Translations under genes and position numbers: made by a program
Assembly (NCBI GenBank): GCA_918797485.1
Contig: CAKKNE010000005.1
Coordinates: 3,162,001-3,226,000, forward strand
Source: Pelagomonas calceolata
Taxonomy: Eukaryota; Sar; Pelagophyceae; Pelagomonadales; Pelagomonadaceae
Reading direction: 5' to 3'
Length of the DNA stretch: 64,000 nucleotides
The notes under the pieces: generated by a model
Databases searched by the model: none
What the model was told of the DNA's origin: nothing
What the model saw: only the letters and a program-made list of their open reading frames with translations
Shown here: positions 1-64,000 of the stretch, one piece after another
How the letters are laid out: each line of letters starts with the position of its first letter
Numbering within the stretch: position 1 is the first letter of the stretch

Positions 1-386
1 GCAGATCTCTCAAACCCACGATGGCGTCGGGGCCGCCCTGGCCGGCCTCCATGCTGCAGGCTGCTTGTGTGCTGCTTCGTGGGGCTGCCCCTGGTGGGCT
101 CACGTCTTTTTGGAGGTATCCCGATGCGATGGCGTCATGGTATTGTCTGTGTGTCCGCGGGCGCCCTTGTGGCGCGCGCTATGCCAACGAGCTGCCAAAA
201 TCGGCAGCCGCGCTATGCCAACGTGCGGGGCACCCGCTCGAGCTAGGTGTACGCTGTCCGTGATCCGTGCCGGCGCTTCGTAGAGGGCCTCTCTTCTACG
301 GCGTCCGGGCAACAAAAAGCGGGCGAAAACCCCGCAGTCAAAGTGCGCTCAACGTCGCGACGCGCGCAAGCTAAGAACTACCGCAT
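1..386. other. Leading stretch without a recognised gene
   Basis: No reading frame here looks like a conserved protein. The stretch holds a 15-bp direct repeat (CGCGCTATGCCAACG at 175-189 and 209-223). It lies just downstream of the BOLA2-like gene, so it is its 3' flank and possibly the promoter of a gene to the left of the window. Confidence 0.5.
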
Positions 387-1130
387 CTACTTACTCCTCG
401 CGGCCCACTTCGCGGGCGAGTACGTCTTCACGTTGAACGCGTGGACCTTCGCGAGCTCGTCCTTCGCGACCGTGTTCACGAGGCGGTGCTGCTTGATCAT
501 CGTCAGGCCCTCGAAGTCCTTGGCCACGACCAAAATCTGGAGCTTCTGGCCGCAGCCCGAGCCCTCGGCCGTGACCTCGACGCGCGACGCGTCGAGGCCG
601 GCCTTCAGGGCCGTGGCGACGGGGTGCTCTTCATGTGAATGGGAGTGCTCGTGGCCGTCGTGCGAGTGCGAGCACTCATGGTCGTGGTCGTCCTTGCCCT
701 TCTGCGACGCCTCGTACTTGGCGATCTGCGCCCGCAGGAAGTCCTTTGCCGCGGCGTGCTTCTCCTCGTGGCCGCCGTCGTGCGAGTGGCCGCCGTCGTG
801 TGCGTGCCCGCCGTCGTGCGAATGGTCCTCGGAGCAGGCGCTTTTTTTGTGGCCGTGCTCGTGCGCGTGCGGCGCGTGGTCGTGGTCCTCGGTGCACGCG
901 TGGCCGTCGTGCTCGTGGGCGTGGGCGCTCGCCTTGTCGTGCGAGTGCTCGCTCGAGTGGTCCGCGGTGCAGGCGTGGCCGTCGTGGAAGTGAGCTTCCG
1001 GCTCCTTCTCGGCCTCCAATTTGGCCTTGGCGGCTTGCGCCTCTTCTAAGGAAGACAGGGGCTGCTGCTCCGGGACGGCCTGGCCGTACTTTTTGAGCAT
1101 GTCGGCCGCAGAGCCGCTGAAAAACTCCAT
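387..1130 (-). CDS. BOLA2-like protein with a histidine-rich extension
   Basis: 247 aa. The C-terminal third (about 173-245) is a BolA domain of the BOLA2 type: a GCGQK segment where BOLA2 has its cysteine-containing loop, then FEGLTMIKQHRLVN and an HAF motif. BOLA2 proteins partner cytosolic monothiol glutaredoxins and help transfer 2Fe-2S clusters; the conserved Cys and His serve as ligands in that family. Residues about 50-172 are an unusual extension packed with His, Asp, Glu and repeated HDGHACT and HSHDGGH units, which looks metal-binding (inference). Start: ATG at 1130 (MEFFSG). The frame stays open upstream to 1856, but that part crosses the divergent promoter and MLH1 and is not protein-like. 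It shares this promoter with MLH1. Family confidence is high; the role of the His-rich part is unknown. Confidence 0.85.
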   Translation of the reverse strand: MEFFSGSAADMLKKYGQAVPEQQPLSSLEEAQAAKAKLEAEKEPEAHFHDGHACTADHSSEHSHDKASAHAHEHDGHACTEDHDHAPHAHEHGHKKSACSEDHSHDGGHAHDGGHSHDGGHEEKHAAAKDFLRAQIAKYEASQKGKDDHDHECSHSHDGHEHSHSHEEHPVATALKAGLDASRVEVTAEGSGCGQKLQILVVAKDFEGLTMIKQHRLVNTVAKDELAKVHAFNVKTYSPAKWAARSK

Positions 1131-1522
1131 GGTTTGTGAGAGGCTTTTGGGCTGTCGCTGTCTACTCTGCGCTGCTATGAGTGACAAGTACGGCAGCAGA
1201 AATGACAGAGAAATGTTACCAGCGCCACGCAATTCGTAGCGCGACAAATCGGCGCGGGGCTGGGAGGAAGCTAGCGTCCAGTAAGATACTAGCAAGCAAG
1301 CCGGAGGCGCGCCCAAGCCCAATCTAGGGCACAGCAGTGGTATTCGTCGGACTCGGCCAGCTTCTGGAGCAGTACTCCACGCCTTGGACCCGCCGCGGCA
1401 GCGATTTCGCTCGGTAGGCCGCAGAGAGTTCAAACAAGCTCTGCCAAGCAGAGAGAGGAAAAGCCGCGCACGCGACGGCGGGCTGTCCAGGACTGCGGAG
1501 AGCTGAAAACAACACAAAAAAG
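1131..1522. promoter_or_regulatory. Divergent promoter between BOLA2-like and MLH1
   Basis: 392 bp separate the two start codons. The only outstanding element is the palindromic motif at 1270-1297. No TATA box stands out. Confidence 0.5.
1270..1297. promoter_or_regulatory. Conserved promoter palindrome, copy 1
   Basis: Outer halves GCTAGC and ACTAGC flank GTCCAGTAAGAT; the right half is followed by AAGC, as in several other copies. It lies 140 bp before the BOLA2-like start and about 225 bp before MLH1. Confidence 0.65.
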
Positions 1523-4500
1523 ATGCCGACGCTCCGTCGCCGCAAAGCGAAAGAACAAGACAAGGAGAACACCGACGACGCCATGGTCGACGACGACGAC
1601 GAGGAGGAGGAATATGACGACGGCGACCACGCGAGCGACGCGGACTTTGAAGGTTCTCCGGCCAAGAAGAAGCCCAAAGACGACGAGGAATTGCCGCAGG
1701 CGCCTCCCTTAATGGATGGCGGCGCGGCGCGGCCGCAAGCACCTGTTGACGGCGGCGCGGCGCGGTGCGGGGCGAATGTGGATGTGGGCGACGGGTGCGG
1801 CGTCCCGCAAGAAGACGCCAGCATGGAGCCGAAGGACATCCTGCGCTTAGATCCACTCGTAGTGAACCAGATCGCCGCGGGAGAAGTCGTGACGAAGCCT
1901 CCCAATGCGTTGAAGGAGCTCCTGGAGAACGCCCTGGACGCCGGGGCTTCTACTATCTCCGTCGAGGTCGAGGGCGGCGGCTTGGATCGGTTGCGCATTT
2001 GCGACGACGGGTGCGGCATCAAGCAGTCCGATCTACCGTTGTTATGTGAACGGCATGCCACGTCAAAACTACAAAAATTTGAGGATCTGGTGGACATCGA
2101 GACCTTTGGGTTCCGAGGAGAAGCTCTAGCTTCCGTGTCGTATGTAGCGAAGGTCCACGTCACTACTAAAGTAAGAGGCGACGAGTGCGCATACAAACAA
2201 AGTTTCCGGGACGGCGCACCGCTCGGCAAGCCGAAGGCGTGCGCCGCCCCTGATGGCACGACGATAACGGTAGAAGACATGTTCCACAACTTTCAAATCA
2301 GAAGGAAAATTTTGAGAGGCCAGGTCTCGGAGCAGTACCACCAGATGGTGCGGGTGTGCGGCGCCTACGCCGTGCACTACGCGTCGAAAGCGATATCTTG
2401 TCGCAAGGCCGGCCATGGTAGTGACTTGGTGACCACGGGCGGTACGACGCTAGAAGCGTTAACGGCGGTGCACGGTTCTACAACATCCTCAAATCTGTGT
2501 GAGTTGAAATGTGGACAAGAAGGCACGGACGAGAAACCGTTACATTTCTCGCTGACCGGATATGTCTCCAAAAGATGTGTGGAAACGACAAGGGGCACGC
2601 CTCAGAACAAGAAGGACCGGTTCACGTTGTTTATTAATGATCGATTAGTAGAATCCACGGCTATAAAAAGATGTGTGGATGAGGTCTATGCGAACCGACC
2701 CGACCATGTCGCTTCTACGACGAGCAAGCCCTTCGCGTACCTATCACTGAAAGTACCTGGTAGTCATGTGGACGTCAACGTGCACCCCACGAAGAAAGAA
2801 GTACATTTTTTGTACGAGGCGGAATTGTGTCAAGCTCTACAGCGAGCTTTAGAGCCGTTAGCGGCGAAGCACGCCGACACCCGTACACTAGCTCAGTTGA
2901 GCGACAAGCCTTCTAGACGGAAATCATCGTCACAGTCGCAGCTGTCCCAGCCCTCGTCACAGCAACCGCGGGGCGCGTTCCACTCGGAATCACAACCATC
3001 ACAAAAACGGACGACGAACACGCAGCCCTCGCAGCGGCCCGAGAAGATGATTCGCGCCGACTACAGAGATCAACAAATAGATAGCTTCTTCCCGGCCTCC
3101 CAGAAGACGCCGGCACCACCTCCAAAAGCGGTAAGGGAGGCCAATCGCGTCACGGACGCGTCTCGAGAGGATTCACCCGAGGACTGGTTCGCGTCGCAGG
3201 ACGATAGTGAGGCGCCCGCCGACTCGGCGACGCAGGACGGGCCGCCGCCGCCGCCGCCGCCGGATCCGACGCCGCCGCCGGAGACGCCTCCTTCCCAGGA
3301 GGCCGCGGCGCCGTCTCGAGACGGCGACGCCGCCATGGCGCCGGCGCGGCCGCCTCCCGAGCGAGCGACGGCCCGCTACGCCTTCGAGCCGCTCAAGGCC
3401 CATCAACTCGAATTAAGGGCGAACGACAACCTCGAGGTCTGGGTCACGGACGAGTCGTGGTGGCTCGCGCGGAACGCCCGAAGTGGTGAAGAGGGCCGCG
3501 TGCCGAGCGGCCACGTGCAGCTCGGCGCGTGGAATGAAGATGAGAGCGACGCGGACATGGCCGACGACGCGCCGACCGCGCGCGCGATGGCGCCGTCGCC
3601 GGACGACGACGAGGCCACCGCGCGCGCGATGGCGCCGTCGCCGGACGACGACGAGGCCACCGCGCGCGCGATGGCGCCGTCGCAGGACGACGACGAGCCG
3701 ACCGCGCGCGCGCGGCAGAACCTGCACAACGCCCTCAAGCAGCCGTCCCAGCAGGACGTCACTCACTCACAACCAACAAATCTGCAAGGCGACCGCTGCA
3801 AGCTTTGCGGCTCGCTCAAGGCATCGCAATCACTGGCCGAAACGCCGGGCGCCTTTGCCGCGTCGCGCGATGCGAGAGAGGCTTTGATTGATGACGACAA
3901 GAAGTGCCCGGAGTGCGGGTCGGTCAAAGCGGACGCGGTGTTGTTGCCACCTCCTCCTAGACCGCGCAAGTTCGAACTCAAACACACGCAATGCGAATAT
4001 GACTCCATTAAGGAAATGCTCGAGGAATTGCGGGCGCGGCGGCCGCGCGTCGCAAGCGCGGAAGCGTTGCGGACGCACGTCTACGTGGGCAACGTCGACG
4101 CGCACCGTTCACTCATCCAACACGGCACGAAGCTGAGCATGGTGAACCACCTGCTGCTTTCAAGAGAACTCTTCTCGCAGTTGGCCCTGCGCCAGTTCGG
4201 CGAAGTGGACTACCTCGAATTCGACCCGTCGTATCCCGTCGTGGACTTGATCGCGGCGCACCTGGAAGCGTGCGAGGCCGACACGATTGACGATGCGAAA
4301 GCTGCTTCGCAGGACGCCTTGGAGAAGTTACGAGCGAAGGCGAGCATGCTCAAGGAGTACTTTGGCATTGGTATTGATGATGGTGGTATGCTCACGCATT
4401 TGCCGGTGTTGCTCGAGGGGCACACGCCGTACCCGGGCGCGATCCCCGGTTTTCTGTGGCGCCTGGCCACGGAGACGGAGTGGCGGTATGAGCGAAGGTG

Positions 4501-4738
4501 TTTCGAAGATGTGATTAATCACCTCGGGGTCTGCTACGCGCAGCTGCCGTCCCACGAAGTTGTGCAGGATGATTTTCGCGAATTAGTTTTGGAGGACGAC
4601 GCGAAGGAGACGCTCGAGAAAGTCATCTTCCCGGCCTTGAAGCAGCTGCTCCTGCCGCCCGCCGGATTAGATGATGACGCGTGCATCGACACGCTGACGA
4701 CGCTCGAGCGGCTGTATCGGCAGTTCGAGCGGTGTTAA
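1523..4738 (+). CDS. MLH1: DNA mismatch repair protein MLH1 with an inserted SH3-like domain
   Basis: 1071 aa, much longer than typical MLH1 (about 750). MLH1 pairs with a PMS1-type partner to form the MutL-alpha endonuclease used in mismatch repair and meiosis. The N-terminal GHKL ATPase (about 110-430) shows NQIAAGEVV, ELLENALDAG, DDGCGI and FGFRGEALAS. RDQQIDSFF (about 515-523) matches the conserved linker motif near the MLH1 PIP-like box. The C-terminal dimerisation domain ends in FERC, the family's invariant terminus that completes the partner's endonuclease site. Inserted between the halves are an SH3-like domain (about 616-666, ARYAF, then WW, then GRVPSGHVQL), three 14-residue repeats, and two CxxC pairs (C759/C762 and C795/C798) that could bind zinc. 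The first 110 residues are acidic and lysine-rich. Start: ATG at 1523. Convergent with the FHA/Tudor-like gene, 19 bp away. Confidence 0.95.
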   Translation: MPTLRRRKAKEQDKENTDDAMVDDDDEEEEYDDGDHASDADFEGSPAKKKPKDDEELPQAPPLMDGGAARPQAPVDGGAARCGANVDVGDGCGVPQEDASMEPKDILRLDPLVVNQIAAGEVVTKPPNALKELLENALDAGASTISVEVEGGGLDRLRICDDGCGIKQSDLPLLCERHATSKLQKFEDLVDIETFGFRGEALASVSYVAKVHVTTKVRGDECAYKQSFRDGAPLGKPKACAAPDGTTITVEDMFHNFQIRRKILRGQVSEQYHQMVRVCGAYAVHYASKAISCRKAGHGSDLVTTGGTTLEALTAVHGSTTSSNLCELKCGQEGTDEKPLHFSLTGYVSKRCVETTRGTPQNKKDRFTLFINDRLVESTAIKRCVDEVYANRPDHVASTTSKPFAYLSLKVPGSHVDVNVHPTKKEVHFLYEAELCQALQRALEPLAAKHADTRTLAQLSDKPSRRKSSSQSQLSQPSSQQPRGAFHSESQPSQKRTTNTQPSQRPEKMIRADYRDQQIDSFFPASQKTPAPPPKAVREANRVTDASREDSPEDWFASQDDSEAPADSATQDGPPPPPPPDPTPPPETPPSQEAAAPSRDGDAAMAPARPPPERATARYAFEPLKAHQLELRANDNLEVWVTDESWWLARNARSGEEGRVPSGHVQLGAWNEDESDADMADDAPTARAMAPSPDDDEATARAMAPSPDDDEATARAMAPSQDDDEPTARARQNLHNALKQPSQQDVTHSQPTNLQGDRCKLCGSLKASQSLAETPGAFAASRDAREALIDDDKKCPECGSVKADAVLLPPPPRPRKFELKHTQCEYDSIKEMLEELRARRPRVASAEALRTHVYVGNVDAHRSLIQHGTKLSMVNHLLLSRELFSQLALRQFGEVDYLEFDPSYPVVDLIAAHLEACEADTIDDAKAASQDALEKLRAKASMLKEYFGIGIDDGGMLTHLPVLLEGHTPYPGAIPGFLWRLATETEWRYERRCFEDVINHLGVCYAQLPSHEVVQDDFRELVLEDDAKETLEKVIFPALKQLLLPPAGLDDDACIDTLTTLERLYRQFERC
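3575..3700 (+). repeat. Three tandem 42-bp coding repeats in MLH1
   Basis: Units of 42 bp (3575-3616, 3617-3658, 3659-3700) encode TARAMAPSPDDDEA-type repeats in the disordered region after the SH3-like domain. The near identity of the DNA units suggests recent expansion. Confidence 0.85.
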
Positions 4739-4757
4739 GAATTTAGTAGTGGTATTA

Positions 4758-6737
4758 CTAAGCCGCCGACAGGATCCCCCGCACGAGCACGTCCAGCGGC
4801 CCGTCGCCTTTTGGTGCCGCGACGCCCGCCCCACCAGCCAAAGCGGCCGTCCGCCGGCCCGCGCCCGCGGCGTTCGGCGCCGCACCCAAGGCCTCCGCCG
4901 CGGCCGCGTCGGAATGGGCGAGCCTGTCCAGCAGCGCGTCGCGCCGGTCCCCGGCGTCGAAGCCCAGCTCGTTCTCCAGCCTCTCTAGCAAAGCGTCTTC
5001 ATCTAACGACGCATCATCTAGATCCTCTTCAACAGAAAGGGCGAGGCACGCCCGCAGCAAGTCCGCGGCGCGCGGGTCCGCCGTTTTGGAGAGGGCCCGC
5101 AACAAACCTTTGAGAGTGCGATCCAACGGCACCTCGCCCCGGACCACGCACCGGTCCCGAAATAAGTCCAGGACGCGCGGCAGGTCCGCGCCGTCGACGA
5201 CGAGGTCGTCGACGATGTTCGCGACTTTCGCGGGCCACCGCTTCCGCGTGTCGCGCGGTACTCGGTCCTCCGTCGTCGTCACGGGGCGCTTCTTCGCGGC
5301 GGCGGGCGTCTTCACGCGTTTGGGCGACGGCCTCCTCAGCGTCGAGCTCCGCGGTTGACGCATGTCCTCGGGCTGCACGTTTTCTTCAGTCTCTCCATCA
5401 TCATAGAGCACGTCGAAGGTGGACGAGCGGCCGCGCGTCTTCGGGGGGCGCACTTTCGTGACGGCCCCGGGGTACCACGTCGTGCCCTTGCCCCAGCGCG
5501 CCTCGACGCGGTCGCCCACGGCGAAGGCGTCCGCGTCCTCCTCCTCCTCATTTTTACTTTTTGTGATCCACTGCGCGTCGACGCGCTTCTCAGAGCCTCC
5601 CATCGTATACTTGACGGCATACGTAAAACCCGTGGTCCTCTTCTCCGACCCGTCGCGCATGGGGCCTCCATCGATACTCCGTTCGTCGTTTATCTTCGTG
5701 ATCGTGCCCGGCCCGCCGGCCTTGTTGATGCCCGGGAACGTGCGCGCGGCGACCTCGACGGTGTCGCCTACCTCAAAACGCGGCGCCTCGTCCGTCGTGT
5801 CCATCGGTGCCGGTTCGTCCTCGTCGTCGCTCTCGGCGATCGTGCGGCGCTTGCGCTTCGGTTTCGTAGTGGACGCGGGCGCCGGCGCCGGCGACGCCTC
5901 CTTCGGCGCCTCCGGGAGCTCCTTGGAAAGCGCCTCGCGGTAGCGCTCGACGACGTCCGCCTTCTCCACGAGGTCCGCCACGGACAGGCCCGCTTTTATT
6001 ATAGCTGCCTTCATCTCCTTGATCGACGGCGTCGCTTCGGGCGCGGCCGCGCCGCGGCCCGTCCACGACCGCACCGTCGCGGCCACCTTCCCGAAGAAGC
6101 TTTGTGGCGGCGCCGCCGGCGCCGGCGCGACGACAACTCTATACGCGAAGCGCACGGCCGCCGGCAGGACCGGCGACAGCGGCGCGCCCGGGCGGTAGGG
6201 TGCGTTGAGCGGGTCCAGTATCAATATGTCGCCCTCACATAATTCCTTCGTCTCGCTGGCCCGCAGGATGTCGCGCGCGCCGTCCCTTCGCAGGATGCCC
6301 GACGCCTGCGCCGCCGAGAGCCCCGCGGCGCGACACGCGCCATCAACAATTTGCACGGAGCACTGGCGCCGCGACACGCCCGTTTCACTGGAAGCGATGT
6401 CGAGGTCGAGCTTGTCGCTCGCGTCGCTCTGGGACCGCCTTCCCAAAACCCGCGCTTGCGCGTGGAGCTCGTGGCGCGCGTCCTTGCGGTAGCTCCCGGC
6501 GTTGACGAGCCAGCCCGCGGGCTGCGGCGGCGCCGGCTTGAGCGGGTCGTTCCACGTCTGCGCGACGCGGCCGTCCTCGAGCAGCGTGCACGCGCCGCCG
6601 CCCTGACGCGCGCGGTCCGCCGCCGCGCGCGCCGCGGCCAGGGATGGCTCATCTCCGGCAGCGCTGTCGTGGACCCAGCGCGTTTGTGATGCGCCGGCGG
6701 GCTCGTGGAAGACCTGGTAGCGTTGCTGCTGGGCCAT
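4758..6737 (-). CDS. Nuclear FHA-like, SAP-like and double Tudor-like protein
   Basis: 659 aa from ATG at 6737; the 31 codons upstream begin at a non-ATG codon and are not protein-like. Visible regions: an FHA-like segment (about 95-200, with GRRSQSD, SRRQCSVQIVDG and an LCEGDILILD strand); a SAP-like helix pair (about 237-271, IKEMKAAIIKAGLSVADLVE); a basic patch KPKRKRR (about 292-298) that could be a nuclear localisation signal; and two Tudor/agenet-like barrels (about 320-394, FEVGDTVEVAARTFPG; about 403-460, FAVGDRVEARW then FDVLYDDGETEENVQPEDM). The C-terminal 180 residues are helical and unrecognised. The set of phosphopeptide-, DNA- and histone-reading modules suggests a chromatin or DNA-damage role (inference). 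It faces MLH1 tail to tail. Confidence 0.7.
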   Translation of the reverse strand: MAQQQRYQVFHEPAGASQTRWVHDSAAGDEPSLAAARAAADRARQGGGACTLLEDGRVAQTWNDPLKPAPPQPAGWLVNAGSYRKDARHELHAQARVLGRRSQSDASDKLDLDIASSETGVSRRQCSVQIVDGACRAAGLSAAQASGILRRDGARDILRASETKELCEGDILILDPLNAPYRPGAPLSPVLPAAVRFAYRVVVAPAPAAPPQSFFGKVAATVRSWTGRGAAAPEATPSIKEMKAAIIKAGLSVADLVEKADVVERYREALSKELPEAPKEASPAPAPASTTKPKRKRRTIAESDDEDEPAPMDTTDEAPRFEVGDTVEVAARTFPGINKAGGPGTITKINDERSIDGGPMRDGSEKRTTGFTYAVKYTMGGSEKRVDAQWITKSKNEEEEDADAFAVGDRVEARWGKGTTWYPGAVTKVRPPKTRGRSSTFDVLYDDGETEENVQPEDMRQPRSSTLRRPSPKRVKTPAAAKKRPVTTTEDRVPRDTRKRWPAKVANIVDDLVVDGADLPRVLDLFRDRCVVRGEVPLDRTLKGLLRALSKTADPRAADLLRACLALSVEEDLDDASLDEDALLERLENELGFDAGDRRDALLDRLAHSDAAAAEALGAAPNAAGAGRRTAALAGGAGVAAPKGDGPLDVLVRGILSAA

Positions 6738-7105
6738 GATAAACGGTTCGTGTACGGATGCGCGAGTGTCAATCCAATGCGAAACCGTGGAAAAAATGCG
6801 CAGCGGCTTTGCGCAGCCCTTTTTACTCAATTACTGGGTCCATGCTCAAAAATAGGCGCCAAAAACGGGTTTTCCGGGTACTCGACTCGGAGGGCGCCCA
6901 CGACACCTCTGCTCGAAGCCACCGAGCGCTCCGCCGTCGAAGCGCCCATCGTGCGGGCACGCGCCGCTGCGCCCGAATAGCTGGACAGCTTCTCCCAAAG
7001 AGGTGGTGCCGAAGAGGCTGGGGAAACGGCCGCGGACGATTAGTGCAGCCTCCTCCCAACGCGCGGCACACCGTTATCAAAGCGGGCTGCCCGAGGTCCA
7101 CGGCT
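6738..7105. promoter_or_regulatory. Divergent promoter, FHA/Tudor-like gene and CUB/EGF gene
   Basis: 368 bp. The + frame is open through this stretch but translates to low-complexity Arg-rich sequence. A GGGCTGCCC element lies about 20 bp before the CUB/EGF start. No copy of the GCTAGC palindrome is present. Confidence 0.45.
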
Positions 7106-10100
7106 ATGGCACGCCTTACATACTTCCTCCTGCCACTACTCGCGGAGGCCGCCTGGCCGTCCTGCACTCAGGTGAATGTGGCTCCGGACACGGCCTTCGG
7201 CATCGGCGGCAAGCACGATCCTTATGATGACGGCGCCGAGGCCTGCTGGGTCCTGACGGCGCCCGGCGACCGCCTGACCGTCGCGTTCGATTTTTTTCAG
7301 ACCGAGTTCCAGCACGACTACCTGACGGTCTACGACGGCCAAGATGACGACGACCCGTTGCAAGTGTCGGGCGAGCTGCCGTCACCCTTTGTTTTGAGAC
7401 CGGACAATAAAGAAGTTTTATTACATTTTAAGGCCGATGCCACCTACCACTCGGGCGCGCGCACGCAGCAGCTCGGCTTGACGGCCAAGTACTTCGATTC
7501 CAGCGACGGCTCATGTTTCAATGGTTGTTCGAACCACGGGACGTGTGACGACGGCCTGTGTACGTGTAACGAGGGCTGGGGGGCCGACGAATATACGGAC
7601 TGCTCCATACCCGTCAAGACCTTGAATGACGGCGTCAAGGCGGACATCGGCGGCATTAGTGTCGGCGCGTGGGAGTACTTCAAGATTAATGTGGACGAAA
7701 GTGATACGTTTCTGATCGAACTCGTCGACGCGTCGGTCGCGACGGCCGACCCGCGCTTGATGGTGTCCTACGACACGTTACCTACTCTTTCCCATTATCG
7801 GTTGTCGGACTGGTTCAGCTGGTACTACGACTGTTCGGATATTCATTTCATCCGAGGCAACGGGAGAACGGGGACGATCTACATCGGAGTGACGAATGAT
7901 GCCTTGCGGGGTGATGCGACCGGCACGCTGGAAGCCTCCGTGACACTAAGAGTAGGCACAAACAGCCAGCAACGATGCCTCTTAGACTGCAACGGCCACG
8001 GGACTTGTGATACCACAAGCGGCAACTGCGCCTGCGACGACGGCTGGGAGGGCAGCCTGACGAACGCGCCGGACACGTGTCAATTTCAAGTTCGAGCGTT
8101 AACACTAGATACGTCCAACGAAGGGACCGTGCGCATCGGCAACTGGGACTACTACCGGTATGATGTTACGGCAGACCAAGCCCACAGAAATAAGCTCGCG
8201 GTCGAGTTCTACTCGTCGACGCCGCACGCCTGGCCCATCGCGTTGGTAAGGCGGAACGACGCGCCGCGACTCAAAGATGGGTTAGTTCCGACGGTGGACG
8301 CCTTTGTGTATACCGAGGTGGACGGCGAGGGCTTCGAGTTAATACAAGGCCAGCGCATGTCTATCATTGTCAATGAGACTACCCTGAGCGAGGGGGCGTG
8401 GTACATCGGGGTCTATAACTTGTGGGGCCATAATGGAGTGAATGGGATGACCTCCAAGGAAACGCTGCAGTATAGTCTGACCGCTACCCTGTACAATTCG
8501 GGCACGCCCTGTCCAGCCACAAAAAATGGAGGCTTCTGCGACGGCAACACGTGCGACTTCAACACGGGCGAGTGCGCCTGCCCTTCAGACAGGTTATGGC
8601 GGGACTGCTCGTTCACGGCGGAAACGTTGCTGGGGGACGGTGCCACGAAGAATCCACCTGCATTAGGAATTGGTGGGCATTCGTATTACGCCATTGAAGT
8701 GACCGTGGACCACATCCAAGCCAAAAAGAATTTGGTGGTGACCCTAGAAGTGCTGGGCGACAAAGTGGCCGACCCGACGATGCGCGCGGCGTTCGAGGAG
8801 ATGCCCTGGGCCGCCGACGCGTCGCAGTTCACGGACCATGATTTGCTAGCTAACTTTTATAGGGATGCGGAGCACCAGATTTTGCTGGATGCGGAAGAGT
8901 TAGCGGCGGCCGGGCCGGGCGTCTGGTACGTTTCCGTGCACAATGGGGTCGAGAATTCTGAGGCCCTGACCTTTTCTATTACGAGTAGCTTCAAAACTTC
9001 ATTAGATTGCCCACTAGCAAGAGACGATCGCATGTGCGACGGCCAGGGGACCTGTGAAAGGAACTTGGGCCGATGCGACTGCGCGAGTGGCAGGGTCATG
9101 GACGACTGCTCCGCCGACGGTGTGTTTGAGTTGACGCCGTCTCAACTAACAGCCAGCCCATCACGGGGCAACGCCAAGACCATCTCTATTGATGGATGGG
9201 CCTTCTGGTCGATTGCGGTCGGGTGCGAAGATCGCGTGCTCGAGGTCGCGTTCCAGACGACGAATGATGGGGCCCTCCCCACTCTAGTAGTGAGACGAGA
9301 CCGGTTACCACTCATGGTGCAGGGTACTTTTGACTACTTCGACTACTACAACCAGCACACGCCTTCCCAGGCAATCGCGATTACGGCTTGCGGCGACGAC
9401 CAGTTCGGCTGCTCCGGGTCGGGGTGCTGCATGAACCCGACCTACCCCGGCTCGGCCTTCTCGACGGGCGCGCCGGAGCCGGGCATCTACTACATTGGTA
9501 TTTATAACGATCACGAGGCGTCCGAATCCATACAAGACTATACCTTATCTGTCGAAATGCGGGGCGTTCCCGGCGCTTCTGACACATGTAAAGTCTGCGC
9601 GCCGGGCTTCGCTTCATCGGATTGCTCCGTGCCGTGCCCCGGGATGGACCCGGCTGATGTCTACTCGAATTCTCCCACAAGTTCGGGCACTTTTTGTAGT
9701 GGCAGAGGCGTCTGCTCGGCGGACGGGTCTTCGTGTGTGTGCGGCGCGGGCTACATCGGAGACGCGTGCCAGGACGGCTGCGCTGCCGATGAATCAGGAG
9801 ATACGTGTAGCAACCGAGGCACGTGCGTCGACGCGGGCGCCGGCGTGGCTTCCTGCGCCTGCGATAAGGGTTGGGGCGGCAAAGCTTGTGAGTTAGAATG
9901 CGGCGGCTGCTCCAATCACGGCGGCTGCGTGTATGATGACGACACGGGCGCGCGGTGCAACTGCGACGGGGACCACGCGGGTGCGGAGTGCGAGTTCGAC
10001 TGTCCTTCCCATCTCGGCCACGCGTGTAATCGGCGGGGGCAGTGTGTCGTGCTACACGCGAACGACGGCACGGCGCTGCGGGCGTCCTGCGTCTGCGACG

Positions 10101-10672
10101 CCCATAGTCACGGCGACGCGTGCGAGCTGACCTGTCCCACGGGCGTCGCCGACGAGGACTCGAACTCCTTCGGCGAGTGCTCGGGCAAGGGCGAATGCGT
10201 CGTCTCCGAAGACGGGTCAGCGGTCAGTTGCAAGTGCAACCCGTTCCGCAGCGGCGATGCCTGTCAACACCGCAACGGCACGGCCACGTCTTCGAAGAAG
10301 GACGCGGCGATGGCCAGCACGGGGGCGGCGATCTTCTTTGGGGTCTGTGCGTGTTTGTTGCTCGGCGCGGCGGGCGCGTGCTTCATGGTCGCGGAGCGGA
10401 GGCGGCGGAAAATAGATCGCTACGAGCGGCTCTTCCAGGAGGTCGTCCCGAACGCACTGGTAGAGCGCGGTGCGAGCGGCGAGTACGAGGCGCCGTCGCT
10501 GCGCGGCATCGAGACGGAGCTCACGTCGCGGGTCGCCGATCCGGACGAAGAGGACATCTTCGGAGGACCGCCGAAGTCTCCGCAGATGCTCGGCGAGGCG
10601 GCGCGGCAGACGATCGCTCTGGATGCGACCCGGGAGCGCGACAAAACAACCGCAGGGGCTGAAATGATATGA
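7106..10672 (+). CDS. Type I membrane protein with CUB, EGF-like and beta-sandwich repeats
   Basis: 1188 aa. A signal peptide (MARLTYFLLPLLAEAAW) fixes the start at ATG 7106 rather than at the upstream end of the frame. A CUB domain (about 19-130, with HDYLTVYDG) is followed by alternating EGF-like modules (CSNHGTC, CNGHGTC, CDGQGTC types) and blocks of about 110-150 residues resembling bacterial pre-peptidase C-terminal beta-sandwiches (SVGAWEYFKINV, RIGNWDYYRYDV, GGHSYYAIEV, SIDGWAFWSIAV, each ending in WYIGVYN-like strands). Five more Cys-rich EGF-like modules precede a single membrane span (about 1068-1095, GAAIFFGVCACLLLGAAGACF), then RRRRK and a tail of about 95 residues. Probably a surface adhesion or receptor-like protein. 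Ligand unknown. Confidence 0.8.
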   Translation: MARLTYFLLPLLAEAAWPSCTQVNVAPDTAFGIGGKHDPYDDGAEACWVLTAPGDRLTVAFDFFQTEFQHDYLTVYDGQDDDDPLQVSGELPSPFVLRPDNKEVLLHFKADATYHSGARTQQLGLTAKYFDSSDGSCFNGCSNHGTCDDGLCTCNEGWGADEYTDCSIPVKTLNDGVKADIGGISVGAWEYFKINVDESDTFLIELVDASVATADPRLMVSYDTLPTLSHYRLSDWFSWYYDCSDIHFIRGNGRTGTIYIGVTNDALRGDATGTLEASVTLRVGTNSQQRCLLDCNGHGTCDTTSGNCACDDGWEGSLTNAPDTCQFQVRALTLDTSNEGTVRIGNWDYYRYDVTADQAHRNKLAVEFYSSTPHAWPIALVRRNDAPRLKDGLVPTVDAFVYTEVDGEGFELIQGQRMSIIVNETTLSEGAWYIGVYNLWGHNGVNGMTSKETLQYSLTATLYNSGTPCPATKNGGFCDGNTCDFNTGECACPSDRLWRDCSFTAETLLGDGATKNPPALGIGGHSYYAIEVTVDHIQAKKNLVVTLEVLGDKVADPTMRAAFEEMPWAADASQFTDHDLLANFYRDAEHQILLDAEELAAAGPGVWYVSVHNGVENSEALTFSITSSFKTSLDCPLARDDRMCDGQGTCERNLGRCDCASGRVMDDCSADGVFELTPSQLTASPSRGNAKTISIDGWAFWSIAVGCEDRVLEVAFQTTNDGALPTLVVRRDRLPLMVQGTFDYFDYYNQHTPSQAIAITACGDDQFGCSGSGCCMNPTYPGSAFSTGAPEPGIYYIGIYNDHEASESIQDYTLSVEMRGVPGASDTCKVCAPGFASSDCSVPCPGMDPADVYSNSPTSSGTFCSGRGVCSADGSSCVCGAGYIGDACQDGCAADESGDTCSNRGTCVDAGAGVASCACDKGWGGKACELECGGCSNHGGCVYDDDTGARCNCDGDHAGAECEFDCPSHLGHACNRRGQCVVLHANDGTALRASCVCDAHSHGDACELTCPTGVADEDSNSFGECSGKGECVVSEDGSAVSCKCNPFRSGDACQHRNGTATSSKKDAAMASTGAAIFFGVCACLLLGAAGACFMVAERRRRKIDRYERLFQEVVPNALVERGASGEYEAPSLRGIETELTSRVADPDEEDIFGGPPKSPQMLGEAARQTIALDATRERDKTTAGAEMI

Positions 10673-10695
10673 TAGTAAGTAGTACAAACACAGAG

Positions 10696-13593
10696 TTACG
10701 TAATATGCGGCCGCTTCGCCGCGAGGAGGTCGAGCGCCTCGGTGAGAGTGGGGCGCGCGTCCGGGTCCGCGGCCGTCATGCGTTCGATAAGATTTCCCAA
10801 GAATTTGCGCGCTCGGTTCGACGTCGTCGCATTCGCGAGGCGGGGCAGGGCCCAGGGCCGCGACCCCACGTCGTAGACGTGGGCCTTCGACGTAAGCGGC
10901 AGGCAGCTTCCGTTATGACACCATCCACGCGCCTCTGGCGCGGCGATTGATCCGTCGCGACACGCGACCGGCACGGCCGCCGACCCAGCGAAGTTAGCAA
11001 ACCGCGTGTTTCCGCCGACGCAGGAGTGGTGGTGGCGCGTCGCCGGGCAGGCCTTGTCGTCGGCGCAGGCCCTGTCGTCGAAGCCGGTCATAGAGTGCGC
11101 GACACGCTCGGCGAGGAGGTAAGAGGCCACGGGAGCGTTCGAAAGAAGCCGAGGTCCGTCAATCAGCGAGATTGTATCATCCCGGACGGCGAATTGGTGC
11201 GGACTGAGGTCATCCAGAAAATAGCCGCCGATTTCTGCGAAGCTCCGGAAGCAGTCGAGTAATGACGCGGCTAGTGCAAAAGCAGTCGGACCGTCTATCG
11301 GCTCGGTCCGGACCAGCCATCCGGACCTGCCATCCCGTGGGAACTTTGTTGCATACGACTCGCCGCCATCGCTTACGACGTACACTGGTCCTCCAGCCTC
11401 CGTCCACGCCCCCAGCAACGTAGGAACGCCTGGGGCGCCTCGCAGCCACTCGAGAAAATATAGCTCTCCCAGGAGCTCGCCGCGGTGCACCTCGTCCGAC
11501 CTAGGGGACGTCGCCCTCCCGTCGCGATGCTGGCGCACGAGCCGCTTCAGAATAACTTTCCGGCCGTCTGGAGCCCGGCCGGCCCAGACCTCCTTCGCCG
11601 TGCCGTTCGCGAGCCACCGCAAGTCCTCGACGTCGCCGCGTTGGACCGTCCACTCGGATGGCGGCTTGTTGCGGCCCGCGAGCGTCGCTGCGAGACCCCC
11701 GAGTCTCATCATAGCTTCGCCCTTGTCGAGCTCCCAGTGGTCGTACGCCCGGAGACGCCGCGGCGCGTCGCCCACCTTACAGCGCCTCGGCGGCGACGTC
11801 GCCGCCAGCGTCTCATGAAAAGCGTACGCCCGCCTTTCTTTGCGGTCCGCCCCACCCTCGAAGCGCGCCTCGACCCGATCAACGGGAGGACACGTCCCGT
11901 CCTTCGCGATCGGTCGCAAACACAACGGCGCGCATGCCTTTTTCTTCCGCAACTGGACGTGGTACGAGAAGATGTGCTCGGCCTCGGGCGCGAAGGCCTT
12001 CCAGTTCGTGCCGTTGCGGTGCTTGCCCTTGCCCCAGTAGATGCCGTGGCGGACGCAGACGCAGCCCGTCTTCTGCGCGTAGCGCTTGTACAGGTTCTGC
12101 GACCGGACCTTGCCCTCATTGTGCAGGCCGTAGTAGTCGTCGGGGCACGACCTACCTTTCCTAGATTCTTGCGGAGGCGGTTTACTGTAGAACCCATTGA
12201 CGTCTCTCCAGAGGTCCTTGAAGGTTTCTCTGAATACGGGTGCACGCGCGTGCACTACTAGGTTCGACGCCGCGTGCACGGCGTTGTCATTGGCGACGAG
12301 ATTCGCATAAGGGACGACGAGCGCCCGCCGCCAGACCTGCACGTCCGTCCGCGCTTGGATTATGGTGTCAGCCTTTGAGTGGAAGTTTCTCAGAGCCACA
12401 TCTAGTTGTCTATATTGATTCATCCAGCCGGAAGAACGGGGCACGTCCAGCGGGTCCACGACGCAGGCCTTCCCTCCCGTTTGATTTGCGAGTAGTTCGG
12501 CGAGCGCCCAGTATGGTTCTGTGGTTACGATGGCGACGCCCGCGCCTTTGAGACTCGTTCGTATTTCCTCATAATGTTTACGATCGCGTACCCGTAACGC
12601 ACCGGTGAGGTAGACGTCCACACTAAGTTTCTTCGGCGGCGGCGCACATGACGCACAAGGTCCGCGCTGCGATTTCAGAGGCCCCGCTTCACACACGCAC
12701 GGTTGCGACGCGTCGGCGCCCTGCCTAAACTCGACGCCCCGAGGGCACGCTTCCGAACCGTCCACTCCCAGTAACACGATCTCCGCTATACACAATTGGC
12801 TCCGCTTATCGCCGCGCAGCGCGGCGCCTCTACCAGAACAGAACGCGTCGCAGTGGCGCGTGAACTGTATGGAGTCCCAGCCCTGCGTCTTCGCTTCTAC
12901 CACAATCTCGCCCAGTTCCGCGTCGCACTGGACGATGCCTAGCTCCTCGTCCTTGGCGTTGCCGTTGCTACAGGGCCTTTTCAGAAAGTACAGAGCAGCG
13001 TCCTCGTGCGTCTCGAAGGCTATGCTTTTACCGATATGGATCCACAAACCACTCCCCTTGAGCCCATAGAAGTAGGCGCCCTTGCTTTCGAAGGCCGAGT
13101 GCCCGCAGTGCGAGACCTCGGCCCATGTGTTGTTGGCGTGGGGGCCCATCGGTAAATCGGCGGCCGTGAAGCGTCTCATATAACCCAAATCCAAGGGGGC
13201 GTGCCAGTTCAGGCGCGCAAAAGGCTCGTCATCAGACTTGGGACAGGCGGCGTAGCTTTTGCCTTCTGGCAGTGGCGCCGGGCGCGGCGCGCCTTTATCG
13301 GGAAGCAAGACGTCGACGTCCTCTATGTTCAAATCTGCCGTGCTGCTCCCGTAGACGCGTGCCAGGTAGTGTCGCCAAGTACTACCTGGCCCGTAGTCCA
13401 TCCAAGTAGTATTCCGGGCCCAAGCGAACGCGTCCGCGCCGTAGGTTCGCGCGGGCGCGCCGTATTCATGGTGCCACCGCGGCGTCGCCGCGCCACGGAT
13501 CTTCTTCGGCGTCGACCCGGATCGGTACGTCAGCGTCGCGGGCGGCTCGGCGGCGGCGCGCACCAGCAGCAGTGGGAGGAGGCTGGCTCTCAT
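10696..13593 (-). CDS. Secretory-pathway protein with a divergent FAM69-like kinase domain
   Basis: 965 aa starting with a signal peptide (MRASLLPLLLVRAAAE). The first 640 residues hold a Cys-rich region with CVCEAGPLKSQRGPCASC and a segment (about 320-540, with VDVYLTGALRV and IIQARTDVQVW) reminiscent of stealth- or WavE-type glycosyltransferases; that likeness is weak. The C-terminal 330 residues resemble the FAM69/DIPK secretory kinase fold: KEVWAGRAPDGRKVILKRL carrying the likely ATP-binding lysine, LGELYFLEWLRGAPGVPTLLGAW, DDLSPHQFAV as catalytic loop, and IDGPRLL in place of DFG. Cys-rich insertions there fit a lumenal enzyme. Kinase activity is not certain because the motifs are degenerate. 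It is convergent with the CUB/EGF gene, 23 bp apart. Confidence 0.65.
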   Translation of the reverse strand: MRASLLPLLLVRAAAEPPATLTYRSGSTPKKIRGAATPRWHHEYGAPARTYGADAFAWARNTTWMDYGPGSTWRHYLARVYGSSTADLNIEDVDVLLPDKGAPRPAPLPEGKSYAACPKSDDEPFARLNWHAPLDLGYMRRFTAADLPMGPHANNTWAEVSHCGHSAFESKGAYFYGLKGSGLWIHIGKSIAFETHEDAALYFLKRPCSNGNAKDEELGIVQCDAELGEIVVEAKTQGWDSIQFTRHCDAFCSGRGAALRGDKRSQLCIAEIVLLGVDGSEACPRGVEFRQGADASQPCVCEAGPLKSQRGPCASCAPPPKKLSVDVYLTGALRVRDRKHYEEIRTSLKGAGVAIVTTEPYWALAELLANQTGGKACVVDPLDVPRSSGWMNQYRQLDVALRNFHSKADTIIQARTDVQVWRRALVVPYANLVANDNAVHAASNLVVHARAPVFRETFKDLWRDVNGFYSKPPPQESRKGRSCPDDYYGLHNEGKVRSQNLYKRYAQKTGCVCVRHGIYWGKGKHRNGTNWKAFAPEAEHIFSYHVQLRKKKACAPLCLRPIAKDGTCPPVDRVEARFEGGADRKERRAYAFHETLAATSPPRRCKVGDAPRRLRAYDHWELDKGEAMMRLGGLAATLAGRNKPPSEWTVQRGDVEDLRWLANGTAKEVWAGRAPDGRKVILKRLVRQHRDGRATSPRSDEVHRGELLGELYFLEWLRGAPGVPTLLGAWTEAGGPVYVVSDGGESYATKFPRDGRSGWLVRTEPIDGPTAFALAASLLDCFRSFAEIGGYFLDDLSPHQFAVRDDTISLIDGPRLLSNAPVASYLLAERVAHSMTGFDDRACADDKACPATRHHHSCVGGNTRFANFAGSAAVPVACRDGSIAAPEARGWCHNGSCLPLTSKAHVYDVGSRPWALPRLANATTSNRARKFLGNLIERMTAADPDARPTLTEALDLLAAKRPHIT

Positions 13594-13921
13594 TTTGCCA
13601 TCTCACTCGAGAATCGCTGCCCCGCGCATGGGCAGCCGCGACAGCGCACCGAATAAGCTCCAGAACGCATCGATGCCCATGAATGTGACGCGTAAGGCCT
13701 GCTCTTTTTGCTCAGAGGCCCGCACGACTTTTTGCTCCGAACGCAAAGCGCACTCTCGCGCCGTGTAGCGGTGTAATTTGTGACGAAAGCGATTGATTCG
13801 GCTTGGCTGCTCGCTCGCGAGCACCATTCGCGCTGCGCTAGGCAGTGGTGGGCATCCAGCCTAGCTTGACAGGGCTGCCCACGGGCGCGCCGACGACGCG
13901 TCGCGGCACAAAAATGACACC
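13594..13921. promoter_or_regulatory. Divergent promoter, kinase-like gene and hydrolase-like gene
   Basis: 328 bp between two start codons. A GGGCTGCCC element lies about 55 bp before the hydrolase-like gene. No GCTAGC palindrome copy was found. Confidence 0.4.
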
Positions 13922-15051
13922 ATGATGAGGCTGCTCTGCGGCTTGACAATGGCCGCGGTCGCCGAGGCGGGCTGCAAGCCCGCGCCGCGGCTCGACGGCC
14001 GGCGCGCGCGCCGCGGCCTCGCGTCGACGCGGGCGCACCGCTTCGCGGAGGGCGACGCGAGCCGCTACGCGAGCCTGCTCCGCGTGCCGACGGGCTGGGC
14101 GTCGTTCGAGGGCGAGCACTGGCTCGTGGTCAAGAACGGGTCGTGGCCGGCGGCCAACGGCGCGGCGTCGCTCGTCGTTTTTAGGGGATGCGACGCGCGC
14201 CTCACAAACTGCATCCATAATGGCGACGTCGTCGCGCGCGGCGCCTGGCAGCTGCACAACTACGCCCTACTCTCCGAGAATGCTATATGGGGCGTGACGG
14301 GCGAGACGTCCGCGAAGCACCCCGCGACGCTGACGCTGCGCGCCCACACTCGCGAGGACAAGAAGTGGCTCCAGCACGCCTACGGCCCGACGCTGTCGAT
14401 GGGCCACCCCGGCTGCGTCGAGAGGCGCCAAGGCTACGACGGGCAGTGCCTCTTCGACGGGCGCTTCTCCCTCGCGTCGATGAACAACCGCACCTGGATC
14501 TATGCGCGGGGCAACACGAATCCCGAGGGCGGCGGCCGCGCGGTCTACGTTGCACAAAAAACATCAGAGGGATGGGGCCGCCTGAAGCCCATCGAATTTC
14601 AGAAGGGCGCGCGGCCGCCCTTCGACCGCCTCCAACATATAGATGCGGACGTCTACTACGGCGCTGTGAATGCGAACCCGGCGCTCCCGGGAACGCTGCT
14701 GGGCCTCTTCCCGGCGGCGAGCCGCGACCGGGCCGCTATCATGATAGCTGTCTCCTGCGACGGGCTCCATTATTCGCGGCGCCCGTCGAGGTCTGGCGGT
14801 CGGCGCACGACCGGGGCGAGGTCGTGGACCACGCCGTCGACGGCGTTTCCGTTGATGATGGTGACGCATTTATTTATATCCACGCCGGCGTGCCGGGGAC
14901 GCTGTGGAGGACGTGCGAGTTTTCCACCATGAAGCCGCCGCCGTCCGAACTCGTCCGGCTGACCTGGCCGCTGGCGAAGCTCCGCGGCTTCTCGCGGGAG
15001 GCCGTGACGGCGCTGCGGCGGGCGGGGCGATGTGATAGTCCAACTGTTTAA
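13922..15051 (+). CDS. Secreted glycosidase-like protein, reading frame broken near 14778
   Basis: Starts MMRLLCGLTMAAVAEAG, a short signal peptide. The first frame runs to 14932 (336 aa), but after DGLHYS at about 14777 it becomes Arg/Thr-rich nonsense. The protein-like continuation PVEVWRSAHDRGEVVDHAVDG lies in the frame ending at 15051. Joining needs a net shift of +2 (or -1) inside the repetitive GCGGCGCCCG at 14777-14786. No splice sites fit there, so this is either a sequencing error or a true frameshift. The motif IAVSCDGLHYS followed by PVEVW resembles five-bladed beta-propeller glycosidases (GH32/GH43-like), but no catalytic residues could be placed; the enzyme class is a guess. Confidence 0.55.
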
Positions 15052-15116
15052 GACTGAATATTGATCTCGAGGCTGAGGCTAGTTACGTCGCAGGGTTCCC
15101 CGTACCCCTACCGATT

Positions 15117-15140
15117 GCTAGTGTCTTTAAGGACGCTAGC
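15117..15140. promoter_or_regulatory. Conserved promoter palindrome, copy 2
   Basis: GCTAGTGTCTTTAAGGACGCTAGC lies 106 bp before the ATG of the RING protein, in the 194-bp gap after the hydrolase-like gene. Here the neighbours are tandem, so the motif can only serve the + gene. Confidence 0.65.
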
Positions 15141-15245
15141 TCTGTCCTCTCCCAGCTTTGCGCATCGTGCTCGTGTGCTGATGGTGCAATAATTTTTTAG
15201 AGCCCAGCTGGCATCGCTTCTGTCCTGTCTGCTGCCTTGGACAGC

Positions 15246-15890
15246 ATGTCGGACCCTGTTCGGCCCCCGTTCCTGAGTACCCTGCTCTACCCATTGCCCA
15301 CACGCCCCCTCGGAATCGATGAAATGCCGGCGTACGTTTTTCAGTACAGTCCGGGACACTACTACGAAGGAAAGTACGCAATCAAAGTTAAAGTATATAA
15401 AGAAGCCTCAGGCTGGCACCGCGGCGGTAGCTACGACTACAAGACATACATCGGTGAGTACGACACCTGGCAAGAAGCGGTCCTGGACATGCCTCGACGA
15501 AGACAGGAATTAGAAAAGAAGACACGCAGCGGGACCCCGGCCCCGACGGGGACTGTTCCTCCTCGACGAACGAAAAGATTTAAACAAATTAACTGGGATG
15601 AGGTTATCCGCGCTGAAGCCTGGGCCGAAGCGCAGCGCCTGGAGCTGGAGCGGGCCGCCGCGTCGCCTCAGGTCGACGAGGAGGCCTCCGGGGCACAGGT
15701 CGCCGAGTGCCCGATATGCCTGGAGAAGCTCGACGACGCGTCGCCGGCGCTCGCGTGCGACCATAGGTTCCACGCGGCCTGCCTGCAGGAGCTCGCGGCG
15801 ACGGCATGGGCCGAAGGCGCGGCGCGAACGCGCGCCCGTGGCACGGCCGTGCTGTGTCCCTGCTGCCGGGGCCAATCGTATGTCAAGTAG
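15246..15890 (+). CDS. RING finger protein, probable E3 ubiquitin ligase
   Basis: 214 aa from ATG at 15246 (MSDPVRPP). A later Met (MPAYVFQYSP) at 15324 is a possible alternative start. The N-terminal half has an EGKYAIKVKVYKEASGWHRGGSYDYKTYIGEYDTW segment of unknown fold, which may bind a substrate. The C-terminal 65 residues form a RING: CPICLEKLDD, CDHRFHAACLQEL, then CPCC with a widened spacer (AWAEGAARTRARGTAVL) before the last pair. RING proteins recruit E2 enzymes and pass ubiquitin to substrates. Substrate unknown. Confidence 0.8.
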   Translation: MSDPVRPPFLSTLLYPLPTRPLGIDEMPAYVFQYSPGHYYEGKYAIKVKVYKEASGWHRGGSYDYKTYIGEYDTWQEAVLDMPRRRQELEKKTRSGTPAPTGTVPPRRTKRFKQINWDEVIRAEAWAEAQRLELERAAASPQVDEEASGAQVAECPICLEKLDDASPALACDHRFHAACLQELAATAWAEGAARTRARGTAVLCPCCRGQSYVK

Positions 15891-15960
15891 TCTCTGTGTG
15901 TGTTGTAAGTCTATGTTTTATATCTCAAAAAGAAAACTGGGAAACGGAGTCCGCTTCCGA

Positions 15961-15984
15961 GCTAGCGGTCTGTAAGACACTAGC
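15961..15984. promoter_or_regulatory. Conserved promoter palindrome, copy 3
   Basis: GCTAGC and ACTAGC halves around GGTCTGTAAGAC, 179 bp before the ORC3-like start and 70 bp after the RING gene stop. Confidence 0.65.
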
Positions 15985-16162
15985 CCGCCCGCCATCTTGG
16001 CTTTACGCCTGGCGTGCGGCGCAGACATTCTGTCGCGACGCGGCAGCGGCGTTAAACTTGCTATTTTGAAGGTCTAAGCAGTCCTGCGACGCATCGGGCT
16101 AGCAAAAGCAGAGCAAAAGCGCCTCAGCCCGCCAGATCCAAAATCGGAGCGCATAGCCGGCC

Positions 16163-17653
16163 ATGCCGCGCATAGAACAACGCTCCGAGCGCGCATTACC
16201 GCGCGCCGCCGGCGAGACGCGCGCCGGCGCGGCGCTCCGAAGGGACGCGCGCATGCAGTGCGCTCGCGCGCTGCGCGACGCCTTCGACGCGGCCTGCGCA
16301 TCCCTTTGCAAAGATACGGCCGACGCGGCGGCGCAGTTCATCCGCGCGCCTAGACGAGAAGGAGACGTGAGGGTGGCGGTCGTCCGCGCGGGCTTCTGCG
16401 GCCGCTGTAGAGGGGTGGCCGCGGCGGCATTAGCGAGCGCGCTGCACCGGGCGAACGTCAAAGCTGTTAGGGTGGAAGACCGGTGGCAGTTGAATGATGA
16501 GAACGACGAGGAAGCTGCGGTAGTGGTAGCAAGAGCCGAGGCGACGGGCGCCGCGGGCTTGAGAGACGCCCTCGCGGCCCTCCCGCCCCATATTGTTGGT
16601 GTGGTTGTCGTCGCCGGCGCGACGTGGCGCCTGCCGACTGGTTTACCCTCTGCCTTACGCGCCCAGACCTTCCGCCTTCCCCACGCGGACGCGTTCGCGG
16701 ACGCGTTCCTGAGCAGTACGCTGCGCAATTTACCATGTGCTGTGGGCGCGCGCGCCGTGGTAGGCTGGCTCGAGGGCTACGAGCAGCACGGCGATCCCGC
16801 GCAATTAGCATGCCGGGCGCAACTCGCGGTCCTAGAACACTTCCGGCGGCCCGGGGCCTTCCTCGCGACGGCCATATTTGTGGATGATCCAGCATCTCAA
16901 AGTTTGGCGCTGGCCGAGGCGGCGCCGGATCTTGATGCGCATGACGTCGACGCTTTGGCTCGCGTCTTGAGGAGCCGCGCCGTCGCCGCGCGCGTGGCGA
17001 CGACGTGGGCCGCGGCGGCTTTGACAACGTCGGGGACGGCGCCGCGACGGTGGCGCGCCGCCGCCGCGTGTGCGTTGCCTCTGTCGCCCGGTCCATCGCT
17101 GGACGCGCAAGACGCCGCCGCGACGGCCGTCAAACAGGCGTCGCCCGCAACTTTGGCTACTTTGCTCGACGCGTGGCGCTGCCGCGCGGTCGCCGACGAC
17201 GTGCCTCGAGCTGTAGCGGCGCGAACAACAGAGCTAGCGGCCGTCGCGCACGCCGTCGCCTCCGCGCCTCCCTCGAAAGAGCGCTCGCGGCGCTGTCGTT
17301 TTGTGGCGCACGAGGCCGCGTCGTTACTGACACGCGTTTCAAAAGCCGGGCGCCAACTGTCGGAGCTGCCCCTGGCGCCTCTTGTAATAGTGGACGGCGC
17401 GGGCCACGCGCCGTCGGGCCTGTGGACGGCGACGACGCGCTTGCTCCAGACGGCGGACGTGCCCGCGGCGACGGCGTGGCGCGCGGCGGCCGCCGGCCTT
17501 GCGGGCGACGCGAAGCGCTGGGCCCTCGCCGTGCGGGGCGAGCGCGACGACGGCAATGAAAGGACGCTGGCCTTCGCCAAGGCCGTGCGCGACCTGCACT
17601 ACGCCGGCCTCGTGGCGTCGAAGCGGGGGCGTTTTTCTGCCGTGACGACCTAA
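16163..17653 (+). CDS. ORC3-like origin recognition complex subunit
   Basis: 496 aa, shorter than animal ORC3 (about 700). The ORC3 assignment rests on a GFCGRCRG segment near residue 74, a middle YEQHGDPAQLACRAQLAVLEHF segment resembling the ORC3 core, and the C-terminal DLHYAGLVASKRGR, which matches the ELxxxGxIKPTKRK-type winged-helix end of ORC3. ORC3 stabilises the ORC ring and binds ORC2 during replication licensing. No Walker A motif is visible, as expected for ORC3. The protein is extremely Ala-rich, which weakens motif calling; other AAA-type regulators cannot be excluded. Confidence 0.5.
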   Translation: MPRIEQRSERALPRAAGETRAGAALRRDARMQCARALRDAFDAACASLCKDTADAAAQFIRAPRREGDVRVAVVRAGFCGRCRGVAAAALASALHRANVKAVRVEDRWQLNDENDEEAAVVVARAEATGAAGLRDALAALPPHIVGVVVVAGATWRLPTGLPSALRAQTFRLPHADAFADAFLSSTLRNLPCAVGARAVVGWLEGYEQHGDPAQLACRAQLAVLEHFRRPGAFLATAIFVDDPASQSLALAEAAPDLDAHDVDALARVLRSRAVAARVATTWAAAALTTSGTAPRRWRAAAACALPLSPGPSLDAQDAAATAVKQASPATLATLLDAWRCRAVADDVPRAVAARTTELAAVAHAVASAPPSKERSRRCRFVAHEAASLLTRVSKAGRQLSELPLAPLVIVDGAGHAPSGLWTATTRLLQTADVPAATAWRAAAAGLAGDAKRWALAVRGERDDGNERTLAFAKAVRDLHYAGLVASKRGRFSAVTT

Positions 17654-17707
17654 TATTCATTTGTCTGAACACATGACTCTGTTACACAGCACAGTAGTGG
17701 GCGCTCC

Positions 17708-17802
17708 ACGCGTCTCGCGTCGACGGCGTCGAGTTGGCGCTCGGCACCGGATCGGCACCGAAGGAGGTGAGCTACACCTCCAACGCCGTCGAAGCGACGC
17801 GT
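17708..17802. repeat. Inverted repeat between convergent genes
   Basis: The arm at 17708-17729 (ACGCGTCTCGCGTCGACGGC plus GT) pairs with 17783-17802 (ACGCCGTCGAAGCGACGCGT) with small bulges. Inside, GGTG and CACC make a second small hairpin near 17766-17779. It occupies the 155 bp between the ORC3-like and EF-hand stops, so it could be a 3'-end structure or a MITE/introner relic. Confidence 0.6.
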
Positions 17803-17808
17803 AGAAGA

Positions 17809-19163
17809 CTATCGCCGCCGCTTGGCCCCCGACGCCGACGTGACGCCGTGGGTGCCGGCGACGAGCGACCCCTTCAGGCCCTTCCTTTGAGGCGCGACCT
17901 TCTTCTTCTTCTTCGAGAAGGACATCGACCGCTTGAGCTTCAAACTCTTCGCGGACAGCTGCTTGACGAGCTTCGTGGGACCACTGCCGGCGAGTTTGAG
18001 CCTGCCTGATAAAGTTCTGACGAACTTCGACGCCTTCTCGCCGTACCTCCGGGGATGCTTCTTCTTCCTCTGAGGCTCCTCGTCGCGAGAAGCGCGCAGC
18101 CCCCCTTTCCGTCGCACGTCTTCGTTGAGTTTTTTGTGATCTGCAGACAGGTCCTCCTGGTGCGGCGCCATAGCTTTTTTTAACTGCATAAGCACGATGT
18201 CCTTCTCGGTAAAATGGGGCCCCTCCCGATTTCTCCAGTACCGGTCGCCCATGACCGCCTTCCGCATGTTGTGCTGCAGCTCGAAGGCCGGGTACAAGAG
18301 CAATTTGTGCCTCTTGTTCTGTTCCAGGAATTCCCGGAATGAAATCTTCCCGTCGGAATCCGAGTCGAACTGCCTCAAAGTACCTTCTAAATCAAGTAAG
18401 TTGTTCTCCTTCCTTCTGAAGGCTTCACCTTTCCTCTTGCCGGTAAAACCGTAGACGCTTCGACACAACGACTCGACCTCCTCCATGTCTAAGAAACCAG
18501 ATCTGTCCACGTCCGTGATGTCGAAGGCGTACTTCACGAGACCCGCCCACGTGAAGGTACAATATAAGTAAAAAGTGGCGCAGAACTCGACGAAGTCGAG
18601 CTCGCCGCTCCCGTCGGCATCCAGCAGCTTGAACGTGTTCACCTGTGTGTGTTCGACCTTCACGCCATCGACGCGACGCCTGCTCGACGGCGTGAAAAGC
18701 GCCGCAGCACGCACTGGTTGATTCCCACACAGGTGTTGACCATGAATTCGGTGCGCTCAAAATCGAACCACATCAACAGCTCAAACAGATCTACACTGCC
18801 GCTCCCGTCTCTATCGACTTCCAGCCAGTACTTGTACATCTTCCTAAGGTCCCGTTCCGGTATATCTAACTCCAGCATGAGTACTCTCAGACCCCGTCGT
18901 ATCGCCGGCGTTTCTGGTAGTTGAGGTAGCTCCTCATTACTACAGCATCTTTGTAAGAACAGAATGAGATCAAAGCGGTTCGGGTTGTGCGGCTTCTTGA
19001 CTGGTATGTCGGGCTTCAGCGACGCCTGGAACCTCTCGTACTGCTTGGCCGTCTCGCGCGCGTCGACGACAACGCGTTTGCCATAGCGCTTCGTCTTTGA
19101 GGTTTGGCCAGCCAAGACGTCGGGCAGCCCTCCCCCTTGGCCGCGGCCCTTGACCATGCTCAA
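17809..19163 (-). CDS. EF-hand calcium-binding protein, one intron
   Basis: Two exons: 18741-19163 and 17809-18642, joined M|VNTF, giving about 418 aa. EF loops are visible: DRDGSGSVDLFE, DADGSGELDFVE, DVDRSGFLDMEE and DSDSDGKISFRE. The 20-residue helix LLMWFDFERTEFMVNTFKLL between the first two loops has the spacing usual in this alga/oomycete family (LLMxxDxERTxFTxxVFxxF), which selects this splice over alternatives. After the EF-hands comes a Lys/Arg-rich tail (KKKHPRRYGEK, SFSKKKKKV) that may bind membranes or nucleic acid. It is probably a cytosolic calcium sensor. The first 60 residues are basic and lack a signal peptide. Convergent with the ORC3-like gene. Confidence 0.75.
18643..18732 (-). 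mobile_element. Probable introner (intron-generating insertion) in the EF-hand gene
   Basis: On the coding strand a 90-nt element begins CTGTGTG and ends CACACAG, a 7-bp terminal inverted repeat. It is flanked by GTCAACAC (left) and GTGAACAC (right), an 8-bp near-perfect target duplication. Using the left GT and the element's terminal AG removes 98 nt (18643-18740) and restores ATG GTG AAC ACG, exactly the presumed pre-insertion sequence. Internally, TTCACGCC-TCGA and TCGA-GGCGTGAA form a hairpin. TIR-bearing introners with target duplications are known in the pelagophyte Aureococcus. Confidence 0.6.
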
Positions 19164-19688
19164 TTCGTTGCTCGCGGCGGCGGCGTGACCCTGGTTTGGG
19201 CAGCCTTTTGTGGCCGCGTTCTTCGGCCCTAGATCGCGCCGCAGGCGTGCGTAGGACAGCCTTTTGGCAGCCTGCTACTTGTGGGCAGCCCCTGCGGCCC
19301 TAAAGGCTTACCGGCTGCGCCCCTGCGTCCGTCGCGTGGTCGGTACCGTGGGCGTGCGTGCGCCTTGCGTGGGGCGTGTGTCGTTGGTCTGCTCCTTGTG
19401 CGCAACAACGCTCACAAGCTTTGTGCTTGGCCAACCATGGCCCGGCTAGTGGGTTCTTGCTCTGGAGTCCTTCGCGAGTCGGTTCGTACGGGTGTTTGGG
19501 CCTCGCGACCGTCCTGTATTGCTGCGCTTGCTTGCTAGTGTCTTTACAGGCCGCTAGCTCTCAGAGTTAGCAGAGCTGGAGGCTGGAGGAGCGGCACAGG
19601 CGCGCTCTCCGGGTCTCGCGCCTGGCAAGTTTTTCAGGGGCACACAGACGCTGCTGGCACGCGTGCAAAACCCATCGATAACAGAGTG
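19164..19688. promoter_or_regulatory. Divergent promoter, EF-hand gene and selenoprotein H
   Basis: 525 bp. Contains several GGCAGCC elements (about 19199, 19266, 19286), the direct repeat CAGCCTTTTG (two copies near 19203 and 19258), and palindrome copy 4 near the selenoprotein side. No protein-like frame. Confidence 0.5.
19534..19558. promoter_or_regulatory. Conserved promoter palindrome, copy 4
   Basis: GCTAGTG and CCGCTAGC halves around TCTTTACAGG, preceded by GCTT. It is 131 bp before the selenoprotein H start and 371 bp from the EF-hand start. Confidence 0.65.
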
Positions 19689-20018
19689 ATGGCGAAGAAA
19701 ACCAAGGCTAAAGCTCCAGCCAAAAAGCCGTCGGCTGCCAAAGCGAAGAAGCCGAGCGCGAGCTCCTCTGGCGCCGTCGTAGAGGTCGAGGCCTGCAAGA
19801 GCTGAGGCGCATTCAAAACCAGGGCGAACCGGCTGGCCAAAGCCTTGCCCGGCGTCACCGTCGAGGTGAACAAGGAGAAGCCCCGCAAGGGCGCCTTTGT
19901 GGTGACGGTCGGTGGCAAGACGGTGCTCGAGCTGCTCGACATGAAGCGCCCGTTTCCCGCGCTGAAGGCGCTCGACATGGAGGACGTGGCGAAGGACGTC
20001 CTGGCGGCTATGAAGTAG
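19689..20018 (+). CDS. SELENOH: Selenoprotein H (in-frame TGA read as selenocysteine)
   Basis: 109 aa if the TGA at 19803-19805 (codon 39) is read as selenocysteine. The N-terminus is Lys/Ala-rich and nuclear-type (KKTKAKAPAKKPSAAKAKK). Then VVEVEACKSU aligns with the SELENOH redox site CxxU, followed by VTVEVNKEKPRKGAFVVTVGGK, matching the family's VKVNPTKPRRGSFEVTL segment; the frame after TGA stays open to TAG at 20016. SELENOH is a nuclear thioredoxin-fold oxidoreductase. The coding sequence on both sides of TGA belongs to one domain, so TGA cannot be a true stop. A SECIS-like hairpin sits about 30 nt after the TAG. A routine gene caller would miss this gene. Divergent from the EF-hand gene, tandem with FKBP. 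Confidence 0.9.
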
Positions 20019-20049
20019 GCGCCTCGAGACGACGCGCGCCGGGAGCAGC

Positions 20050-20105
20050 AGAGCGCCGATGACCGGCCGCCGATCAATTTTGTCGGCGGTCGCGACCCTT
20101 GCTCT
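20050..20105 (+). promoter_or_regulatory. SECIS-like element in the selenoprotein H 3' UTR
   Basis: Lower stem AGAGC (20050-20054) pairs with GCTCT (20101-20105). The core ATGA is at 20059-20062 and the opposing GA at 20094-20095, the expected kink-turn quartet. The upper stem CCGCCGA/TCGGCGG plus outer G-T, G-C and C-G pairs closes an apical loop that contains AA at 20076-20077, 13 nt after ATGA. Spacing and sequence fit a eukaryotic SECIS, which directs selenocysteine insertion through SBP2 and eEFSec. Confidence 0.8.
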
Positions 20106-20296
20106 TCAGTTCCCGCGCGTAGACGCCTCTAATGTATAATTAGCGTGCGGGTCTCACCAAAGAGAGCCTGGCTTGAGGCGCTCTGAACGTCCGTCGCTGC
20201 GACGCATACTGTCGCACGGCTTGTGGAACAGCTGTTCGCACCTCCACGAAGGGTGCGAATCGCTTGCTGGCACGTGGAACGTTGACACGGCTCACT

Positions 20297-20860
20297 ATGG
20301 CTAAGCAGAGCACGCTGCTTGCTGCAGCGCTACTGCTGCCGGCAGCGCATGCCATCCGTCCCAGCCGTATCGCGCGGCGCGACGCCATCAAGGCGGCGCC
20401 GCCGGCCTTCTTGCTTGCGAGCCGACCCGCGTGGGCGCGCTACGACGACTACAAGGACGGCCCGCGCGGCCTGAAGTACGTCGTCACCGAGCCGGGCGCC
20501 GGCGCGACGCCGCAGCGCGGCCAGTCCGTGAAAGCAGAATATACGCTAACTTTGGACGGCTTCGCCGAGGACGGCGGCCGCGTCGTGGATTCTTCCAAAG
20601 GTTTTATGAAGGGACCGTTCGCGTTCTACGCCGGCACGGGCGGCGTGATCAAGGGCTGGGATTTGATGATCATGGAGATGAAGGAGGGCGAGGCCCGGAA
20701 ACTCATCATCCCGGCGGATTTGGGTTACGGGTCGAAAGGCGCCGGCGGGAAGATCCCCGGCGGGGCGACGCTCTACTTCGAGGTCAAGCTCGCGGCCCTC
20801 GGCGACGCTCCTGTATTGAACGAGAAGCAGCAGCAGTGGCTCGACGAGCACCCTATATAA
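20297..20860 (+). CDS. Thylakoid-lumen FKBP-type peptidyl-prolyl isomerase
   Basis: 187 aa from ATG at 20297; the 11 codons upstream start with TTG. The N-terminus is a signal peptide ending AHA, then a short transit segment with RRD and a second hydrophobic stretch ending RPAWA, typical of a twin-arginine thylakoid signal. The mature FKBP domain shows GQSVKAEYTLTL, a FAFYAGTGGVIKGWDLMIMEMKEGEARKLIIP core and LGYGSKGAGGKIPGGATLYFEVKL, covering the prolyl-isomerase pocket residues. It would assist folding of lumenal photosynthetic proteins. Its TAA stop is directly followed by the stop codon of the Sel1 gene on the other strand. Confidence 0.88.
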   Translation: MAKQSTLLAAALLLPAAHAIRPSRIARRDAIKAAPPAFLLASRPAWARYDDYKDGPRGLKYVVTEPGAGATPQRGQSVKAEYTLTLDGFAEDGGRVVDSSKGFMKGPFAFYAGTGGVIKGWDLMIMEMKEGEARKLIIPADLGYGSKGAGGKIPGGATLYFEVKLAALGDAPVLNEKQQQWLDEHPI

Positions 20861-21676
20861 CTACCAGTTATACCTAGCTAATTGGCGCTCCTTCGCGGTC
20901 ATGCCCCCTCGACTCGAATCGAGCCGCGCCGGGAAGGCTTTGGCCCCCGGTGCCAACGCAATACCGTTGCGGCACCCCTTCAGTAAATGCTGCGCCTCCT
21001 CCGCGTTTCTCTCGCAACCGAGCCCGGCATCATATAAATCCGCCAAGGCCCCCTGCGCGCCTAAATCCCCGGCCTCATAAGCCTTCTTGTACCACCGGAA
21101 GGCCTCCGCAGGGTCGGCCTTGCCGCCGACGCCCCGCAGACAGCAGCCCGCCAGGAATTTCGCGGCGTCGGTGTCGCCCATCATCGCGGCTTTTTGATAG
21201 AGTTTTCGCGCTTTTTTTGTATTTCTACTCCTCCCTTTGCCTCGTTCGTAAGCGCAGGCGAGGATCGTGACGTTTTTTGCCTTCGTCTGATCTTCGAGCG
21301 CTTTGTCGGCGACGGCGCGCTCGTCCATGATTTTATTGTCCATCACTTGCATGTGCCAGCAGCTCAAACCGCTCCTCAAATCATTTCTGAGCTTGTCCCG
21401 CTTGTTGATCTTGTACGCCGCATCTAAACGTTTTGCGGCTTCTTCTCCTAACTCTCTTGTCAACTCACTCCCTTGCCGGAAGTCGTACTGCTTGTCCAGC
21501 TCCGTTCTTCTCCCGCGGGGCGGCATCCTTGTTCGGGGGTGTCGCGGCGATGGCGTCGAGGCTGCCCCGGTCGTCCAGGCCGTCGGTGGGCCGCGCGGGC
21601 GGCCGACAAATGCAGGCGCTCTCAGCGCTTTGGGCAGTCGTGCGGGGTGCGGTCGAGGTGCATTTCTCGTTTCCAT
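20861..21676 (-). CDS. Sel1-like repeat protein
   Basis: 271 aa from ATG 21676, or 221 aa from MPPRGRRTELDKQYDF; the first 50 residues are Pro/Arg-rich, so the later start is plausible. The C-terminal half carries about three Sel1 repeats (ILACAYERGKGRSRNTKKARKLYQKAAMMGD, AAKFLAGCCLRGVG-ADPAEAFRWYKKAYEAGD, AQGALADLYDAGLGCERNAEEAQHLLK). Such alpha/alpha repeats are protein-interaction scaffolds; no enzymatic motif or signal peptide is seen. Stop codon abuts that of the FKBP gene, so at least one 3' UTR must overlap the neighbour's coding region. Confidence 0.75.
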   Translation of the reverse strand: METRNAPRPHPARLPKALRAPAFVGRPRGPPTAWTTGAASTPSPRHPRTRMPPRGRRTELDKQYDFRQGSELTRELGEEAAKRLDAAYKINKRDKLRNDLRSGLSCWHMQVMDNKIMDERAVADKALEDQTKAKNVTILACAYERGKGRSRNTKKARKLYQKAAMMGDTDAAKFLAGCCLRGVGGKADPAEAFRWYKKAYEAGDLGAQGALADLYDAGLGCERNAEEAQHLLKGCRNGIALAPGAKAFPARLDSSRGGMTAKERQLARYNW

Positions 21677-21859
21677 CTGCTCGTCGCATCGGTCGGATGG
21701 ACCTTTCCTCGGTAACGGGTCGCGCGGCGTAGCCCACCCTCGGAGCTGATCACATCCAGCTGGGCAGCACGCGCACGCTGCTGAACGCGACGCACAGATT
21801 GCATTACAGGCTGCTGGAGCGGTGGACGCCGGTAATTTATATCAGGATAACTCTGCGTG

Positions 21860-22528
21860 ATGCATTTCTTGCATCTGATTGCGGTAAGCTGTGTTGGAGC
21901 CCTCACACCCCTTGCAACGCCGCGTATCATCCGCGCGACGCGTGTCAGCGCTGCAGCGGTCGAAGCCAAAGCAGATTGGAACGGCGCGTTCCCGTCCGGG
22001 GCGGCGGAGGAGTTCGACGAAGCATTGCAGTGCCTCTCGCTCGACTCCGACGACGAGTCGTGCTCGATCGCCTACCTCGAGGACGTATTTAGAAAGGTGG
22101 ACACCGAAAAAGTTCGTAGCGAGTGCGACGCCGATCAGGAGGCGAAGATCGACGAACTATGGAAGATCATCAAGATGATGTACGGCGGCGCGAGTCGCAA
22201 GGAGGCCATTATCGCGCGGAGAAAGCTCCCGGTGCCCGACACCGCCGTCGCCGACGCGTACTCCCTCTGTCTGCGATTCCTGAACCCGGCGACGTCAAAA
22301 GAGGCCGGCTGCTCGAGGGAAGCCCTGGACCGCGCGCTCGAGTTGCTCGACTGCGAGGGCGACGAATGCCTCGCGCTCAACGAGGGCCAGCTCCAGGTCC
22401 TCGACCAGCTCCACAAATGCGTCGACCGCATCGACGCGGGCGAGAGCGTCGAAGCCGCCGTCCAGAACACGTGGGACGCGCGCGAGGCCGTCGCGCGGAA
22501 GCGGCTCGCGGACTACTACACCTCGTAG
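21860..22528 (+). CDS. Unrecognised protein with an N-terminal targeting signal
   Basis: 222 aa from ATG 21860 (the codon before is GTG). MHFLHLIAVSCVGALTPLATPRI looks like a signal peptide followed by a transit-peptide-like RIIRATRVSAAA, so plastid targeting is possible. The rest is acidic and helical, with SDDESCSIAYLEDVFRKVDTEKVRSECD and LLDCEGDECLALNEGQLQVLDQLHKCVDRI segments. Six or more Cys are scattered. No family recognised. It shares a 183-bp promoter with the Sel1 gene and ends 54 bp from the RING gene stop. Confidence 0.6.
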   Translation: MHFLHLIAVSCVGALTPLATPRIIRATRVSAAAVEAKADWNGAFPSGAAEEFDEALQCLSLDSDDESCSIAYLEDVFRKVDTEKVRSECDADQEAKIDELWKIIKMMYGGASRKEAIIARRKLPVPDTAVADAYSLCLRFLNPATSKEAGCSREALDRALELLDCEGDECLALNEGQLQVLDQLHKCVDRIDAGESVEAAVQNTWDAREAVARKRLADYYTS

Positions 22529-22582
22529 AGATCCTCGTAGATGACGACGGGATATGTTAATAAGTTCTTTCTTTCGATTACG

Positions 22583-23755
22583 TTACGACGCGGGCGCCTC
22601 GACGACGGGTCGCGCGGCCGCAGCAAGCGCGCGGAGCCGCTCGGGCGAGGCGGTCTCGACGATGTTCTCAGCGCGCAGAGCGCGCGCCGCCGCGAGGCCC
22701 GAACCCGCCTCCGGGGAAGGCGCCGCCTCGGCCTCGCGTTGCAAACTCCGGATCGTGTCGAGGTGGTTCCCCACTGTAACAGCGTTCGCCTCCCTGACAA
22801 TGTCTGCGGTCTCCGCCGTGGCGCGCCGTCGCAAGGACGCCCGCTGCTGGGCGAAGGACGGTTGCAAAGGCGGCTCCGCGGCGACCTCGCGCAGCGCCGC
22901 CGCGGCCGCCGCCGCGCGCGCCGTCCGTACCCTCGGTGGCGTGGCCTCCTCGGCGTGCGTCATGGCGTCGTAGGCCGCTAATTCCACGAGAGAAGCGGCG
23001 GCCTCCCTTGCGGCGGCTGTGGCGGCCACTTCCCCATCAGCCAAGCGCTGCGCCTCGTTCTCCTCGTCTTCCACTTCTATCGTTAATTCGGGTTCCTCTT
23101 CATACGGTAGTTCGTAGCGGCACGTCGGGCACGTGTTCTTCGTTCGCAGCCACCGCTCCAAACAAGCTCTATGAAAATTCTTGCGGCATGTGCATTCGAG
23201 GCAGACCGCTGGCGTTTTCGCGTGCGGTTGCGTCGCCTCCGCATCTTTCCCATCTAGTCTACAAAGACAGATCGGGCACGGCTCCTCCCGATTTTGATCA
23301 TTGAGGACGACGTCCGGCAGTTTCTCGAGGAAGTTCTCCGGCACGTGTCGTTTCGGCTTCCTCCTTAGTGCTGTTACTGTTCTCAACAACCGCATGCGCT
23401 CCTCCGCGAGCGACTCGAGGTCCGCCGCCGCCGCCAATAGCTCAGTCACAGTAGTCGTCGCCTCGCGCTGCCAGATGGCCTGGTCCCGCAAGGAACGCAT
23501 CCGCGCCGACAGCCGCGTCAATCTACCAAGCGAGTGTCTGACATCGACGACGAGGCCGTCGTCCTCCTCGTCGCGTTGGCTCACGTACCGTATCTCGCCG
23601 TCTTCCAGCGGCGGCATCTCGTCGTCATCATCAGAATCCGACGAACTCTCCTGGATGAGGGGGGGCATGGGGCTCGTGGCCGCGTCCATGGTCGTGGTGT
23701 CGTCCGGGAGGGGGAAGGGGTTCTCGTCGACGGCCGCGGCGGGCGCTTCTTCCAT
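22583..23755 (-). CDS. RING finger protein with a coiled, acidic N-terminus
   Basis: 390 aa, start ATG 23755. The acidic N-terminus (SSSDSDDDDEMPPLEDGE) is followed by helices (about 75-150) and a RING-type zinc finger: CPICLCRLDGKD, then CLECTCRKNFHRACLERWLRTKNTCPTCRYELPYEEE, with the usual RING-H2 order and an insertion between the first and second cysteine pairs (AEATQPHAKTPAV). The C-terminal half is Ala/Glu-rich helix. Probably an E3 ubiquitin ligase; no membrane segment, so nucleus or cytosol. Substrate unknown. Confidence 0.8.
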   Translation of the reverse strand: MEEAPAAAVDENPFPLPDDTTTMDAATSPMPPLIQESSSDSDDDDEMPPLEDGEIRYVSQRDEEDDGLVVDVRHSLGRLTRLSARMRSLRDQAIWQREATTTVTELLAAAADLESLAEERMRLLRTVTALRRKPKRHVPENFLEKLPDVVLNDQNREEPCPICLCRLDGKDAEATQPHAKTPAVCLECTCRKNFHRACLERWLRTKNTCPTCRYELPYEEEPELTIEVEDEENEAQRLADGEVAATAAAREAAASLVELAAYDAMTHAEEATPPRVRTARAAAAAAALREVAAEPPLQPSFAQQRASLRRRATAETADIVREANAVTVGNHLDTIRSLQREAEAAPSPEAGSGLAAARALRAENIVETASPERLRALAAAARPVVEAPAS

Positions 23756-24214
23756 TGTGGGGCTGCCTCCTCGTCTGGGGGAGTCTCTTCCAAAGCGTGC
23801 GGCGGCGGTTCGGGGCTGCCTCCCCGCGCCCGGGGCCTATTGCTCAGAGAGCAGCGCCTCCTTCAGCCCTCAGCGTTTAAGCTAGTGGGGCTACTATCAG
23901 TGCTTCACGCGTCTCCGGGCGCTGCCCGAGGACCCCTTAGAGGGCTGTTCTTACCTGTCTCGAAAAAACCTAGTATGTCTACACTTAGCCTCATGCAGCA
24001 GCTTTTGGCACCGAGCTCACTGTGACGTGCCCTACGGGGCGATAGGAATCGTCCAGAGGGGCTTCCGAGCGACGCCATCGATACGCTATCGCAGCGCGTT
24101 AAAGCTAGCTTGCAGTGAGGCGCCTGGAGGCTGCAGCGCTGCAGTCTGCCACTTGGCACACTCGCACGCGACGCCGCAGCGCACATCTGACGCCATCGAC
24201 GCGCAGCCGCGGCG
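23756..24214. promoter_or_regulatory. Divergent promoter, RING gene and unknown gene
   Basis: 459 bp. Two GGGGCTGCCTCC elements lie at about 23759 and 23814. Two copies of an ACGCCATCGA element lie at about 24072 and 24190, the second followed by CGCGCAG just before the + start. No GCTAGC palindrome of the standard form. Confidence 0.45.
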
Positions 24215-24877
24215 ATGCTGCGGCCGCTGCTCCTGCTCTGCGCCTGCGCAAGCGCCAAGATCGGTACGACGAGCCGCGCTGCGCCGGTGCGACCACTGAC
24301 AAGCGACGAGCCGAAGCAGAGCTGGCGCCAGCAGTTGAATGATGCGCTGCCGCACGTGCAGGTGAGGATCGCACCTTTGACGCACTTAAAAGTGCGGAAA
24401 AATATTGAATGGCTGCGGACGCGATTGTCCATAGGAGCGGACTACTCGACGCAGCGCGGCCTCTGGAAGCTGCAGTACGCGTGGGAAGATACCTTTATCG
24501 GCGGGCGCATGGTCCTGAAAGGGACCGAGTTGCAACTCCATAAAGCCTGGGTGTTGACGCTGGGCACGGCGGCGAATCTAGCAGCGACATTACGCTTACG
24601 AGCAGCATTGGACTTGCGGAACATGCGGACTTCATGCAGATTTGGGTTTCGGACGGAGTCGCAGGGGGCCATCAACATTGTGGACGGCGTTGATTTAGTC
24701 AAGAGACTCCCGTTAGATGGCCAGGACGGCCATGCGAAATTAGAAGTCAAATTACGAGTCGCCTTCCCGCAACCGGATTTGAATGTCGAGAATTTCGGGG
24801 ACGAGGGGAACGTGTATGTGGGCATGGGCGAGCTCGAGATAGACGTCGACGAGATGAATTTATGTTTAGACTGGTAA
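24215..24877 (+). CDS. Unrecognised targeted protein, beta-strand-rich
   Basis: 220 aa. MLRPLLLLCACASAKIGTT reads as a signal peptide, followed by a short basic segment that could be a plastid transit peptide. The body alternates hydrophobic and charged residues in strand-like runs (KVRKNIEWLRTRLSIGADYSTQRGLWKLQYAWEDTFIGGRMVLKGTELQLHKAW), and the end is acidic (MGELEIDVDEMNLCLDW). This could be a lipid-binding barrel or membrane barrel; no family is recognised. Its TAA is directly adjacent to the stop of the SDR gene on the opposite strand. Confidence 0.6.
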   Translation: MLRPLLLLCACASAKIGTTSRAAPVRPLTSDEPKQSWRQQLNDALPHVQVRIAPLTHLKVRKNIEWLRTRLSIGADYSTQRGLWKLQYAWEDTFIGGRMVLKGTELQLHKAWVLTLGTAANLAATLRLRAALDLRNMRTSCRFGFRTESQGAINIVDGVDLVKRLPLDGQDGHAKLEVKLRVAFPQPDLNVENFGDEGNVYVGMGELEIDVDEMNLCLDW

Positions 24878-26491
24878 CTACCATTCCGTTTCTTCATAGT
24901 CCTTGAGGAAGACGCCGTGGAGGGGCGGGTCGTGGCCCCCGAAGACCGGGTCCAGTATTCGTGAAGCGGCGTCGATCTCGTCAATAGGCGTCTGGAAGTT
25001 GTGTTTTGATGCGTGGTCCGCCGCGAGGTGGTTCGGCTTCTCGTCGTTGACCCAGCCCGTGTCGACGGACGTCATAAATACATATGACTCGGCGAGCGCC
25101 GCGGCCGACGTCTTCGTCATCATGTTCAGGGCGGCCTTGGCCATGTTCGTGTGTGGGTGCGTCGGCTGTTTTTGTCTATAAAATTTGCCCTCCATCGCCG
25201 AGACGTTTATCACAAACCGGCGTCTCTCGTCGGACGCGCCATCCTTCAACACCGGTATCAATTTGGAGTTGATGACGAAGGGCGCCAGGGCGTTGATCGC
25301 GAAGACCTCGGCTAGTTCGGGCGTCGACACGTCCTCTAGTTTTGAGGTCCACGAGTTCGCTCGTCGCAGATCGAGCTGCTCGCCGAGATCGGCGTTTGCA
25401 TCTCTAAGACCGCGCGGGAAGGCGGCGTCGTTCCTCACGTCGTCGCCGGGCGCCACGCAGAGCAACGCTCGGAGCGCAGGATCCGACGTCGTTGGCGCTT
25501 TGGCCGTCCACGTCCTCATCAGCGCGACGTCCTCCGTGACCTCAATGTCCTCCGACGCCCCTTCGAGGAGCGGCAAGGACGCGTTGCCGATGGCCTTGCG
25601 TAATTTAGCCTCCCTGGCCACGGTCTCCGCGTAGTACTGCGGCGGCCGCCGCACCGTCTGGCACGCGTTATTCACCAGGACGTCGAGGCCGCAGCCTAAG
25701 AGCTCGGGCACCGCGGCACATAACGCCTCGACGGCGCCCAGGTCCCGAAAATCGCAGCCCACGCACCTTAGTCTATCTCGCCAGTCGTCCGCGTCCGGCT
25801 CCGCCGCGAAGCGCCGCGCGCAGTCGGCCGGGAATCTAGAGGTTGCGACGACCGTCGCCCCCGCCCTCAATAACTTCAGCGCGACGCGGAACCCGATCTT
25901 GACGCGCGCGCCCGTCACCAGGGCGCCCCGGCCCCGCAGATCCGCCGTCTGCGTCCGCTTCTCGAAGTTAAGTTGAGCGCACGCGGGACAGAACGCCGCG
26001 CCGTAGAACGCGTGCGTCGCCGTCGCCGGAAAACGCGTTCGGCAGGCGTAGCAGCAGGCGAGCGACCACGCCGCGCCTCCTGCGTCGCTCTCGTCTTCGA
26101 GGGCCGGCGTCGGCACCGTCGCGGGCCCGTCGGCGATGCGCGGGGCGTCGCCCTCGGCCGCGCTGGCCGCGAGCCGCGCGAGGCGCTGCGCGCGCAGCGC
26201 GCTCCGGTCCGCCGCGGCGCGCTCGGCCGCGACGGCCTGCTGCCGGTGGCGGTTCGCCTGCCGCTTGTGGGCCTTGCGCGCGGCGTCCTTGTCTTTACCT
26301 TGCGGGCCGGCGCCGTCGTACGTGCGGCCCAGGCTCCGCGCGAGGAGCGGGCCGATCGCTTGGCGCAGCGGCCGCAGTGCGGGATTTGACTCGTACTGCT
26401 CGACCGGCAGGGCGACGGCTGCTTTAAGGACTTCGCAAGCTGCGGCTATGGCGTCGGCGTGCAGAGCGGCTGGTAGCTCTGTGGTCGTCAT
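24878..26491 (-). CDS. Short-chain dehydrogenase/reductase with a zinc-ribbon-like N-terminus
   Basis: 537 aa; a normal SDR is about 250-300. The first 150 residues are helical and basic (KDAARKAHKRQANRHRQQ), followed by a CYAC-x16-CPAC pair that could bind zinc. The Rossmann part starts near residue 188 (ALVTGARVKIGFRVALKLLRAGATVVATSRF), with the dinucleotide loop altered to GARVKIG, then LDVLVNNACQT (NNA motif) and RRFVINVSAMEGKFYRQKQPTHPHTNMAKAALNMMTKT. The usual catalytic Tyr of YxxxK is replaced: the lysine of NMAKAAL is present, but Asn stands at the Tyr position. This may be a non-catalytic or atypical SDR. Substrate unknown. Confidence 0.8.
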   Translation of the reverse strand: MTTTELPAALHADAIAAACEVLKAAVALPVEQYESNPALRPLRQAIGPLLARSLGRTYDGAGPQGKDKDAARKAHKRQANRHRQQAVAAERAAADRSALRAQRLARLAASAAEGDAPRIADGPATVPTPALEDESDAGGAAWSLACCYACRTRFPATATHAFYGAAFCPACAQLNFEKRTQTADLRGRGALVTGARVKIGFRVALKLLRAGATVVATSRFPADCARRFAAEPDADDWRDRLRCVGCDFRDLGAVEALCAAVPELLGCGLDVLVNNACQTVRRPPQYYAETVAREAKLRKAIGNASLPLLEGASEDIEVTEDVALMRTWTAKAPTTSDPALRALLCVAPGDDVRNDAAFPRGLRDANADLGEQLDLRRANSWTSKLEDVSTPELAEVFAINALAPFVINSKLIPVLKDGASDERRRFVINVSAMEGKFYRQKQPTHPHTNMAKAALNMMTKTSAAALAESYVFMTSVDTGWVNDEKPNHLAADHASKHNFQTPIDEIDAASRILDPVFGGHDPPLHGVFLKDYEETEW

Positions 26492-27865
26492 CGGCTATGT
26501 AACGGATTAGGGTCAGCTTCTTGGGAGGACCAGTAAACCCCTATCGCCAGCTATAATCCAATCTCTGGTTCGCGCCGCGCCCGTCCTCCGGCTATGGCAT
26601 CTCTCACTGAGAGCACTTGTTGGAGAGCACTCTGCAGCGATTCTCCGGGCGCAGGGATGCGCGCAGCTGCATCTGAGGTTTGGCACAGCTCTACTGCCTC
26701 ACTGCACGTGTGTGAGGTAAAGTCTACGTGCTTTGTCGCCGCTCTGCTCGCAGGCAAGCAAGTTGTGCTCAGCCTGAACGGGTTTTATCGCGCTATAACA
26801 GGATGGCTGGGACCCGCCACGCCCCGAAAATAGGCCTTAGCGACAAGTTAACAACATATTAGCGTGGTAGAGCCGCCTCGCGGGGCGTCACGGTCCGTCG
26901 GCGGCCGCCGAACAGACACTGGCTTCGCTTCAAGGCGTTCCCACCGCCAGAGGCGGCTCCTTTGCGGAACTTTGAGCGGACCCGGGTCCTGCGAGCAAAC
27001 CTGCATCGCGTGCAGCACCGTGCCGCGACGCGCGCGGACGGCGCGTTGTCCGCGCGGCAAGGCACCGACTGAACGATCGCGCATGCACGCACTGTGGGAC
27101 CTTTCACAGCCGCGCGCTGGGCACTTCGTGCATCTTCCCCATGTTCCATGCAGTGAGGTGCTCTCCAGGCCTTGCTACGCGATTATCGCCCAAGCAAAGG
27201 CTGAAGCAAGCCCCATAACCAGACGCCAGGCAGCCCGCAGGGTCTGTTCTTGCAGCTGCCGCATTAAAACGGCATTTTGGGGCGTCACGTGATGCGCTTC
27301 ACCCTATATTTCTGATCAGGATACACCCGACCCCCGCACACGCTTTGAGCTAACTTTTTGCCGTCTTCACGGCGCCTGAGGCCGTCTGGCGACCCAGGAC
27401 CCCTGCCGGACGCGTCCAGAGAGGCCTGCTTTTAGCGCCGACGGGACGGCGGGGCCGGCTGTGGGCCTGGAGACAAACGCGCTTTGGCCTCCTGTAGAGA
27501 CGGTCTTGCACCCCGCCTGGATCTCAGACGCTGCCAGTAGGTCAACAGGTCCCCTAGCTAGCTCTCTCCCAAATTTTTAGGGCCGCGCACAGCCTACGGC
27601 GGACGATTAGGGCTTTCGCCTGGACCGTGAAAAGACGAGGATATCCCCCGCGAAGCTCCACTAGGCCATCTCCCGTGCCGGCGCCCACTCGCGCCCACTC
27701 CCCAGGCCTGACGCCAACCCGAAATTCGGCCCAACACCCATCCAACGGCGACCGCGCCACCGTCGACGCGATAGCGAAGACGGGAACCACGACCATCAAG
27801 CCATCAAACGCGCGGTGGAGCTCCCTTCTTGCTCCACCCTAATCTAAAAACAGGCTACCACGACC
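26492..27865. other. 1.4-kb intergenic region without a recognised gene
   Basis: This is the upstream flank of both the SDR gene and the CTD-type phosphatase gene. Frames of up to 142 codons exist but translate to Arg/Cys-rich composition typical of GC-rich shadows. An ACCGTCGACGCGAT element lies at about 27767, 98 bp before the phosphatase start. No tRNA fold and no transposon ends were found. Confidence 0.5.
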
Positions 27866-28921
27866 ATGGCTGTTACCGTCCTCGCACCGAGTGAGGACTC
27901 CGGACGAGTAACCCCGACTCTGAAAACGGGCAGGAGGCGATTAGCCGTGCAACCCGCACCGGGCAAGGTCGACGTCGACCAGGAGCCGCCCTCGCCCCTC
28001 AGCCACCGCGGCATCTTGGCGCGGCACGCGACCTTCGCTCCCAGATCAGAAGCGGAAAAGGCCTTCGGGAGCCCCATTCCCGTCTCGCCCGGAGCGAGGG
28101 CACCGCCCGTGGATGCGGCCTCGCCTCGACCGCAGCGCGCCAAGCCCACGAAGAACACGCCGACGCAACCACGCCGCAAGTTCTCGTTCCCCAAGATGGG
28201 CTTTTTTAGTTCGAAGACGAAGCCTCGCGATAGTACTTCGGGACAAGGTTCTCCTGGTCCTAGACGCGGCCCCTTGGCTTTGAGGCGGGCCGACGCTCTA
28301 CTCGCTCCTCGGGATCCCTCTGATCCTAGGATCACGTTAGTCTTGGACCTGGACGAGACGCTAGTACGATCTTCCTTCGACGCGGCCTTCGCGGCCGACT
28401 TCGAAGCGCCCTTCACACTGAACGGTGCTAGATGCACGGCGCGCGTCCGCAAGCGCCCCTTCGTCGACGAGTTCCTCAAAAGAGTCTCGCAAAAATATGA
28501 GCTCGTCGTGATGACAGCGGGCGTCAAGCCGTACGCGAAGCTCGTGCTGGACTTATTGGACAAGCACGGCGTGCTTAAAGCTAGATTCTATCGCGAGTCC
28601 TGCACGAAGACGGCTACTGGTTTATTAGTCAAAGACCTTGGGAGATTGAACCGCGATTTGAAGCGCACGATAGTCGTCGACAACTCGCCGAACGCCTACC
28701 TGTGGCACCCGGAGCACGCCATCGACGTGTCGGACTTTGTCGGCGACCCGCAGGACGAAGAGTTGGCCGTTCTCGCGGACTTCCTGGACATTATTCACGA
28801 CGTCGACGACGTGCGCCGCCACGTCGCGCGGTGGCGCGACGGCGGGGCCTATTCCATGCCGCGGGACGCGACGGCCGGCGCGGCCGCGCGCGCGGAGAAA
28901 GCCGCCAAAGCGAAGAAGTGA
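27866..28921 (+). CDS. CTD-small-phosphatase-like (FCP/SCP) protein
   Basis: 351 aa. The first 145 residues are Pro/Ser/Arg-rich and probably disordered. The HAD phosphatase domain (about 155-320) opens with LVLDLDETLV (nucleophile D161, second Asp D163). It continues with KRPFVDEFLKRVSQKYELVVMTAGVKPYAKLVLDLLD, YRESCTKTATGLLVKDLGRLNRDLKRTIVVDNSPNAY with the conserved VVDNSP, and DVSDFVGDPQDEELAVLADFLDIIHDVDDVR, all typical of SCP/Dullard/NIF phosphatases. Such enzymes remove phosphate from Ser/Thr of RNA polymerase II CTD or other proteins; a Dullard-type transmembrane anchor is absent. Ends 192 bp before the CtpA stop. Confidence 0.88.
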   Translation: MAVTVLAPSEDSGRVTPTLKTGRRRLAVQPAPGKVDVDQEPPSPLSHRGILARHATFAPRSEAEKAFGSPIPVSPGARAPPVDAASPRPQRAKPTKNTPTQPRRKFSFPKMGFFSSKTKPRDSTSGQGSPGPRRGPLALRRADALLAPRDPSDPRITLVLDLDETLVRSSFDAAFAADFEAPFTLNGARCTARVRKRPFVDEFLKRVSQKYELVVMTAGVKPYAKLVLDLLDKHGVLKARFYRESCTKTATGLLVKDLGRLNRDLKRTIVVDNSPNAYLWHPEHAIDVSDFVGDPQDEELAVLADFLDIIHDVDDVRRHVARWRDGGAYSMPRDATAGAAARAEKAAKAKK

Positions 28922-29113
28922 CCGTTATCATTACCGCCGCCCCCTCCCGTGACCGAAAAGGCGCAATGACGCCCGTCTGGAGACGCTCCGGGAGCGTCCC
29001 CAGGGGCTGAGGATGACCACGTACCCGCCGACCATTCGCAATACCACAAATATAGACAAATAAGCTCGTTCTTCCGTAATTCCTTCGACGGCGTGAAGGG
29101 ATACACACAACAG

Positions 29114-30421
29114 CTAGTTAGGAGTCCTCACGTACCCCAGCTCGTCCGGCGGCAACAGCGCCTTCCGCGCGCAAGCCATCGCCTCCTCGCCCGTCGCGCA
29201 CGGCGCGTCTGGCGTGAGGCCGACGCCGGTCACGTCGACGCCTGCCGGGGTTTCGTAGTATGCGCGCGACACGAGGACCGCGCCGCCGCCCGGTATCGGC
29301 GCCGCGCGCTGGACCCGCGCCTTGCCGTACGTCTGCTGGCCGACGAGCGTCGCGCGGCGATTCGACGCCAACGCCGCGCTAAACAATTCGGCGGCCGATG
29401 CGGTTCCCGCGTCCACAACCACGACCATCGGCTCGCGAATAGGGGCGGGCCCCGAGGCCAGCCGCACGTCGACGCCCGTGCGCGCTCTTATCTTAGCGAT
29501 CGTCTTTCCGCCGTCCAAGAATAAGTCTACCGCTTTCACGGCGGCGTCCAGGTCGCCGCCGCCGTTGCCACGGAGGTCTAGCGCCAAAGATTTGGCGCCA
29601 TCCCGCCGGAGCGTCGCCACGGCGCCTTCGATCGCACTTGGCGTCGCGCCCGAGAACGACCGGACCGCCAGCACGCCCACTCCCTCGGCGACACCGCGCG
29701 CCTCGACTTCCGGCGCACTAGAATCCAACTGCGCGCGCACGAGCCGCTCGATTATTTTGTTTCCGCCCCGCGACGCCTTGATGCTGACCGTCGAGCCCGC
29801 GCGGCCGCGCAGCGCCTCCGATGCTGCGGACGCCGACGCCGACGCCGCGGCGGATTCATCGATTTCTACGAGGACATCGCCGGGCCTCAACGCGCTCGTG
29901 GCCGCCGGCGAGCCGGGCAGCACCTCAACAATTTCTATGCCACTGACACCCGGTGCCAAGCGAAGCCCGACGCCCGCCGGTTTCGCCCCCGCGTTCGCGA
30001 GCGTCGCCTCGGCGAGCGCCGGCGGCTTGAACCGCGTGTAGGGGTCGTTCAGACTTTGCAAGAGATCTGCCACGATCGCTGGCGCGGCCGATGCGTCGTC
30101 GGCGTTTCGCGCAGCGGTTTGCGCCCTCTTCACAGCGGCGGACCACCGCGGCGACGCAAGCAGTGACTCGTCGTAGAACAATGAGCCGACCGCTTTGACG
30201 ACGTCGTTGACCAACTCGATGGGCGCAGAGCCCTCGTAGACCTCGGCTCGCGCCACCAAAGGGTACGCTGCGGCCACCAGCGGGTACGCTGCGACCCATG
30301 CGGCGCCTAGGGCACGACGCGTCCAGAGCGGGCGTGCTGCAGGCGCTGCACACTGCTGCAGAGGTGCCAAAGATGCCGCGGTGGCGATAAGCGCTGGAAA
30401 TATGAGTCGATATGGATGCAT
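29114..30421 (-). CDS. ctpA: Thylakoid-lumen C-terminal processing peptidase (S41)
   Basis: 435 aa. The leader has a signal peptide (MHPYRLIFPALIATAASLAP), then TRRALGAAWVAAYPLVAAAYPLVARAE, a twin-arginine lumen signal containing a small AAYPLVA duplication. The PDZ domain (about 150-220: GVGLRLAPGVSGIEIVEVLPGSPAATSALRPGDVLVEID) precedes the S41 catalytic core: KSLALDLRGNGGGDLDAAV, DAGTASAAELFSAAL with nucleophile S342, and GQQTYGKARVQ with the base K367, 25 residues apart as in known CtpA. CtpA trims the D1 C-terminus so the Mn cluster can assemble in PSII. Convergent with the phosphatase gene; shares a 254-bp promoter with the next + gene. Confidence 0.93.
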   Translation of the reverse strand: MHPYRLIFPALIATAASLAPLQQCAAPAARPLWTRRALGAAWVAAYPLVAAAYPLVARAEVYEGSAPIELVNDVVKAVGSLFYDESLLASPRWSAAVKRAQTAARNADDASAAPAIVADLLQSLNDPYTRFKPPALAEATLANAGAKPAGVGLRLAPGVSGIEIVEVLPGSPAATSALRPGDVLVEIDESAAASASASAASEALRGRAGSTVSIKASRGGNKIIERLVRAQLDSSAPEVEARGVAEGVGVLAVRSFSGATPSAIEGAVATLRRDGAKSLALDLRGNGGGDLDAAVKAVDLFLDGGKTIAKIRARTGVDVRLASGPAPIREPMVVVVDAGTASAAELFSAALASNRRATLVGQQTYGKARVQRAAPIPGGGAVLVSRAYYETPAGVDVTGVGLTPDAPCATGEEAMACARKALLPPDELGYVRTPN

Positions 30422-30501
30422 TTGACCGGCACGACGTCGCGAAAGCCGCCGGAGAGTGGCAGCGCTGCCCGGTTGGCGCTCGATATTAAATTTTAGTGCT
30501 T

Positions 30502-30524
30502 GCTAGTGTCTTACGGCCGCTAGC
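30502..30524. promoter_or_regulatory. Conserved promoter palindrome, copy 5
   Basis: GCTAGTGTCTTACGGCCGCTAGC, preceded by GCTT. It lies 81 bp from the CtpA start and 152 bp from the two-span membrane protein start. Confidence 0.65.
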
Positions 30525-30675
30525 CTCGAGCTCAGTAGATCGCGACCGGCCGGCCGGATAGATCGCGACTACGCGCATCAGACGACCGAGAATTTCAATC
30601 GGTCGCGTTTGGCGTCGCGGCACTACCAGCGAGAGGTGGGATCTCATTAATTACCCTGAAATTGGCCTCAGTTGA

Positions 30676-31362
30676 ATGAATGGCACCGACACTGCACCGC
30701 TTAATATGGAGTCCTCAGGCTCGTATAATTCCCTGCCTGATGAGACGCGTAGAGGACCTTTAGAGCAAGCGTTCCGCCGCCGCACCGTGCGAGACGTGCT
30801 AGCACTCGTCGACGACCTCGACGCGAAGGCGGAGTTCGCGCCGCTCGAACGCGCGTACGTCGTCTACTCCGTGCTGAAGACGAGGCAGTACGCGGACGAG
30901 GGCGCGCGCTGGGCGAACCTTGGAGCAATCATTTTCTTCGTCGGCATCGTTTGTGCGGCGCTGACTCCCGCACTCGTTGCTTTGACTGGCATGTACGCCT
31001 TCAGCAACGCTCCCAAGTTCCACCGTCTCCAGTTCGCCGCGATCTGCGCTTCTCTAATGGGCACCATCGCGCACGCGCTCGATGATTCGTTGAGGCTCCG
31101 GCAGCGCGGCCGGGCGCGAATCGACCACGCGTGCGAGATGCGGGAGCTCTTTGACTCGTACTGCGCAGTGTCCATGGAATCAAGGAGTGAGTCGACCCCG
31201 GGGCTCGACGTGATATGGCACAGGTACTGCAACCTCGCGGGCCCGTTTGTCGCGGATGCCGAAGCGCCCGCGACGTCCCACCGCGGCGCCGCCTACCTCA
31301 CGTACTGCGACGCGTTCCGGCGGCTCCAGGAGCGGTGCCGCGCGGACGCCGCAACGCGGTGA
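30676..31362 (+). CDS. Small two-span membrane protein
   Basis: 228 aa from ATG 30676. The N-terminal helical region (EQAFRRRTVRDVLALVDDLDAKAEFAPLERAYVVYSVLKTRQYADEGARW) leads into two hydrophobic spans (LGAIIFFVGIVCAALTPALVALTG, then FAAICASLMGTIAHAL), separated by a short loop, followed by a Cys-containing helical tail. The arrangement recalls SLATT/DUF4231 proteins, but the match is weak. No catalytic motif. Function unknown. Confidence 0.6.
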   Translation: MNGTDTAPLNMESSGSYNSLPDETRRGPLEQAFRRRTVRDVLALVDDLDAKAEFAPLERAYVVYSVLKTRQYADEGARWANLGAIIFFVGIVCAALTPALVALTGMYAFSNAPKFHRLQFAAICASLMGTIAHALDDSLRLRQRGRARIDHACEMRELFDSYCAVSMESRSESTPGLDVIWHRYCNLAGPFVADAEAPATSHRGAAYLTYCDAFRRLQERCRADAATR

Positions 31363-31488
31363 TCGCGGGCCTGATTCGGCCGCCTGACACATGTACATAC
31401 CGTGACCCACGAGTCGCTGCGATGGCGTGTGCACGCCGCCGCCGCCGCCGCGCCGCTGCCCACAGAACTAAGAAAATCCTACTAGTAC

Positions 31489-32730
31489 TTACTGGGCGAA
31501 CCCCTGCTCCATCATGAGCACCTGGGCCTTGACGAAGTCCCGCCGCTCCTCCTCGCTCAGCTTCATGACGTAGCGCACGCGGTCCGGCGCGCTCAATCTA
31601 TTAAACACCTCGACCTTTTTGCCGAGCTTCTTCAGGAACGCGGCCTTGTCGCTCGACGACAGGGTCGCCAGCTCCTGCCTCGCTTTCGCTTGTAATTCGA
31701 CGATCTGCCGCATCTCCTTGGAATCGGGCCGCAAGGAAGGGTCGCCGTCGGCTTGAGCTCTCCTACAAGCCTGCTGGGCCATGGCCGCCCAGGCCTGCAT
31801 GCCTTGCACTAGTTCCCGGTCTTCGCCAAAATCTTGCCCAATTCGATTGAGCTTGCCGCAGGCCCACTCCCGCTCGAAGCCCAGCGTCTCGAGCATATCT
31901 TTCTGGAGCTTGATGATCAATTCGTTGGGAGGCTGTTTTGTGCGTTTGAACTGCTCCGCGAGTAACTCTCTTGTACTAGGTAACTGCATCTTCGTATTGC
32001 ACGCGTCGAAGAACTCCAGTATACTCTTCTTGGGGAAGACACCACTCCTTTTGAGCTTCGATGGCTTCAGGGACTCAAGCGCGTCGATGAACTCCTGCTG
32101 GGCCGTGGCCATGAACTCCTCATGCAGTCCTTTCAACTCCTCGTCGTCGGCGTAGTCGCTGCGACAAGTACCGGCCAATTTACACCCTGCTTTTCTATCA
32201 ATGTTCATCGCATCAAATTTCAGTTGTTGCCGCTCGACCAACTGCGCCCCGGGCCGCTCCTTCGCGTTCCGGTCCCGCAGCGCTCGCCGCGTCTCGTCCG
32301 ACCGCATCATGGCGATGCCGTCCCTAAAAAACTCCGCGAGCTCGTCTCGGGTCATGGTTGTTCTCTTGTGAATCGGCGCGGGGTTCTTCTCGTCATAAGT
32401 CACGCGCTTCACGTCCACATCAAAGACGTCGCCTTTCTTCAGGTTGCTTGGTACTTGAAACGCGACGGCTCGTCCGTCGGGTAATGTTATGGTTTCTCTT
32501 TTACCAATACAAGTATCATCAGCAACCTCGACCCTGATCTGTTCCACTATTCCAGCGAGACGTACGCGGCTCGGCTCCATTGGTTTTGGTTTCGGCTTCG
32601 GTGCTGGTGCTGGTGCCGGCTCTGGGGCTTTTGGCGTCGGCGGCGTCGGGGGCCGCGCCGGCTCCGGCCGCTCCCAGGCCTCGCCGGCGTCTTCTTCCGC
32701 TTCTACTTCCAGGTGGCTGCCGAAGAACAT
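31489..32730 (-). CDS. Unrecognised conserved-looking helical protein
   Basis: 413 aa. A Pro/Ala/Lys-rich low-complexity stretch (about 25-50) is followed by a small beta region resembling a chaperone C-terminal or OB-type strand set (RETITLPDGRAVAFQVPSNLKKGDVFDVDVKRVTYDE). The rest is helical: MTRDELAEFFRDGIAMMRSDETRRALRDRN, then SSSDKAAFLKKLGKKVEVFNRLSAPDRVRYVMKLSEEERRDFVKAQVLMMEQ at the end. Cysteines are few. No signal peptide or membrane span. No family recognised. Confidence 0.6.
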   Translation of the reverse strand: MFFGSHLEVEAEEDAGEAWERPEPARPPTPPTPKAPEPAPAPAPKPKPKPMEPSRVRLAGIVEQIRVEVADDTCIGKRETITLPDGRAVAFQVPSNLKKGDVFDVDVKRVTYDEKNPAPIHKRTTMTRDELAEFFRDGIAMMRSDETRRALRDRNAKERPGAQLVERQQLKFDAMNIDRKAGCKLAGTCRSDYADDEELKGLHEEFMATAQQEFIDALESLKPSKLKRSGVFPKKSILEFFDACNTKMQLPSTRELLAEQFKRTKQPPNELIIKLQKDMLETLGFEREWACGKLNRIGQDFGEDRELVQGMQAWAAMAQQACRRAQADGDPSLRPDSKEMRQIVELQAKARQELATLSSSDKAAFLKKLGKKVEVFNRLSAPDRVRYVMKLSEEERRDFVKAQVLMMEQGFAQ

Positions 32731-33256
32731 GATTGGTCGCTTCCGATTGTTTTCGCGACGCTTACGCGCTTACGAGGCGATTGGTTTCGCTTAGCTTGTT
32801 TTTGAGGGCTTGAAATCGGAGCTTAGAGCAGCTTATCGAACGCGGTAAAAGCTGATTGGCAGCGTTTATACGCTCGCTACGAGTTGACGAATCGCTGCTA
32901 ACTATCGCTTGGCGGAAGGCAGCTATTTCGCGGTGGATTGATGGCCGAAGTCTAAACACAATAGACACACTAGCTTTTAAAGCAGAAACACCACCGCCTC
33001 GGAAAGAGGGCTCAAAGAGCCCTCACCAAGCCCGTGGAGACACGTCCGAACGTGCGTGCGACCGAAGTGCTCACAGCTCGCAGAGCTTAGCGCCTCCCAT
33101 CTCATTGTGCGAGGGACCGCACTGCGACGACCAGCATCTTCGCGGCTGCCCCAGGACAGCACAGAGAGCGCACGGCATCGACGCGGCTGCCCAACGCGGC
33201 TGCCCACAGGACACAGACAGGCAACAGCACACAGGCAACAACAACACTAAAGCACC
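32731..33256. promoter_or_regulatory. Divergent promoter, unknown helical gene and IQ gene
   Basis: 526 bp. The right half has three GGCTGCCC elements (about 33136, 33183, 33197) and a GGCATCGACGCGG element at about 33173, followed by CCACAG near 33204, which would suit a 5'-leader splice acceptor. The left half is comparatively AT-rich. No GCTAGC palindrome. Confidence 0.45.
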
Positions 33257-36200
33257 ATGGCATTAGAGCCAGGAGCCATGATGAAGCTTAGGAGAGAACT
33301 CCTCCTCCTGAGGGACGGCACAGCGCAAGAAACAGAAATAAGAACGAACAAGATCGCGCAGTTAGGCCGAGCGCTCGAGGCCTGCGCCGCGCGAAGGCAA
33401 TTCCGAGGCCACGAGACGGCCGTGAGAACCGTCGCCGCCGGTTTATTGAGGCACGCCGCCGCCAGGGCCGACGACGAGTGCTGGAGCGGCGCCGACGCCG
33501 AGTTCTACAAGAGCTACGCTAGAGCTCAGTTCGGGGCGTGGAAACAACTGGGAGCTTGTGGTCACCCTGGGTTATTAAGAGGCGCACTGGATGGGTGGAG
33601 AAAAGCAAGAGAGTCGGGCGGCATCGAGAATCCGGATGATTTGGCGGGCCAGGGCGAGGTGCAGTTTTTTTCGGGCGATTACGGCGGGGCGGCCACTACA
33701 TTGGGTAGGTTGGTCGAAGCGACGTCTGGCGAGGGCGGCGGGCCCGAGCGACGATCCGTAGTGTTGCGAGTGGCCATGCTCTACCAGCACGCGTTAGATC
33801 AACATGGGCAAGCGGCAGCTTTGATCTTTCGGTTGGCGGAGAACGGCGGCGTGCCGCTGTTCTCGAATGCGGACCTCCTATTCTTACTCGCACGGGCGTA
33901 TGAGGACTGGAGCCGCACGCTGGCCGAACGGAGAGGCTCGGCGGAGAAGAAGGCCGAGGCGGAGAAACATGCTGCCACTGCCAGAGCTACTTTTGAAAAG
34001 TTATACACGGCGAACCTGCAGGTGGGCGCGTTCAAGAGAAGAGCTGGTGGGGCTCCACCGGATGCGAACGCCTGGTTGCACGATGCCGCTACTTGGCGAG
34101 CTTTGGCGGACAAGTGCGCCTTTGCTGGTTTAGACTTATATGCCGCGGATCTGTACGAGGAAGGGGCTCGGAGGGATGCGGATGGTGCGGGCCGAGCCCA
34201 TTGGTACCGATTAGCGAAAGCTAAAAGAAGGTGCGGCAAGCACGATGCGGCGTTAGGTGCGCTACGAGCCGCGATCGATCGCGCGCCTGAATCGACGCAA
34301 TTACGAGCCGTCGAGACGGCCTGGTCCAACGCCGAGGCGAACGACGACGACGAACACGCGGTGACTATCGATGCTTTCTTGGCTCGATTGCCTCCCGTTG
34401 GAAATGATTTGGCCATAGCGGCGACGGCGGTCGCCGCGGTCGCGAGGATGTGGCGCCAAAGAAAGCGAACGATCTACGCGCGCGAGAAGGCCGCCCAGCA
34501 AAAGTTACAAGAGGAGGAAGAAGATGAACAGTCTCAGGTCACCCTGGAGGAGATGATGCAGCCTGGGGAGCGTCCCAAAACGGCCGACATCGACACGGTC
34601 CTAGAAAAAGGCTTGAGGAGCGCCCTCGCGAAGGAGCAGAAACGAGCCGAAGAACTGGAGCTCAGAGTGGCCCAGATGGAGCACGAGAAGGAAGCCCTCA
34701 GAGACGCGGATCGGCATCGCGCCGAGATGGTCGAAAAATATGCACGTTTGGAGGACGAGGCGGAACGGCACAAGCGCGACGCGCAACGGTCAAGCGAGTT
34801 GGTGAAGGCTACTCGTGAGAATTTAATGTTTCTCACCAAAGCTTTAAAAATGGCCAAGGGCGAAGCGGACGCCTTACGCAAGGAGAAGGTCCAAGCTGAG
34901 TCAAGAGCTGACATGGCCGAGACCGCGGTTCGCGAAGCTCGAGAGGAGATTTCAAGGGCCATGGCTCGGAGTCCTAGTCCTGGGAGTGACCTCGACTCGC
35001 AATCAGTAGGATCACGGGTCAGCTTTGAACCATCTTTAGCACAAGGTTCCTGGGACCCTGCGAAGACGCAAGGACGGGACTTCGCCAAGGGCGTCTTGGT
35101 GCTGTCGTGCGGCGTGCGCACGCGCGACGGCCAGTCGCTACTCGTGCGGTTCGCGGCGCGCGACGGCAGGTTGGAGGCTCGGGCGTTGGACTGCTCCGGC
35201 GGGTCGGCGGGTTACGTCGTCCTGTGCCGCATTCCCGAGAACAGTAATACAGAGGAGCAACGTATGGTCTGCGAGAAGCTCGCGGCTCGATTGCAGGTAG
35301 TAGATGGCAGTTTGGTACTGGGCGACCCGCTACCACCAGATGAAGATAAAGCGGCTTCCAAACTCCAAGCGCGCATTAGGGGACGGAACGAGAGGTTGAA
35401 TCCCACGAAACCGCCGCCCAAGACCCAAGACGTCGCGGCCTCGAAGCTGCAGTCGCGCATCCGCGGGAAGAACGACCGCGAGCGATTAGACCGGGAGAAG
35501 CGAGCGAGAGAAGCCCCCCTGAAGGAACAACGGCGCCAGGCCCGGGAGGCGCAAATTGCCAAGGCGGCACAGCGCGAGATCAAAAGGTTGGACGCGTTGG
35601 CGAGAAGGCGCCTCGAGCAGAAGACGCGGAACCCCTACATTGCTACTCCGTTTGAAGAGCGCACGAGACGCGCGGAGCTCGAGGCGGGGCTGTTCCGGCC
35701 CGTCCGCACGTCGTCGCGGAGACGGGAGGAGGCTTTGCCGTCCTTGCCGTCGTTACCTTCCCAAGCGGGCGCCACGACGACGGGACGAAGAAGGGCGATA
35801 GCGCGCTACCGCAAACTAGGATATGTCCCGCCGGGCGAGCTCGACGCTACTTATTTGGAGCAGTGGCGAAGTGCTCTAAGGGAGGCGGCCCGGGGTTCTA
35901 CCGAAAGATTAGCGGTGGATGTCGCTGCGGTCCGGAAAGCTCATAGAGATGTCGCGCCGGATGTGGCCTGCTGCGCGTTGGCGGATGCGGAAGGGTCGGT
36001 CGCCGAGGCTCGGAATAGATTGGGCCAGCTCGGCTATCGGCGAGAATTGGATGTGGTGGCGAAGGCTATTGATGTAAGAGCCGTCGTGCTGGCCGCGGGC
36101 CCCCAGGAGTCGTTCCCCACGAGCGAGGAGGAGGTTTCTACGACTAAACCGATCGCGCGGAAGTCGCCCGATCGGGTCATGCAGCTGGCCTCCGTCGACC

Positions 36201-36412
36201 GCATGATGCATCCGGACGATAAGCTGGGCGCCGAGATCGCTACGCTCATGGCGATTGCAGCGCCGCCCAGGAGACGCAAAAAAGAAAATATGCGAAGCTT
36301 CATCGCGCGGAACATCGGGGGCAAGGTCCGGCATTTGGGGCGCTGGCGCAGCGACCTCGGGCGGGACCCGTTCGCGATTCCGGGGGAACATCATCCCGTG
36401 AGTCTTAGGTAA
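33257..36412 (+). CDS. Large TPR-like, coiled-coil and IQ-motif protein
   Basis: 1051 aa. Residues 1-400 are helical repeats of TPR type (LFLLARAYEDWSRTLAE, LAKAKRRCGKHDAALGALRAAIDRAPEST). A long coiled coil follows (about 405-580, KEQKRAEELELRVAQMEHEKEALRDADRHRAEMVEKYARLEDEAE). Two IQ-like calmodulin-binding motifs lie near 698 and 725 (AASKLQARIRGRN, AASKLQSRIRGKN). Then comes a basic helix and a terminal region with RRRKKENMRSFIARNIGG. The architecture suits a cytoskeletal or basal-body scaffold regulated by calmodulin or centrin (inference). Its end is 38 bp from the stop of the next gene, on the other strand. Confidence 0.7.
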   Translation: MALEPGAMMKLRRELLLLRDGTAQETEIRTNKIAQLGRALEACAARRQFRGHETAVRTVAAGLLRHAAARADDECWSGADAEFYKSYARAQFGAWKQLGACGHPGLLRGALDGWRKARESGGIENPDDLAGQGEVQFFSGDYGGAATTLGRLVEATSGEGGGPERRSVVLRVAMLYQHALDQHGQAAALIFRLAENGGVPLFSNADLLFLLARAYEDWSRTLAERRGSAEKKAEAEKHAATARATFEKLYTANLQVGAFKRRAGGAPPDANAWLHDAATWRALADKCAFAGLDLYAADLYEEGARRDADGAGRAHWYRLAKAKRRCGKHDAALGALRAAIDRAPESTQLRAVETAWSNAEANDDDEHAVTIDAFLARLPPVGNDLAIAATAVAAVARMWRQRKRTIYAREKAAQQKLQEEEEDEQSQVTLEEMMQPGERPKTADIDTVLEKGLRSALAKEQKRAEELELRVAQMEHEKEALRDADRHRAEMVEKYARLEDEAERHKRDAQRSSELVKATRENLMFLTKALKMAKGEADALRKEKVQAESRADMAETAVREAREEISRAMARSPSPGSDLDSQSVGSRVSFEPSLAQGSWDPAKTQGRDFAKGVLVLSCGVRTRDGQSLLVRFAARDGRLEARALDCSGGSAGYVVLCRIPENSNTEEQRMVCEKLAARLQVVDGSLVLGDPLPPDEDKAASKLQARIRGRNERLNPTKPPPKTQDVAASKLQSRIRGKNDRERLDREKRAREAPLKEQRRQAREAQIAKAAQREIKRLDALARRRLEQKTRNPYIATPFEERTRRAELEAGLFRPVRTSSRRREEALPSLPSLPSQAGATTTGRRRAIARYRKLGYVPPGELDATYLEQWRSALREAARGSTERLAVDVAAVRKAHRDVAPDVACCALADAEGSVAEARNRLGQLGYRRELDVVAKAIDVRAVVLAAGPQESFPTSEEEVSTTKPIARKSPDRVMQLASVDRMMHPDDKLGAEIATLMAIAAPPRRRKKENMRSFIARNIGGKVRHLGRWRSDLGRDPFAIPGEHHPVSLR

Positions 36413-36450
36413 GGAACCTTTTCATGAGCCGTGCGTTGCAAATAAACGAG

Positions 36451-37293
36451 CTAGCAATTAATAAAACGACACGCGCCACGTCTGTTTCCCCCCTGGGCAC
36501 GGTTGAAACGAAGGTCCGCCTCGACAATGGCCTTCGTCGCTACGCCGCGGGGCGACGCCTGGCAAACGGTCGGCACGTCCGAGTCGCGCTTCGTTATCAT
36601 ATGCACCTTGCAGCAACACCTCCACCAGGTTTTCAAGTCGCTCGGCGCGTGAGCAGGGTCCAACCCACGCCACTGGTGGTCCCGCGCCTCGAGCACGTCC
36701 CAGCACCGCCCCCTCGGAGCGAGATATTGAAACCGATTGGGCGCCTCAATATCCTTGTCTTTTCTGAAATGGCGACCGAGCGAGTCCTCGGGGCCGTAGC
36801 CCTGCGCCGCGCAAAATCCGCGGTCGGCGCAGAGGTCGTCAAAGAGGGTAATGTACTCGAAAAGCTCCCCGCCGCGCTCCAGGGCCTCTTCGTACGCCCG
36901 CTGATCCCACGGCAGTGACGGCCGCCCCGGAACCGGCGCGGGCGGCGGCACCGGCGGCACCCACGGCAGTGAGTACGCGGAGAACATGAGGGTCATTTTT
37001 GTCGTACTCGGACCGTCGGGGTATGCGATATCTTTGGCGTATTTCTTTAGCCAGTAGGCGTCGGCGCACGACTGGTCCGGGAAGCCCATGCCGCGGAAGT
37101 ACGACCGGTTCGCCTCGTGACCGTCGCACAGCGCAGAGCGGGCGTTGGCCGGGTCGCAGTGCCAGGTCCGTTCGATCAAATTGGGCCGCAGGACTACATA
37201 ATAAGTTTCCTTGGTGAAATATAATACCTTCCCCACTGTGAGCGCAAGGCAAGTGAGCAGGCACGCGAGGGCTGTTGTCAGTTCTACCCTCAT
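36451..37293 (-). CDS. Unrecognised secreted or membrane-anchored Cys-rich protein
   Basis: 280 aa. MRVELTTALACLLTCLALTVGKVLYF is a signal peptide or anchor. The lumenal part is Cys- and Trp-rich (RTWHCDPANARSALCDGHEANRSYFRGMGFPDQSC), with a Pro-rich linker (WVPPVPPPAPVPGRPSLPW) and a C-terminal module containing RGRCWDVLEARDHQWRGLDPAHAPSDLKTWWRCCCKV and VCQASPRGVA. A degraded copy of that module lies inverted just upstream of the start (37309-37500). Function unknown. Confidence 0.6.
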   Translation of the reverse strand: MRVELTTALACLLTCLALTVGKVLYFTKETYYVVLRPNLIERTWHCDPANARSALCDGHEANRSYFRGMGFPDQSCADAYWLKKYAKDIAYPDGPSTTKMTLMFSAYSLPWVPPVPPPAPVPGRPSLPWDQRAYEEALERGGELFEYITLFDDLCADRGFCAAQGYGPEDSLGRHFRKDKDIEAPNRFQYLAPRGRCWDVLEARDHQWRGLDPAHAPSDLKTWWRCCCKVHMITKRDSDVPTVCQASPRGVATKAIVEADLRFNRAQGGNRRGACRFINC

Positions 37294-37308
37294 CTGGAGG
37301 AGAGATAG

Positions 37309-37500
37309 TTACTTGGGACGTGTACGAGGCGCGGGACCACTGGCGCGGGGTGGATCTTGCTCACGCACCGAGCGACCTGTCCGCGTGGTGGAGGTGTTGC
37401 TGCAAGGTGCTTGAAATCTCTTACATGCAGTCGTACCGAGACTTGGATGTGCCAAGCGTTTGCCAGGCGTCGCCCCGCGGCGTAGCACTAATGTACCGCA
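37309..37500 (+). pseudogene. Inverted partial copy of the neighbouring secreted-protein gene
   Basis: Translates to WDVYEARDHWRGVDLAHAPSDLSAWWRCCCKV followed by DVPSVCQASPRGVA, closely matching residues about 200-262 of the gene at 36451-37293 but on the opposite strand, with small indels in the middle. It lacks a start codon and the N-terminal two-thirds, so it is a gene fragment sitting in the promoter region of its parent. Confidence 0.75.
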
Positions 37501-37980
37501 AAAACAGCGCCAATGGCTGGATCCAGCGTTGGAAAATTGGTTATTAGATATTTGGGAAACAAAAGGCGGTCGCGCACACGACCGTGACGAGCCGAACCTT
37601 TCTGGGTGTGCCCTTAGGCCCAACGTGAGCTGAACGTTCGCCTTATACATCGCGAAATATCGGAACCCGAGTACAAGATATTGTCGGAGCAAATCCGTTC
37701 CCGCGCCCGCGATGGGAAGTAATTCCTTGATAGAACTAACCCCGAGAGATATCATGGGGGTAATTATGGGGGTGAAAGTGCTAGCGGCTGTAAAGACACT
37801 AGCAAGCCAAGCTCTGCGACGGCGACGAGGCTGTAACAGGCTCCGTGAGTGGCAGTGATCGACGTTGACACACTGAGAGCTGTCCATCAATCGCGCACAG
37901 CCGGAGCAGCAATCTTGCACCACCAGTGCGTGCACAATACGCAGCAGCACTGTGCAGCAAGTGCAAGCAGTCTACGCGGC
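37501..37980. promoter_or_regulatory. Upstream region of the UTP13 gene
   Basis: 480 bp with palindrome copy 6. The + frame is open from 37849 (a GTG codon), but the first ATG in the coding frame is 37981. The 37849-37980 part translates to leader-like sequence without protein character. Confidence 0.5.
37780..37803. promoter_or_regulatory. Conserved promoter palindrome, copy 6
   Basis: GCTAGC and ACTAGC halves around GGCTGTAAAGAC, followed by AAGC. It is 178 bp before the UTP13 start and 487 bp from the secreted-protein start, on the far side of the pseudogene fragment. Confidence 0.65.
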
Positions 37981-40458
37981 ATGAGCGACCCAGCGATGGA
38001 CGACGCCGCGCCGCTGAGTGTAAAGCGATTGGCACCCGCAAAAGCCCCGGCGCGTGAAGCGGTCTCCACCCGCGGCGCGCCGCGCGCCGTGAAAATCGAC
38101 CACAAGCTCATCATCTTCGGCCTGCACGACGGTGGCGTACGAGCGCTGGACCACGAGACCGGACAAGTCTGGAAACTCAGCGACCTAGGCGGCGACGACG
38201 ACGCGAGCGCGTTTTGGACGGACGGCGCGAAGCTCTACACGACCACAACAAGGCAGCTCCTCAAGGCCTACGCCCTGACTTGGAACGATGAAGACCTCAC
38301 ACTTAGTGGAGACGCGGCGCGCCAGTGCCACAAGGCGCCCGTGAAGGCCATTGACGTGGACAGTACGGGCGCGTTAATCGCCACAGCATCAGCAGACGGC
38401 ACGTGCCGCGTTTTTGATTCCAGACGGAACCTCACGCCGACGCACCGCTTCGCGCCCGCTGGCGGCGGCGTTTTGACTTCCGTAAAACACCACCCCTTCT
38501 CGTTGATCCTCGCGACCGCGAGGGCTTTCGACGTGCATGTGTGGGATTTGAAAAGTTCGTCTCAGATTGCATCGGTGTCGCTCAAGGCGTCCGTAGCAAG
38601 CATGTGCTGGCTGCCCGGGCCGCGGAATGCGGATGATCGGACGCTGGCCCTCGCCGCGCGCGACGCGACGTTGACCGTGTGGGATGGAATGAATGAGATC
38701 ACCGTTTCCAGTAAAGAGGACCTCGAAACTCTGACACTGTTGCCGCCGGCCGACGACGGAGGGCGGCAGTTCGCGTCGGCTGGTGCGGATGGTGTCGTGC
38801 GGGCTTGGAGGTACGCGGACGGGAAGGTACACAGAGCCTACAACGAAGAGTCCGCGACGACGGGCCCTTTGGAAAGTCTCTCTCGCTTCGAAAACGACCT
38901 CGTCGTGACGGGTCATGATAGAAGCGTGCGCTTCGTCGATTGCGTGACTCTGAAGGAGACGCGACATGCTCTGTGTGGAGGCGACGACGAAGTGTTGGAC
39001 GCGGCGTTTCTGGGCGACGGTTCGCGGTTGGCCCTCGCGACGCCGTCGGAGACGGTCCGGATCGTGGACACGCATGATTGGCGCACAACGTTCTTAAGTG
39101 GCCACGCCGACGCGGTCCTGGCCGTGGCCTCTTGTGACGAGTATGTCGCGTCCGCCTCGAAAGATCGGACGGCCAAAATCTGGCGCGAGACTTCTTCAGG
39201 AAGATGGGACCTCATCAGTACCTTAGAGGGCCACGTCGATAGCGTCGGCGCCGTGGCTCTGGGCAAACGAGGTGACGAGTTGGTCTGTGCCACCGCTTCC
39301 AAAGATAGGACGCTGAAATTATGGCAAGATGGGCAGTGCACCGCCTCAACGATAGCGCACGACAAGGACATTAATGACGTGGCCCTGAGTCCGGGCTGTG
39401 TCGTCGTGGCTTCTTGTTCCTCGGACCGGACTGCCAAGCTCTGGGATTCTCAATTGAATGCGCAGGGGTCCTGTTTAGGACATAAAAGGGGCGTCTGGCG
39501 CTGCGTATTCAGTACGAAAGAGCGGTGGCTCGCCACGTGTGCTTCTGATAGGACTGTAAGGGTCTGGGCCGTGAAAACAAGACAATGCTTAGCTGTCCTG
39601 CAGGGCCACGAGGACTCCGTATTGAGTCTAGCGTTCCTGAAGGGTGATCAATTAGTATCAGGTGGCGCCGACGGCACGCTCAAGGTCTGGTCGCCGCAGA
39701 CGCGGACGTGTGAATGCACCATCGAAGCTTACGAGGATTGTAGAGTCTGGGCACTCGCGACGTATGACGGGAAGGTTGTTTCTGGGGGAGGCGACGGGAC
39801 CGTGCGCGTCTTTGAGGACGTGACGGCTTCTGATCTACAATCAGAAAGGGAGAAGGACGCGGAACGGGAGGCGCGGGACCAGGCGCTGCGGACGGCTCTA
39901 CAATCAGGTGATCCTGTTTCAGCGCTGAAGCAAGCGCTAGCCTTGGAGCGGCCGCACGCGGCCTGGGGCTGTTTGAAAGCTATCCACGAGCGGAGTTCCG
40001 GAGAAGCGACCCTGGATCCTTTTGATGAGGCGTTCTCCGATCTAGAACTAGATCAATCGCAAAAGCTTCTGACGGCGATCGTTGACTGGAACGCGAACGC
40101 TAGGAGAGCGCCGATTGCGCAGCGCGCCCTACGGGCGTTGATCAAGGCGCACGGGGCCGACACGTTATTAAAAGACGCGGCGCTCCGCGACGCCGTCGCC
40201 GCGTATACCAAAAGGCATTTGGCGCGCTTGGACGGGCTGCTCCAGCAGACCTACCTCGTCGACTCTGTGTTGGGCGCTCTGGAAAGGCGGTGTCTGACGG
40301 TCGAAGAAGAGTCTGTTCCGGCGAAGCGGCCGCGCGCCGCGGCGGCGCCGCGCGTTTATACGGCGGACGACTTGTTCGCCGCGGCGCCGGCGGAGGACAG
40401 CGATAGCGACGCCAGCCCTGTGCCGAAGAAGAGGAAATCGCGGCGGTCGTCGCGCTAG
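37981..40458 (+). CDS. UTP13: U3 snoRNP protein UTP13 (TBL3-like), WD40
   Basis: 825 aa from ATG 37981 (MSDPAMDD). The first 600 residues are two WD40 propellers, with repeats such as GHADAVLAVASCDEYVASASKDRTAKIW, GHVDSVGAVALGKRGDELVCATASKDRTLKLW, SSDRTAKLWDS, GHKRGVWRCVFSTKERWLATCASDRTVRVW and GHEDSVLSLAFLKGDQLVSGGADGTLKVW. After a linker, residues about 620-770 form the helical Utp13 C-terminal domain (AWGCLKAIHERSSGEATLDPFDEAF). The tail is basic and acidic (KKRKSRRSSR), a likely nucleolar signal. UTP13 belongs to the UTPB subcomplex of the small-subunit processome, which handles 18S pre-rRNA. The order of WD40 repeats and the C-terminal domain distinguish it from general WD40 proteins. 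Confidence 0.9.
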   Translation: MSDPAMDDAAPLSVKRLAPAKAPAREAVSTRGAPRAVKIDHKLIIFGLHDGGVRALDHETGQVWKLSDLGGDDDASAFWTDGAKLYTTTTRQLLKAYALTWNDEDLTLSGDAARQCHKAPVKAIDVDSTGALIATASADGTCRVFDSRRNLTPTHRFAPAGGGVLTSVKHHPFSLILATARAFDVHVWDLKSSSQIASVSLKASVASMCWLPGPRNADDRTLALAARDATLTVWDGMNEITVSSKEDLETLTLLPPADDGGRQFASAGADGVVRAWRYADGKVHRAYNEESATTGPLESLSRFENDLVVTGHDRSVRFVDCVTLKETRHALCGGDDEVLDAAFLGDGSRLALATPSETVRIVDTHDWRTTFLSGHADAVLAVASCDEYVASASKDRTAKIWRETSSGRWDLISTLEGHVDSVGAVALGKRGDELVCATASKDRTLKLWQDGQCTASTIAHDKDINDVALSPGCVVVASCSSDRTAKLWDSQLNAQGSCLGHKRGVWRCVFSTKERWLATCASDRTVRVWAVKTRQCLAVLQGHEDSVLSLAFLKGDQLVSGGADGTLKVWSPQTRTCECTIEAYEDCRVWALATYDGKVVSGGGDGTVRVFEDVTASDLQSEREKDAEREARDQALRTALQSGDPVSALKQALALERPHAAWGCLKAIHERSSGEATLDPFDEAFSDLELDQSQKLLTAIVDWNANARRAPIAQRALRALIKAHGADTLLKDAALRDAVAAYTKRHLARLDGLLQQTYLVDSVLGALERRCLTVEEESVPAKRPRAAAAPRVYTADDLFAAAPAEDSDSDASPVPKKRKSRRSSR

Positions 40459-40483
40459 ATTTGTGTAACTCGAAATATCTTAC

Positions 40484-41617
40484 CTAGGCGTTCCCCGGCG
40501 ACGGCGTCTCGCGGGCGCGGAGCGCGGCTCGCGTGTATCGCAGGCAGCCCTCAATATTCAATGTGAGGGGATGCGCGCCACCAAGCACGCGTCTCGCGGT
40601 CCGTGCCGTCTCCTCCAGCGTCGTCACGGCTTCGCGGAGATCGTCGAGCGTGGCGGAGTCGTCCGTGCAGAGCGCTTGCGCGTAAACGGACCTTATCGAG
40701 AGCGTGATGTCATTATTCTCGCCGAGAACGCGCCGCGCCACGGGTATCGTTTTGCGTAGCAGTGACTTGGCTTCTTCGAAGCGCCCTAGACCGCGAAGGT
40801 TGTCCGCGTAGTTGCAGGCTGCTAGAAGGGTTTTCGGATGGTCCTCGCCCACTAACTTTGAACGTCCGGAGTAAATGTCTCGAAACATGTTTGAGGCCTC
40901 TTCAGCCCGCCCAACAACTTGATACGTGCCCGCAAGATTGTTCTGCGCGATGAGTATGTTGAATTCTGAATCGCCAAGGCGCCGCATCATAGCCAACTCG
41001 GCCTCTTGCACGGACAGCGCTTCCTCGTGGCGTTTTGCATTGTGTAAACCGTTCCCAAGCTGTTGCATCGCCAAGTGCCGACTCGAGTCCGTCTCCGGCC
41101 GACTCAAGTACGTTTTCCAGCACGCCCACCCGAGCGCGCACCGCACGACGCCGTGGTAATATTGTTCGCACAGGCTACACGTGTGCCACCGCTCAAACCT
41201 CCCATTCAGCGCATCGAATCCCAAATTATTCTCCTCGACCTCCGCGACCAAAATCTTCGCCTGCTCCGCCAGACACGAAACATGCGCGACGCCCGCCGTC
41301 CCGCGGCATGCACACCCGCGCACGAGACCCTCCTTCGTCTTCCAGTGGAGCGCCTGAGTGCAGATGAAGCACGTCTGGCCCTTCGTGTCGTCGGCGCAGG
41401 CCTCGACCGCGACCGCGACGGCCTCCTTGTATTTTTTGTCGGCGTGATAGTGTTCTGCGTTGCCGCCGCGGTGTATTCGTTTACAGATCTGCTTGTGGCC
41501 GCGGCGCCAGTGGTCATGCTGGCAAGTGGCGTTACAATAGCGCGTTTTACAGCGTACGCATCGCGGCGCGTCGTGGGCCAGTGGGGCGGCGCAGGCGGCG
41601 CAGTTTGTGAGGATCAT
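40484..41617 (-). CDS. MYND, RING-CH and TPR protein, paralog A
   Basis: 377 aa. The MYND zinc finger (residues 6-45: CAACAAPLAHDAPRCVRCKTRYCNATCQHDHWRRGHKQIC) is followed by a RING-CH-like C4HC3 motif (about 83-170: CFICTQAL, GCACRGTAGVAHVSCLAEQA, CSLCEQYYHG), then kinesin-light-chain-type TPRs to the end (NLAGTYQVVGRAEEASNMFRDIYSG, NYADNLRGLGRFEEAKSLLRKTIP). These modules suggest a protein-interaction role with possible ubiquitin-ligase activity. It is the inverted partner of the gene at 41752-42885, of the same length. Genes of this type form expanded families in pelagophytes, to my knowledge. Confidence 0.85.
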   Translation of the reverse strand: MILTNCAACAAPLAHDAPRCVRCKTRYCNATCQHDHWRRGHKQICKRIHRGGNAEHYHADKKYKEAVAVAVEACADDTKGQTCFICTQALHWKTKEGLVRGCACRGTAGVAHVSCLAEQAKILVAEVEENNLGFDALNGRFERWHTCSLCEQYYHGVVRCALGWACWKTYLSRPETDSSRHLAMQQLGNGLHNAKRHEEALSVQEAELAMMRRLGDSEFNILIAQNNLAGTYQVVGRAEEASNMFRDIYSGRSKLVGEDHPKTLLAACNYADNLRGLGRFEEAKSLLRKTIPVARRVLGENNDITLSIRSVYAQALCTDDSATLDDLREAVTTLEETARTARRVLGGAHPLTLNIEGCLRYTRAALRARETPSPGNA

Positions 41618-41751
41618 TTTGCGTTGGCGGGCCGTCTGTAGAGCGTTCGCGTCGCGCGTTTTGGTGAGTTGAAAAAATCGGGTTTGCCAAGCCGAGTCAA
41701 AATATGCGCAAAAGCCGCCGCAAACCGCAAAAACTCACCGCAAAACGCAAA

Positions 41752-42885
41752 ATGATCCTCACAACATGCGCCGCCTGCGCCGCCCCACTGGCCCACGACG
41801 CGCCGCGATGTGTTAGATGTCACACTCGCTATTGTAACGCCACTTGCCAGCATGACCACTGGCGCCGCGGCCACAAGCAGATGTGTAAGAAAATACACCG
41901 CGGCGGCAACGCAGAACAGTATAATGCAGACAAAAAATACAAGGAGGCCGTCGCGGTCGCGGTCGAGGCGTGCGCGGACGACACGAAGGGCCAGACGTGC
42001 TTCATCTGCACCCAGGCTCTCCACTGGAAAACAAAGGAGGGCCTCGTGCGCGGGTGCGCGTGCCGCGGGACGGCGGGCTTTGCGCATGTGTCGTGCTTGG
42101 CGGAGCAGGCGAAGATTTTGGTCGCGGAGGTCGAGGAGAATAATTTGGGCAATGATGCGTTTAATGCGCGGTGGCGGCGGTGGGCCAGCTGTAGCTTATG
42201 CGAGCAGGAGTACCACGGCGTCGTGCGGTGCGCGCTCGGGTGGGCTTGCTGGAAGACGTACGTGGGGCGGCCAGAGACGGACGCTCCTCGGCAAATCGCG
42301 ATGAACCAGCTTGGGAACGGTTTACAACTTGCAAATTACAACGAGGACGCGTTGTCTGTGCAAGAGGCCGAGCTGGCTATGAAGCGGCGCCTTGGCGCGT
42401 CAGCAGGACACGTGCTCGCCGTGCAGGGCAATATTGCGAACACGTATCAAAAGATTGGACGGCTCGAACAGGCCCTGCAGATGCGGCAAGACGTTTACTC
42501 CGGGACAGTTATGGTCCGCGGGAGGGAACATATAGACAGCCTCGCAGCAGCCAACAACAACGCGTCGACCCTTAATTGTCTAAGGCGCTACGGAGAAGCC
42601 AAGACGTTGCTGCGCGACTTGATTCCCGTGACGCAACGCGTTCTTGGCGAGGGCCATCTAATCACGCTCAAAATGCGGTGGCTTTACGCGATGGCGCTCC
42701 ACCACGCCGACGACGCCGCCACACTCGACGATCTCCGCGAGGCCGTGACGACGCTTGAGGACTCGGAGCGGATCGCGCGGCGCGTGTTCGGTGGTGCACA
42801 CCCGACCACAGACTGTATTGAACTCGAGTTGCGAGACGCGCGAGCGGCGCTCCGCGCCCGCGAGGCGTCGCCGGGGGGCCAGTAA
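41752..42885 (+). CDS. MYND, RING-CH and TPR protein, paralog B
   Basis: 377 aa from ATG 41752, exactly the length of paralog A. The ATG at 41704 would add 16 basic residues, but nucleotide similarity to paralog A begins only about 8 bases before ATG 41752 (AACGCAAAATGATCCTCACA in both), which decides this start. The domain order is identical: MYND (CAACAAPLAHDAPRCVRCHTRYCNATCQHDHW), RING-CH-like (CFICTQALHW, GCACRGTAGFAHVSCLAEQA, CSLCEQEYHG), then TPRs with greater divergence. It faces away from paralog A across 134 bp. Confidence 0.85.
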   Translation: MILTTCAACAAPLAHDAPRCVRCHTRYCNATCQHDHWRRGHKQMCKKIHRGGNAEQYNADKKYKEAVAVAVEACADDTKGQTCFICTQALHWKTKEGLVRGCACRGTAGFAHVSCLAEQAKILVAEVEENNLGNDAFNARWRRWASCSLCEQEYHGVVRCALGWACWKTYVGRPETDAPRQIAMNQLGNGLQLANYNEDALSVQEAELAMKRRLGASAGHVLAVQGNIANTYQKIGRLEQALQMRQDVYSGTVMVRGREHIDSLAAANNNASTLNCLRRYGEAKTLLRDLIPVTQRVLGEGHLITLKMRWLYAMALHHADDAATLDDLREAVTTLEDSERIARRVFGGAHPTTDCIELELRDARAALRAREASPGGQ

Positions 42886-42968
42886 GTACAGCGAACAACT
42901 AATCTCCTCGCACCCCGATACGCCACCCGACGCGAAGACGTCTATAAAACTATCCTCTCTTATATAAA

Positions 42969-44666
42969 TCACAGGGGCGCCGCCTCCTCGCGGGACGCGG
43001 CCGCAGACAGGTCCCGCGACGGCGACAAAGGCGAGTCCTCCGCCTGCATCCGAATCGCGTTCTCCGCGCCCGGGTGGTAGAACGAGATGGACATGTGGCG
43101 CACGGACCCATCCTCGTCGCTCAAATCCAGGACCTCCACGACGGACGTCACGAGCAAACACCACGTCGAGTAGCCCGTGCCCCGGACGATCTTCCGCTCG
43201 TCGGCGTGCTGCACCCTATAGGTATTTGTGGACGTGAGCATGACGAGGTCGTCGCGTAATACCCTTATTCGCGTCGGCGACGTGAGCTCGGGCGAGGGCG
43301 TCAATACCACCACATCTCCAGAGCCAAACAGCTCGTGGCAGCGCGCGAAGGACTCGCCACCTGACGTCGTCCGCGAGCACGACGCCAGCAACTGTAACAA
43401 TATAGAGTCGACGCGGGCGGGGTCCGCCTCGCGGCGTTCCTGCACATTATCCTCGACATGCTCGGCGTCCTCGGCAAACAACAACGGCAAGAACCCGACG
43501 AGCGACGGGGGCAGCTGCACGGCGCTCCTATCATTCGAGACCGGTGCGGAAGCCGCCTTATGCGCCAGCCCCTCCAACAAGCTCATGAACGCCTCGAAGT
43601 CCGTTTCATCATCCAGCGGGTACCTCTCATTATTGACGATGAGCGACGACTCCCTTCGCAGGTCCACGATGAACTGCTTGCGTCTTGCATCTTTGCCGCC
43701 CCGCTGCAGCATCTTTGATGTGGGCTCCAAGGGAATCAACGACGCCGTCGCGCGGTGCCTCCCCAGAGCTATGAGGTATTCCTGGCGCGTCTTGGCGCTT
43801 TCGACGTCCTGCACTAATCTTTTCAACAGAGACTCCTCGTATGACCGGTAGGCGTCCCACAAACTCCGTGTATCTCGTTCACCTCTCAAAACCTCCCGCA
43901 GCGCCCGCCGCGGCACGCAAACGAGCTTCACGATATCAGTCGAAGCCGTCGCCGTCGACGACCGTCGCAGATCGTGCATCAACGAATCGTCCCCAAAGGA
44001 CCCGCCCGGCTCGACCGCCGCGACCTCGGTGCCCTCCACGCTTAATCGTACCGCGCCTCGCGCTACCAGACACATCTGGTCCGAGTAGTCGCCCATTTGA
44101 CTGATAACTTCACCTTTCCTGAATTCGGCGGCGATGCACTGGTCGGCGAGGTCCGTTCTTTCCTCCATTGATAGTGAAGCGAAGAGCGGCGCGTTCGCGA
44201 GGAGTTGATCAATAGACATCTCTACTACTTTCCTCCGTGCTTTGTAGGCGTCCCTGGCGCGCTGTTTCAGCGTCGACGCCTTCGTGACCGCGCGCGAGAA
44301 CATCTTGCCCTTCTGCTTGTCCGGACTAAAGCGCGGCGTCGACAGGTCGCGCGTCGAGTCCGGCGACGACATCGGTAGAGGGACGACCTCCGCTAATCGC
44401 GCGTGGGCGTCGTCCAACTGCTTTTTATGATGGGCCCGTTCCGACGCGAGGAGCGCCCTCAGCTCGTCCGCCGTCGCGTCTTCTTCTATCTTCGGCGCGC
44501 GCGCCTCGCGTCGCAGCCTTTCTATGATCTCCTCCTTCTCGGCTATGAGTAGTTTCGCGGCGATGAGTTCTTCCGTTAGTGTGGCCACTTCGCCCTTGAC
44601 CGCGTCCTGGGCCTGTTCTAACTCGGCGGCGAGGGCTCTCAGGTCGCCGTCGAGGCCGGTCAGCAT
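42969..44666 (-). CDS. Cyclic-nucleotide-binding-like protein with coiled-coil start
   Basis: 565 aa. The first 95 residues are coiled coil (LAAELEQAQDAVKGEVATLTEELIAAKLLIAEKEEIIERLRREAR). A basic helical linker (KMFSRAVTKASTLKQRARDAYKARRKVVE) leads to a CNMP-binding beta-roll (about 150-265: LANAPLFASLSMEERTDLADQCIAAEFRKGEVISQMGDYSDQMCLVARGAVRLSV). The phosphate-binding cassette reads GSFGDDSLMHDLRRSSTA; the usual FGE(L/I)AL...RAA is altered, so ligand binding is uncertain. A second beta-rich region (about 430-545) is unrecognised. No kinase or channel domain. Possibly a cAMP/cGMP effector or a scaffold. Confidence 0.75.
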   Translation of the reverse strand: MLTGLDGDLRALAAELEQAQDAVKGEVATLTEELIAAKLLIAEKEEIIERLRREARAPKIEEDATADELRALLASERAHHKKQLDDAHARLAEVVPLPMSSPDSTRDLSTPRFSPDKQKGKMFSRAVTKASTLKQRARDAYKARRKVVEMSIDQLLANAPLFASLSMEERTDLADQCIAAEFRKGEVISQMGDYSDQMCLVARGAVRLSVEGTEVAAVEPGGSFGDDSLMHDLRRSSTATASTDIVKLVCVPRRALREVLRGERDTRSLWDAYRSYEESLLKRLVQDVESAKTRQEYLIALGRHRATASLIPLEPTSKMLQRGGKDARRKQFIVDLRRESSLIVNNERYPLDDETDFEAFMSLLEGLAHKAASAPVSNDRSAVQLPPSLVGFLPLLFAEDAEHVEDNVQERREADPARVDSILLQLLASCSRTTSGGESFARCHELFGSGDVVVLTPSPELTSPTRIRVLRDDLVMLTSTNTYRVQHADERKIVRGTGYSTWCLLVTSVVEVLDLSDEDGSVRHMSISFYHPGAENAIRMQAEDSPLSPSRDLSAAASREEAAPL

Positions 44667-45054
44667 GGTCTCAGTGGGTCATGCCATCGCTGCGGGGCTG
44701 CCGCTGCATTTCGCTGTTCTGTACGACAAATGCGGTTCTCTCCACGCGTGATGGGCAGCTCTTTTGCCTTTGCGCGCCAAGTTGCTCTCTTGTCTCACTG
44801 CGCGCACTAATCCGCTAGCGTCCTGTAAGACACACTAGCAACGCATGACAACATCAGACTTGAGTGCCTTTTCGTAAGGCGACCCCGCCAATCGCCTGCA
44901 CTTGAACGCCTCGTAGCGTTCGCCGCGCTCCTTCACCTACGCTGTGCGCGCCGCGAACTGCAAGCGCGAACGCCTAGGGAGCGCGCAAACGCCAGTCAGC
45001 TCCTTGAGGCTCAGCAAGCACCCCTCCCGCACGCCATCGACGCAAAAGACAACG
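44667..45054. promoter_or_regulatory. Divergent promoter, cyclic-nucleotide-binding-like gene and aminotransferase
   Basis: 388 bp. Holds palindrome copy 7, a GGGGCTGCC near 44692 and an ACGCCATCGACGC element at about 45032, some 20 bp before the aminotransferase ATG. The + frame is open from a GTG at 44944 but shows no targeting-peptide character before the ATG. Confidence 0.5.
44814..44839. promoter_or_regulatory. Conserved promoter palindrome, copy 7
   Basis: GCTAGC and ACTAGC halves around GTCCTGTAAGACAC (two extra bases in the centre). It is 148 bp from the cyclic-nucleotide-binding-like start and 216 bp from the aminotransferase start. Confidence 0.65.
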
Positions 45055-46398
45055 ATGCGCGCCGCCCACCGCCTCACGCAGCGCGTCGCCACAAGACAAG
45101 CAAGCGCCATCGCGCCGACGGCCGGCCAGGGCGTGAACCCGGCCCCGACGCATATGCTGCCGCCCGTGTCGCTGTTAGTAGAGCAGCCGGAGGTCGGCGC
45201 ATTCAACCCGCCGAAGCGCCTGCTCATGGGCCCGGGGCCCGGCAACGCCCACCCGCGCGTCCATGCGGCCATGGCCTTGCCCCAAATTGGGCACATGGAT
45301 GGTGCATTCCTCCAGATGGCCGAGGAGATCAAGGAGATGCTGCGCTACGCCTGGCAGACGAAGAATCCTTTTACTGTTCCGTGTAGCGGCACTGGTTCTG
45401 CGGCGTGGGAGGCGCTCTGTGCGAATCTCACGTCACCGGGAGACAAGCATTTGGTTCTGGTGAATGGCTATTTTGGGTTGCGCCACTGCGACATGGCGTC
45501 GCGCTACGGCGCCGAGATTATTAAATTAGAAAAGCCCTGGGGCGAGGTCTTCACGCCGGAGGAAGTCGACGCGGCCTGCGCGGAGCACAAGCCCGACATG
45601 ATCTGGGTCGCGCACGCGGAGACGTCGACGGGCGCCTGCCAGCCCATGGACCAGCTCGGCGAGATCGCGCGCAACCACGACTGCCTCTTGGCGGCGGACA
45701 CGGTCACAAGTATCGGAGGCCTGCCCGTGCGCTTGGACGAGTGGGGTGTGGATGCCGCGTACGCCGGCGGCCAGAAGGCCCTGTCCTGCCCCCCCGGCAT
45801 CGCGCCCCTGACCTTCGGCGACCGCGCGCTCACGAAGATGGACAAGCGCACGGCCGCCGGCGAACAAGTGAAGAACTGGTACTTAGATATGAACATGATC
45901 AAGCAGTACCTCGTGGTCAACGACTTCGGCGTGCCGCGCGTGTATCATCATACGGCGCCGATCAGTATGGCCTATGCGTTGCGGGAGGCGCTGGGCATCC
46001 TGACGGAGGAAGGCCTCGAGGCGTCCTGGTCGCGGCACCGCGACGCGGCGGAGTTCTTCTGGAACGAGCTCGAGAAGATTGGGTTGGAGTGCCACGTCGA
46101 CTGGGAGCACCGGTTGCCTACTCTTACGACGGTGAAGATCCCGGAGGGCATCGACGGTGGGAAGGTGGTCACTTACTTAAGGGAGAACTACAACATCGAG
46201 ATCGCCGGCGGGCTCGGCGCGCTGGCGGGCAAGGTCTGGCGCATCGGGCTGATGGGCTACAACGCGCGCCGCGAGAACGCGGCTTTGGTCTGCGCCGCCC
46301 TGCGGGACGCGCTCGACGCCCAGGGCTACTACCGCGCGCCGGGCCTGCTCTACCCGTCGCGCCAGCACTCGCGGTCGTCGTTCCACGGCTCCGCCTGA
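45055..46398 (+). CDS. Serine/alanine-glyoxylate aminotransferase (class V)
   Basis: 447 aa. The start MRAAHRLTQRVATRQASAIAP looks like a mitochondrial presequence. The fold-type I PLP enzyme shows LLMGPGPGNAHPRVHAAMALPQIGHMDGAFLQ, VPCSGTGSAAWEA, VNGYFG, HAETSTGACQP, DTVTSIGGLPV and AGGQKALSCPPG with the PLP lysine K241, then NWYLDMNMIKQY and YHHTAPISMAYALREAL. This matches serine-glyoxylate aminotransferases, which move the amino group of serine (or alanine) to glyoxylate and make glycine during photorespiration. A mitochondrial location would fit stramenopile glyoxylate metabolism. Confidence 0.92.
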   Translation: MRAAHRLTQRVATRQASAIAPTAGQGVNPAPTHMLPPVSLLVEQPEVGAFNPPKRLLMGPGPGNAHPRVHAAMALPQIGHMDGAFLQMAEEIKEMLRYAWQTKNPFTVPCSGTGSAAWEALCANLTSPGDKHLVLVNGYFGLRHCDMASRYGAEIIKLEKPWGEVFTPEEVDAACAEHKPDMIWVAHAETSTGACQPMDQLGEIARNHDCLLAADTVTSIGGLPVRLDEWGVDAAYAGGQKALSCPPGIAPLTFGDRALTKMDKRTAAGEQVKNWYLDMNMIKQYLVVNDFGVPRVYHHTAPISMAYALREALGILTEEGLEASWSRHRDAAEFFWNELEKIGLECHVDWEHRLPTLTTVKIPEGIDGGKVVTYLRENYNIEIAGGLGALAGKVWRIGLMGYNARRENAALVCAALRDALDAQGYYRAPGLLYPSRQHSRSSFHGSA

Positions 46399-46484
46399 TT
46401 TCCCCCTACCCGGGGTTATCTCCTGTCCATAAAACTATATCGTTATTACTCGCCAGCTAGACTCTATGAGAAGTGTGGGGATGC

Positions 46485-47054
46485 TTAGGCTACGAGCGAG
46501 GCATCTGGAGCCTCCGCCGACGGCGGAGTGCGCTGAGCAGGTGAAAGTATCCCAGAACAGCCGACAAAAATAATAAACAACCAAAACAATGGATGTCTGG
46601 CGTGGCGTCCGGAGCTCTTGTGAGTCTCGTCCAGCTGGCTGGTCACCCGCTCGGGCCGGCGATAGTCCATCAATAGCGTCATAACCAAGAAGGTACCGAG
46701 GATCATGTTGCCGAGCGCGGCCTGCCTGATTTTCCTTTCGGCTGCTTGGGACTTGAAATACATCTCGACAAAGTGCGCCGTCGCAACCAGCATCGCGGCC
46801 TGGGGCGCCAGTGGCGAGTCGGCAACCAAGATGCACATTACGCCGACGCACACCATCCAAAATGATAGGATCTTCCATATCATCGCGTCAAGTTCTGTCT
46901 TTTTTTCTATGGCGCGCGGGCCCTCGATCCCCTCGATGATACCCTTGTGCTTGAAGACGTGCCTGGCCCAGGCTATCATCGCGCCGCCATTAATGCATAG
47001 ACTGACGGCGACAGCCTGCAATCGCGGCGCCGGAGGAGGTGCGAGGACAACCAT
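46485..47054 (-). CDS. Small multi-span membrane protein
   Basis: 189 aa with about four to five hydrophobic spans (AVAVSLCINGGAMIAWA, ILSFWMVCVGVMCILVA, PQAAMLVATAHFVEMYF, GNMILGTFLVMTLLM, LFWLFIIFVGCSGIL) and a conserved-looking charged loop (KHKGIIEGIEGPRAIEKKTELDAMIW). No transporter family recognised. It sits tail to tail with the aminotransferase gene, 86 bp apart. Confidence 0.6.
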   Translation of the reverse strand: MVVLAPPPAPRLQAVAVSLCINGGAMIAWARHVFKHKGIIEGIEGPRAIEKKTELDAMIWKILSFWMVCVGVMCILVADSPLAPQAAMLVATAHFVEMYFKSQAAERKIRQAALGNMILGTFLVMTLLMDYRRPERVTSQLDETHKSSGRHARHPLFWLFIIFVGCSGILSPAQRTPPSAEAPDASLVA

Positions 47055-47202
47055 GAGCTTGATTTCAGTGGTGCCAGGACCTTAGCTTGCCAGGGTCGAT
47101 CGATATTCTATCGTTCTCAGCAAAGGGCTAACTAACGCGCCTCAAATCAGACGTGTCTTGTCGCTCTCTGGGTTGCAAAGCAAAGCTATGGGAGCCTTGT
47201 CT

Positions 47203-47245
47203 GGTATACTTATGGTATACTTATGGTATACTTATGGTATGCTTA
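47203..47245. repeat. 11-bp tandem repeat
   Basis: Three units of GGTATACTTAT plus a fourth, degenerate unit (GGTATGCTTAA), in the 196-bp gap between a membrane protein start and the nitronate monooxygenase stop. Confidence 0.9.
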
Positions 47246-47250
47246 ACAAT

Positions 47251-48345
47251 CTACAGGAGCCCACCCAACACCCGCTCCGCGTCCGCGACAAGCCACGCTG
47301 CGACGGCCTCCCCGTCGCCCCGCGGAGACGCAATCGCCGCGGCCTGCCCCGCCCATCGGCTACCGTGGAACTCTCCACTCGCGGTAGATAGCGGCTTCGC
47401 CGCCGTCGACGCCCAGGGAAATTCGGGCACTGCTGGAGAAATAGGCCCCAGCTCGCGCACGAGGCGGTTCGCGAAGCCGCGAGCGGGCCGGCCTGAGTAT
47501 ACGTTCGTGACAACCGTGGCATCGTCGCGGCTCGATTCCAAAGCGGCGCGGTGGCCGTCGTTGATCAATGCATCGTTTGCGCGGAGGAACGTCGTGCCCA
47601 CGGACACGCCGCTCGCCCCAAGCGCGAGCGCCGCGACGACGCCGCGACCGTCCGCCAAGCCACCGGCCGCGATCACCGGCACGCTGACGGCGTCGACGAT
47701 CTGTGGCACCAAGGCCATGGTCCCGACCAGCGGCGGTTTCACGTAACAATTGCCGAGGAACGAGCCCCGGTGGCCGCCCGCCTCGGCGCCCTGGGCAATG
47801 ATGACGTCGACGCGTCGGGCGAGTGCGTGAGCTTCGGCGACGGTCGTGGCGGTGCACCACACGCTCGCGCCGGTGGCCCTCACGCGGTCCAGGAGCGCGT
47901 CCTCCGGCAGCCCAAAGTGAAATGAAACGATATCCGGTCTGACGGCCTCGACGGCCGCGCACGCGGCCTCGTCAAAAGAAGCGCGACCGTTTGTCGCTAC
48001 GAGTTCGGCGCTCGACGGCGGCGTCGCGCCGGCCTCCTTATAGTAAGGCGCCAGTTCCTCCATCCAGCGCGCTTGTCGCGCTTCCGTCGGCGCCGCAGCG
48101 TCGTGCGTCGTAAAAAAGTTGAGATGCAGCGGCGCGCCAAGGGCAGTTTCCCGGAAATTCTGTGCTGCAGGAGCGATGGCATCAGGCGCGAGTGTTGCAC
48201 AGGGAATGCTACCGAGAACGCCCGCCCGCGCCGCGCCCGCAGCGACGCGCCAGTCGACGGCGTCGGCCATCGGCGCCTGGACGATCGGCGCGCGGACGCC
48301 GTAGCGCGCACACATTGCCCGCGCGAGTGCTGGCCAGACGACCAT
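47251..48345 (-). CDS. Nitronate monooxygenase (2-nitropropane dioxygenase family)
   Basis: 364 aa. TIM-barrel flavoprotein: APIVQAPMADAVD at the N-terminus, then SFHFGLPEDALLDRVRATGASVWCTATTVAEAHALARRVDVIIAQGAEAGGHRGSF, with the FMN-binding QGAEAGGHRG, and VPVIAAGGLADGRGVVAALALGASGVSVGTTFLRANDA, the phosphate-binding end. These enzymes oxidise toxic alkyl nitronates such as propionate-3-nitronate. No targeting peptide is evident. It lies between two class V aminotransferases; a functional link is possible but unproved. Confidence 0.9.
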   Translation of the reverse strand: MVVWPALARAMCARYGVRAPIVQAPMADAVDWRVAAGAARAGVLGSIPCATLAPDAIAPAAQNFRETALGAPLHLNFFTTHDAAAPTEARQARWMEELAPYYKEAGATPPSSAELVATNGRASFDEAACAAVEAVRPDIVSFHFGLPEDALLDRVRATGASVWCTATTVAEAHALARRVDVIIAQGAEAGGHRGSFLGNCYVKPPLVGTMALVPQIVDAVSVPVIAAGGLADGRGVVAALALGASGVSVGTTFLRANDALINDGHRAALESSRDDATVVTNVYSGRPARGFANRLVRELGPISPAVPEFPWASTAAKPLSTASGEFHGSRWAGQAAAIASPRGDGEAVAAWLVADAERVLGGLL

Positions 48346-48829
48346 TTTTTACCAGCGCTTTTTGCGGCAGCACTTCGTACACTTGCGCCACTTATGCAGC
48401 CACCACCTCTTGAAACACCACCAACTGGCAGACATCTTGCATTCTCACTTGCGCAAGTGGTTTGTTCACTAATTGTTGTGCTGCGGCTGCGCGAGCACCA
48501 CCTGCAACCTGCGCGGCTGAAAATTGCGCCAATGCTCTCACTCACCAAGCTAGCTCTGCGAAGCTGCGCGGGTATGTCGCCCGTCGGAAAGCTCCCAAAG
48601 GAAGGTAGAGAGGATCGAGAGGGGTGTGCGCACGGATCCGCGACGCTTGGGTCGGGCCCGGACGGCGGCCGCGCACCGCGGAGAGCGCGCCGACGAGAAC
48701 GGAGACGCCATCGACGCCACAGACGCCCCCGAGACGCTGAGGTTTACAGGAACCGGGCCCACGGAGACGCCATCGCCGCAAGAACAGATGACTCAAGATT
48801 TTTTACTAGATTACGCACGGGGAACGGAC
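48346..48829. other. Intergenic region with a possible short gene start
   Basis: 484 bp between two minus-strand genes. A + strand ATG at 48533 opens MLSLTKLALRSCAG, presequence-like, directly followed by GGTATGT, a good donor consensus; two ACGCCATCG elements lie at about 48705 and 48765. The frame then runs antisense into the next gene and cannot be extended convincingly, so no gene is called. Confidence 0.35.
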
Positions 48830-50332
48830 CTACATGCCCTTCGCCGCCATGACCGCGTCGAGCCCGACCTCGAAGTTGCGGATCGTCTTGTCGACGTGCA
48901 TGAGCTTGTCCAGGCCGAACAGGCCGATGCGGAACGAGTTGTAGTGGTCCGGCTCGCCGAGCACGAGCGGCACGCCGGCCGCGATCTGGAACTGCGCGTT
49001 CTTGAAGTGGCCCGCGTACGTCGGGTCGTTGTTCGCGTAGACGACGGCTACGCCAGGCGCCTCCCAGCCCTCGGCGGCAACGGACGTGTAGCCCTTGTCC
49101 TTGAGCACCTTGCGGACACCCATTCCCAAATCCCACGTCGCCTTCTCGGCCTCCTTCAATCCGAACTTCTCGGTCTCGTGAACCACGTCTCTGAAAATTT
49201 TGATGGCGTCCGTCGGCATCGTAGCGTGGTACATGTGGCCGCCGTCGCGGTAAGCTCCCATCACGGTTTTCCATTTGTGCAGGTCGACGGTGAAGGACGT
49301 CGACGGCGCGTGCGACGCCTTCTCCGCGGCCTCGTCAGACATCATGCCTGTGGGCAAATCAACCAGTGAGTCGGATGTCGAAGCGCCGCGAATTTTGATT
49401 TACGCACTGCGATCATGCAGACGCCAACGGCCGCCGGGCCCGACCAGCCCTTCTGGGGCGCCGTGATGTAGGCCCCAATGTTCGCGTAGTCCATGTCGAC
49501 CCAGGCCGTGCCCGAGGCGACGCCGTCGAGGCAGAACGTCGCGCCGACCTCCTTGCACGCATCCCCAATGGCCTTGCAGTACTCCTTGTTGAGGATGATC
49601 CCCGCCGACGTCTCGACGTGCGGCGCGCAGACCATCGACGGCTTCACGTCGCGGATTTTGGCCACGACCTCCTCGATGGGCGGGGGCTGCACCCCCCGGT
49701 CCTCGTCGTCGGACCAGCCGTTCGCCGGTCTCGCTTTCATCACGTGCACCTGGTCGTCGCTCTTGCCCATGCACTCGAAGAGCTGGGACCAGCGGTAGGA
49801 GAAGTAGCCGTTGCGGACGACGACGACGTCGCCCTCGTGGCCGAAGGCGCGGGCCGCCGCCTCCATGGCGTAGGTACCCGACCCGGGCAGCATGACGGCG
49901 TGCTGCGTGTTGTAGGCGTTCGTGAGCGACGTGTGGAGGTCGTTCATGATCTCCTGGAAGGGCGCTGACATATGATTCATAGCGCGGTCGGTGTAAACCA
50001 CGGAGTACTCCATGAGGCCGCCGTTCTCGTCGATCTTCTGCTGGGGGACCTGCGTTTTCGTGGACGGGTGAGCTGCAGAGCTATTCTGGCGTCGCGGCGG
50101 CGGCGTCGCGCTGTTCTGGCGTCGTTGCGGCAGCGTCGCGGCTATGCTGGCATCGCGTCGACGGCGTGGCGGGTGGTTTTGAAATATCCGGCCGGTTCCG
50201 TCTCGGCGCACACGCGAATTCGACACTGGTGCATGCGACGTGGGGCTCGTACACGGGCTGCGGCGCCGCGCTGAGCATGCGCTGCTGGCGGGCGACATTG
50301 CGCAAAGCGGGACGCGCACGGCTGAGAAGCAT
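48830..50332 (-). CDS. Class V aminotransferase, three exons
   Basis: 418 aa from exons 50240-50332, 49404-50049 and 48830-49347. Exon 1 gives MLLSRARPALRNVARQQRMLSAAPQPVYEPH, a mitochondrial-type presequence plus PxPVYEPH; exon 2 resumes VPQQKIDENGGLMEYSVVYTDRAMNHMS, which is how bacterial relatives read without a break. Motifs: VMLPGSGTYAMEAAARAFG, VVVRNGYFSYRW, PHVETSAGI, CLDGVASGTAWVDMD and APQKGWSGP with PLP lysine K231. Exon 3 adds STSFTVDLHKW, YHATMPTDAI and NSFRIGLFG. The family moves amino groups with glyoxylate or related acceptors; substrate not determined. Only its central exon is visible as a long frame, so a simple search would truncate it. Confidence 0.85.
49348..49403 (-). other. 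Second intron of the class V aminotransferase
   Basis: 56 nt, GTAAATC to CCCACAG, phase 1: a C before it plus GC after it makes an Arg codon between CMIAV and MMSDEAAEK. This restores the family pattern and removes the short nonsense tail otherwise read from exon 2. Confidence 0.8.
50050..50239 (-). other. First intron of the class V aminotransferase
   Basis: 190 nt, GTCGCAT to AACGCAG, phase 0. It contains CCACGCCGTCGACGCGATGC, similar to the core of the EF-hand introner, and a degenerate tandem repeat (CGACGCxGCCGC...ACGCCAGAA twice near 50080-50145). Confidence 0.75.
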
Positions 50333-50797
50333 CTTGGTGGATGTCGTCTAGCTTGGTACGCCACGTAGACCGAGATAAGCTCGGTTCGGTGCAAGGAAAA
50401 CTGTACGGAGGCGGTGCGTAGAGGGTCTACGCGTGCTGTACAGTGGTTTTCTCTGCTTGGATCGCGTCTGCGGAACTTTTATTTGCTGCGCCAGCTCGAT
50501 GATGCCGAGGGCTGAGAGTCAAACTCTCATTCGCGGCCGCCGGCAGAGGCCTGCGTGCGACTCGTAGAACAGTGGAGGCAGAGCCTCAGGTGTACGGAAG
50601 GCAAGCGGCGGCTTCAAACTCGAAACTCAGGCGCGACGCGCCGACGGCACCAGCCATGAATCGACGATGCAGGGTGCCTCCCCCCCCGGAACTCCGCCCC
50701 ACAAGCCCTAGCACCGTAACAGAACGCCGCCTTTACGCCATCGAGGCGAACGACCAAAACACGACTCATCTCTTACAGCAAAGGGGGGGACTAATAA
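50333..50797. other. Intergenic region upstream of the aminotransferase
   Basis: 465 bp between the aminotransferase start and the ZIP transporter stop, both on the minus strand. One inverted pair, CGGTGCAAGGAAAACTGTACG and CGTGCTGTACAGTGGTTTTC (about 50385-50455), partly complementary, could form a hairpin. An ACGCCATCGAGGCGA element is at about 50736. No gene seen. Confidence 0.4.
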
Positions 50798-51763
50798 TCA
50801 GCCGTAGACGAAGAGGCAGAGCGACGCCGCCATGACCGCCATGCCCGCCACGATCGACTTCGTCACGACCCTGTCCCGCGGGTCGTACCGGTGCGCCGTC
50901 GGGATCAGTTCGTTGAGACAGATCATGATCATCATGCCCGCGACCATGCCGAAGACGATGCCATAGAGCAAATTGTCGAAGTGGTCCTTCAGTAAAGCCC
51001 ATCCTAAGAGTGCCCCGACGATCTCCGAGACACCACTCAGCAGCGCCCAGCGGAAGGCCTTCCAGCGGTCGCCCGTCGCGAAGTAGATGGGGATGGACAC
51101 GCATAATCCTTCGGGGATGTTGTGGATCGCGATGGCGATGGCTAAGGAGGCTCCTACTGCGGGGTCGTCGAGCGTAGCCACAAAAGTGGCCAGGCCCTCC
51201 GGGAAGTTGTGGATGCCGATGGCTAGGGCCGTCATCATGCCCATGGACTCCAACCTTTTATCCTTCGTCGTATCATCAGCCTTGGGGGGCTCGTCGGCCG
51301 CGGCCGGCGCGCCGGCCGCGGCCGCGGCCCGCCTTCGCTCGATCTCGTCGAAGACGCCGTCGTCGAGCTCGCAGCACGGGGCGAGGTCGGGGGCGGGGTC
51401 CGCCATGTGCTTGCGCGGGTCCGACGCGTGGTGCGCCGAGCGGTTCGGGTCGAGCCAGTGCACGAGCGCGTCGAGGCCGGACATGAAGCCCATGCCCCCA
51501 AAAAGAGCCGCGGTCGCCATTAAGTAAGCGTCGCTGTCGCCGAACGCGCTGCTGTCCGCGAAGCCGTCCAAGGCCTTGACGAAGATCTCCACAAACGACA
51601 CGTAGAGCATGACGCCGCTCGACAGGCCGAGCGCGCCGGCGAGGAAGGGCTTCGAGGCCAACTGCACGAGCCGCTCGGAGAAGACGACGGCGGCGCCCAG
51701 CGCCGTGGCCGAGCCGGCGACCGTGGTCAGTACTAAACCGAGCTCGGCGTTCGTGAGGCCCAT
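50798..51763 (-). CDS. ZIP family metal transporter (ZupT-like)
   Basis: 321 aa with eight hydrophobic spans. MGLTNAELGLVLTTVAGSATALGAAVVF opens span 1. A cytosolic loop (about 105-165) is variable, Ala-rich and contains HWLDPNRSAHHASDPRKH. Spans 4 and 5 carry the metal site motifs AIGIHNFPEGLATF and AIAIHNIPEGLCVSIPIYF. These match ZupT/ZIP11-like zinc and iron importers. The final spans include GMVAGMMIMICLNELIPTAHRYD. It moves Zn2+ or other divalent metals into the cytosol; specificity is unknown. Shares a promoter with AP-4 mu. Confidence 0.93.
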   Translation of the reverse strand: MGLTNAELGLVLTTVAGSATALGAAVVFSERLVQLASKPFLAGALGLSSGVMLYVSFVEIFVKALDGFADSSAFGDSDAYLMATAALFGGMGFMSGLDALVHWLDPNRSAHHASDPRKHMADPAPDLAPCCELDDGVFDEIERRRAAAAAGAPAAADEPPKADDTTKDKRLESMGMMTALAIGIHNFPEGLATFVATLDDPAVGASLAIAIAIHNIPEGLCVSIPIYFATGDRWKAFRWALLSGVSEIVGALLGWALLKDHFDNLLYGIVFGMVAGMMIMICLNELIPTAHRYDPRDRVVTKSIVAGMAVMAASLCLFVYG

Positions 51764-52262
51764 GGTTGCCCGGCGCCGCTTAGTTTATTTTGCAGTTTGG
51801 CTGCTCGGCTTCACAGCAACTAAAATGCTGCGGCCTTCGAGTATTTGTGCTTGCAAGCACAGATGTCACGATGCGACAGCAGGCTTCGCGCAGCTGTACG
51901 TGCTGGACTGCGGGTTAATTGCCCTCTATTTGTCGCTTTTTGCTCGGCTTTGTTGCTTTTGCCGGCGGCTCGGCTGCCTCTTAGCGTCGCCACAGAGTAC
52001 CCAGGCCCGCGTATGGATGCTTAGATGCGGATTAGATACTCGCTCGGGTTGATGCTAGCGCGTAAAGACACTAGCAAGCAGCCCAGTTTTGCGGCGCGGG
52101 ACTCCACGGCCGTGTACACTGACATTCGTGCTGAGGCGTCGTCGGAGAGACTTTGTCTCTCATCCGGCCAGCGCTGTCGACCGTAACCGCTCGTACACGC
52201 CATCACAAGCGCCACACAGCACGCTAGTCACTGGCGCCCACACGCCGTCGCGGCGCGCAACG
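51764..52262. promoter_or_regulatory. Divergent promoter, ZIP transporter and AP-4 mu
   Basis: 499 bp with palindrome copy 8. The + frame is open from 52089 but codes Arg-rich sequence before the family start at 52263. An ACGCCATCACAAGCG element is at about 52198. Confidence 0.5.
52054..52075. promoter_or_regulatory. Conserved promoter palindrome, copy 8
   Basis: GCTAGC and ACTAGC halves around GCGTAAAGAC, the shortest copy (two bases missing in the centre), followed by AAGC. 188 bp before AP-4 mu and 291 bp from the ZIP start. Confidence 0.65.
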
Positions 52263-53561
52263 ATGCTCTCCCAGTTCTTCGTCCTAAGCCCGAGGGGCGA
52301 CACGATCATCTCCAAGGACTATAGGGGCGACTCGCCGCCGGGCGCGGCCGAGGCCTTCTTCCGACGGTGTCGGGAGGAGCGGTCCTGTCCTCCTTGTTTT
52401 AGAATTAATGACGTGACGTATGTGTGGGTGAAGCAGCACGGGCTCATGTTCGTTTGCAACACGCGCTTCAACGCGTCTCCTTCCACGATCATAGAACTAC
52501 TTAACAGACTCGTGAAAGTTTTCAAGGACTACTGTGGAGTTTTAAGTGAAGAAGCTATTAGAAAAAACTTCATTCTGATTTATGAGCTGCTGGACGAGAT
52601 CGTGGACTTCGGCTACCCGCAGGGGACGTCGACCGAGAATCTGAAGGCCTGCATATATAACGAGCCTCTGCTCGTCGACGCGCAAAAATTGAGAGTGCCC
52701 TCCCTGTCCACGAAGACCGTGTCTTCGTCGGCGGTCCACAAACCGATAGGATCGCGGAAGACGGGCACGATTGGCGGTGGTGCTGCTCGGAACGAGATCT
52801 TCGTGGATATACTGGAGAGGCTGACGATGCTCTTCGCGGCGAACGGTTCTGTGGTGAATAGCACAATAGACGGCTGCATCCAGATGAAATCATATTTAGC
52901 AGGGAACCCGGAACTGCGGCTGGCGCTGAACGAGGACCTCGTGGTCGGTAAAGGCGGCCCTTACGGGACCGTCGTCTTAGATGATTGCAACTTCCACGAG
53001 TGCGTGAGATTGGACGACTTCGAGGCCCAGCGACTCCTGAGCTTCGTGCCGCCGGAAGGTGAATTTGTGGTCTTGAATTATCGAACGGCGGGCGACTTCC
53101 GCGCGCCGTTTCGGGTACTACCTCAAATCGAGGAGGCCACGCCCTACCAGCTCGAAATTATTGTGCTCGTGCGCTCGGAGATCCCGGACACGAATTATGG
53201 CAGTGATGTTACTATTACGGTACCCTGCCCAAGAAACTGCACCGCGGCCTCCGCAACAGCGCCTTCCGGAAGTAGTGCGGACTACAATGCGACACAAAGA
53301 AAACTAACTTTCCACGTCAAGAAATTTCAAGGAGGGTTAGAATTGGCTTTCCGGGCCAAGATCACGCTCTCCTCGATCTGCACGGCGCAGACGCGCAAGG
53401 AGATCGGGCCCGTGTCAATGACCTTCGAGATCCCCATGTACAACGTCTCGAACCTGCAAGTGAAGTATTTGAGGATCGCGGAGGCGTCGCAGAATTATAA
53501 TCCGTACCGCTGGGTGCGCTACGTGACGCGGTCGTCGTCGTACGTGTGCCGGTGCCGGTGA
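52263..53561 (+). CDS. AP4M1: AP-4 complex mu subunit
   Basis: 432 aa. MLSQFFVLSPRGDTIISKDYRGD matches the AP-4 mu N-terminus (MISQFFILSxKGDxLIxKDFRGD) and distinguishes it from AP-1 to AP-3. A longin-like domain (1-140, with NRLVKVFKDYCGVLSEEAIRKNFILIYELLDEIVDFGYPQ) is followed by the mu homology domain (about 175-432: NEIFVDILERLTMLFAANGSVVNSTIDGCIQMKSYLAGNPELRLALNEDLVV, ending RYVTRSSSYVCRCR). AP-4 sorts cargo at the trans-Golgi without clathrin. The presence of AP-4 mu in a compact algal genome is noteworthy but expected from its broad eukaryotic spread. Confidence 0.93.
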   Translation: MLSQFFVLSPRGDTIISKDYRGDSPPGAAEAFFRRCREERSCPPCFRINDVTYVWVKQHGLMFVCNTRFNASPSTIIELLNRLVKVFKDYCGVLSEEAIRKNFILIYELLDEIVDFGYPQGTSTENLKACIYNEPLLVDAQKLRVPSLSTKTVSSSAVHKPIGSRKTGTIGGGAARNEIFVDILERLTMLFAANGSVVNSTIDGCIQMKSYLAGNPELRLALNEDLVVGKGGPYGTVVLDDCNFHECVRLDDFEAQRLLSFVPPEGEFVVLNYRTAGDFRAPFRVLPQIEEATPYQLEIIVLVRSEIPDTNYGSDVTITVPCPRNCTAASATAPSGSSADYNATQRKLTFHVKKFQGGLELAFRAKITLSSICTAQTRKEIGPVSMTFEIPMYNVSNLQVKYLRIAEASQNYNPYRWVRYVTRSSSYVCRCR

Positions 53562-53884
53562 TGCATTCCTTCGCGGCGATGCCGTAATTACTTGGTTGTT
53601 ACTTGTACGTCCGACGAGAGGGATCGATGTTACGGTGCTAGGACTAGTGGGCGTCCGACGAGGTCCATGCAGCTAGTGAGCTTACCCAGCGCGTTGCGCG
53701 CAACTTTGCGCGGCCGGTGTTATCGCATTCGTGCGCTTTTCATTGTTTGGCAGTTTTTTGGACTTTTGTGGCACTGTGCGCTGCCTGCACGGCCACGGTG
53801 CAGACCATCGTTTGCGCTGCACGGCCACACACCACCGGAGAGCAAAAGTGGTCTCTCTGTGCGCCAGTGCGACTGCCGCGTCCT
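53562..53884. other. Intergenic region before the SOUL gene
   Basis: 323 bp between tandem + genes. The SOUL frame is open upstream to a GTG at 53717, encoding a hydrophobic stretch (FHCLAVFWTFVALCAAC) without an ATG, so a longer targeting leader starting from an upstream exon is possible. Confidence 0.4.
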
Positions 53885-54457
53885 ATGCACCGGGTGGCCA
53901 GGCTGGTCACGCGACGCAGCATCATGGGCAGTGTCGTCGGACGCATCACCGAGGAGACGCCCGCGTACGAGGTGCTGGCGACGGGCGACAATTTCGAGGT
54001 AAGACGGTACGCCGCCGGCACGGCGGTCGAGGCGAGCGACGCCAATAACCAGGCGTTCGGAGCCCTCGCGAAGTATATCGGCGTCATGAGCAAGCCGCAG
54101 AACGCGCGTGGCGAAGCCATCTCGATGACCGCGCCCGTCGTGTCCATTCCCGACGCGGGCGACGCGATGCGCATGCAGTTCGTGCTCCCGTCGGCCATAA
54201 AAGACGCGCCGGAGCCGACGGCCGAGGGCGTTCGGCTCGTACCGCGGCCGGCGCAGACCATGGTCGTCGAGCATTACACGGGTAGCTGGTCCGAGGCGGA
54301 CGCCAAGGCGCGCGCGCTCAGGCTCGCGGACCGCGCGCGCGCCGCGGGCCATGCGATTCCCGAGGACCTCGCCGGCGTCGCATGGGAGTGGCGGCGGTTC
54401 AATCCCCCGTGGACGATCGGCTTCATGAAGACCAACGAGGTCTGCATACCATTGTAA
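53885..54457 (+). CDS. SOUL family heme-binding protein
   Basis: 190 aa from ATG 53885 (MHRVARLVTRRSIMGSVVG), or 177 aa from the inner ATG 53924, where MGSVVGRITEETPAYEVLATGDNFEVRRYAAGTAVEAS aligns with the family start. The SOUL domain continues with FGALAKYIGVMSKPQNARGEAISMTAPVV and MVVEHYTGSWSEADAKARALRLADRARAAGHAIPEDLAGVAWEWRRFNPPWTIGFMKTNEVCIPL, the usual SOUL end. Such proteins bind heme or tetrapyrroles and occur in plastids and cytosol of algae. The extra 13 residues contain RLVTRRS and may be a targeting start. Convergent with the anoctamin gene, 19 bp apart. Confidence 0.88.
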   Translation: MHRVARLVTRRSIMGSVVGRITEETPAYEVLATGDNFEVRRYAAGTAVEASDANNQAFGALAKYIGVMSKPQNARGEAISMTAPVVSIPDAGDAMRMQFVLPSAIKDAPEPTAEGVRLVPRPAQTMVVEHYTGSWSEADAKARALRLADRARAAGHAIPEDLAGVAWEWRRFNPPWTIGFMKTNEVCIPL

Positions 54458-54476
54458 ACAAAAGAGTACTGTTAAT

Positions 54477-57400
54477 TCATACCGCCTCGCCCGGGTCGTC
54501 CAATGAATCGTCGAACGGCGACTTGTCCACGGACGCGTGCGCCACCGCGTACTTGCCCGGCGTTGGTACTGGAGGCGGACCGACCTCGCCGGTAACAGGC
54601 TTGCCCTCGCCGGGCGCGGGCAGCGCGTCGAAGTTAAAACCCGACGACGCGAGGTGCGGCGTCGTCGATTGGGTGGGAGGTGGCAATTTTGGAGAGGGCA
54701 TCGGTGATGTTCGTGGTGATGCCCGCGGCGACGACTCGTCGTCGACAATAATCGCGTCGAAGAGCGCCTGCTCGTCGTCGTCGCCATCTAACGAGGGCCG
54801 CGGCGATACCCTAGGAGACACGCGCGGCGAGGTCCCAGGGCCACACGCATCGAAGAGGGCGCCGAGGTGGTGGTCCTCGGTCCGCGGCGAGGTCACCTTC
54901 TTTCTTGGTGTGGAGCGCTTCTTCGGTGACGGCTTCTTTGGTACAGGAGAAAAGAACGCGTCCACACCTGAACCGAGCACCTCCTGGCGGTGGGGCGTGT
55001 CCAGCGCATCGACATTGCCCCAGGTCGGGCCCTTTTCAGAATCATCCGAGACGACATGGTCCAGGGCTTTATCCGCTTGAGCTAAACCTTTGAGCACTCC
55101 AGTCTCGGCCTTGGCCATGCCTCGCACGACCTTCATCTGTCGTATTTCCTTCGACTTCTGCTGCAATCGCTGCGTAAACAATTGGGTCCCATGCCCGATG
55201 GCGTCGAAGATCGCATCTTCTTCTTGGTCGACCTGGTCCATGCCCTCATCGTCGTCGGAGTCTTGGACTGTCAAAGGCGAGGGCGCGTCCTCATCATCCG
55301 ACTCCTCGTCGGGGGTCCTGTCTAGCAACTTCGAACAGATGAATGCTTTGCGTTTCAATTGTATCTCGACATCCTCGGGCGTGTCTGGCACCGCAACAGC
55401 GATACCCAACATCAGAGCAAACACAAAGTACTGGCACGCGAAGAACGCAAAGGCCCTCTCATTAGGTCTTAGTTTCTCATCTCTACCGGTAGCTTGGAGC
55501 GGCTGCCATCTTACGGTGTAGAAGATACACGCCGTGTTTGTCGTGACAGAGGCGGCAGCGATCAACTGAAAAACCAGAGTCCAGGAGCCAATCGACCACG
55601 CGACGCGCGGCCACAAACGCCGTTTGAAATATAGATACTTCTTCAGATCACCCGCTACTTCTAGTTTATTAGCGATCCAGGCCACTAATGGCAAACAGGG
55701 CAGCGCCGTAATGAACAACGTAATAAAGCCAAACCGCATGGCAATATTCGACATGTCTTGAATTTGATCTTCAAACCCGTCGGTAGGCGCCAAGTCAAAT
55801 TGCAACTCCGCCTCGTGCTTGCCGTCTCTCTCATCTGTTAGTTCGGGGTGCTTGTGGCGTTTGTACTTCTTCTCCAAGTACGGGATGAGTAGGTCCATGC
55901 ACAGCCCCGAGAACCATTTTGTGAGGAAGATGATCCCTAAATTCATCTCCAAAGCAGAGTAGCAAGTACCTTTACCTGGTTCTATATCACCGTTACCACG
56001 CGGGCAGCCCTCCAAATGTCTCTGGAAGAAGGCGTTGTACACCAAGGGAATGTTGTAGTTGCAAAAATTGAACGAGATCAGTTTCAGGATCAAGTTGTTG
56101 TAGTGTTCCACGTCCGTGCGATGGTTCTCCCACGTGTTGAAAAAACGAGCCACGTACTGGAACAGGTAGTTCATGATTTGTATCGCTATCGTGTTTATCA
56201 CCGATGCCACTACGGAAGCGTATCGAGCCGCCATGATCGACGACGTCGTCTTGTCGAAGGCCCTCGTCAACACGACGCGCATGTAGATGATCCCGATGTT
56301 CACCCACACGAGCACTATTATGAGTGCCGCGACGACAAAGAACGCGATACAAGCATGTCTTCTACGTCTTCCAGCCGGATAGAAGGCTTCCGGTCTCCCA
56401 TCGACGAGTGACGGCCGGAGCGGACCCCGGAACCCGGGCCGGTCGGGCACCGTTTCCGCTAAGCCTAGTGTCCCCCAGCGCATGGCCAATCTACTTTCTT
56501 TCCTTTTCCAGTGCTCCAACAACCCGATGGCCCAGATGCACTGGAAGGCTGAAAAGAAGGGCAGCATTCTACTTTTAGCTCGCGGCCGATCGATCACGGA
56601 CGCCTCGAGGTACATGATGAACGTCGTCGCCACGCCCACAAACGCACTGAGAGCACAGCCCGCCGTGAAGTGGTGCACGAAGGCGAAATAGAGCGCTAGG
56701 CGATCGCCCACGTAGTCCCTTATATTATTCACGTCCCCCCGTAAACCCCACCGCTGGAACTCCTCCATGACCTGCTCCCGCTTCTCCACATCATGTAGAG
56801 GATAGGCCGCTTCTATGATGTTATTTTTTTGGAGTCTATGGAAGTTCACGCCACACCCACCTCGACTCGGTCGCTGCTCGATGATCGTACCGAGTAATTT
56901 CAATCTCAATAAAGGCCAGGCAAATAGGTGGGGATAGCCGCGCGGCACTTCATACAGCACCTGCATCTGACTGTTCGTCTCGTACTTGCCGTGGATGCAC
57001 TCGTAGGGTCTTACGTTATTTGTGAGTTTCGGGTCGTGCCTTAGCTTCCTTCCCTTAATGCCGGGACCACCACGTTCAATGGCCTCCTTGACTTTCTCCT
57101 CGTTCATGGGCACGACCCAGTCCAGCGCGTCGGCGGCCCGCGCCAAGCGGTGGACCGGCGCCCTTAACAACGCCCATCTTCGCTTGCCATCCGAGGACTC
57201 CACGAGCTTCGTCTCGATGCCACCGGACTCGAGACGTGTTATCACAGATTGTTGTTGTTCTGTCAATGCATTGTCGACAACAGTAAAACAAACGCACGCG
57301 TCCCAGCCGTACCCGTACTTGGCGCGGAACTCGTCCTCCCCTAGACCCGTGCGCCGATCTCTCACGAGCTGCACGACCTTCGCCGGGGAGAGGGCAGCGA

Positions 57401-57524
57401 CCGTCGGGCTCGCGATGTTCGTGCGCTTGCGCCGCCGCGGCAGGGGGCTCCATGAGAATTTCTTGGGCTGGGGGCTGCTCGGCGGCGTGGCTTTGTTCTT
57501 CTTTTGCGGCGAGGGCGACCACAT
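54477..57524 (-). CDS. Anoctamin (TMEM16) membrane protein
   Basis: 1015 aa. The cytosolic N-terminus is basic and Pro-rich, then a ferredoxin-like region (CVCFTVVDNALTEQQQSVITRLESGGIETKLVESSDGKRRWALLRAP) typical of the anoctamin dimerisation part. From about 285 there are eight to ten spans, including FGVATTFIMYLEA, MLPFFSAFQCIWAIGLLEHWKRKESRLAMRWGT, the family signature for TM2-3, and FNTWENHRTDVEHYNNLILKLISFNFCNYNIPLVYNAFF, the TM5 region. Later ALEMNLGIIFLTKWFSGLCMDLLIPYLEKKYK corresponds to the Ca2+ site helices. The 300-residue acidic, Ser/Pro-rich tail is unusual. TMEM16 proteins are Ca2+-activated chloride channels or lipid scramblases; which applies is not visible. Confidence 0.9.
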   Translation of the reverse strand: MWSPSPQKKNKATPPSSPQPKKFSWSPLPRRRKRTNIASPTVAALSPAKVVQLVRDRRTGLGEDEFRAKYGYGWDACVCFTVVDNALTEQQQSVITRLESGGIETKLVESSDGKRRWALLRAPVHRLARAADALDWVVPMNEEKVKEAIERGGPGIKGRKLRHDPKLTNNVRPYECIHGKYETNSQMQVLYEVPRGYPHLFAWPLLRLKLLGTIIEQRPSRGGCGVNFHRLQKNNIIEAAYPLHDVEKREQVMEEFQRWGLRGDVNNIRDYVGDRLALYFAFVHHFTAGCALSAFVGVATTFIMYLEASVIDRPRAKSRMLPFFSAFQCIWAIGLLEHWKRKESRLAMRWGTLGLAETVPDRPGFRGPLRPSLVDGRPEAFYPAGRRRRHACIAFFVVAALIIVLVWVNIGIIYMRVVLTRAFDKTTSSIMAARYASVVASVINTIAIQIMNYLFQYVARFFNTWENHRTDVEHYNNLILKLISFNFCNYNIPLVYNAFFQRHLEGCPRGNGDIEPGKGTCYSALEMNLGIIFLTKWFSGLCMDLLIPYLEKKYKRHKHPELTDERDGKHEAELQFDLAPTDGFEDQIQDMSNIAMRFGFITLFITALPCLPLVAWIANKLEVAGDLKKYLYFKRRLWPRVAWSIGSWTLVFQLIAAASVTTNTACIFYTVRWQPLQATGRDEKLRPNERAFAFFACQYFVFALMLGIAVAVPDTPEDVEIQLKRKAFICSKLLDRTPDEESDDEDAPSPLTVQDSDDDEGMDQVDQEEDAIFDAIGHGTQLFTQRLQQKSKEIRQMKVVRGMAKAETGVLKGLAQADKALDHVVSDDSEKGPTWGNVDALDTPHRQEVLGSGVDAFFSPVPKKPSPKKRSTPRKKVTSPRTEDHHLGALFDACGPGTSPRVSPRVSPRPSLDGDDDEQALFDAIIVDDESSPRASPRTSPMPSPKLPPPTQSTTPHLASSGFNFDALPAPGEGKPVTGEVGPPPVPTPGKYAVAHASVDKSPFDDSLDDPGEAV

Positions 57525-57876
57525 CGTTTCGAGTGCTGCGGCGGCTGGCGTGCGCGGGGCAGCAGTCTTAGGCTTGCATAATTTCCGTCCAGCTACTTTG
57601 GAGTTGCCACTGGTTTTGAGTTTTGGAGGCTGCCCGCACGCGCGGCTTTAAACGCATCAATTAAAGATCCGCTCGTGCGGCTCGCAGGCGGCTTCGAACT
57701 GGCGAGTCGTCTGACGGTGAATTGCTAGTGTCTTACAGGCCGCTAGCCTCGGTGCTCGGCAGCGCAAAACGACTGCCTACCGGTGCGTGCGCTGCCGTGC
57801 GAACCGATCATAACGTACGCATAACGTACGCGAAGCGCGCGAGCTGAAAAACCGCATCGCTGCCGACCCACAAACG
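57525..57876. promoter_or_regulatory. Divergent promoter, anoctamin and ALDH-like gene
   Basis: 352 bp with palindrome copy 9, a GGCTGCCC near 57631 and the direct repeat CATAACGTACGC (two copies near 57809 and 57819). Confidence 0.5.
57724..57747. promoter_or_regulatory. Conserved promoter palindrome, copy 9
   Basis: GCTAGTGTCTTACAGGCCGC followed by TAGC, the copy closest to the consensus. It lies 130 bp before the ALDH-like start and 200 bp from the anoctamin start. Confidence 0.7.
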
Positions 57877-59988
57877 ATGATGCGCCGCCTCTCCCGCCTG
57901 GCGCCGCGCTCCACCAGCACAGAACGCTTGGCGCCGCGACGCACGCGAGCCTACAACTTCGCGAGCAGCCAGTACAATGCCGCCTTCGGAGACCTGCCAC
58001 CCGTCGACCGCGACAAGCTGCGGAAAGACGCGATCGCCTACTGTGAGCGCTTCGACGCACAGAAGTGGTACGACGACCCCGTCGCGACGTGCATCGCTGG
58101 AAAGCCCGTCGAAAGCGGCGAGAGCGGGCCCACGTACGACAATTTTGGGAGGGAGAACGGTATTGTATTACATGGTGATATCGATGGTCTCCTCGACCAC
58201 CTGCGGGACTTTGATGGGGTAAGGGACCAGCGGACTTCTGTGAGGAGTGTGGAGCGGGCCCTCTTCACGGACCACGCGGCGGCGTTGATCGGGAACCAGA
58301 CGCTGGACTTTGGGAAGCAGGACGGCGTGACGGAAATCGAGGAGGCGCTCGAGGCTTCAGAGGTCGAGCGGCGGCTGGTGGACCAACTGTTGGATGACGA
58401 GGAGAGGGGCGTTCTATGCATTGAAAGAGCACCGGTGCTCGTCGCGTGCGTGTCGAACTTCTCGAACTTCTTGGATTTGTCGCGGAAGACGCTGCGCAAC
58501 TTAGAATGTGGTATACCCGTTGTGGTACTGTCAAGGACGGGCTCGACCACCCAATACCCGTACCGGTGGTACCAATTACTAATAGAGGAGATGGCGCGCC
58601 ACGGTGTGGATACAAAGTACGCGTCCTTCGCCAGCGTGTCTCTGGAGAAACAGATCGAGCTCTGTCGAGCTCTGGGCGACGCGTCGCCGCTGCACATCAC
58701 GTCTTCAAGGCAAACTGCTCTAAACTGCAACGCCTCCCATAATAACGTCATCGCGTCGACGGGCGGCCCGAACACGATGGTCGTCGCCGGAGCGCTCGAC
58801 GGCGCGACGGGCGCGTTATTGCGGGACAGCGCGACGATCGAGCACGCGGGCCAGTGCACGGCGCTGCGCGTCGCCGTGCTGGACGCGCGCCACGTTGCAC
58901 CAGACGCGGTACATGAGGCGCTGCGCGGCGCCGCGGCGCCGGCGACGGCGACCGACGCGCTGGCCACGGACGTCTACGCGGGCCTCTTCCCGGGCGCGCC
59001 GTCGACGTCGTGGGGCGAGGACTACGTGGACTGCGACCGCGTCAACGTGAAGACGAGCGAGGCCATGCCGGTCGGGCACTTAGATGAGGGCTGGCGCCAG
59101 CCCGTCGTCGACTTGAGTATTGCGAAAGACTTCGGCAGCGACGCCCACGTGTTGGACGTATCAAACTGGCTTGTCCAGAGGCAGCCCATTTCCCTCGCGG
59201 TGAACGGCGACCTCGCGCTCTCTGTCAAGCTGTGGGAGCGCACGGCGATGGTCGTCGTGACGGTCGGCGGTTGTGATGGGCGGCCGCCGGCGTCGACGTG
59301 CCAAGCTAGACCGCAGGACGGCGAGATCTTCGGCGAGGTGCCGCCGCGCAAAGAACTTCGAGAGCACACGCGGTTCCCCGTCTACGTGCCGAGCGCGGCG
59401 CCGGCCTACAACGCGTCCTACGATGCTTCGTATCTGAAGACGCGGAGCGACGCGCCGTTCCCATCAAGCGTCGCGGCCTTGATGGAGAGAGTGGAGGATG
59501 CTACTGTAAGGGGCTACTGCTCAATCTTGGTCGACTATCTGCGAGACGCCTGCGGCCCGCGGCCCGGGCCCGGGAAGGCCCGGGAGACGCTGTACGGCTG
59601 GCAGCGGCCGCCGTTGCATCTCAAGACGGCGTTCCGGCTGGCCGCTTCTGCCTCCCTAGACGACGTCACTCCGGCCATCGCATTATTCCTCGCGACGAAT
59701 GCGCGCGACCAGCTCGTCGTTTCTGTCGAGGCGGGCGGCGATGCGCTTGTCGATGCCTTATCAAGCTGCGGCGTGGACGCGAAGGTCGAAGAGCGCTTCG
59801 AGGCGGACGTGTACTACGACGCCGTCTCCGGTGCTGATTTGAGGGACCGCTTCGCTACGTACCCGCTGGCGCAGCAGTTCGCCTCGCTGTTCCTCACTGT
59901 CGGCCACGCGAAGTCGACGCTAGGAAAGGACGAGGCGTTCGTCGCGGCGTTTTCCGCGTCGCCGAAGTGGCTGCGGGTTGTGGAGTAA
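57877..59988 (+). CDS. Aldehyde-dehydrogenase-superfamily protein with C-terminal extension
   Basis: 703 aa, longer than the usual 500. The N-terminus MMRRLSRLAPRSTSTERLAPRRTRAYNF is a typical mitochondrial presequence. The recognisable ALDH part covers about 150-470: PVLVACVSNFSNFLDLSRKTLRNLECGIPVVVLSRTGSTTQYPYRW (coenzyme region), STGGPNTMVVAGALDG, and ATIEHAGQCTALRVAVLD with the catalytic cysteine C327. The GQCTALR version resembles ALDH proteins of the PutA-like branch. The last 230 residues (LWERTAMVVVTVGGCDGRPPASTCQARP to the end) form a second domain that I do not recognise. Substrate unknown; glutamate semialdehyde is one guess. Confidence 0.75.
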   Translation: MMRRLSRLAPRSTSTERLAPRRTRAYNFASSQYNAAFGDLPPVDRDKLRKDAIAYCERFDAQKWYDDPVATCIAGKPVESGESGPTYDNFGRENGIVLHGDIDGLLDHLRDFDGVRDQRTSVRSVERALFTDHAAALIGNQTLDFGKQDGVTEIEEALEASEVERRLVDQLLDDEERGVLCIERAPVLVACVSNFSNFLDLSRKTLRNLECGIPVVVLSRTGSTTQYPYRWYQLLIEEMARHGVDTKYASFASVSLEKQIELCRALGDASPLHITSSRQTALNCNASHNNVIASTGGPNTMVVAGALDGATGALLRDSATIEHAGQCTALRVAVLDARHVAPDAVHEALRGAAAPATATDALATDVYAGLFPGAPSTSWGEDYVDCDRVNVKTSEAMPVGHLDEGWRQPVVDLSIAKDFGSDAHVLDVSNWLVQRQPISLAVNGDLALSVKLWERTAMVVVTVGGCDGRPPASTCQARPQDGEIFGEVPPRKELREHTRFPVYVPSAAPAYNASYDASYLKTRSDAPFPSSVAALMERVEDATVRGYCSILVDYLRDACGPRPGPGKARETLYGWQRPPLHLKTAFRLAASASLDDVTPAIALFLATNARDQLVVSVEAGGDALVDALSSCGVDAKVEERFEADVYYDAVSGADLRDRFATYPLAQQFASLFLTVGHAKSTLGKDEAFVAAFSASPKWLRVVE

Positions 59989-60713
59989 ATTTATGAAATT
60001 GGTCCCTTGCCTGCTTCTTAAACGTCCAGAGGACTCGTTATCCGCCGCATGATGATGCCGTCGCCGCCAATCGACGCGATTTAGAATGGCGCGGGTTTTG
60101 CCGGGCCGAAAATCGTTGAGGTGCTGTCCTGGAGGTCCCTGAGGTCTCCTACGCCCTCCGACAGCTCCCTTTGGTGCTTCTAAGGCAGCCGAGGATACTA
60201 GAGGGTACTAGCTTTGACGTCCCAAGCTCCTGCAAGCTAGCCGATTGCCTGAGTGTGCACCCGTGTCAGACGCCCGCAGACCCTCTGCGATAGCTATTTC
60301 CAGAGCTTGAGATGGTCTGAGAACGTATCTGCAGCCACACCGCCGGCCCTTGACCAGCCGCTTCCCTTAGATCGCTTGCTACTTCAGCCGCGCCGCGGGC
60401 GTCGTACGGGCTCGCGCGCTTCGGATGTAGCCGCCAAAGGGCTTCTAAGCAGTGCTGGTCGCACCGAGACAAAAAATCTCGCAGCGATTAGCCCGAGAAC
60501 CCCTCGTTTGGCGGCGACGGTCCGAGTCGCACGAGGCCGCTCCGGCGGCTGCGGCGACGGCTCGAGGCGGCAGCATCCAGCCGCCGCAGGGAAGGCAAGC
60601 GCGCCGGTCGCGGCACTCCGGTCGCGTTACGCTCTCACACACACCGCGCCGACGCCCCACACAACGCACAACCGCTCACCGCCTCCCCTTCCCCCGCAGA
60701 AAAACTCCCGAGG
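59989..60713. promoter_or_regulatory. Long upstream region of psbU
   Basis: 725 bp between tandem + genes, one of the longest promoters here. It contains no GCTAGC palindrome; a loosely similar TACTAGAGGGTACTAGC lies at about 60198. A frame open from 60253 yields Arg/Pro-rich sequence. CCCCCGCAG before the ATG (60690-60699) could be a leader splice acceptor. Confidence 0.45.
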
Positions 60714-61109
60714 ATGAAGCTCGTCGCCCTCCTCTTCGCCGGCGCGTCGGCCCTCGCGCCCTCGAGGCGCGCGTTCCTTTCCAAGGTCGCCGGCGCGGCG
60801 ACGGGCGCCGCCGTGGCCGCGCCCGCGCTCGCGGACACGGACTACGCGGGCCTGCCGTACCTCGGCGGCTCGGAGAAGATCGACGTCAACAACGCGAACG
60901 TCCGCGTCTACGCGAAGCTCCCGGGCATGTACCCCGGCGCCGCCGGCAAGATCGTCACGCACGGCCCCTACAAGTCGGTCTCGGAGATCTACGCGTTCAT
61001 GAACGAGAAGGAGAAGGCGGCCACGAAGAAGTACGAGTCGCGCCTCATCACGCTCGAGCCGTCGGCGATGTACGTCATCGACCGCGTCAACAACGGCCTC
61101 TACCGCTAG
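60714..61109 (+). CDS. psbU: Photosystem II extrinsic protein PsbU, nuclear-encoded
   Basis: 131 aa. The leader MKLVALLFAGASALAPSRRAFLSKVAGAATGAAVAAPALA has a signal peptide, an ASALAP motif like the ASAFAP of secondary plastids, then SRRAF with a hydrophobic stretch, a twin-arginine lumen signal. Mature PsbU: KIDVNNANVRVYAKLPGMYPGAAGKIVTHGPYKSVSEIYAF, matching KIDLNNTNVRAFRQFPGMYPTLAGKIV, and the C-terminus DRVNNGLYR, matching DRINNGIYR. PsbU stabilises the oxygen-evolving complex on the lumen side in red-lineage algae and cyanobacteria. Codon use is very GC-rich, as for a highly expressed gene. Convergent with the FHA/zinc-knuckle gene. Confidence 0.95.
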   Translation: MKLVALLFAGASALAPSRRAFLSKVAGAATGAAVAAPALADTDYAGLPYLGGSEKIDVNNANVRVYAKLPGMYPGAAGKIVTHGPYKSVSEIYAFMNEKEKAATKKYESRLITLEPSAMYVIDRVNNGLYR

Positions 61110-61189
61110 ACACTGTGAGCGCCGCCGGCGGGTGGGAGCGCGGCAATAAAAGCGATTGAACTCTATCAACAGACATTGGTTAGTCGCGG

Positions 61190-62122
61190 CTAGTACCTCC
61201 CGTAGCCGTAGTAGCTGTACGGCTCGCCGCAGTCGCTCGCCCAGTGGCCGCGCCCGCCGCAGCGGTAGCAAACATCATTCGCGCGAGAGTCGTCGTCGGA
61301 CTCCTCCTCCTCCTCGGACTCGTCGGACTCGTCCTCGTAGTCGACGTCGGAGTCCTGTGGGGCCGATTCCGGCGGCGAGAACTCGGGCTCCTCCTCATCG
61401 TCGGAGTCCGGCGCCCCCGTTAGATCGACGTCGACCGCCTGCTGTGGCGAAGGCGCCGGCGCCGGCGCCGGCGCTACCGCCGCCTCGAACCGAAATCGCC
61501 GGCCGCAGATCTCGAAGACGTCTCCGCTATTCACCTCACGCGCCTCCTTCGGCTTGAGCGTCTCGCCACGTAACACAGTGGTGTTCGCGGCCCGGGCGTG
61601 GTTCTGTAGTGTTGCGTGCCCGTCCACCGTCAGCTCCGCGTGGAGGCGCGAGCAACGAGCTACCGGGACGCGCACGTCGTTGTCGAGCGCGCGGCCAAAT
61701 TTCAGCGTCTCGTGCAGGGGCACGCGCTCGCCGTCGGCGCCGTCGCTCTTCAGGACGCAGACGTATCCCAATGGTGGGGGCGCGTCCGAGGCGTCGTCGT
61801 CGACCTCTAGCACGTCGCCCTCCTGCTCCGCTCGCTGGCGGTTCGCTTCGGCGCGCTCTTCTGCTGTTTGGACGCCTACGAGTTCGAAGTCCTGGCTGTC
61901 TTCGCTCTTGCGTGGCTTTGCCGCGATGGCCCGTGCGTGTGCCGCCGTCGTGTCGCGCGTCTTGCCGTCGTCGTCGAAGCTCACGTCGTCGAGCCGGCTC
62001 CGCCGCCGCGCCTTATTCTGGCGGACGAAATCAGCGGTCGCCTCCTCCGCTTCCTCGTCCCTATCCGAGGCTTTTTTCTTTTTGCGCGCAGTCGACTTCT
62101 TGGCGGCTTTCTTACGCGCCAT
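61190..62122 (-). CDS. FHA-domain protein with a CCHC zinc knuckle
   Basis: 310 aa. Lys/Arg-rich start (MARKKAAKKSTARKKKK), likely nuclear. FHA domain about 118-215: LKFGRALDNDVRVPVARCSRLHAELTVDGHATLQNHARAANTTVLRG, with GRALDNDV and SRLHAEL corresponding to the phosphothreonine-binding GR...S..H pattern. An acidic region follows, starting with VDVDLTGAPDSDDEEE, which fits a SUMO-interaction motif next to acids. The C-terminus is a CCHC knuckle, CYRCGGRGHWASDC, and a Tyr-rich tail. Such a set could tie phosphorylation signals to nucleic-acid binding in DNA repair or RNA processing; this is inference. Confidence 0.8.
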   Translation of the reverse strand: MARKKAAKKSTARKKKKASDRDEEAEEATADFVRQNKARRRSRLDDVSFDDDGKTRDTTAAHARAIAAKPRKSEDSQDFELVGVQTAEERAEANRQRAEQEGDVLEVDDDASDAPPPLGYVCVLKSDGADGERVPLHETLKFGRALDNDVRVPVARCSRLHAELTVDGHATLQNHARAANTTVLRGETLKPKEAREVNSGDVFEICGRRFRFEAAVAPAPAPAPSPQQAVDVDLTGAPDSDDEEEPEFSPPESAPQDSDVDYEDESDESEEEEESDDDSRANDVCYRCGGRGHWASDCGEPYSYYGYGRY

Positions 62123-62293
62123 AGCAGCTCTCCGGTTAGCCGAGTTTCAAAAGCATTTAAAGCTGCCCGTGATCTCCGTGGTGCCGCAGCGCTGCAGCGC
62201 TCAGATGGACTTGCTGGGCTGCTGCTCACAGCGGCTCAAGTCTTTGCCACACGCAGTTACACTCGTACCTCTTTTTTTTGCCCAGGCCTCCGA

Positions 62294-62317
62294 GCTAGCG
62301 GCATGTAAGACACTAGC
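62294..62317. promoter_or_regulatory. Conserved promoter palindrome, copy 10
   Basis: GCTAGC and ACTAGC halves around GGCATGTAAGAC. It is 172 bp before the FHA/zinc-knuckle start. Confidence 0.65.
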
Positions 62318-63656
62318 AGGCAAGCAGGAACGACATGCAGCCGTTTGAGTATCGTTCGGTTCGCTAATGGTCCAAAGAGAGCAATGGGACACTTCTTGGG
62401 GGCCGAAAAAATTAATTTTTTTAATTCGCGAAATTGACGACGCCGCCATGGCGGCCGCGCCGGCTGAATCCTGTCGATTCGTGGTCCTGAGGTCTCCCCG
62501 AGGTCGCCTAGGATCCAAACTAGACATGGGCAATCGCCTACGCCGCATGCGTGGCCACTTCCATCGGTATATACATATGGCAAATCTCCCAGCCAGACAA
62601 ATCACTTGCCCATGATTTGCCAAAGATTTCGATCCAGAGCTCTCTGGCGAGCCCTAAGAACTGGCGCATGCGGTGTAGGCGACCATACGACCTTAGATCT
62701 ATCCCGGAGGGCGTCCACGAGCCGATCTACCCGCGAAAAAAGTGTGCAAGTTGGGCCCGATGGCGCCGCGTTCCCGTCAAAAACGTCAATTACCCGAGGG
62801 GCCCCAGGAATCGTAATAGCGGTCTCGTTGGACCCCATACTACCCCACCGATAGTCAATTACAAGTATATGAGTTCTACACGGCGAGAAGGGTACTTTGG
62901 GCTGCTCACGCTCGGGACGTGAACATCTTGATCTGGACCTCGCGCAAGTCGGTCGATCATGGAACAAATGATCGCGTCATGGTCCATGGTGATGGTACAC
63001 GCGCTGATGGTCGTAGGTTCAAGTGGTTTGCCCATTATGAGCCAGATCGTGGGCCCGCAAGACCGAGGACCCGCGCCGAGCATCTTGGGGTCTCGGAGCA
63101 ATGTAGTACACGCTCAGGCCGGTTATCTGGCCCGTCCCACTACTAAAGCGCCTGAAACGCAAATTTATTTTACAAACCACCGGTCTGGGGCCTTTTTGGT
63201 GCTCCGTCAACGTACCGTCGTCCGCGGAGAACGGGCAAGTCGATCGATTGTGAATAGAACAACGGCGTTATGGTCCACCTGGATGGTGTCGTCGCTGATA
63301 CTCGCGGGTCCAAGTTCTGAGCTTGTCTAGACATAAACGTAGGCTCGCGGATTCGCCGAACCGCAAGGCTCCAATGGAGCACTTAATCGTGCTCGCTGTC
63401 GTCCAGGCGGCCTAGATGGAATCTACCATCAACAAACGGAAGGAAACGAACATAAAATCGGGAGTTGTCTAGTAGAATTCTTTTCCCGCCCTCCGAGCGC
63501 CGGCTGTCGGCTCCGGTTCCGTCGAACTTGTATGAAAACTGGGCCGGAGTTGATATAATGCACTAATCGGATGGGAGATGGCGGCGTCAATCGCTGGTGT
63601 ATTTTGGCGAGCCGCAAGACCTAGTGAGCTAGCGTATCGACATACTAGTTGCGGCG

Positions 63657-63680
63657 ATAAATAAATAAATAAATAAATAA
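63657..63680. repeat. ATAA microsatellite
   Basis: Six ATAA units in a row, just beyond the 3' end of the truncated gene at the right edge. Confidence 0.95.
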
Positions 63681-63867
63681 TTAAGGAAGGAATATCCTAA
63701 AGAAAAGGACATACACCAAGCCTCTAGAGGCCTTCTCCCTGCGCGGCTAGGATACCCAGCCGGCGCCTAAAAAGAGACGTAAAAAAACGGTAGAGCAAAT
63801 TCTCAATCTCCTGGGGCGAATCATCTCCCATCAACAAAGCCAGGCAATCCGCGTTCGTTATGTTGCG

Positions 63868-63897
63868 CGAAAGACTACGAAAGACTACGAAAGACAT
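63868..63897. repeat. 10-bp tandem repeat
   Basis: Two CGAAAGACTA units and a third, degenerate one (CGAAAGACAT). On the minus strand this reads TCTTTCGTAG and immediately follows a GTGAGT after the PP2C-like reading frame. Confidence 0.9.
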
Positions 63898-63900
63898 TAC

Positions 63901-64000
63901 TCACCGATCGAAGAACACGCAGACGACGGAAACGTCGTCGGTCGAGCCAAGAGCCGCCGCGCGCGACGCGAGCGCCGCCGCGACTTGCGCCGCGGACCGC
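63901..64000 (-). CDS. Protein phosphatase 2C-like C-terminus, cut by the window edge
   Basis: Only the last 32 codons are in the window: AAQVAAALASRAAALGSTDDVSVVCVFFDR. This is the PP2C end motif (A..L...A...GS.DNVSVV.V.F), the strand carrying a metal-binding Asp. PP2C enzymes are Mg/Mn-dependent Ser/Thr phosphatases. The TGA stop overlaps a GTGAGT donor-like sequence. If a 30-nt intron (63875-63904) were removed, the frame would continue in phase as LSRNITNADCLALLMGDD and on to a stop at 63724, adding about 50 residues. Either end is possible. Confidence 0.55.
   Translation of the reverse strand, partial: RSAAQVAAALASRAAALGSTDDVSVVCVFFDR

Follow-up and report, generated by a model that had tools for sequence, protein, structure and literature searches.

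The 64-kb stretch of Pelagomonas calceolata DNA analysed here (the window, taken at its full length) raises the question of why one near-palindromic sequence should recur between its genes, and what such a sequence might do there. The pattern GCTAGC-N6-18-ACTAGC has 10 matches in the window against 0.12 expected from 100 dinucleotide shuffles, and all ten copies listed in the original prediction are among them. A gapped weight matrix with a score of at least 17 returns the identical ten copies and none extra. The motif ranges from 22 to 26 bp, with a variable inner gap, and the copies are listed below with gene neighbours taken from ORF models made in this analysis, which are distinct from the official annotation of 16,667 genes.

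1270..1293, plus strand: motif copy GCTAGCGTCCAGTAAGATACTAGC, in a divergent gap, upstream of an MLH1-like gene
15117..15140, minus strand: motif copy GCTAGCGTCCTTAAAGACACTAGC, in a tandem gap
15961..15984, plus strand: motif copy GCTAGCGGTCTGTAAGACACTAGC, in a tandem gap
19534..19558, minus strand: motif copy of 25 bp, in a divergent gap; on one side the gene model is a weak ORF that lacks an ATG
30502..30524, minus strand: motif copy of 23 bp, in a divergent gap with an S41 peptidase gene at one side
37780..37803, plus strand: motif copy of 24 bp, in a divergent gap, upstream of a Utp13-like gene
44814..44839, plus strand: motif copy of 26 bp, in a divergent gap between genes for a cNMP-binding protein and a class V aminotransferase
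52054..52075, plus strand: motif copy of 22 bp, in a divergent gap, upstream of an adaptor-complex mu-subunit gene
57724..57747, minus strand: motif copy, the exact consensus 24-mer, in a divergent gap with an anoctamin gene at one side
62294..62317, plus strand: motif copy of 24 bp, 171 bp upstream of an FHA-domain gene on the minus strand

The new ORF models give the same result as the original prediction, with seven copies between divergent genes and none of the ten in coding sequence or a convergent gap; two copies are in tandem gaps, and on the other side of copy 62294 there is no clear gene as far as the window end. The predicted distance of 81-226 bp to a start codon holds to within a base for nine of the ten copies, whose closest predicted start lies at 80-187 bp, but not for copy 19534, which is 376 bp from a start and 265 bp from an ORF model of 65 codons that has no ATG. 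An Rfam scan of the window found nothing at gathering scores.

The whole-genome search suggested with the original prediction, run here with the related pattern CTAGCG-N7-12-ACACTAG, gives 3,416 matches against 6 for the backwards control, while TGTAAGACACTAGC gives 1,177 against 0. Because weight-matrix scores are bimodal, with none between 18 and 23, the motif can be treated as a discrete element. A site consists of GCTAGCG and GTAAGACACTAGC(AAGC), two blocks with a slightly elastic gap between them. Among the motif matches listed, 99 were used after removal of one overlapping duplicate. The information content is 37.6 bits over 26 copies, a figure inflated by the selection of copies by score, while marking about 5,500 places needs approximately 13.5 bits by our own arithmetic. 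Because the first value is far above the second, one ordinary factor is no obvious explanation, and the site seems to carry much more information than its copy number requires.

Placement relative to genes was counted in a 254-kb sample with 43 motif copies, using our own ORF calls as gene models and excluding predicted gaps shorter than 40 bp. Locus L015, a near-identical duplicate of L009, was removed (one tally retaining it has 44 copies, three of them coding), and eight 3-kb loci used in matrix training were left out of these counts because they had been fetched by the motif. Of the 50 divergent gaps, 24 have a copy, as do 16 of the 57 tandem gaps when an overlap of 10 bp with a gene model is tolerated (another count gave 15 of 57); none of the 31 convergent gaps has one (Fisher p = 7e-6). 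Restricting the count to gaps between 150 and 1000 bp gives 24/46, 15/43, and 0/14, respectively. Some 80% of the sample is coding, yet predicted coding sequence holds two of the 43 copies (p = 2e-26), and one copy is unclassed; the even scatter through coding and convergent regions that would have counted against a promoter element is therefore not seen. Inside the gaps, copies avoid the immediate neighbourhood of the start codon, with one of 40 within 60 bp compared to 29% expected in the same gaps, and they are central in divergent gaps (p = 1.5e-5). The upstream gap has a copy for 49 of 102 genes (ATG models of at least 450 bp). Promoter-type gaps have a copy in 40 of 107 cases, and because the other 67 have none, a putative factor cannot be needed everywhere.

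The motif is at the centre of an AT-rich trough approximately 200 bp wide, with a GC fraction of 0.54-0.60 within 100 bp of the motif and 0.63-0.68 beyond. After masking of the motif, GC in the inner flanks is 8.0 points below that in the outer flanks, compared to 1.8 at other positions within these gaps (n = 39, p = 1.5e-5); of the 40 copies between gene models, 39 and 36 could be used in two tests, short gaps and sequence ends being excluded. Divergent gaps without the motif (n = 22) likewise dip in GC near the centre; the motif alone therefore does not account for the trough, which may precede it.

The best explanation, to which we assign a probability of about 0.72, is that the 24-mer is the putative site of a general promoter factor working like yeast Reb1 and Abf1. 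A protein probably docks on it and opens the promoters of a large number of genes. A single abundant nuclear factor with sequence specificity, or else a complex of two parts, would bind the 24-mer at the centre of between a third and a half of the alga's promoters and, once bound, would hold approximately 200 bp open, with transcription starting on one or both sides. The site would be read in one direction, yet would act both ways relative to genes. We infer that a protein binds the motif and that a single factor serves all copies; likewise, the trough would be depleted of nucleosomes and the motif would drive transcription. The originally proposed role as a common bidirectional promoter element is well supported as a candidate by placement, namely confinement to promoter-type gaps in the sample, the lack of orientation relative to genes, the position at the centre of divergent gaps and of the AT-rich trough, and three orthologous sites; these features, like the sequence and its copy number, were computed directly.

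Copies are mostly intergenic, at a density of about one per 6 kb, and CTCF provides a precedent for polar, long, information-rich sites, so a chromosome-architecture or replication site (an insulator or an origin), located in promoters as open DNA, has to be considered. This is unlikely, however, since in two stretches the copies are spaced irregularly, from 0.7 to 16 kb apart, and a promoter role accounts more simply for this and for their presence in 40 of the 107 promoter-type gaps.

A directional core-promoter element of the TATA or initiator type, set at a constant spacing from the transcription start, would agree with the restriction to promoter-type gaps and with a nearest start codon 71-265 bp away (5th-95th percentile, 40 copies). 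Those distances are broad, however, and in tandem gaps nine copies point the same way as the downstream gene and seven the opposite way, a strand symmetry that does not suit a directional element. With 24 copies between two divergent genes and 53 of 102 genes lacking a copy, this explanation is quite improbable. Counts of other promoter words against reversed words in the 107 promoter-type gaps are 10 and 8 for TATAAA, 12 and 10 for ATAAAA, and 31 and 21 for CCAAT; the TATA words therefore give no signal, and any excess of CCAAT is slight at most.

The near-inverted arms (GCTAGC/ACTAGC) and a mean of 15.6 self-complementary positions out of 24 in 53 copies could suggest that a homodimer regulates one pathway through an ordinary palindromic operator. 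The motif is polar, however, and is not a simple palindrome: asymmetric sites number 2,281, while the symmetric versions number 36 and 17, which strongly supports the earlier statement that it is more than a simple palindrome. Nor is a common function seen among the genes that carry it, 49 of the 102. Of 30 genes with the motif and 30 without it, 18 and 16 respectively had a Pfam match, with mixed functions, and no functional enrichment was seen among motif genes in a 110 kb stretch (60 of 66 genes scanned, with ATG models of at least 450 bp; the six crossing piece borders were excluded). This agrees with the original view that the genes share no obvious pathway, and we consider a single-pathway operator very unlikely. 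Nor is there any sign of an RNA hairpin. Over six outer pairs in 43 copies there are 0 double changes that preserve pairing, while 17 one-sided and three double changes are unpaired; one further one-sided change makes a pair at the sixth outer position, which is unpaired in the consensus.

In a near relative, three orthologous sites found by motif searches of close-relative fragments retain the motif, with flank identities of 96, 89, and 76% and shared bases of 24/24, 24/24, and 21/24; the three changed bases are at positions also variable within the Pelagomonas calceolata genome. The original prediction had advised a check of this kind in sister species. GTDB contigs gave two matches, each on a MAG contig whose DNA is pelagophyte-like, and viral contigs gave 0 matches for two motif patterns. 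There are thousands of near-identical copies, introner-like repeats were seen in this genome, and intron lengths in the published Pelagomonas genome show a peak of the kind that introners produce (PMC9481584). Even so, a dispersed mobile repeat, whether MITE-like or derived from introners, inserting in promoters by chance is the least probable explanation, since conservation ends approximately 6 bp beyond the motif with no family-wide flank similarity, 200-bp flanks share, outside the motif, no more than pairwise matches of 16-36 bp (a duplicated contig end apart), no convergent gap of 31 has a copy, and flanks are only 76% identical at one orthologous site. An introner origin in particular was rejected, as the introner-like terminal sequence differs from the motif. 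The motif was not found in a literature search that included main-text passages of PMC9481584, PMC5917014, and PMC13284251.

For the putative general promoter factor itself, a tandem C2H2 protein was considered, with no clear candidate. Factors of the Reb1/Abf1 kind are Myb-type or zinc-finger proteins. A zf-C2H2 search of the genome gave 34 matches, three above the Pfam cut-off, with no clear tandem array in this search, which may collapse arrays, and the most finger-rich of three stretches read has an ORF with widely spaced C2HC fingers. A more speculative proposal, which we hold only tentatively, is that pelagophyte nuclear promoters are organised around this polar 24-mer with its two blocks, and that it is bound by a complex of two parts that has no yeast, animal, or plant counterpart. 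The complex would set the open region and license initiation on both sides in a third to a half of promoters. If so, this promoter architecture would be peculiar to the pelagophyte lineage, and joint reading of the site by two proteins would explain its excess of information. A near-exact word at a third to a half of promoters would offer a handle for pull-down of the factor and allow promoter prediction from sequence, and it opens the question of whether each stramenopile lineage evolved its own general promoter factor.

Several known systems share features with this motif. Yeast general regulatory factors serve many unrelated genes, and the sites of Reb1, Abf1, and Rap1 are likewise placed in promoters, including divergent ones. 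Yeast sites are also shorter and poorer in information than the Pelagomonas site (approximately 24-28 bp). As for such factors, the Pelagomonas motif is found at many functionally unrelated genes (49 of 102, with mixed functions) and between divergent genes without fixed orientation (24 of 50 divergent gaps; nine against seven in tandem gaps). Sites of such factors lie in nucleosome-depleted DNA, a property that is predicted for the AT-rich trough around the Pelagomonas motif. The animal ZNF143 site (SBS) is long, polar, and present at many promoters of unrelated genes; its sequence has no known relation to the Pelagomonas motif, and the Pelagomonas zf-C2H2 search gave the 34 matches, three above cut-off, noted above. 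The CTCF site is long and polar with a gapped second block, while CTCF sites are not known to be mainly promoter-centred. Among stramenopiles, the core promoter elements of oomycetes (PMC3599244) are recurring motifs around the transcription start; the Pelagomonas motif is similarly a recurring promoter motif in a stramenopile, but differs in having no gene orientation in the sample.

The ten copies of the motif claimed for the window in the original prediction were recovered at their positions: the pattern GCTAGC-N6-18-ACTAGC gives exactly 10 there, compared with a mean of 0.12 in 100 shuffles. The genome searched comprises six large contigs (32.4 Mb) plus contigs of 90.6 kb and 39.4 kb. For P. 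calceolata RCC100, the published assembly is described as having 6 nuclear contigs totalling 32.4 Mb, a plastid of 90 kb, a mitochondrion of 39 kb, and a duplicated end common to contigs 1 and 5 (PMC9481584); a duplicated contig end was also found here, where the stretches L009 and L015 are 99.4% identical. Genome-wide, the strict form has 2,859 matches versus 115 for the same pattern reversed (the backwards control), GCTAGCG-N8-11-CACTAGC has 2,281 versus 3, CTAGCG-N7-12-ACACTAG has 3,416 versus 6, and TGTAAGACACTAGC has 1,177 versus 0. A non-duplicated sample of 254 kb (the window, stretches of 110 kb and 20 kb, five contig starts, and one 10 kb piece) contains 43 copies at a matrix score of at least 17, or 0.169 per kb; if this rate holds throughout, the genome has about 5,500 copies.

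Placement was judged against ORFs predicted in this study and scored by hexamers, with about 80% of the sample coding. Forty of the 43 copies are in promoter-type gaps (divergent or tandem), two are in predicted coding sequence, and one near a sequence end is unclassed. One of the coding copies is 69 bp inside a predicted start that is possibly misplaced, and the other is a weak copy within the duplicated contig end. Among gaps of at least 40 bp, a copy is held by 24/50 divergent, 16/57 tandem, and 0/31 convergent gaps (Fisher p 7e-6), or 40 of the 107 promoter-type gaps; convergent gaps are shorter overall, and for gaps of 150-1000 bp only the corresponding figures are 24/46, 15/43, and 0/14. 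The motif had been predicted to be confined to promoters, and an even spread of copies over coding and convergent regions was not seen. The median distance from a copy to the nearest start codon is 155 bp, and only 1/40 copies is less than 60 bp away, whereas 29% would be that close if placed at random within those gaps (KS p 2e-4). Copies between divergent genes sit centrally, the distance to the nearer end averaging 0.37 of the gap versus 0.25 expected (p 1.5e-5); in tandem gaps nine are oriented with the gene and seven against it.

Base composition changes around the copies. GC is 0.54-0.60 up to 100 bp from a copy and 0.63-0.68 between 100 and 300 bp; both edges are fairly sharp, while the dip at random places in the same gaps is shallower and smoother. 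After masking of the motif, the 150-bp segment of the gap richest in AT lies a median of 31.5 bp from the copy, while random positions in that gap lie about 99 bp from it (n=36, p 9e-7). The inner-outer GC contrast, likewise measured with masking, is -0.080 at the copies and -0.018 elsewhere in the gaps, no closer than 50 bp to their ends (n=39, p 1.5e-5). A profile of this kind would be expected if the site were the centre of an open, nucleosome-poor region; counting against this reading, 22 divergent gaps lacking the motif have a GC dip near the centre as well.

The window plus the 110 kb stretch contain 102 genes (ATG models of at least 450 bp), and 49 of them carry a copy in the gap upstream. 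Consistent with the claim that these genes share no obvious pathway, none stands out in a Pfam scan of 60 genes from the 110 kb stretch, with matches at 1e-6 for 18/30 genes with the motif and 16/30 without. The former include PsbU, tRNA dihydrouridine synthase, FKBPs, signal peptidase, a kinase, and methyltransferases, and the latter include ribosomal protein L4 and mRNA capping enzyme. Separately, the MLH1-like protein at window 1523-4738 has, between the N-terminal and C-terminal parts, a match to an SH3 domain (SH3_1, 4.7e-6).

A second word, GGCAGCC on either strand, occurs in 40/107 promoter-type gaps of the 254 kb sample versus 12/107 for the reversed word, and in 1/31 of the (shorter) convergent gaps. 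It is present regardless of the 24-mer (16/40 gaps with it, 24/67 without).

The consensus of the motif is GCTAGCG-[GT]C[CAT]T-GTAAGACACTAGC, with a less strongly conserved AAGCA after it. Gapped weight-matrix scores are bimodal in 264 kb (12 matches at 9-17, none at 18-23, the remainder at 24 or more), and reversed sequence gives three matches, scoring 8, 9, and 15; the 26-bp copy at window 44814 scores 17 because of an insertion. Among the matches listed, 99 strict copies on the forward strand of the first part of contig 1 have lengths of 24 bp (53), 23 bp (23), 22 bp (13), 20 bp (5), 25 bp (2), 26 bp (2), and 30 bp (1). Variability is greatest at positions 8-11, 16, and 24, while the two outer blocks are nearly invariant. 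Schneider's work reportedly compares the information observed in sites with that needed; here the observed information is 37.6 bits over 30 columns (26 copies of 24-bp length), a figure inflated by score selection, and about 13.5 bits would be enough to mark some 5,500 places. Some variants among the matches listed genome-wide (e.g., C1:413449, C1:1414280, C1:1904470) retain the outer blocks with a centre of GTAATCGACATACTAGC or similar, and are perhaps a second subtype.

The site is polar, and the prediction that it is more than a simple palindrome was upheld. With arms chosen independently of each other, symmetric and asymmetric sites should be roughly equal in number, but against 2,281 asymmetric sites genome-wide there are 36 with two right-type arms (1 in the control) and 17 with two left-type arms (5 in the control). 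An RNA or DNA hairpin is argued against by arm changes without compensation across the pair: in 43 copies no double change preserves pairing, and a single one-sided change creates pairing, at the sixth position, where the consensus has no pair.

The flanks of the copies speak against a mobile repeat, the other alternative raised originally: they have no similarity shared across the family. Scattered pairs of flanks match over just 16-36 bp at a distance from the motif, and among the self-similar repeats detected at 1e-8 none overlaps a copy except at the duplicated contig end. IMG/VR gave zero matches to two motif patterns. The genome does have introner-like repeats of about 205 bp in both orientations, 90-96% similar in the comparisons made with the L029 7705 copy, but their inverted ends (CTGTGTGGAAATCAA) bear no resemblance to the motif.

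Introner-like repeats
L029 1531-1769, introner-like repeat
L029 5785-5984, introner-like repeat
L029 6102-6320, introner-like repeat
L029 7705-7919, introner-like repeat
C1:1035917-1036134 (in the stretch L021), introner-like repeat

Three contigs from metagenome-assembled genomes (MAGs) labelled bacterial carry the motif in DNA alignable to P. calceolata; they were found by motif search, so the informative direction is the presence of the motif in P. calceolata. Identity is 96% over 1,004 columns for L031, with a complete 24-mer in both sequences; 89% over 347 columns for L032, with 24/24 bases of the motif shared; and 76% over 215 columns for L035, which belongs to the same MAG as L032 and shares 21/24. 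The three differences in L035 fall at positions 8, 16, and 18, all of them variable within P. calceolata's own copies. The alignments cover only portions of these contigs, and the two segments brought together in L035 are 0.5 Mb apart in P. calceolata, so rearrangement or chimeric assembly is possible. The GTDB MAGs concerned, named Spirochaeta and proteobacterium (isolates ERR599032_bin.133 and ERR599052_bin.23), contain DNA from a near relative of P. calceolata and are thus contaminated or have chimeric contigs. Two of the record titles carry the run accessions ERR599032 and ERR599052, presumably from Tara Oceans.

The best-supported reading of the motif, from its sequence and placement, is as the site of a putative general promoter factor or complex. 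Such a factor would grip the two blocks across an elastic gap and hold about 200 bp open, making initiation possible on either side; the reading direction of the site is fixed, while its effect would have no fixed direction. A search of the genome for C2H2 zinc fingers gave 34 matches, three over the cut-off, and the most finger-rich of three ORF stretches examined has widely spaced C2HC fingers. On the minus strand of L040 (C1:3066001-3072500) is a long ORF with 1,619 codons within L040 and about 18 widely spaced C2HC-type zinc fingers. A Myb or other type of factor is equally open as a candidate.

In the parts of the literature searched, the element appears to be without an earlier report. 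A common promoter-factor site is a known kind; its length, near-invariance, polarity, and reach are unusual here. Yeast Reb1 and Abf1 are described as factors that arrange nucleosomes at promoters, divergent promoters among them (PMC7618759). The proposed factor would work in a similar way; membership of their families is not claimed. It would also work like animal ZNF143, again with likeness in mode of action rather than family membership being claimed.
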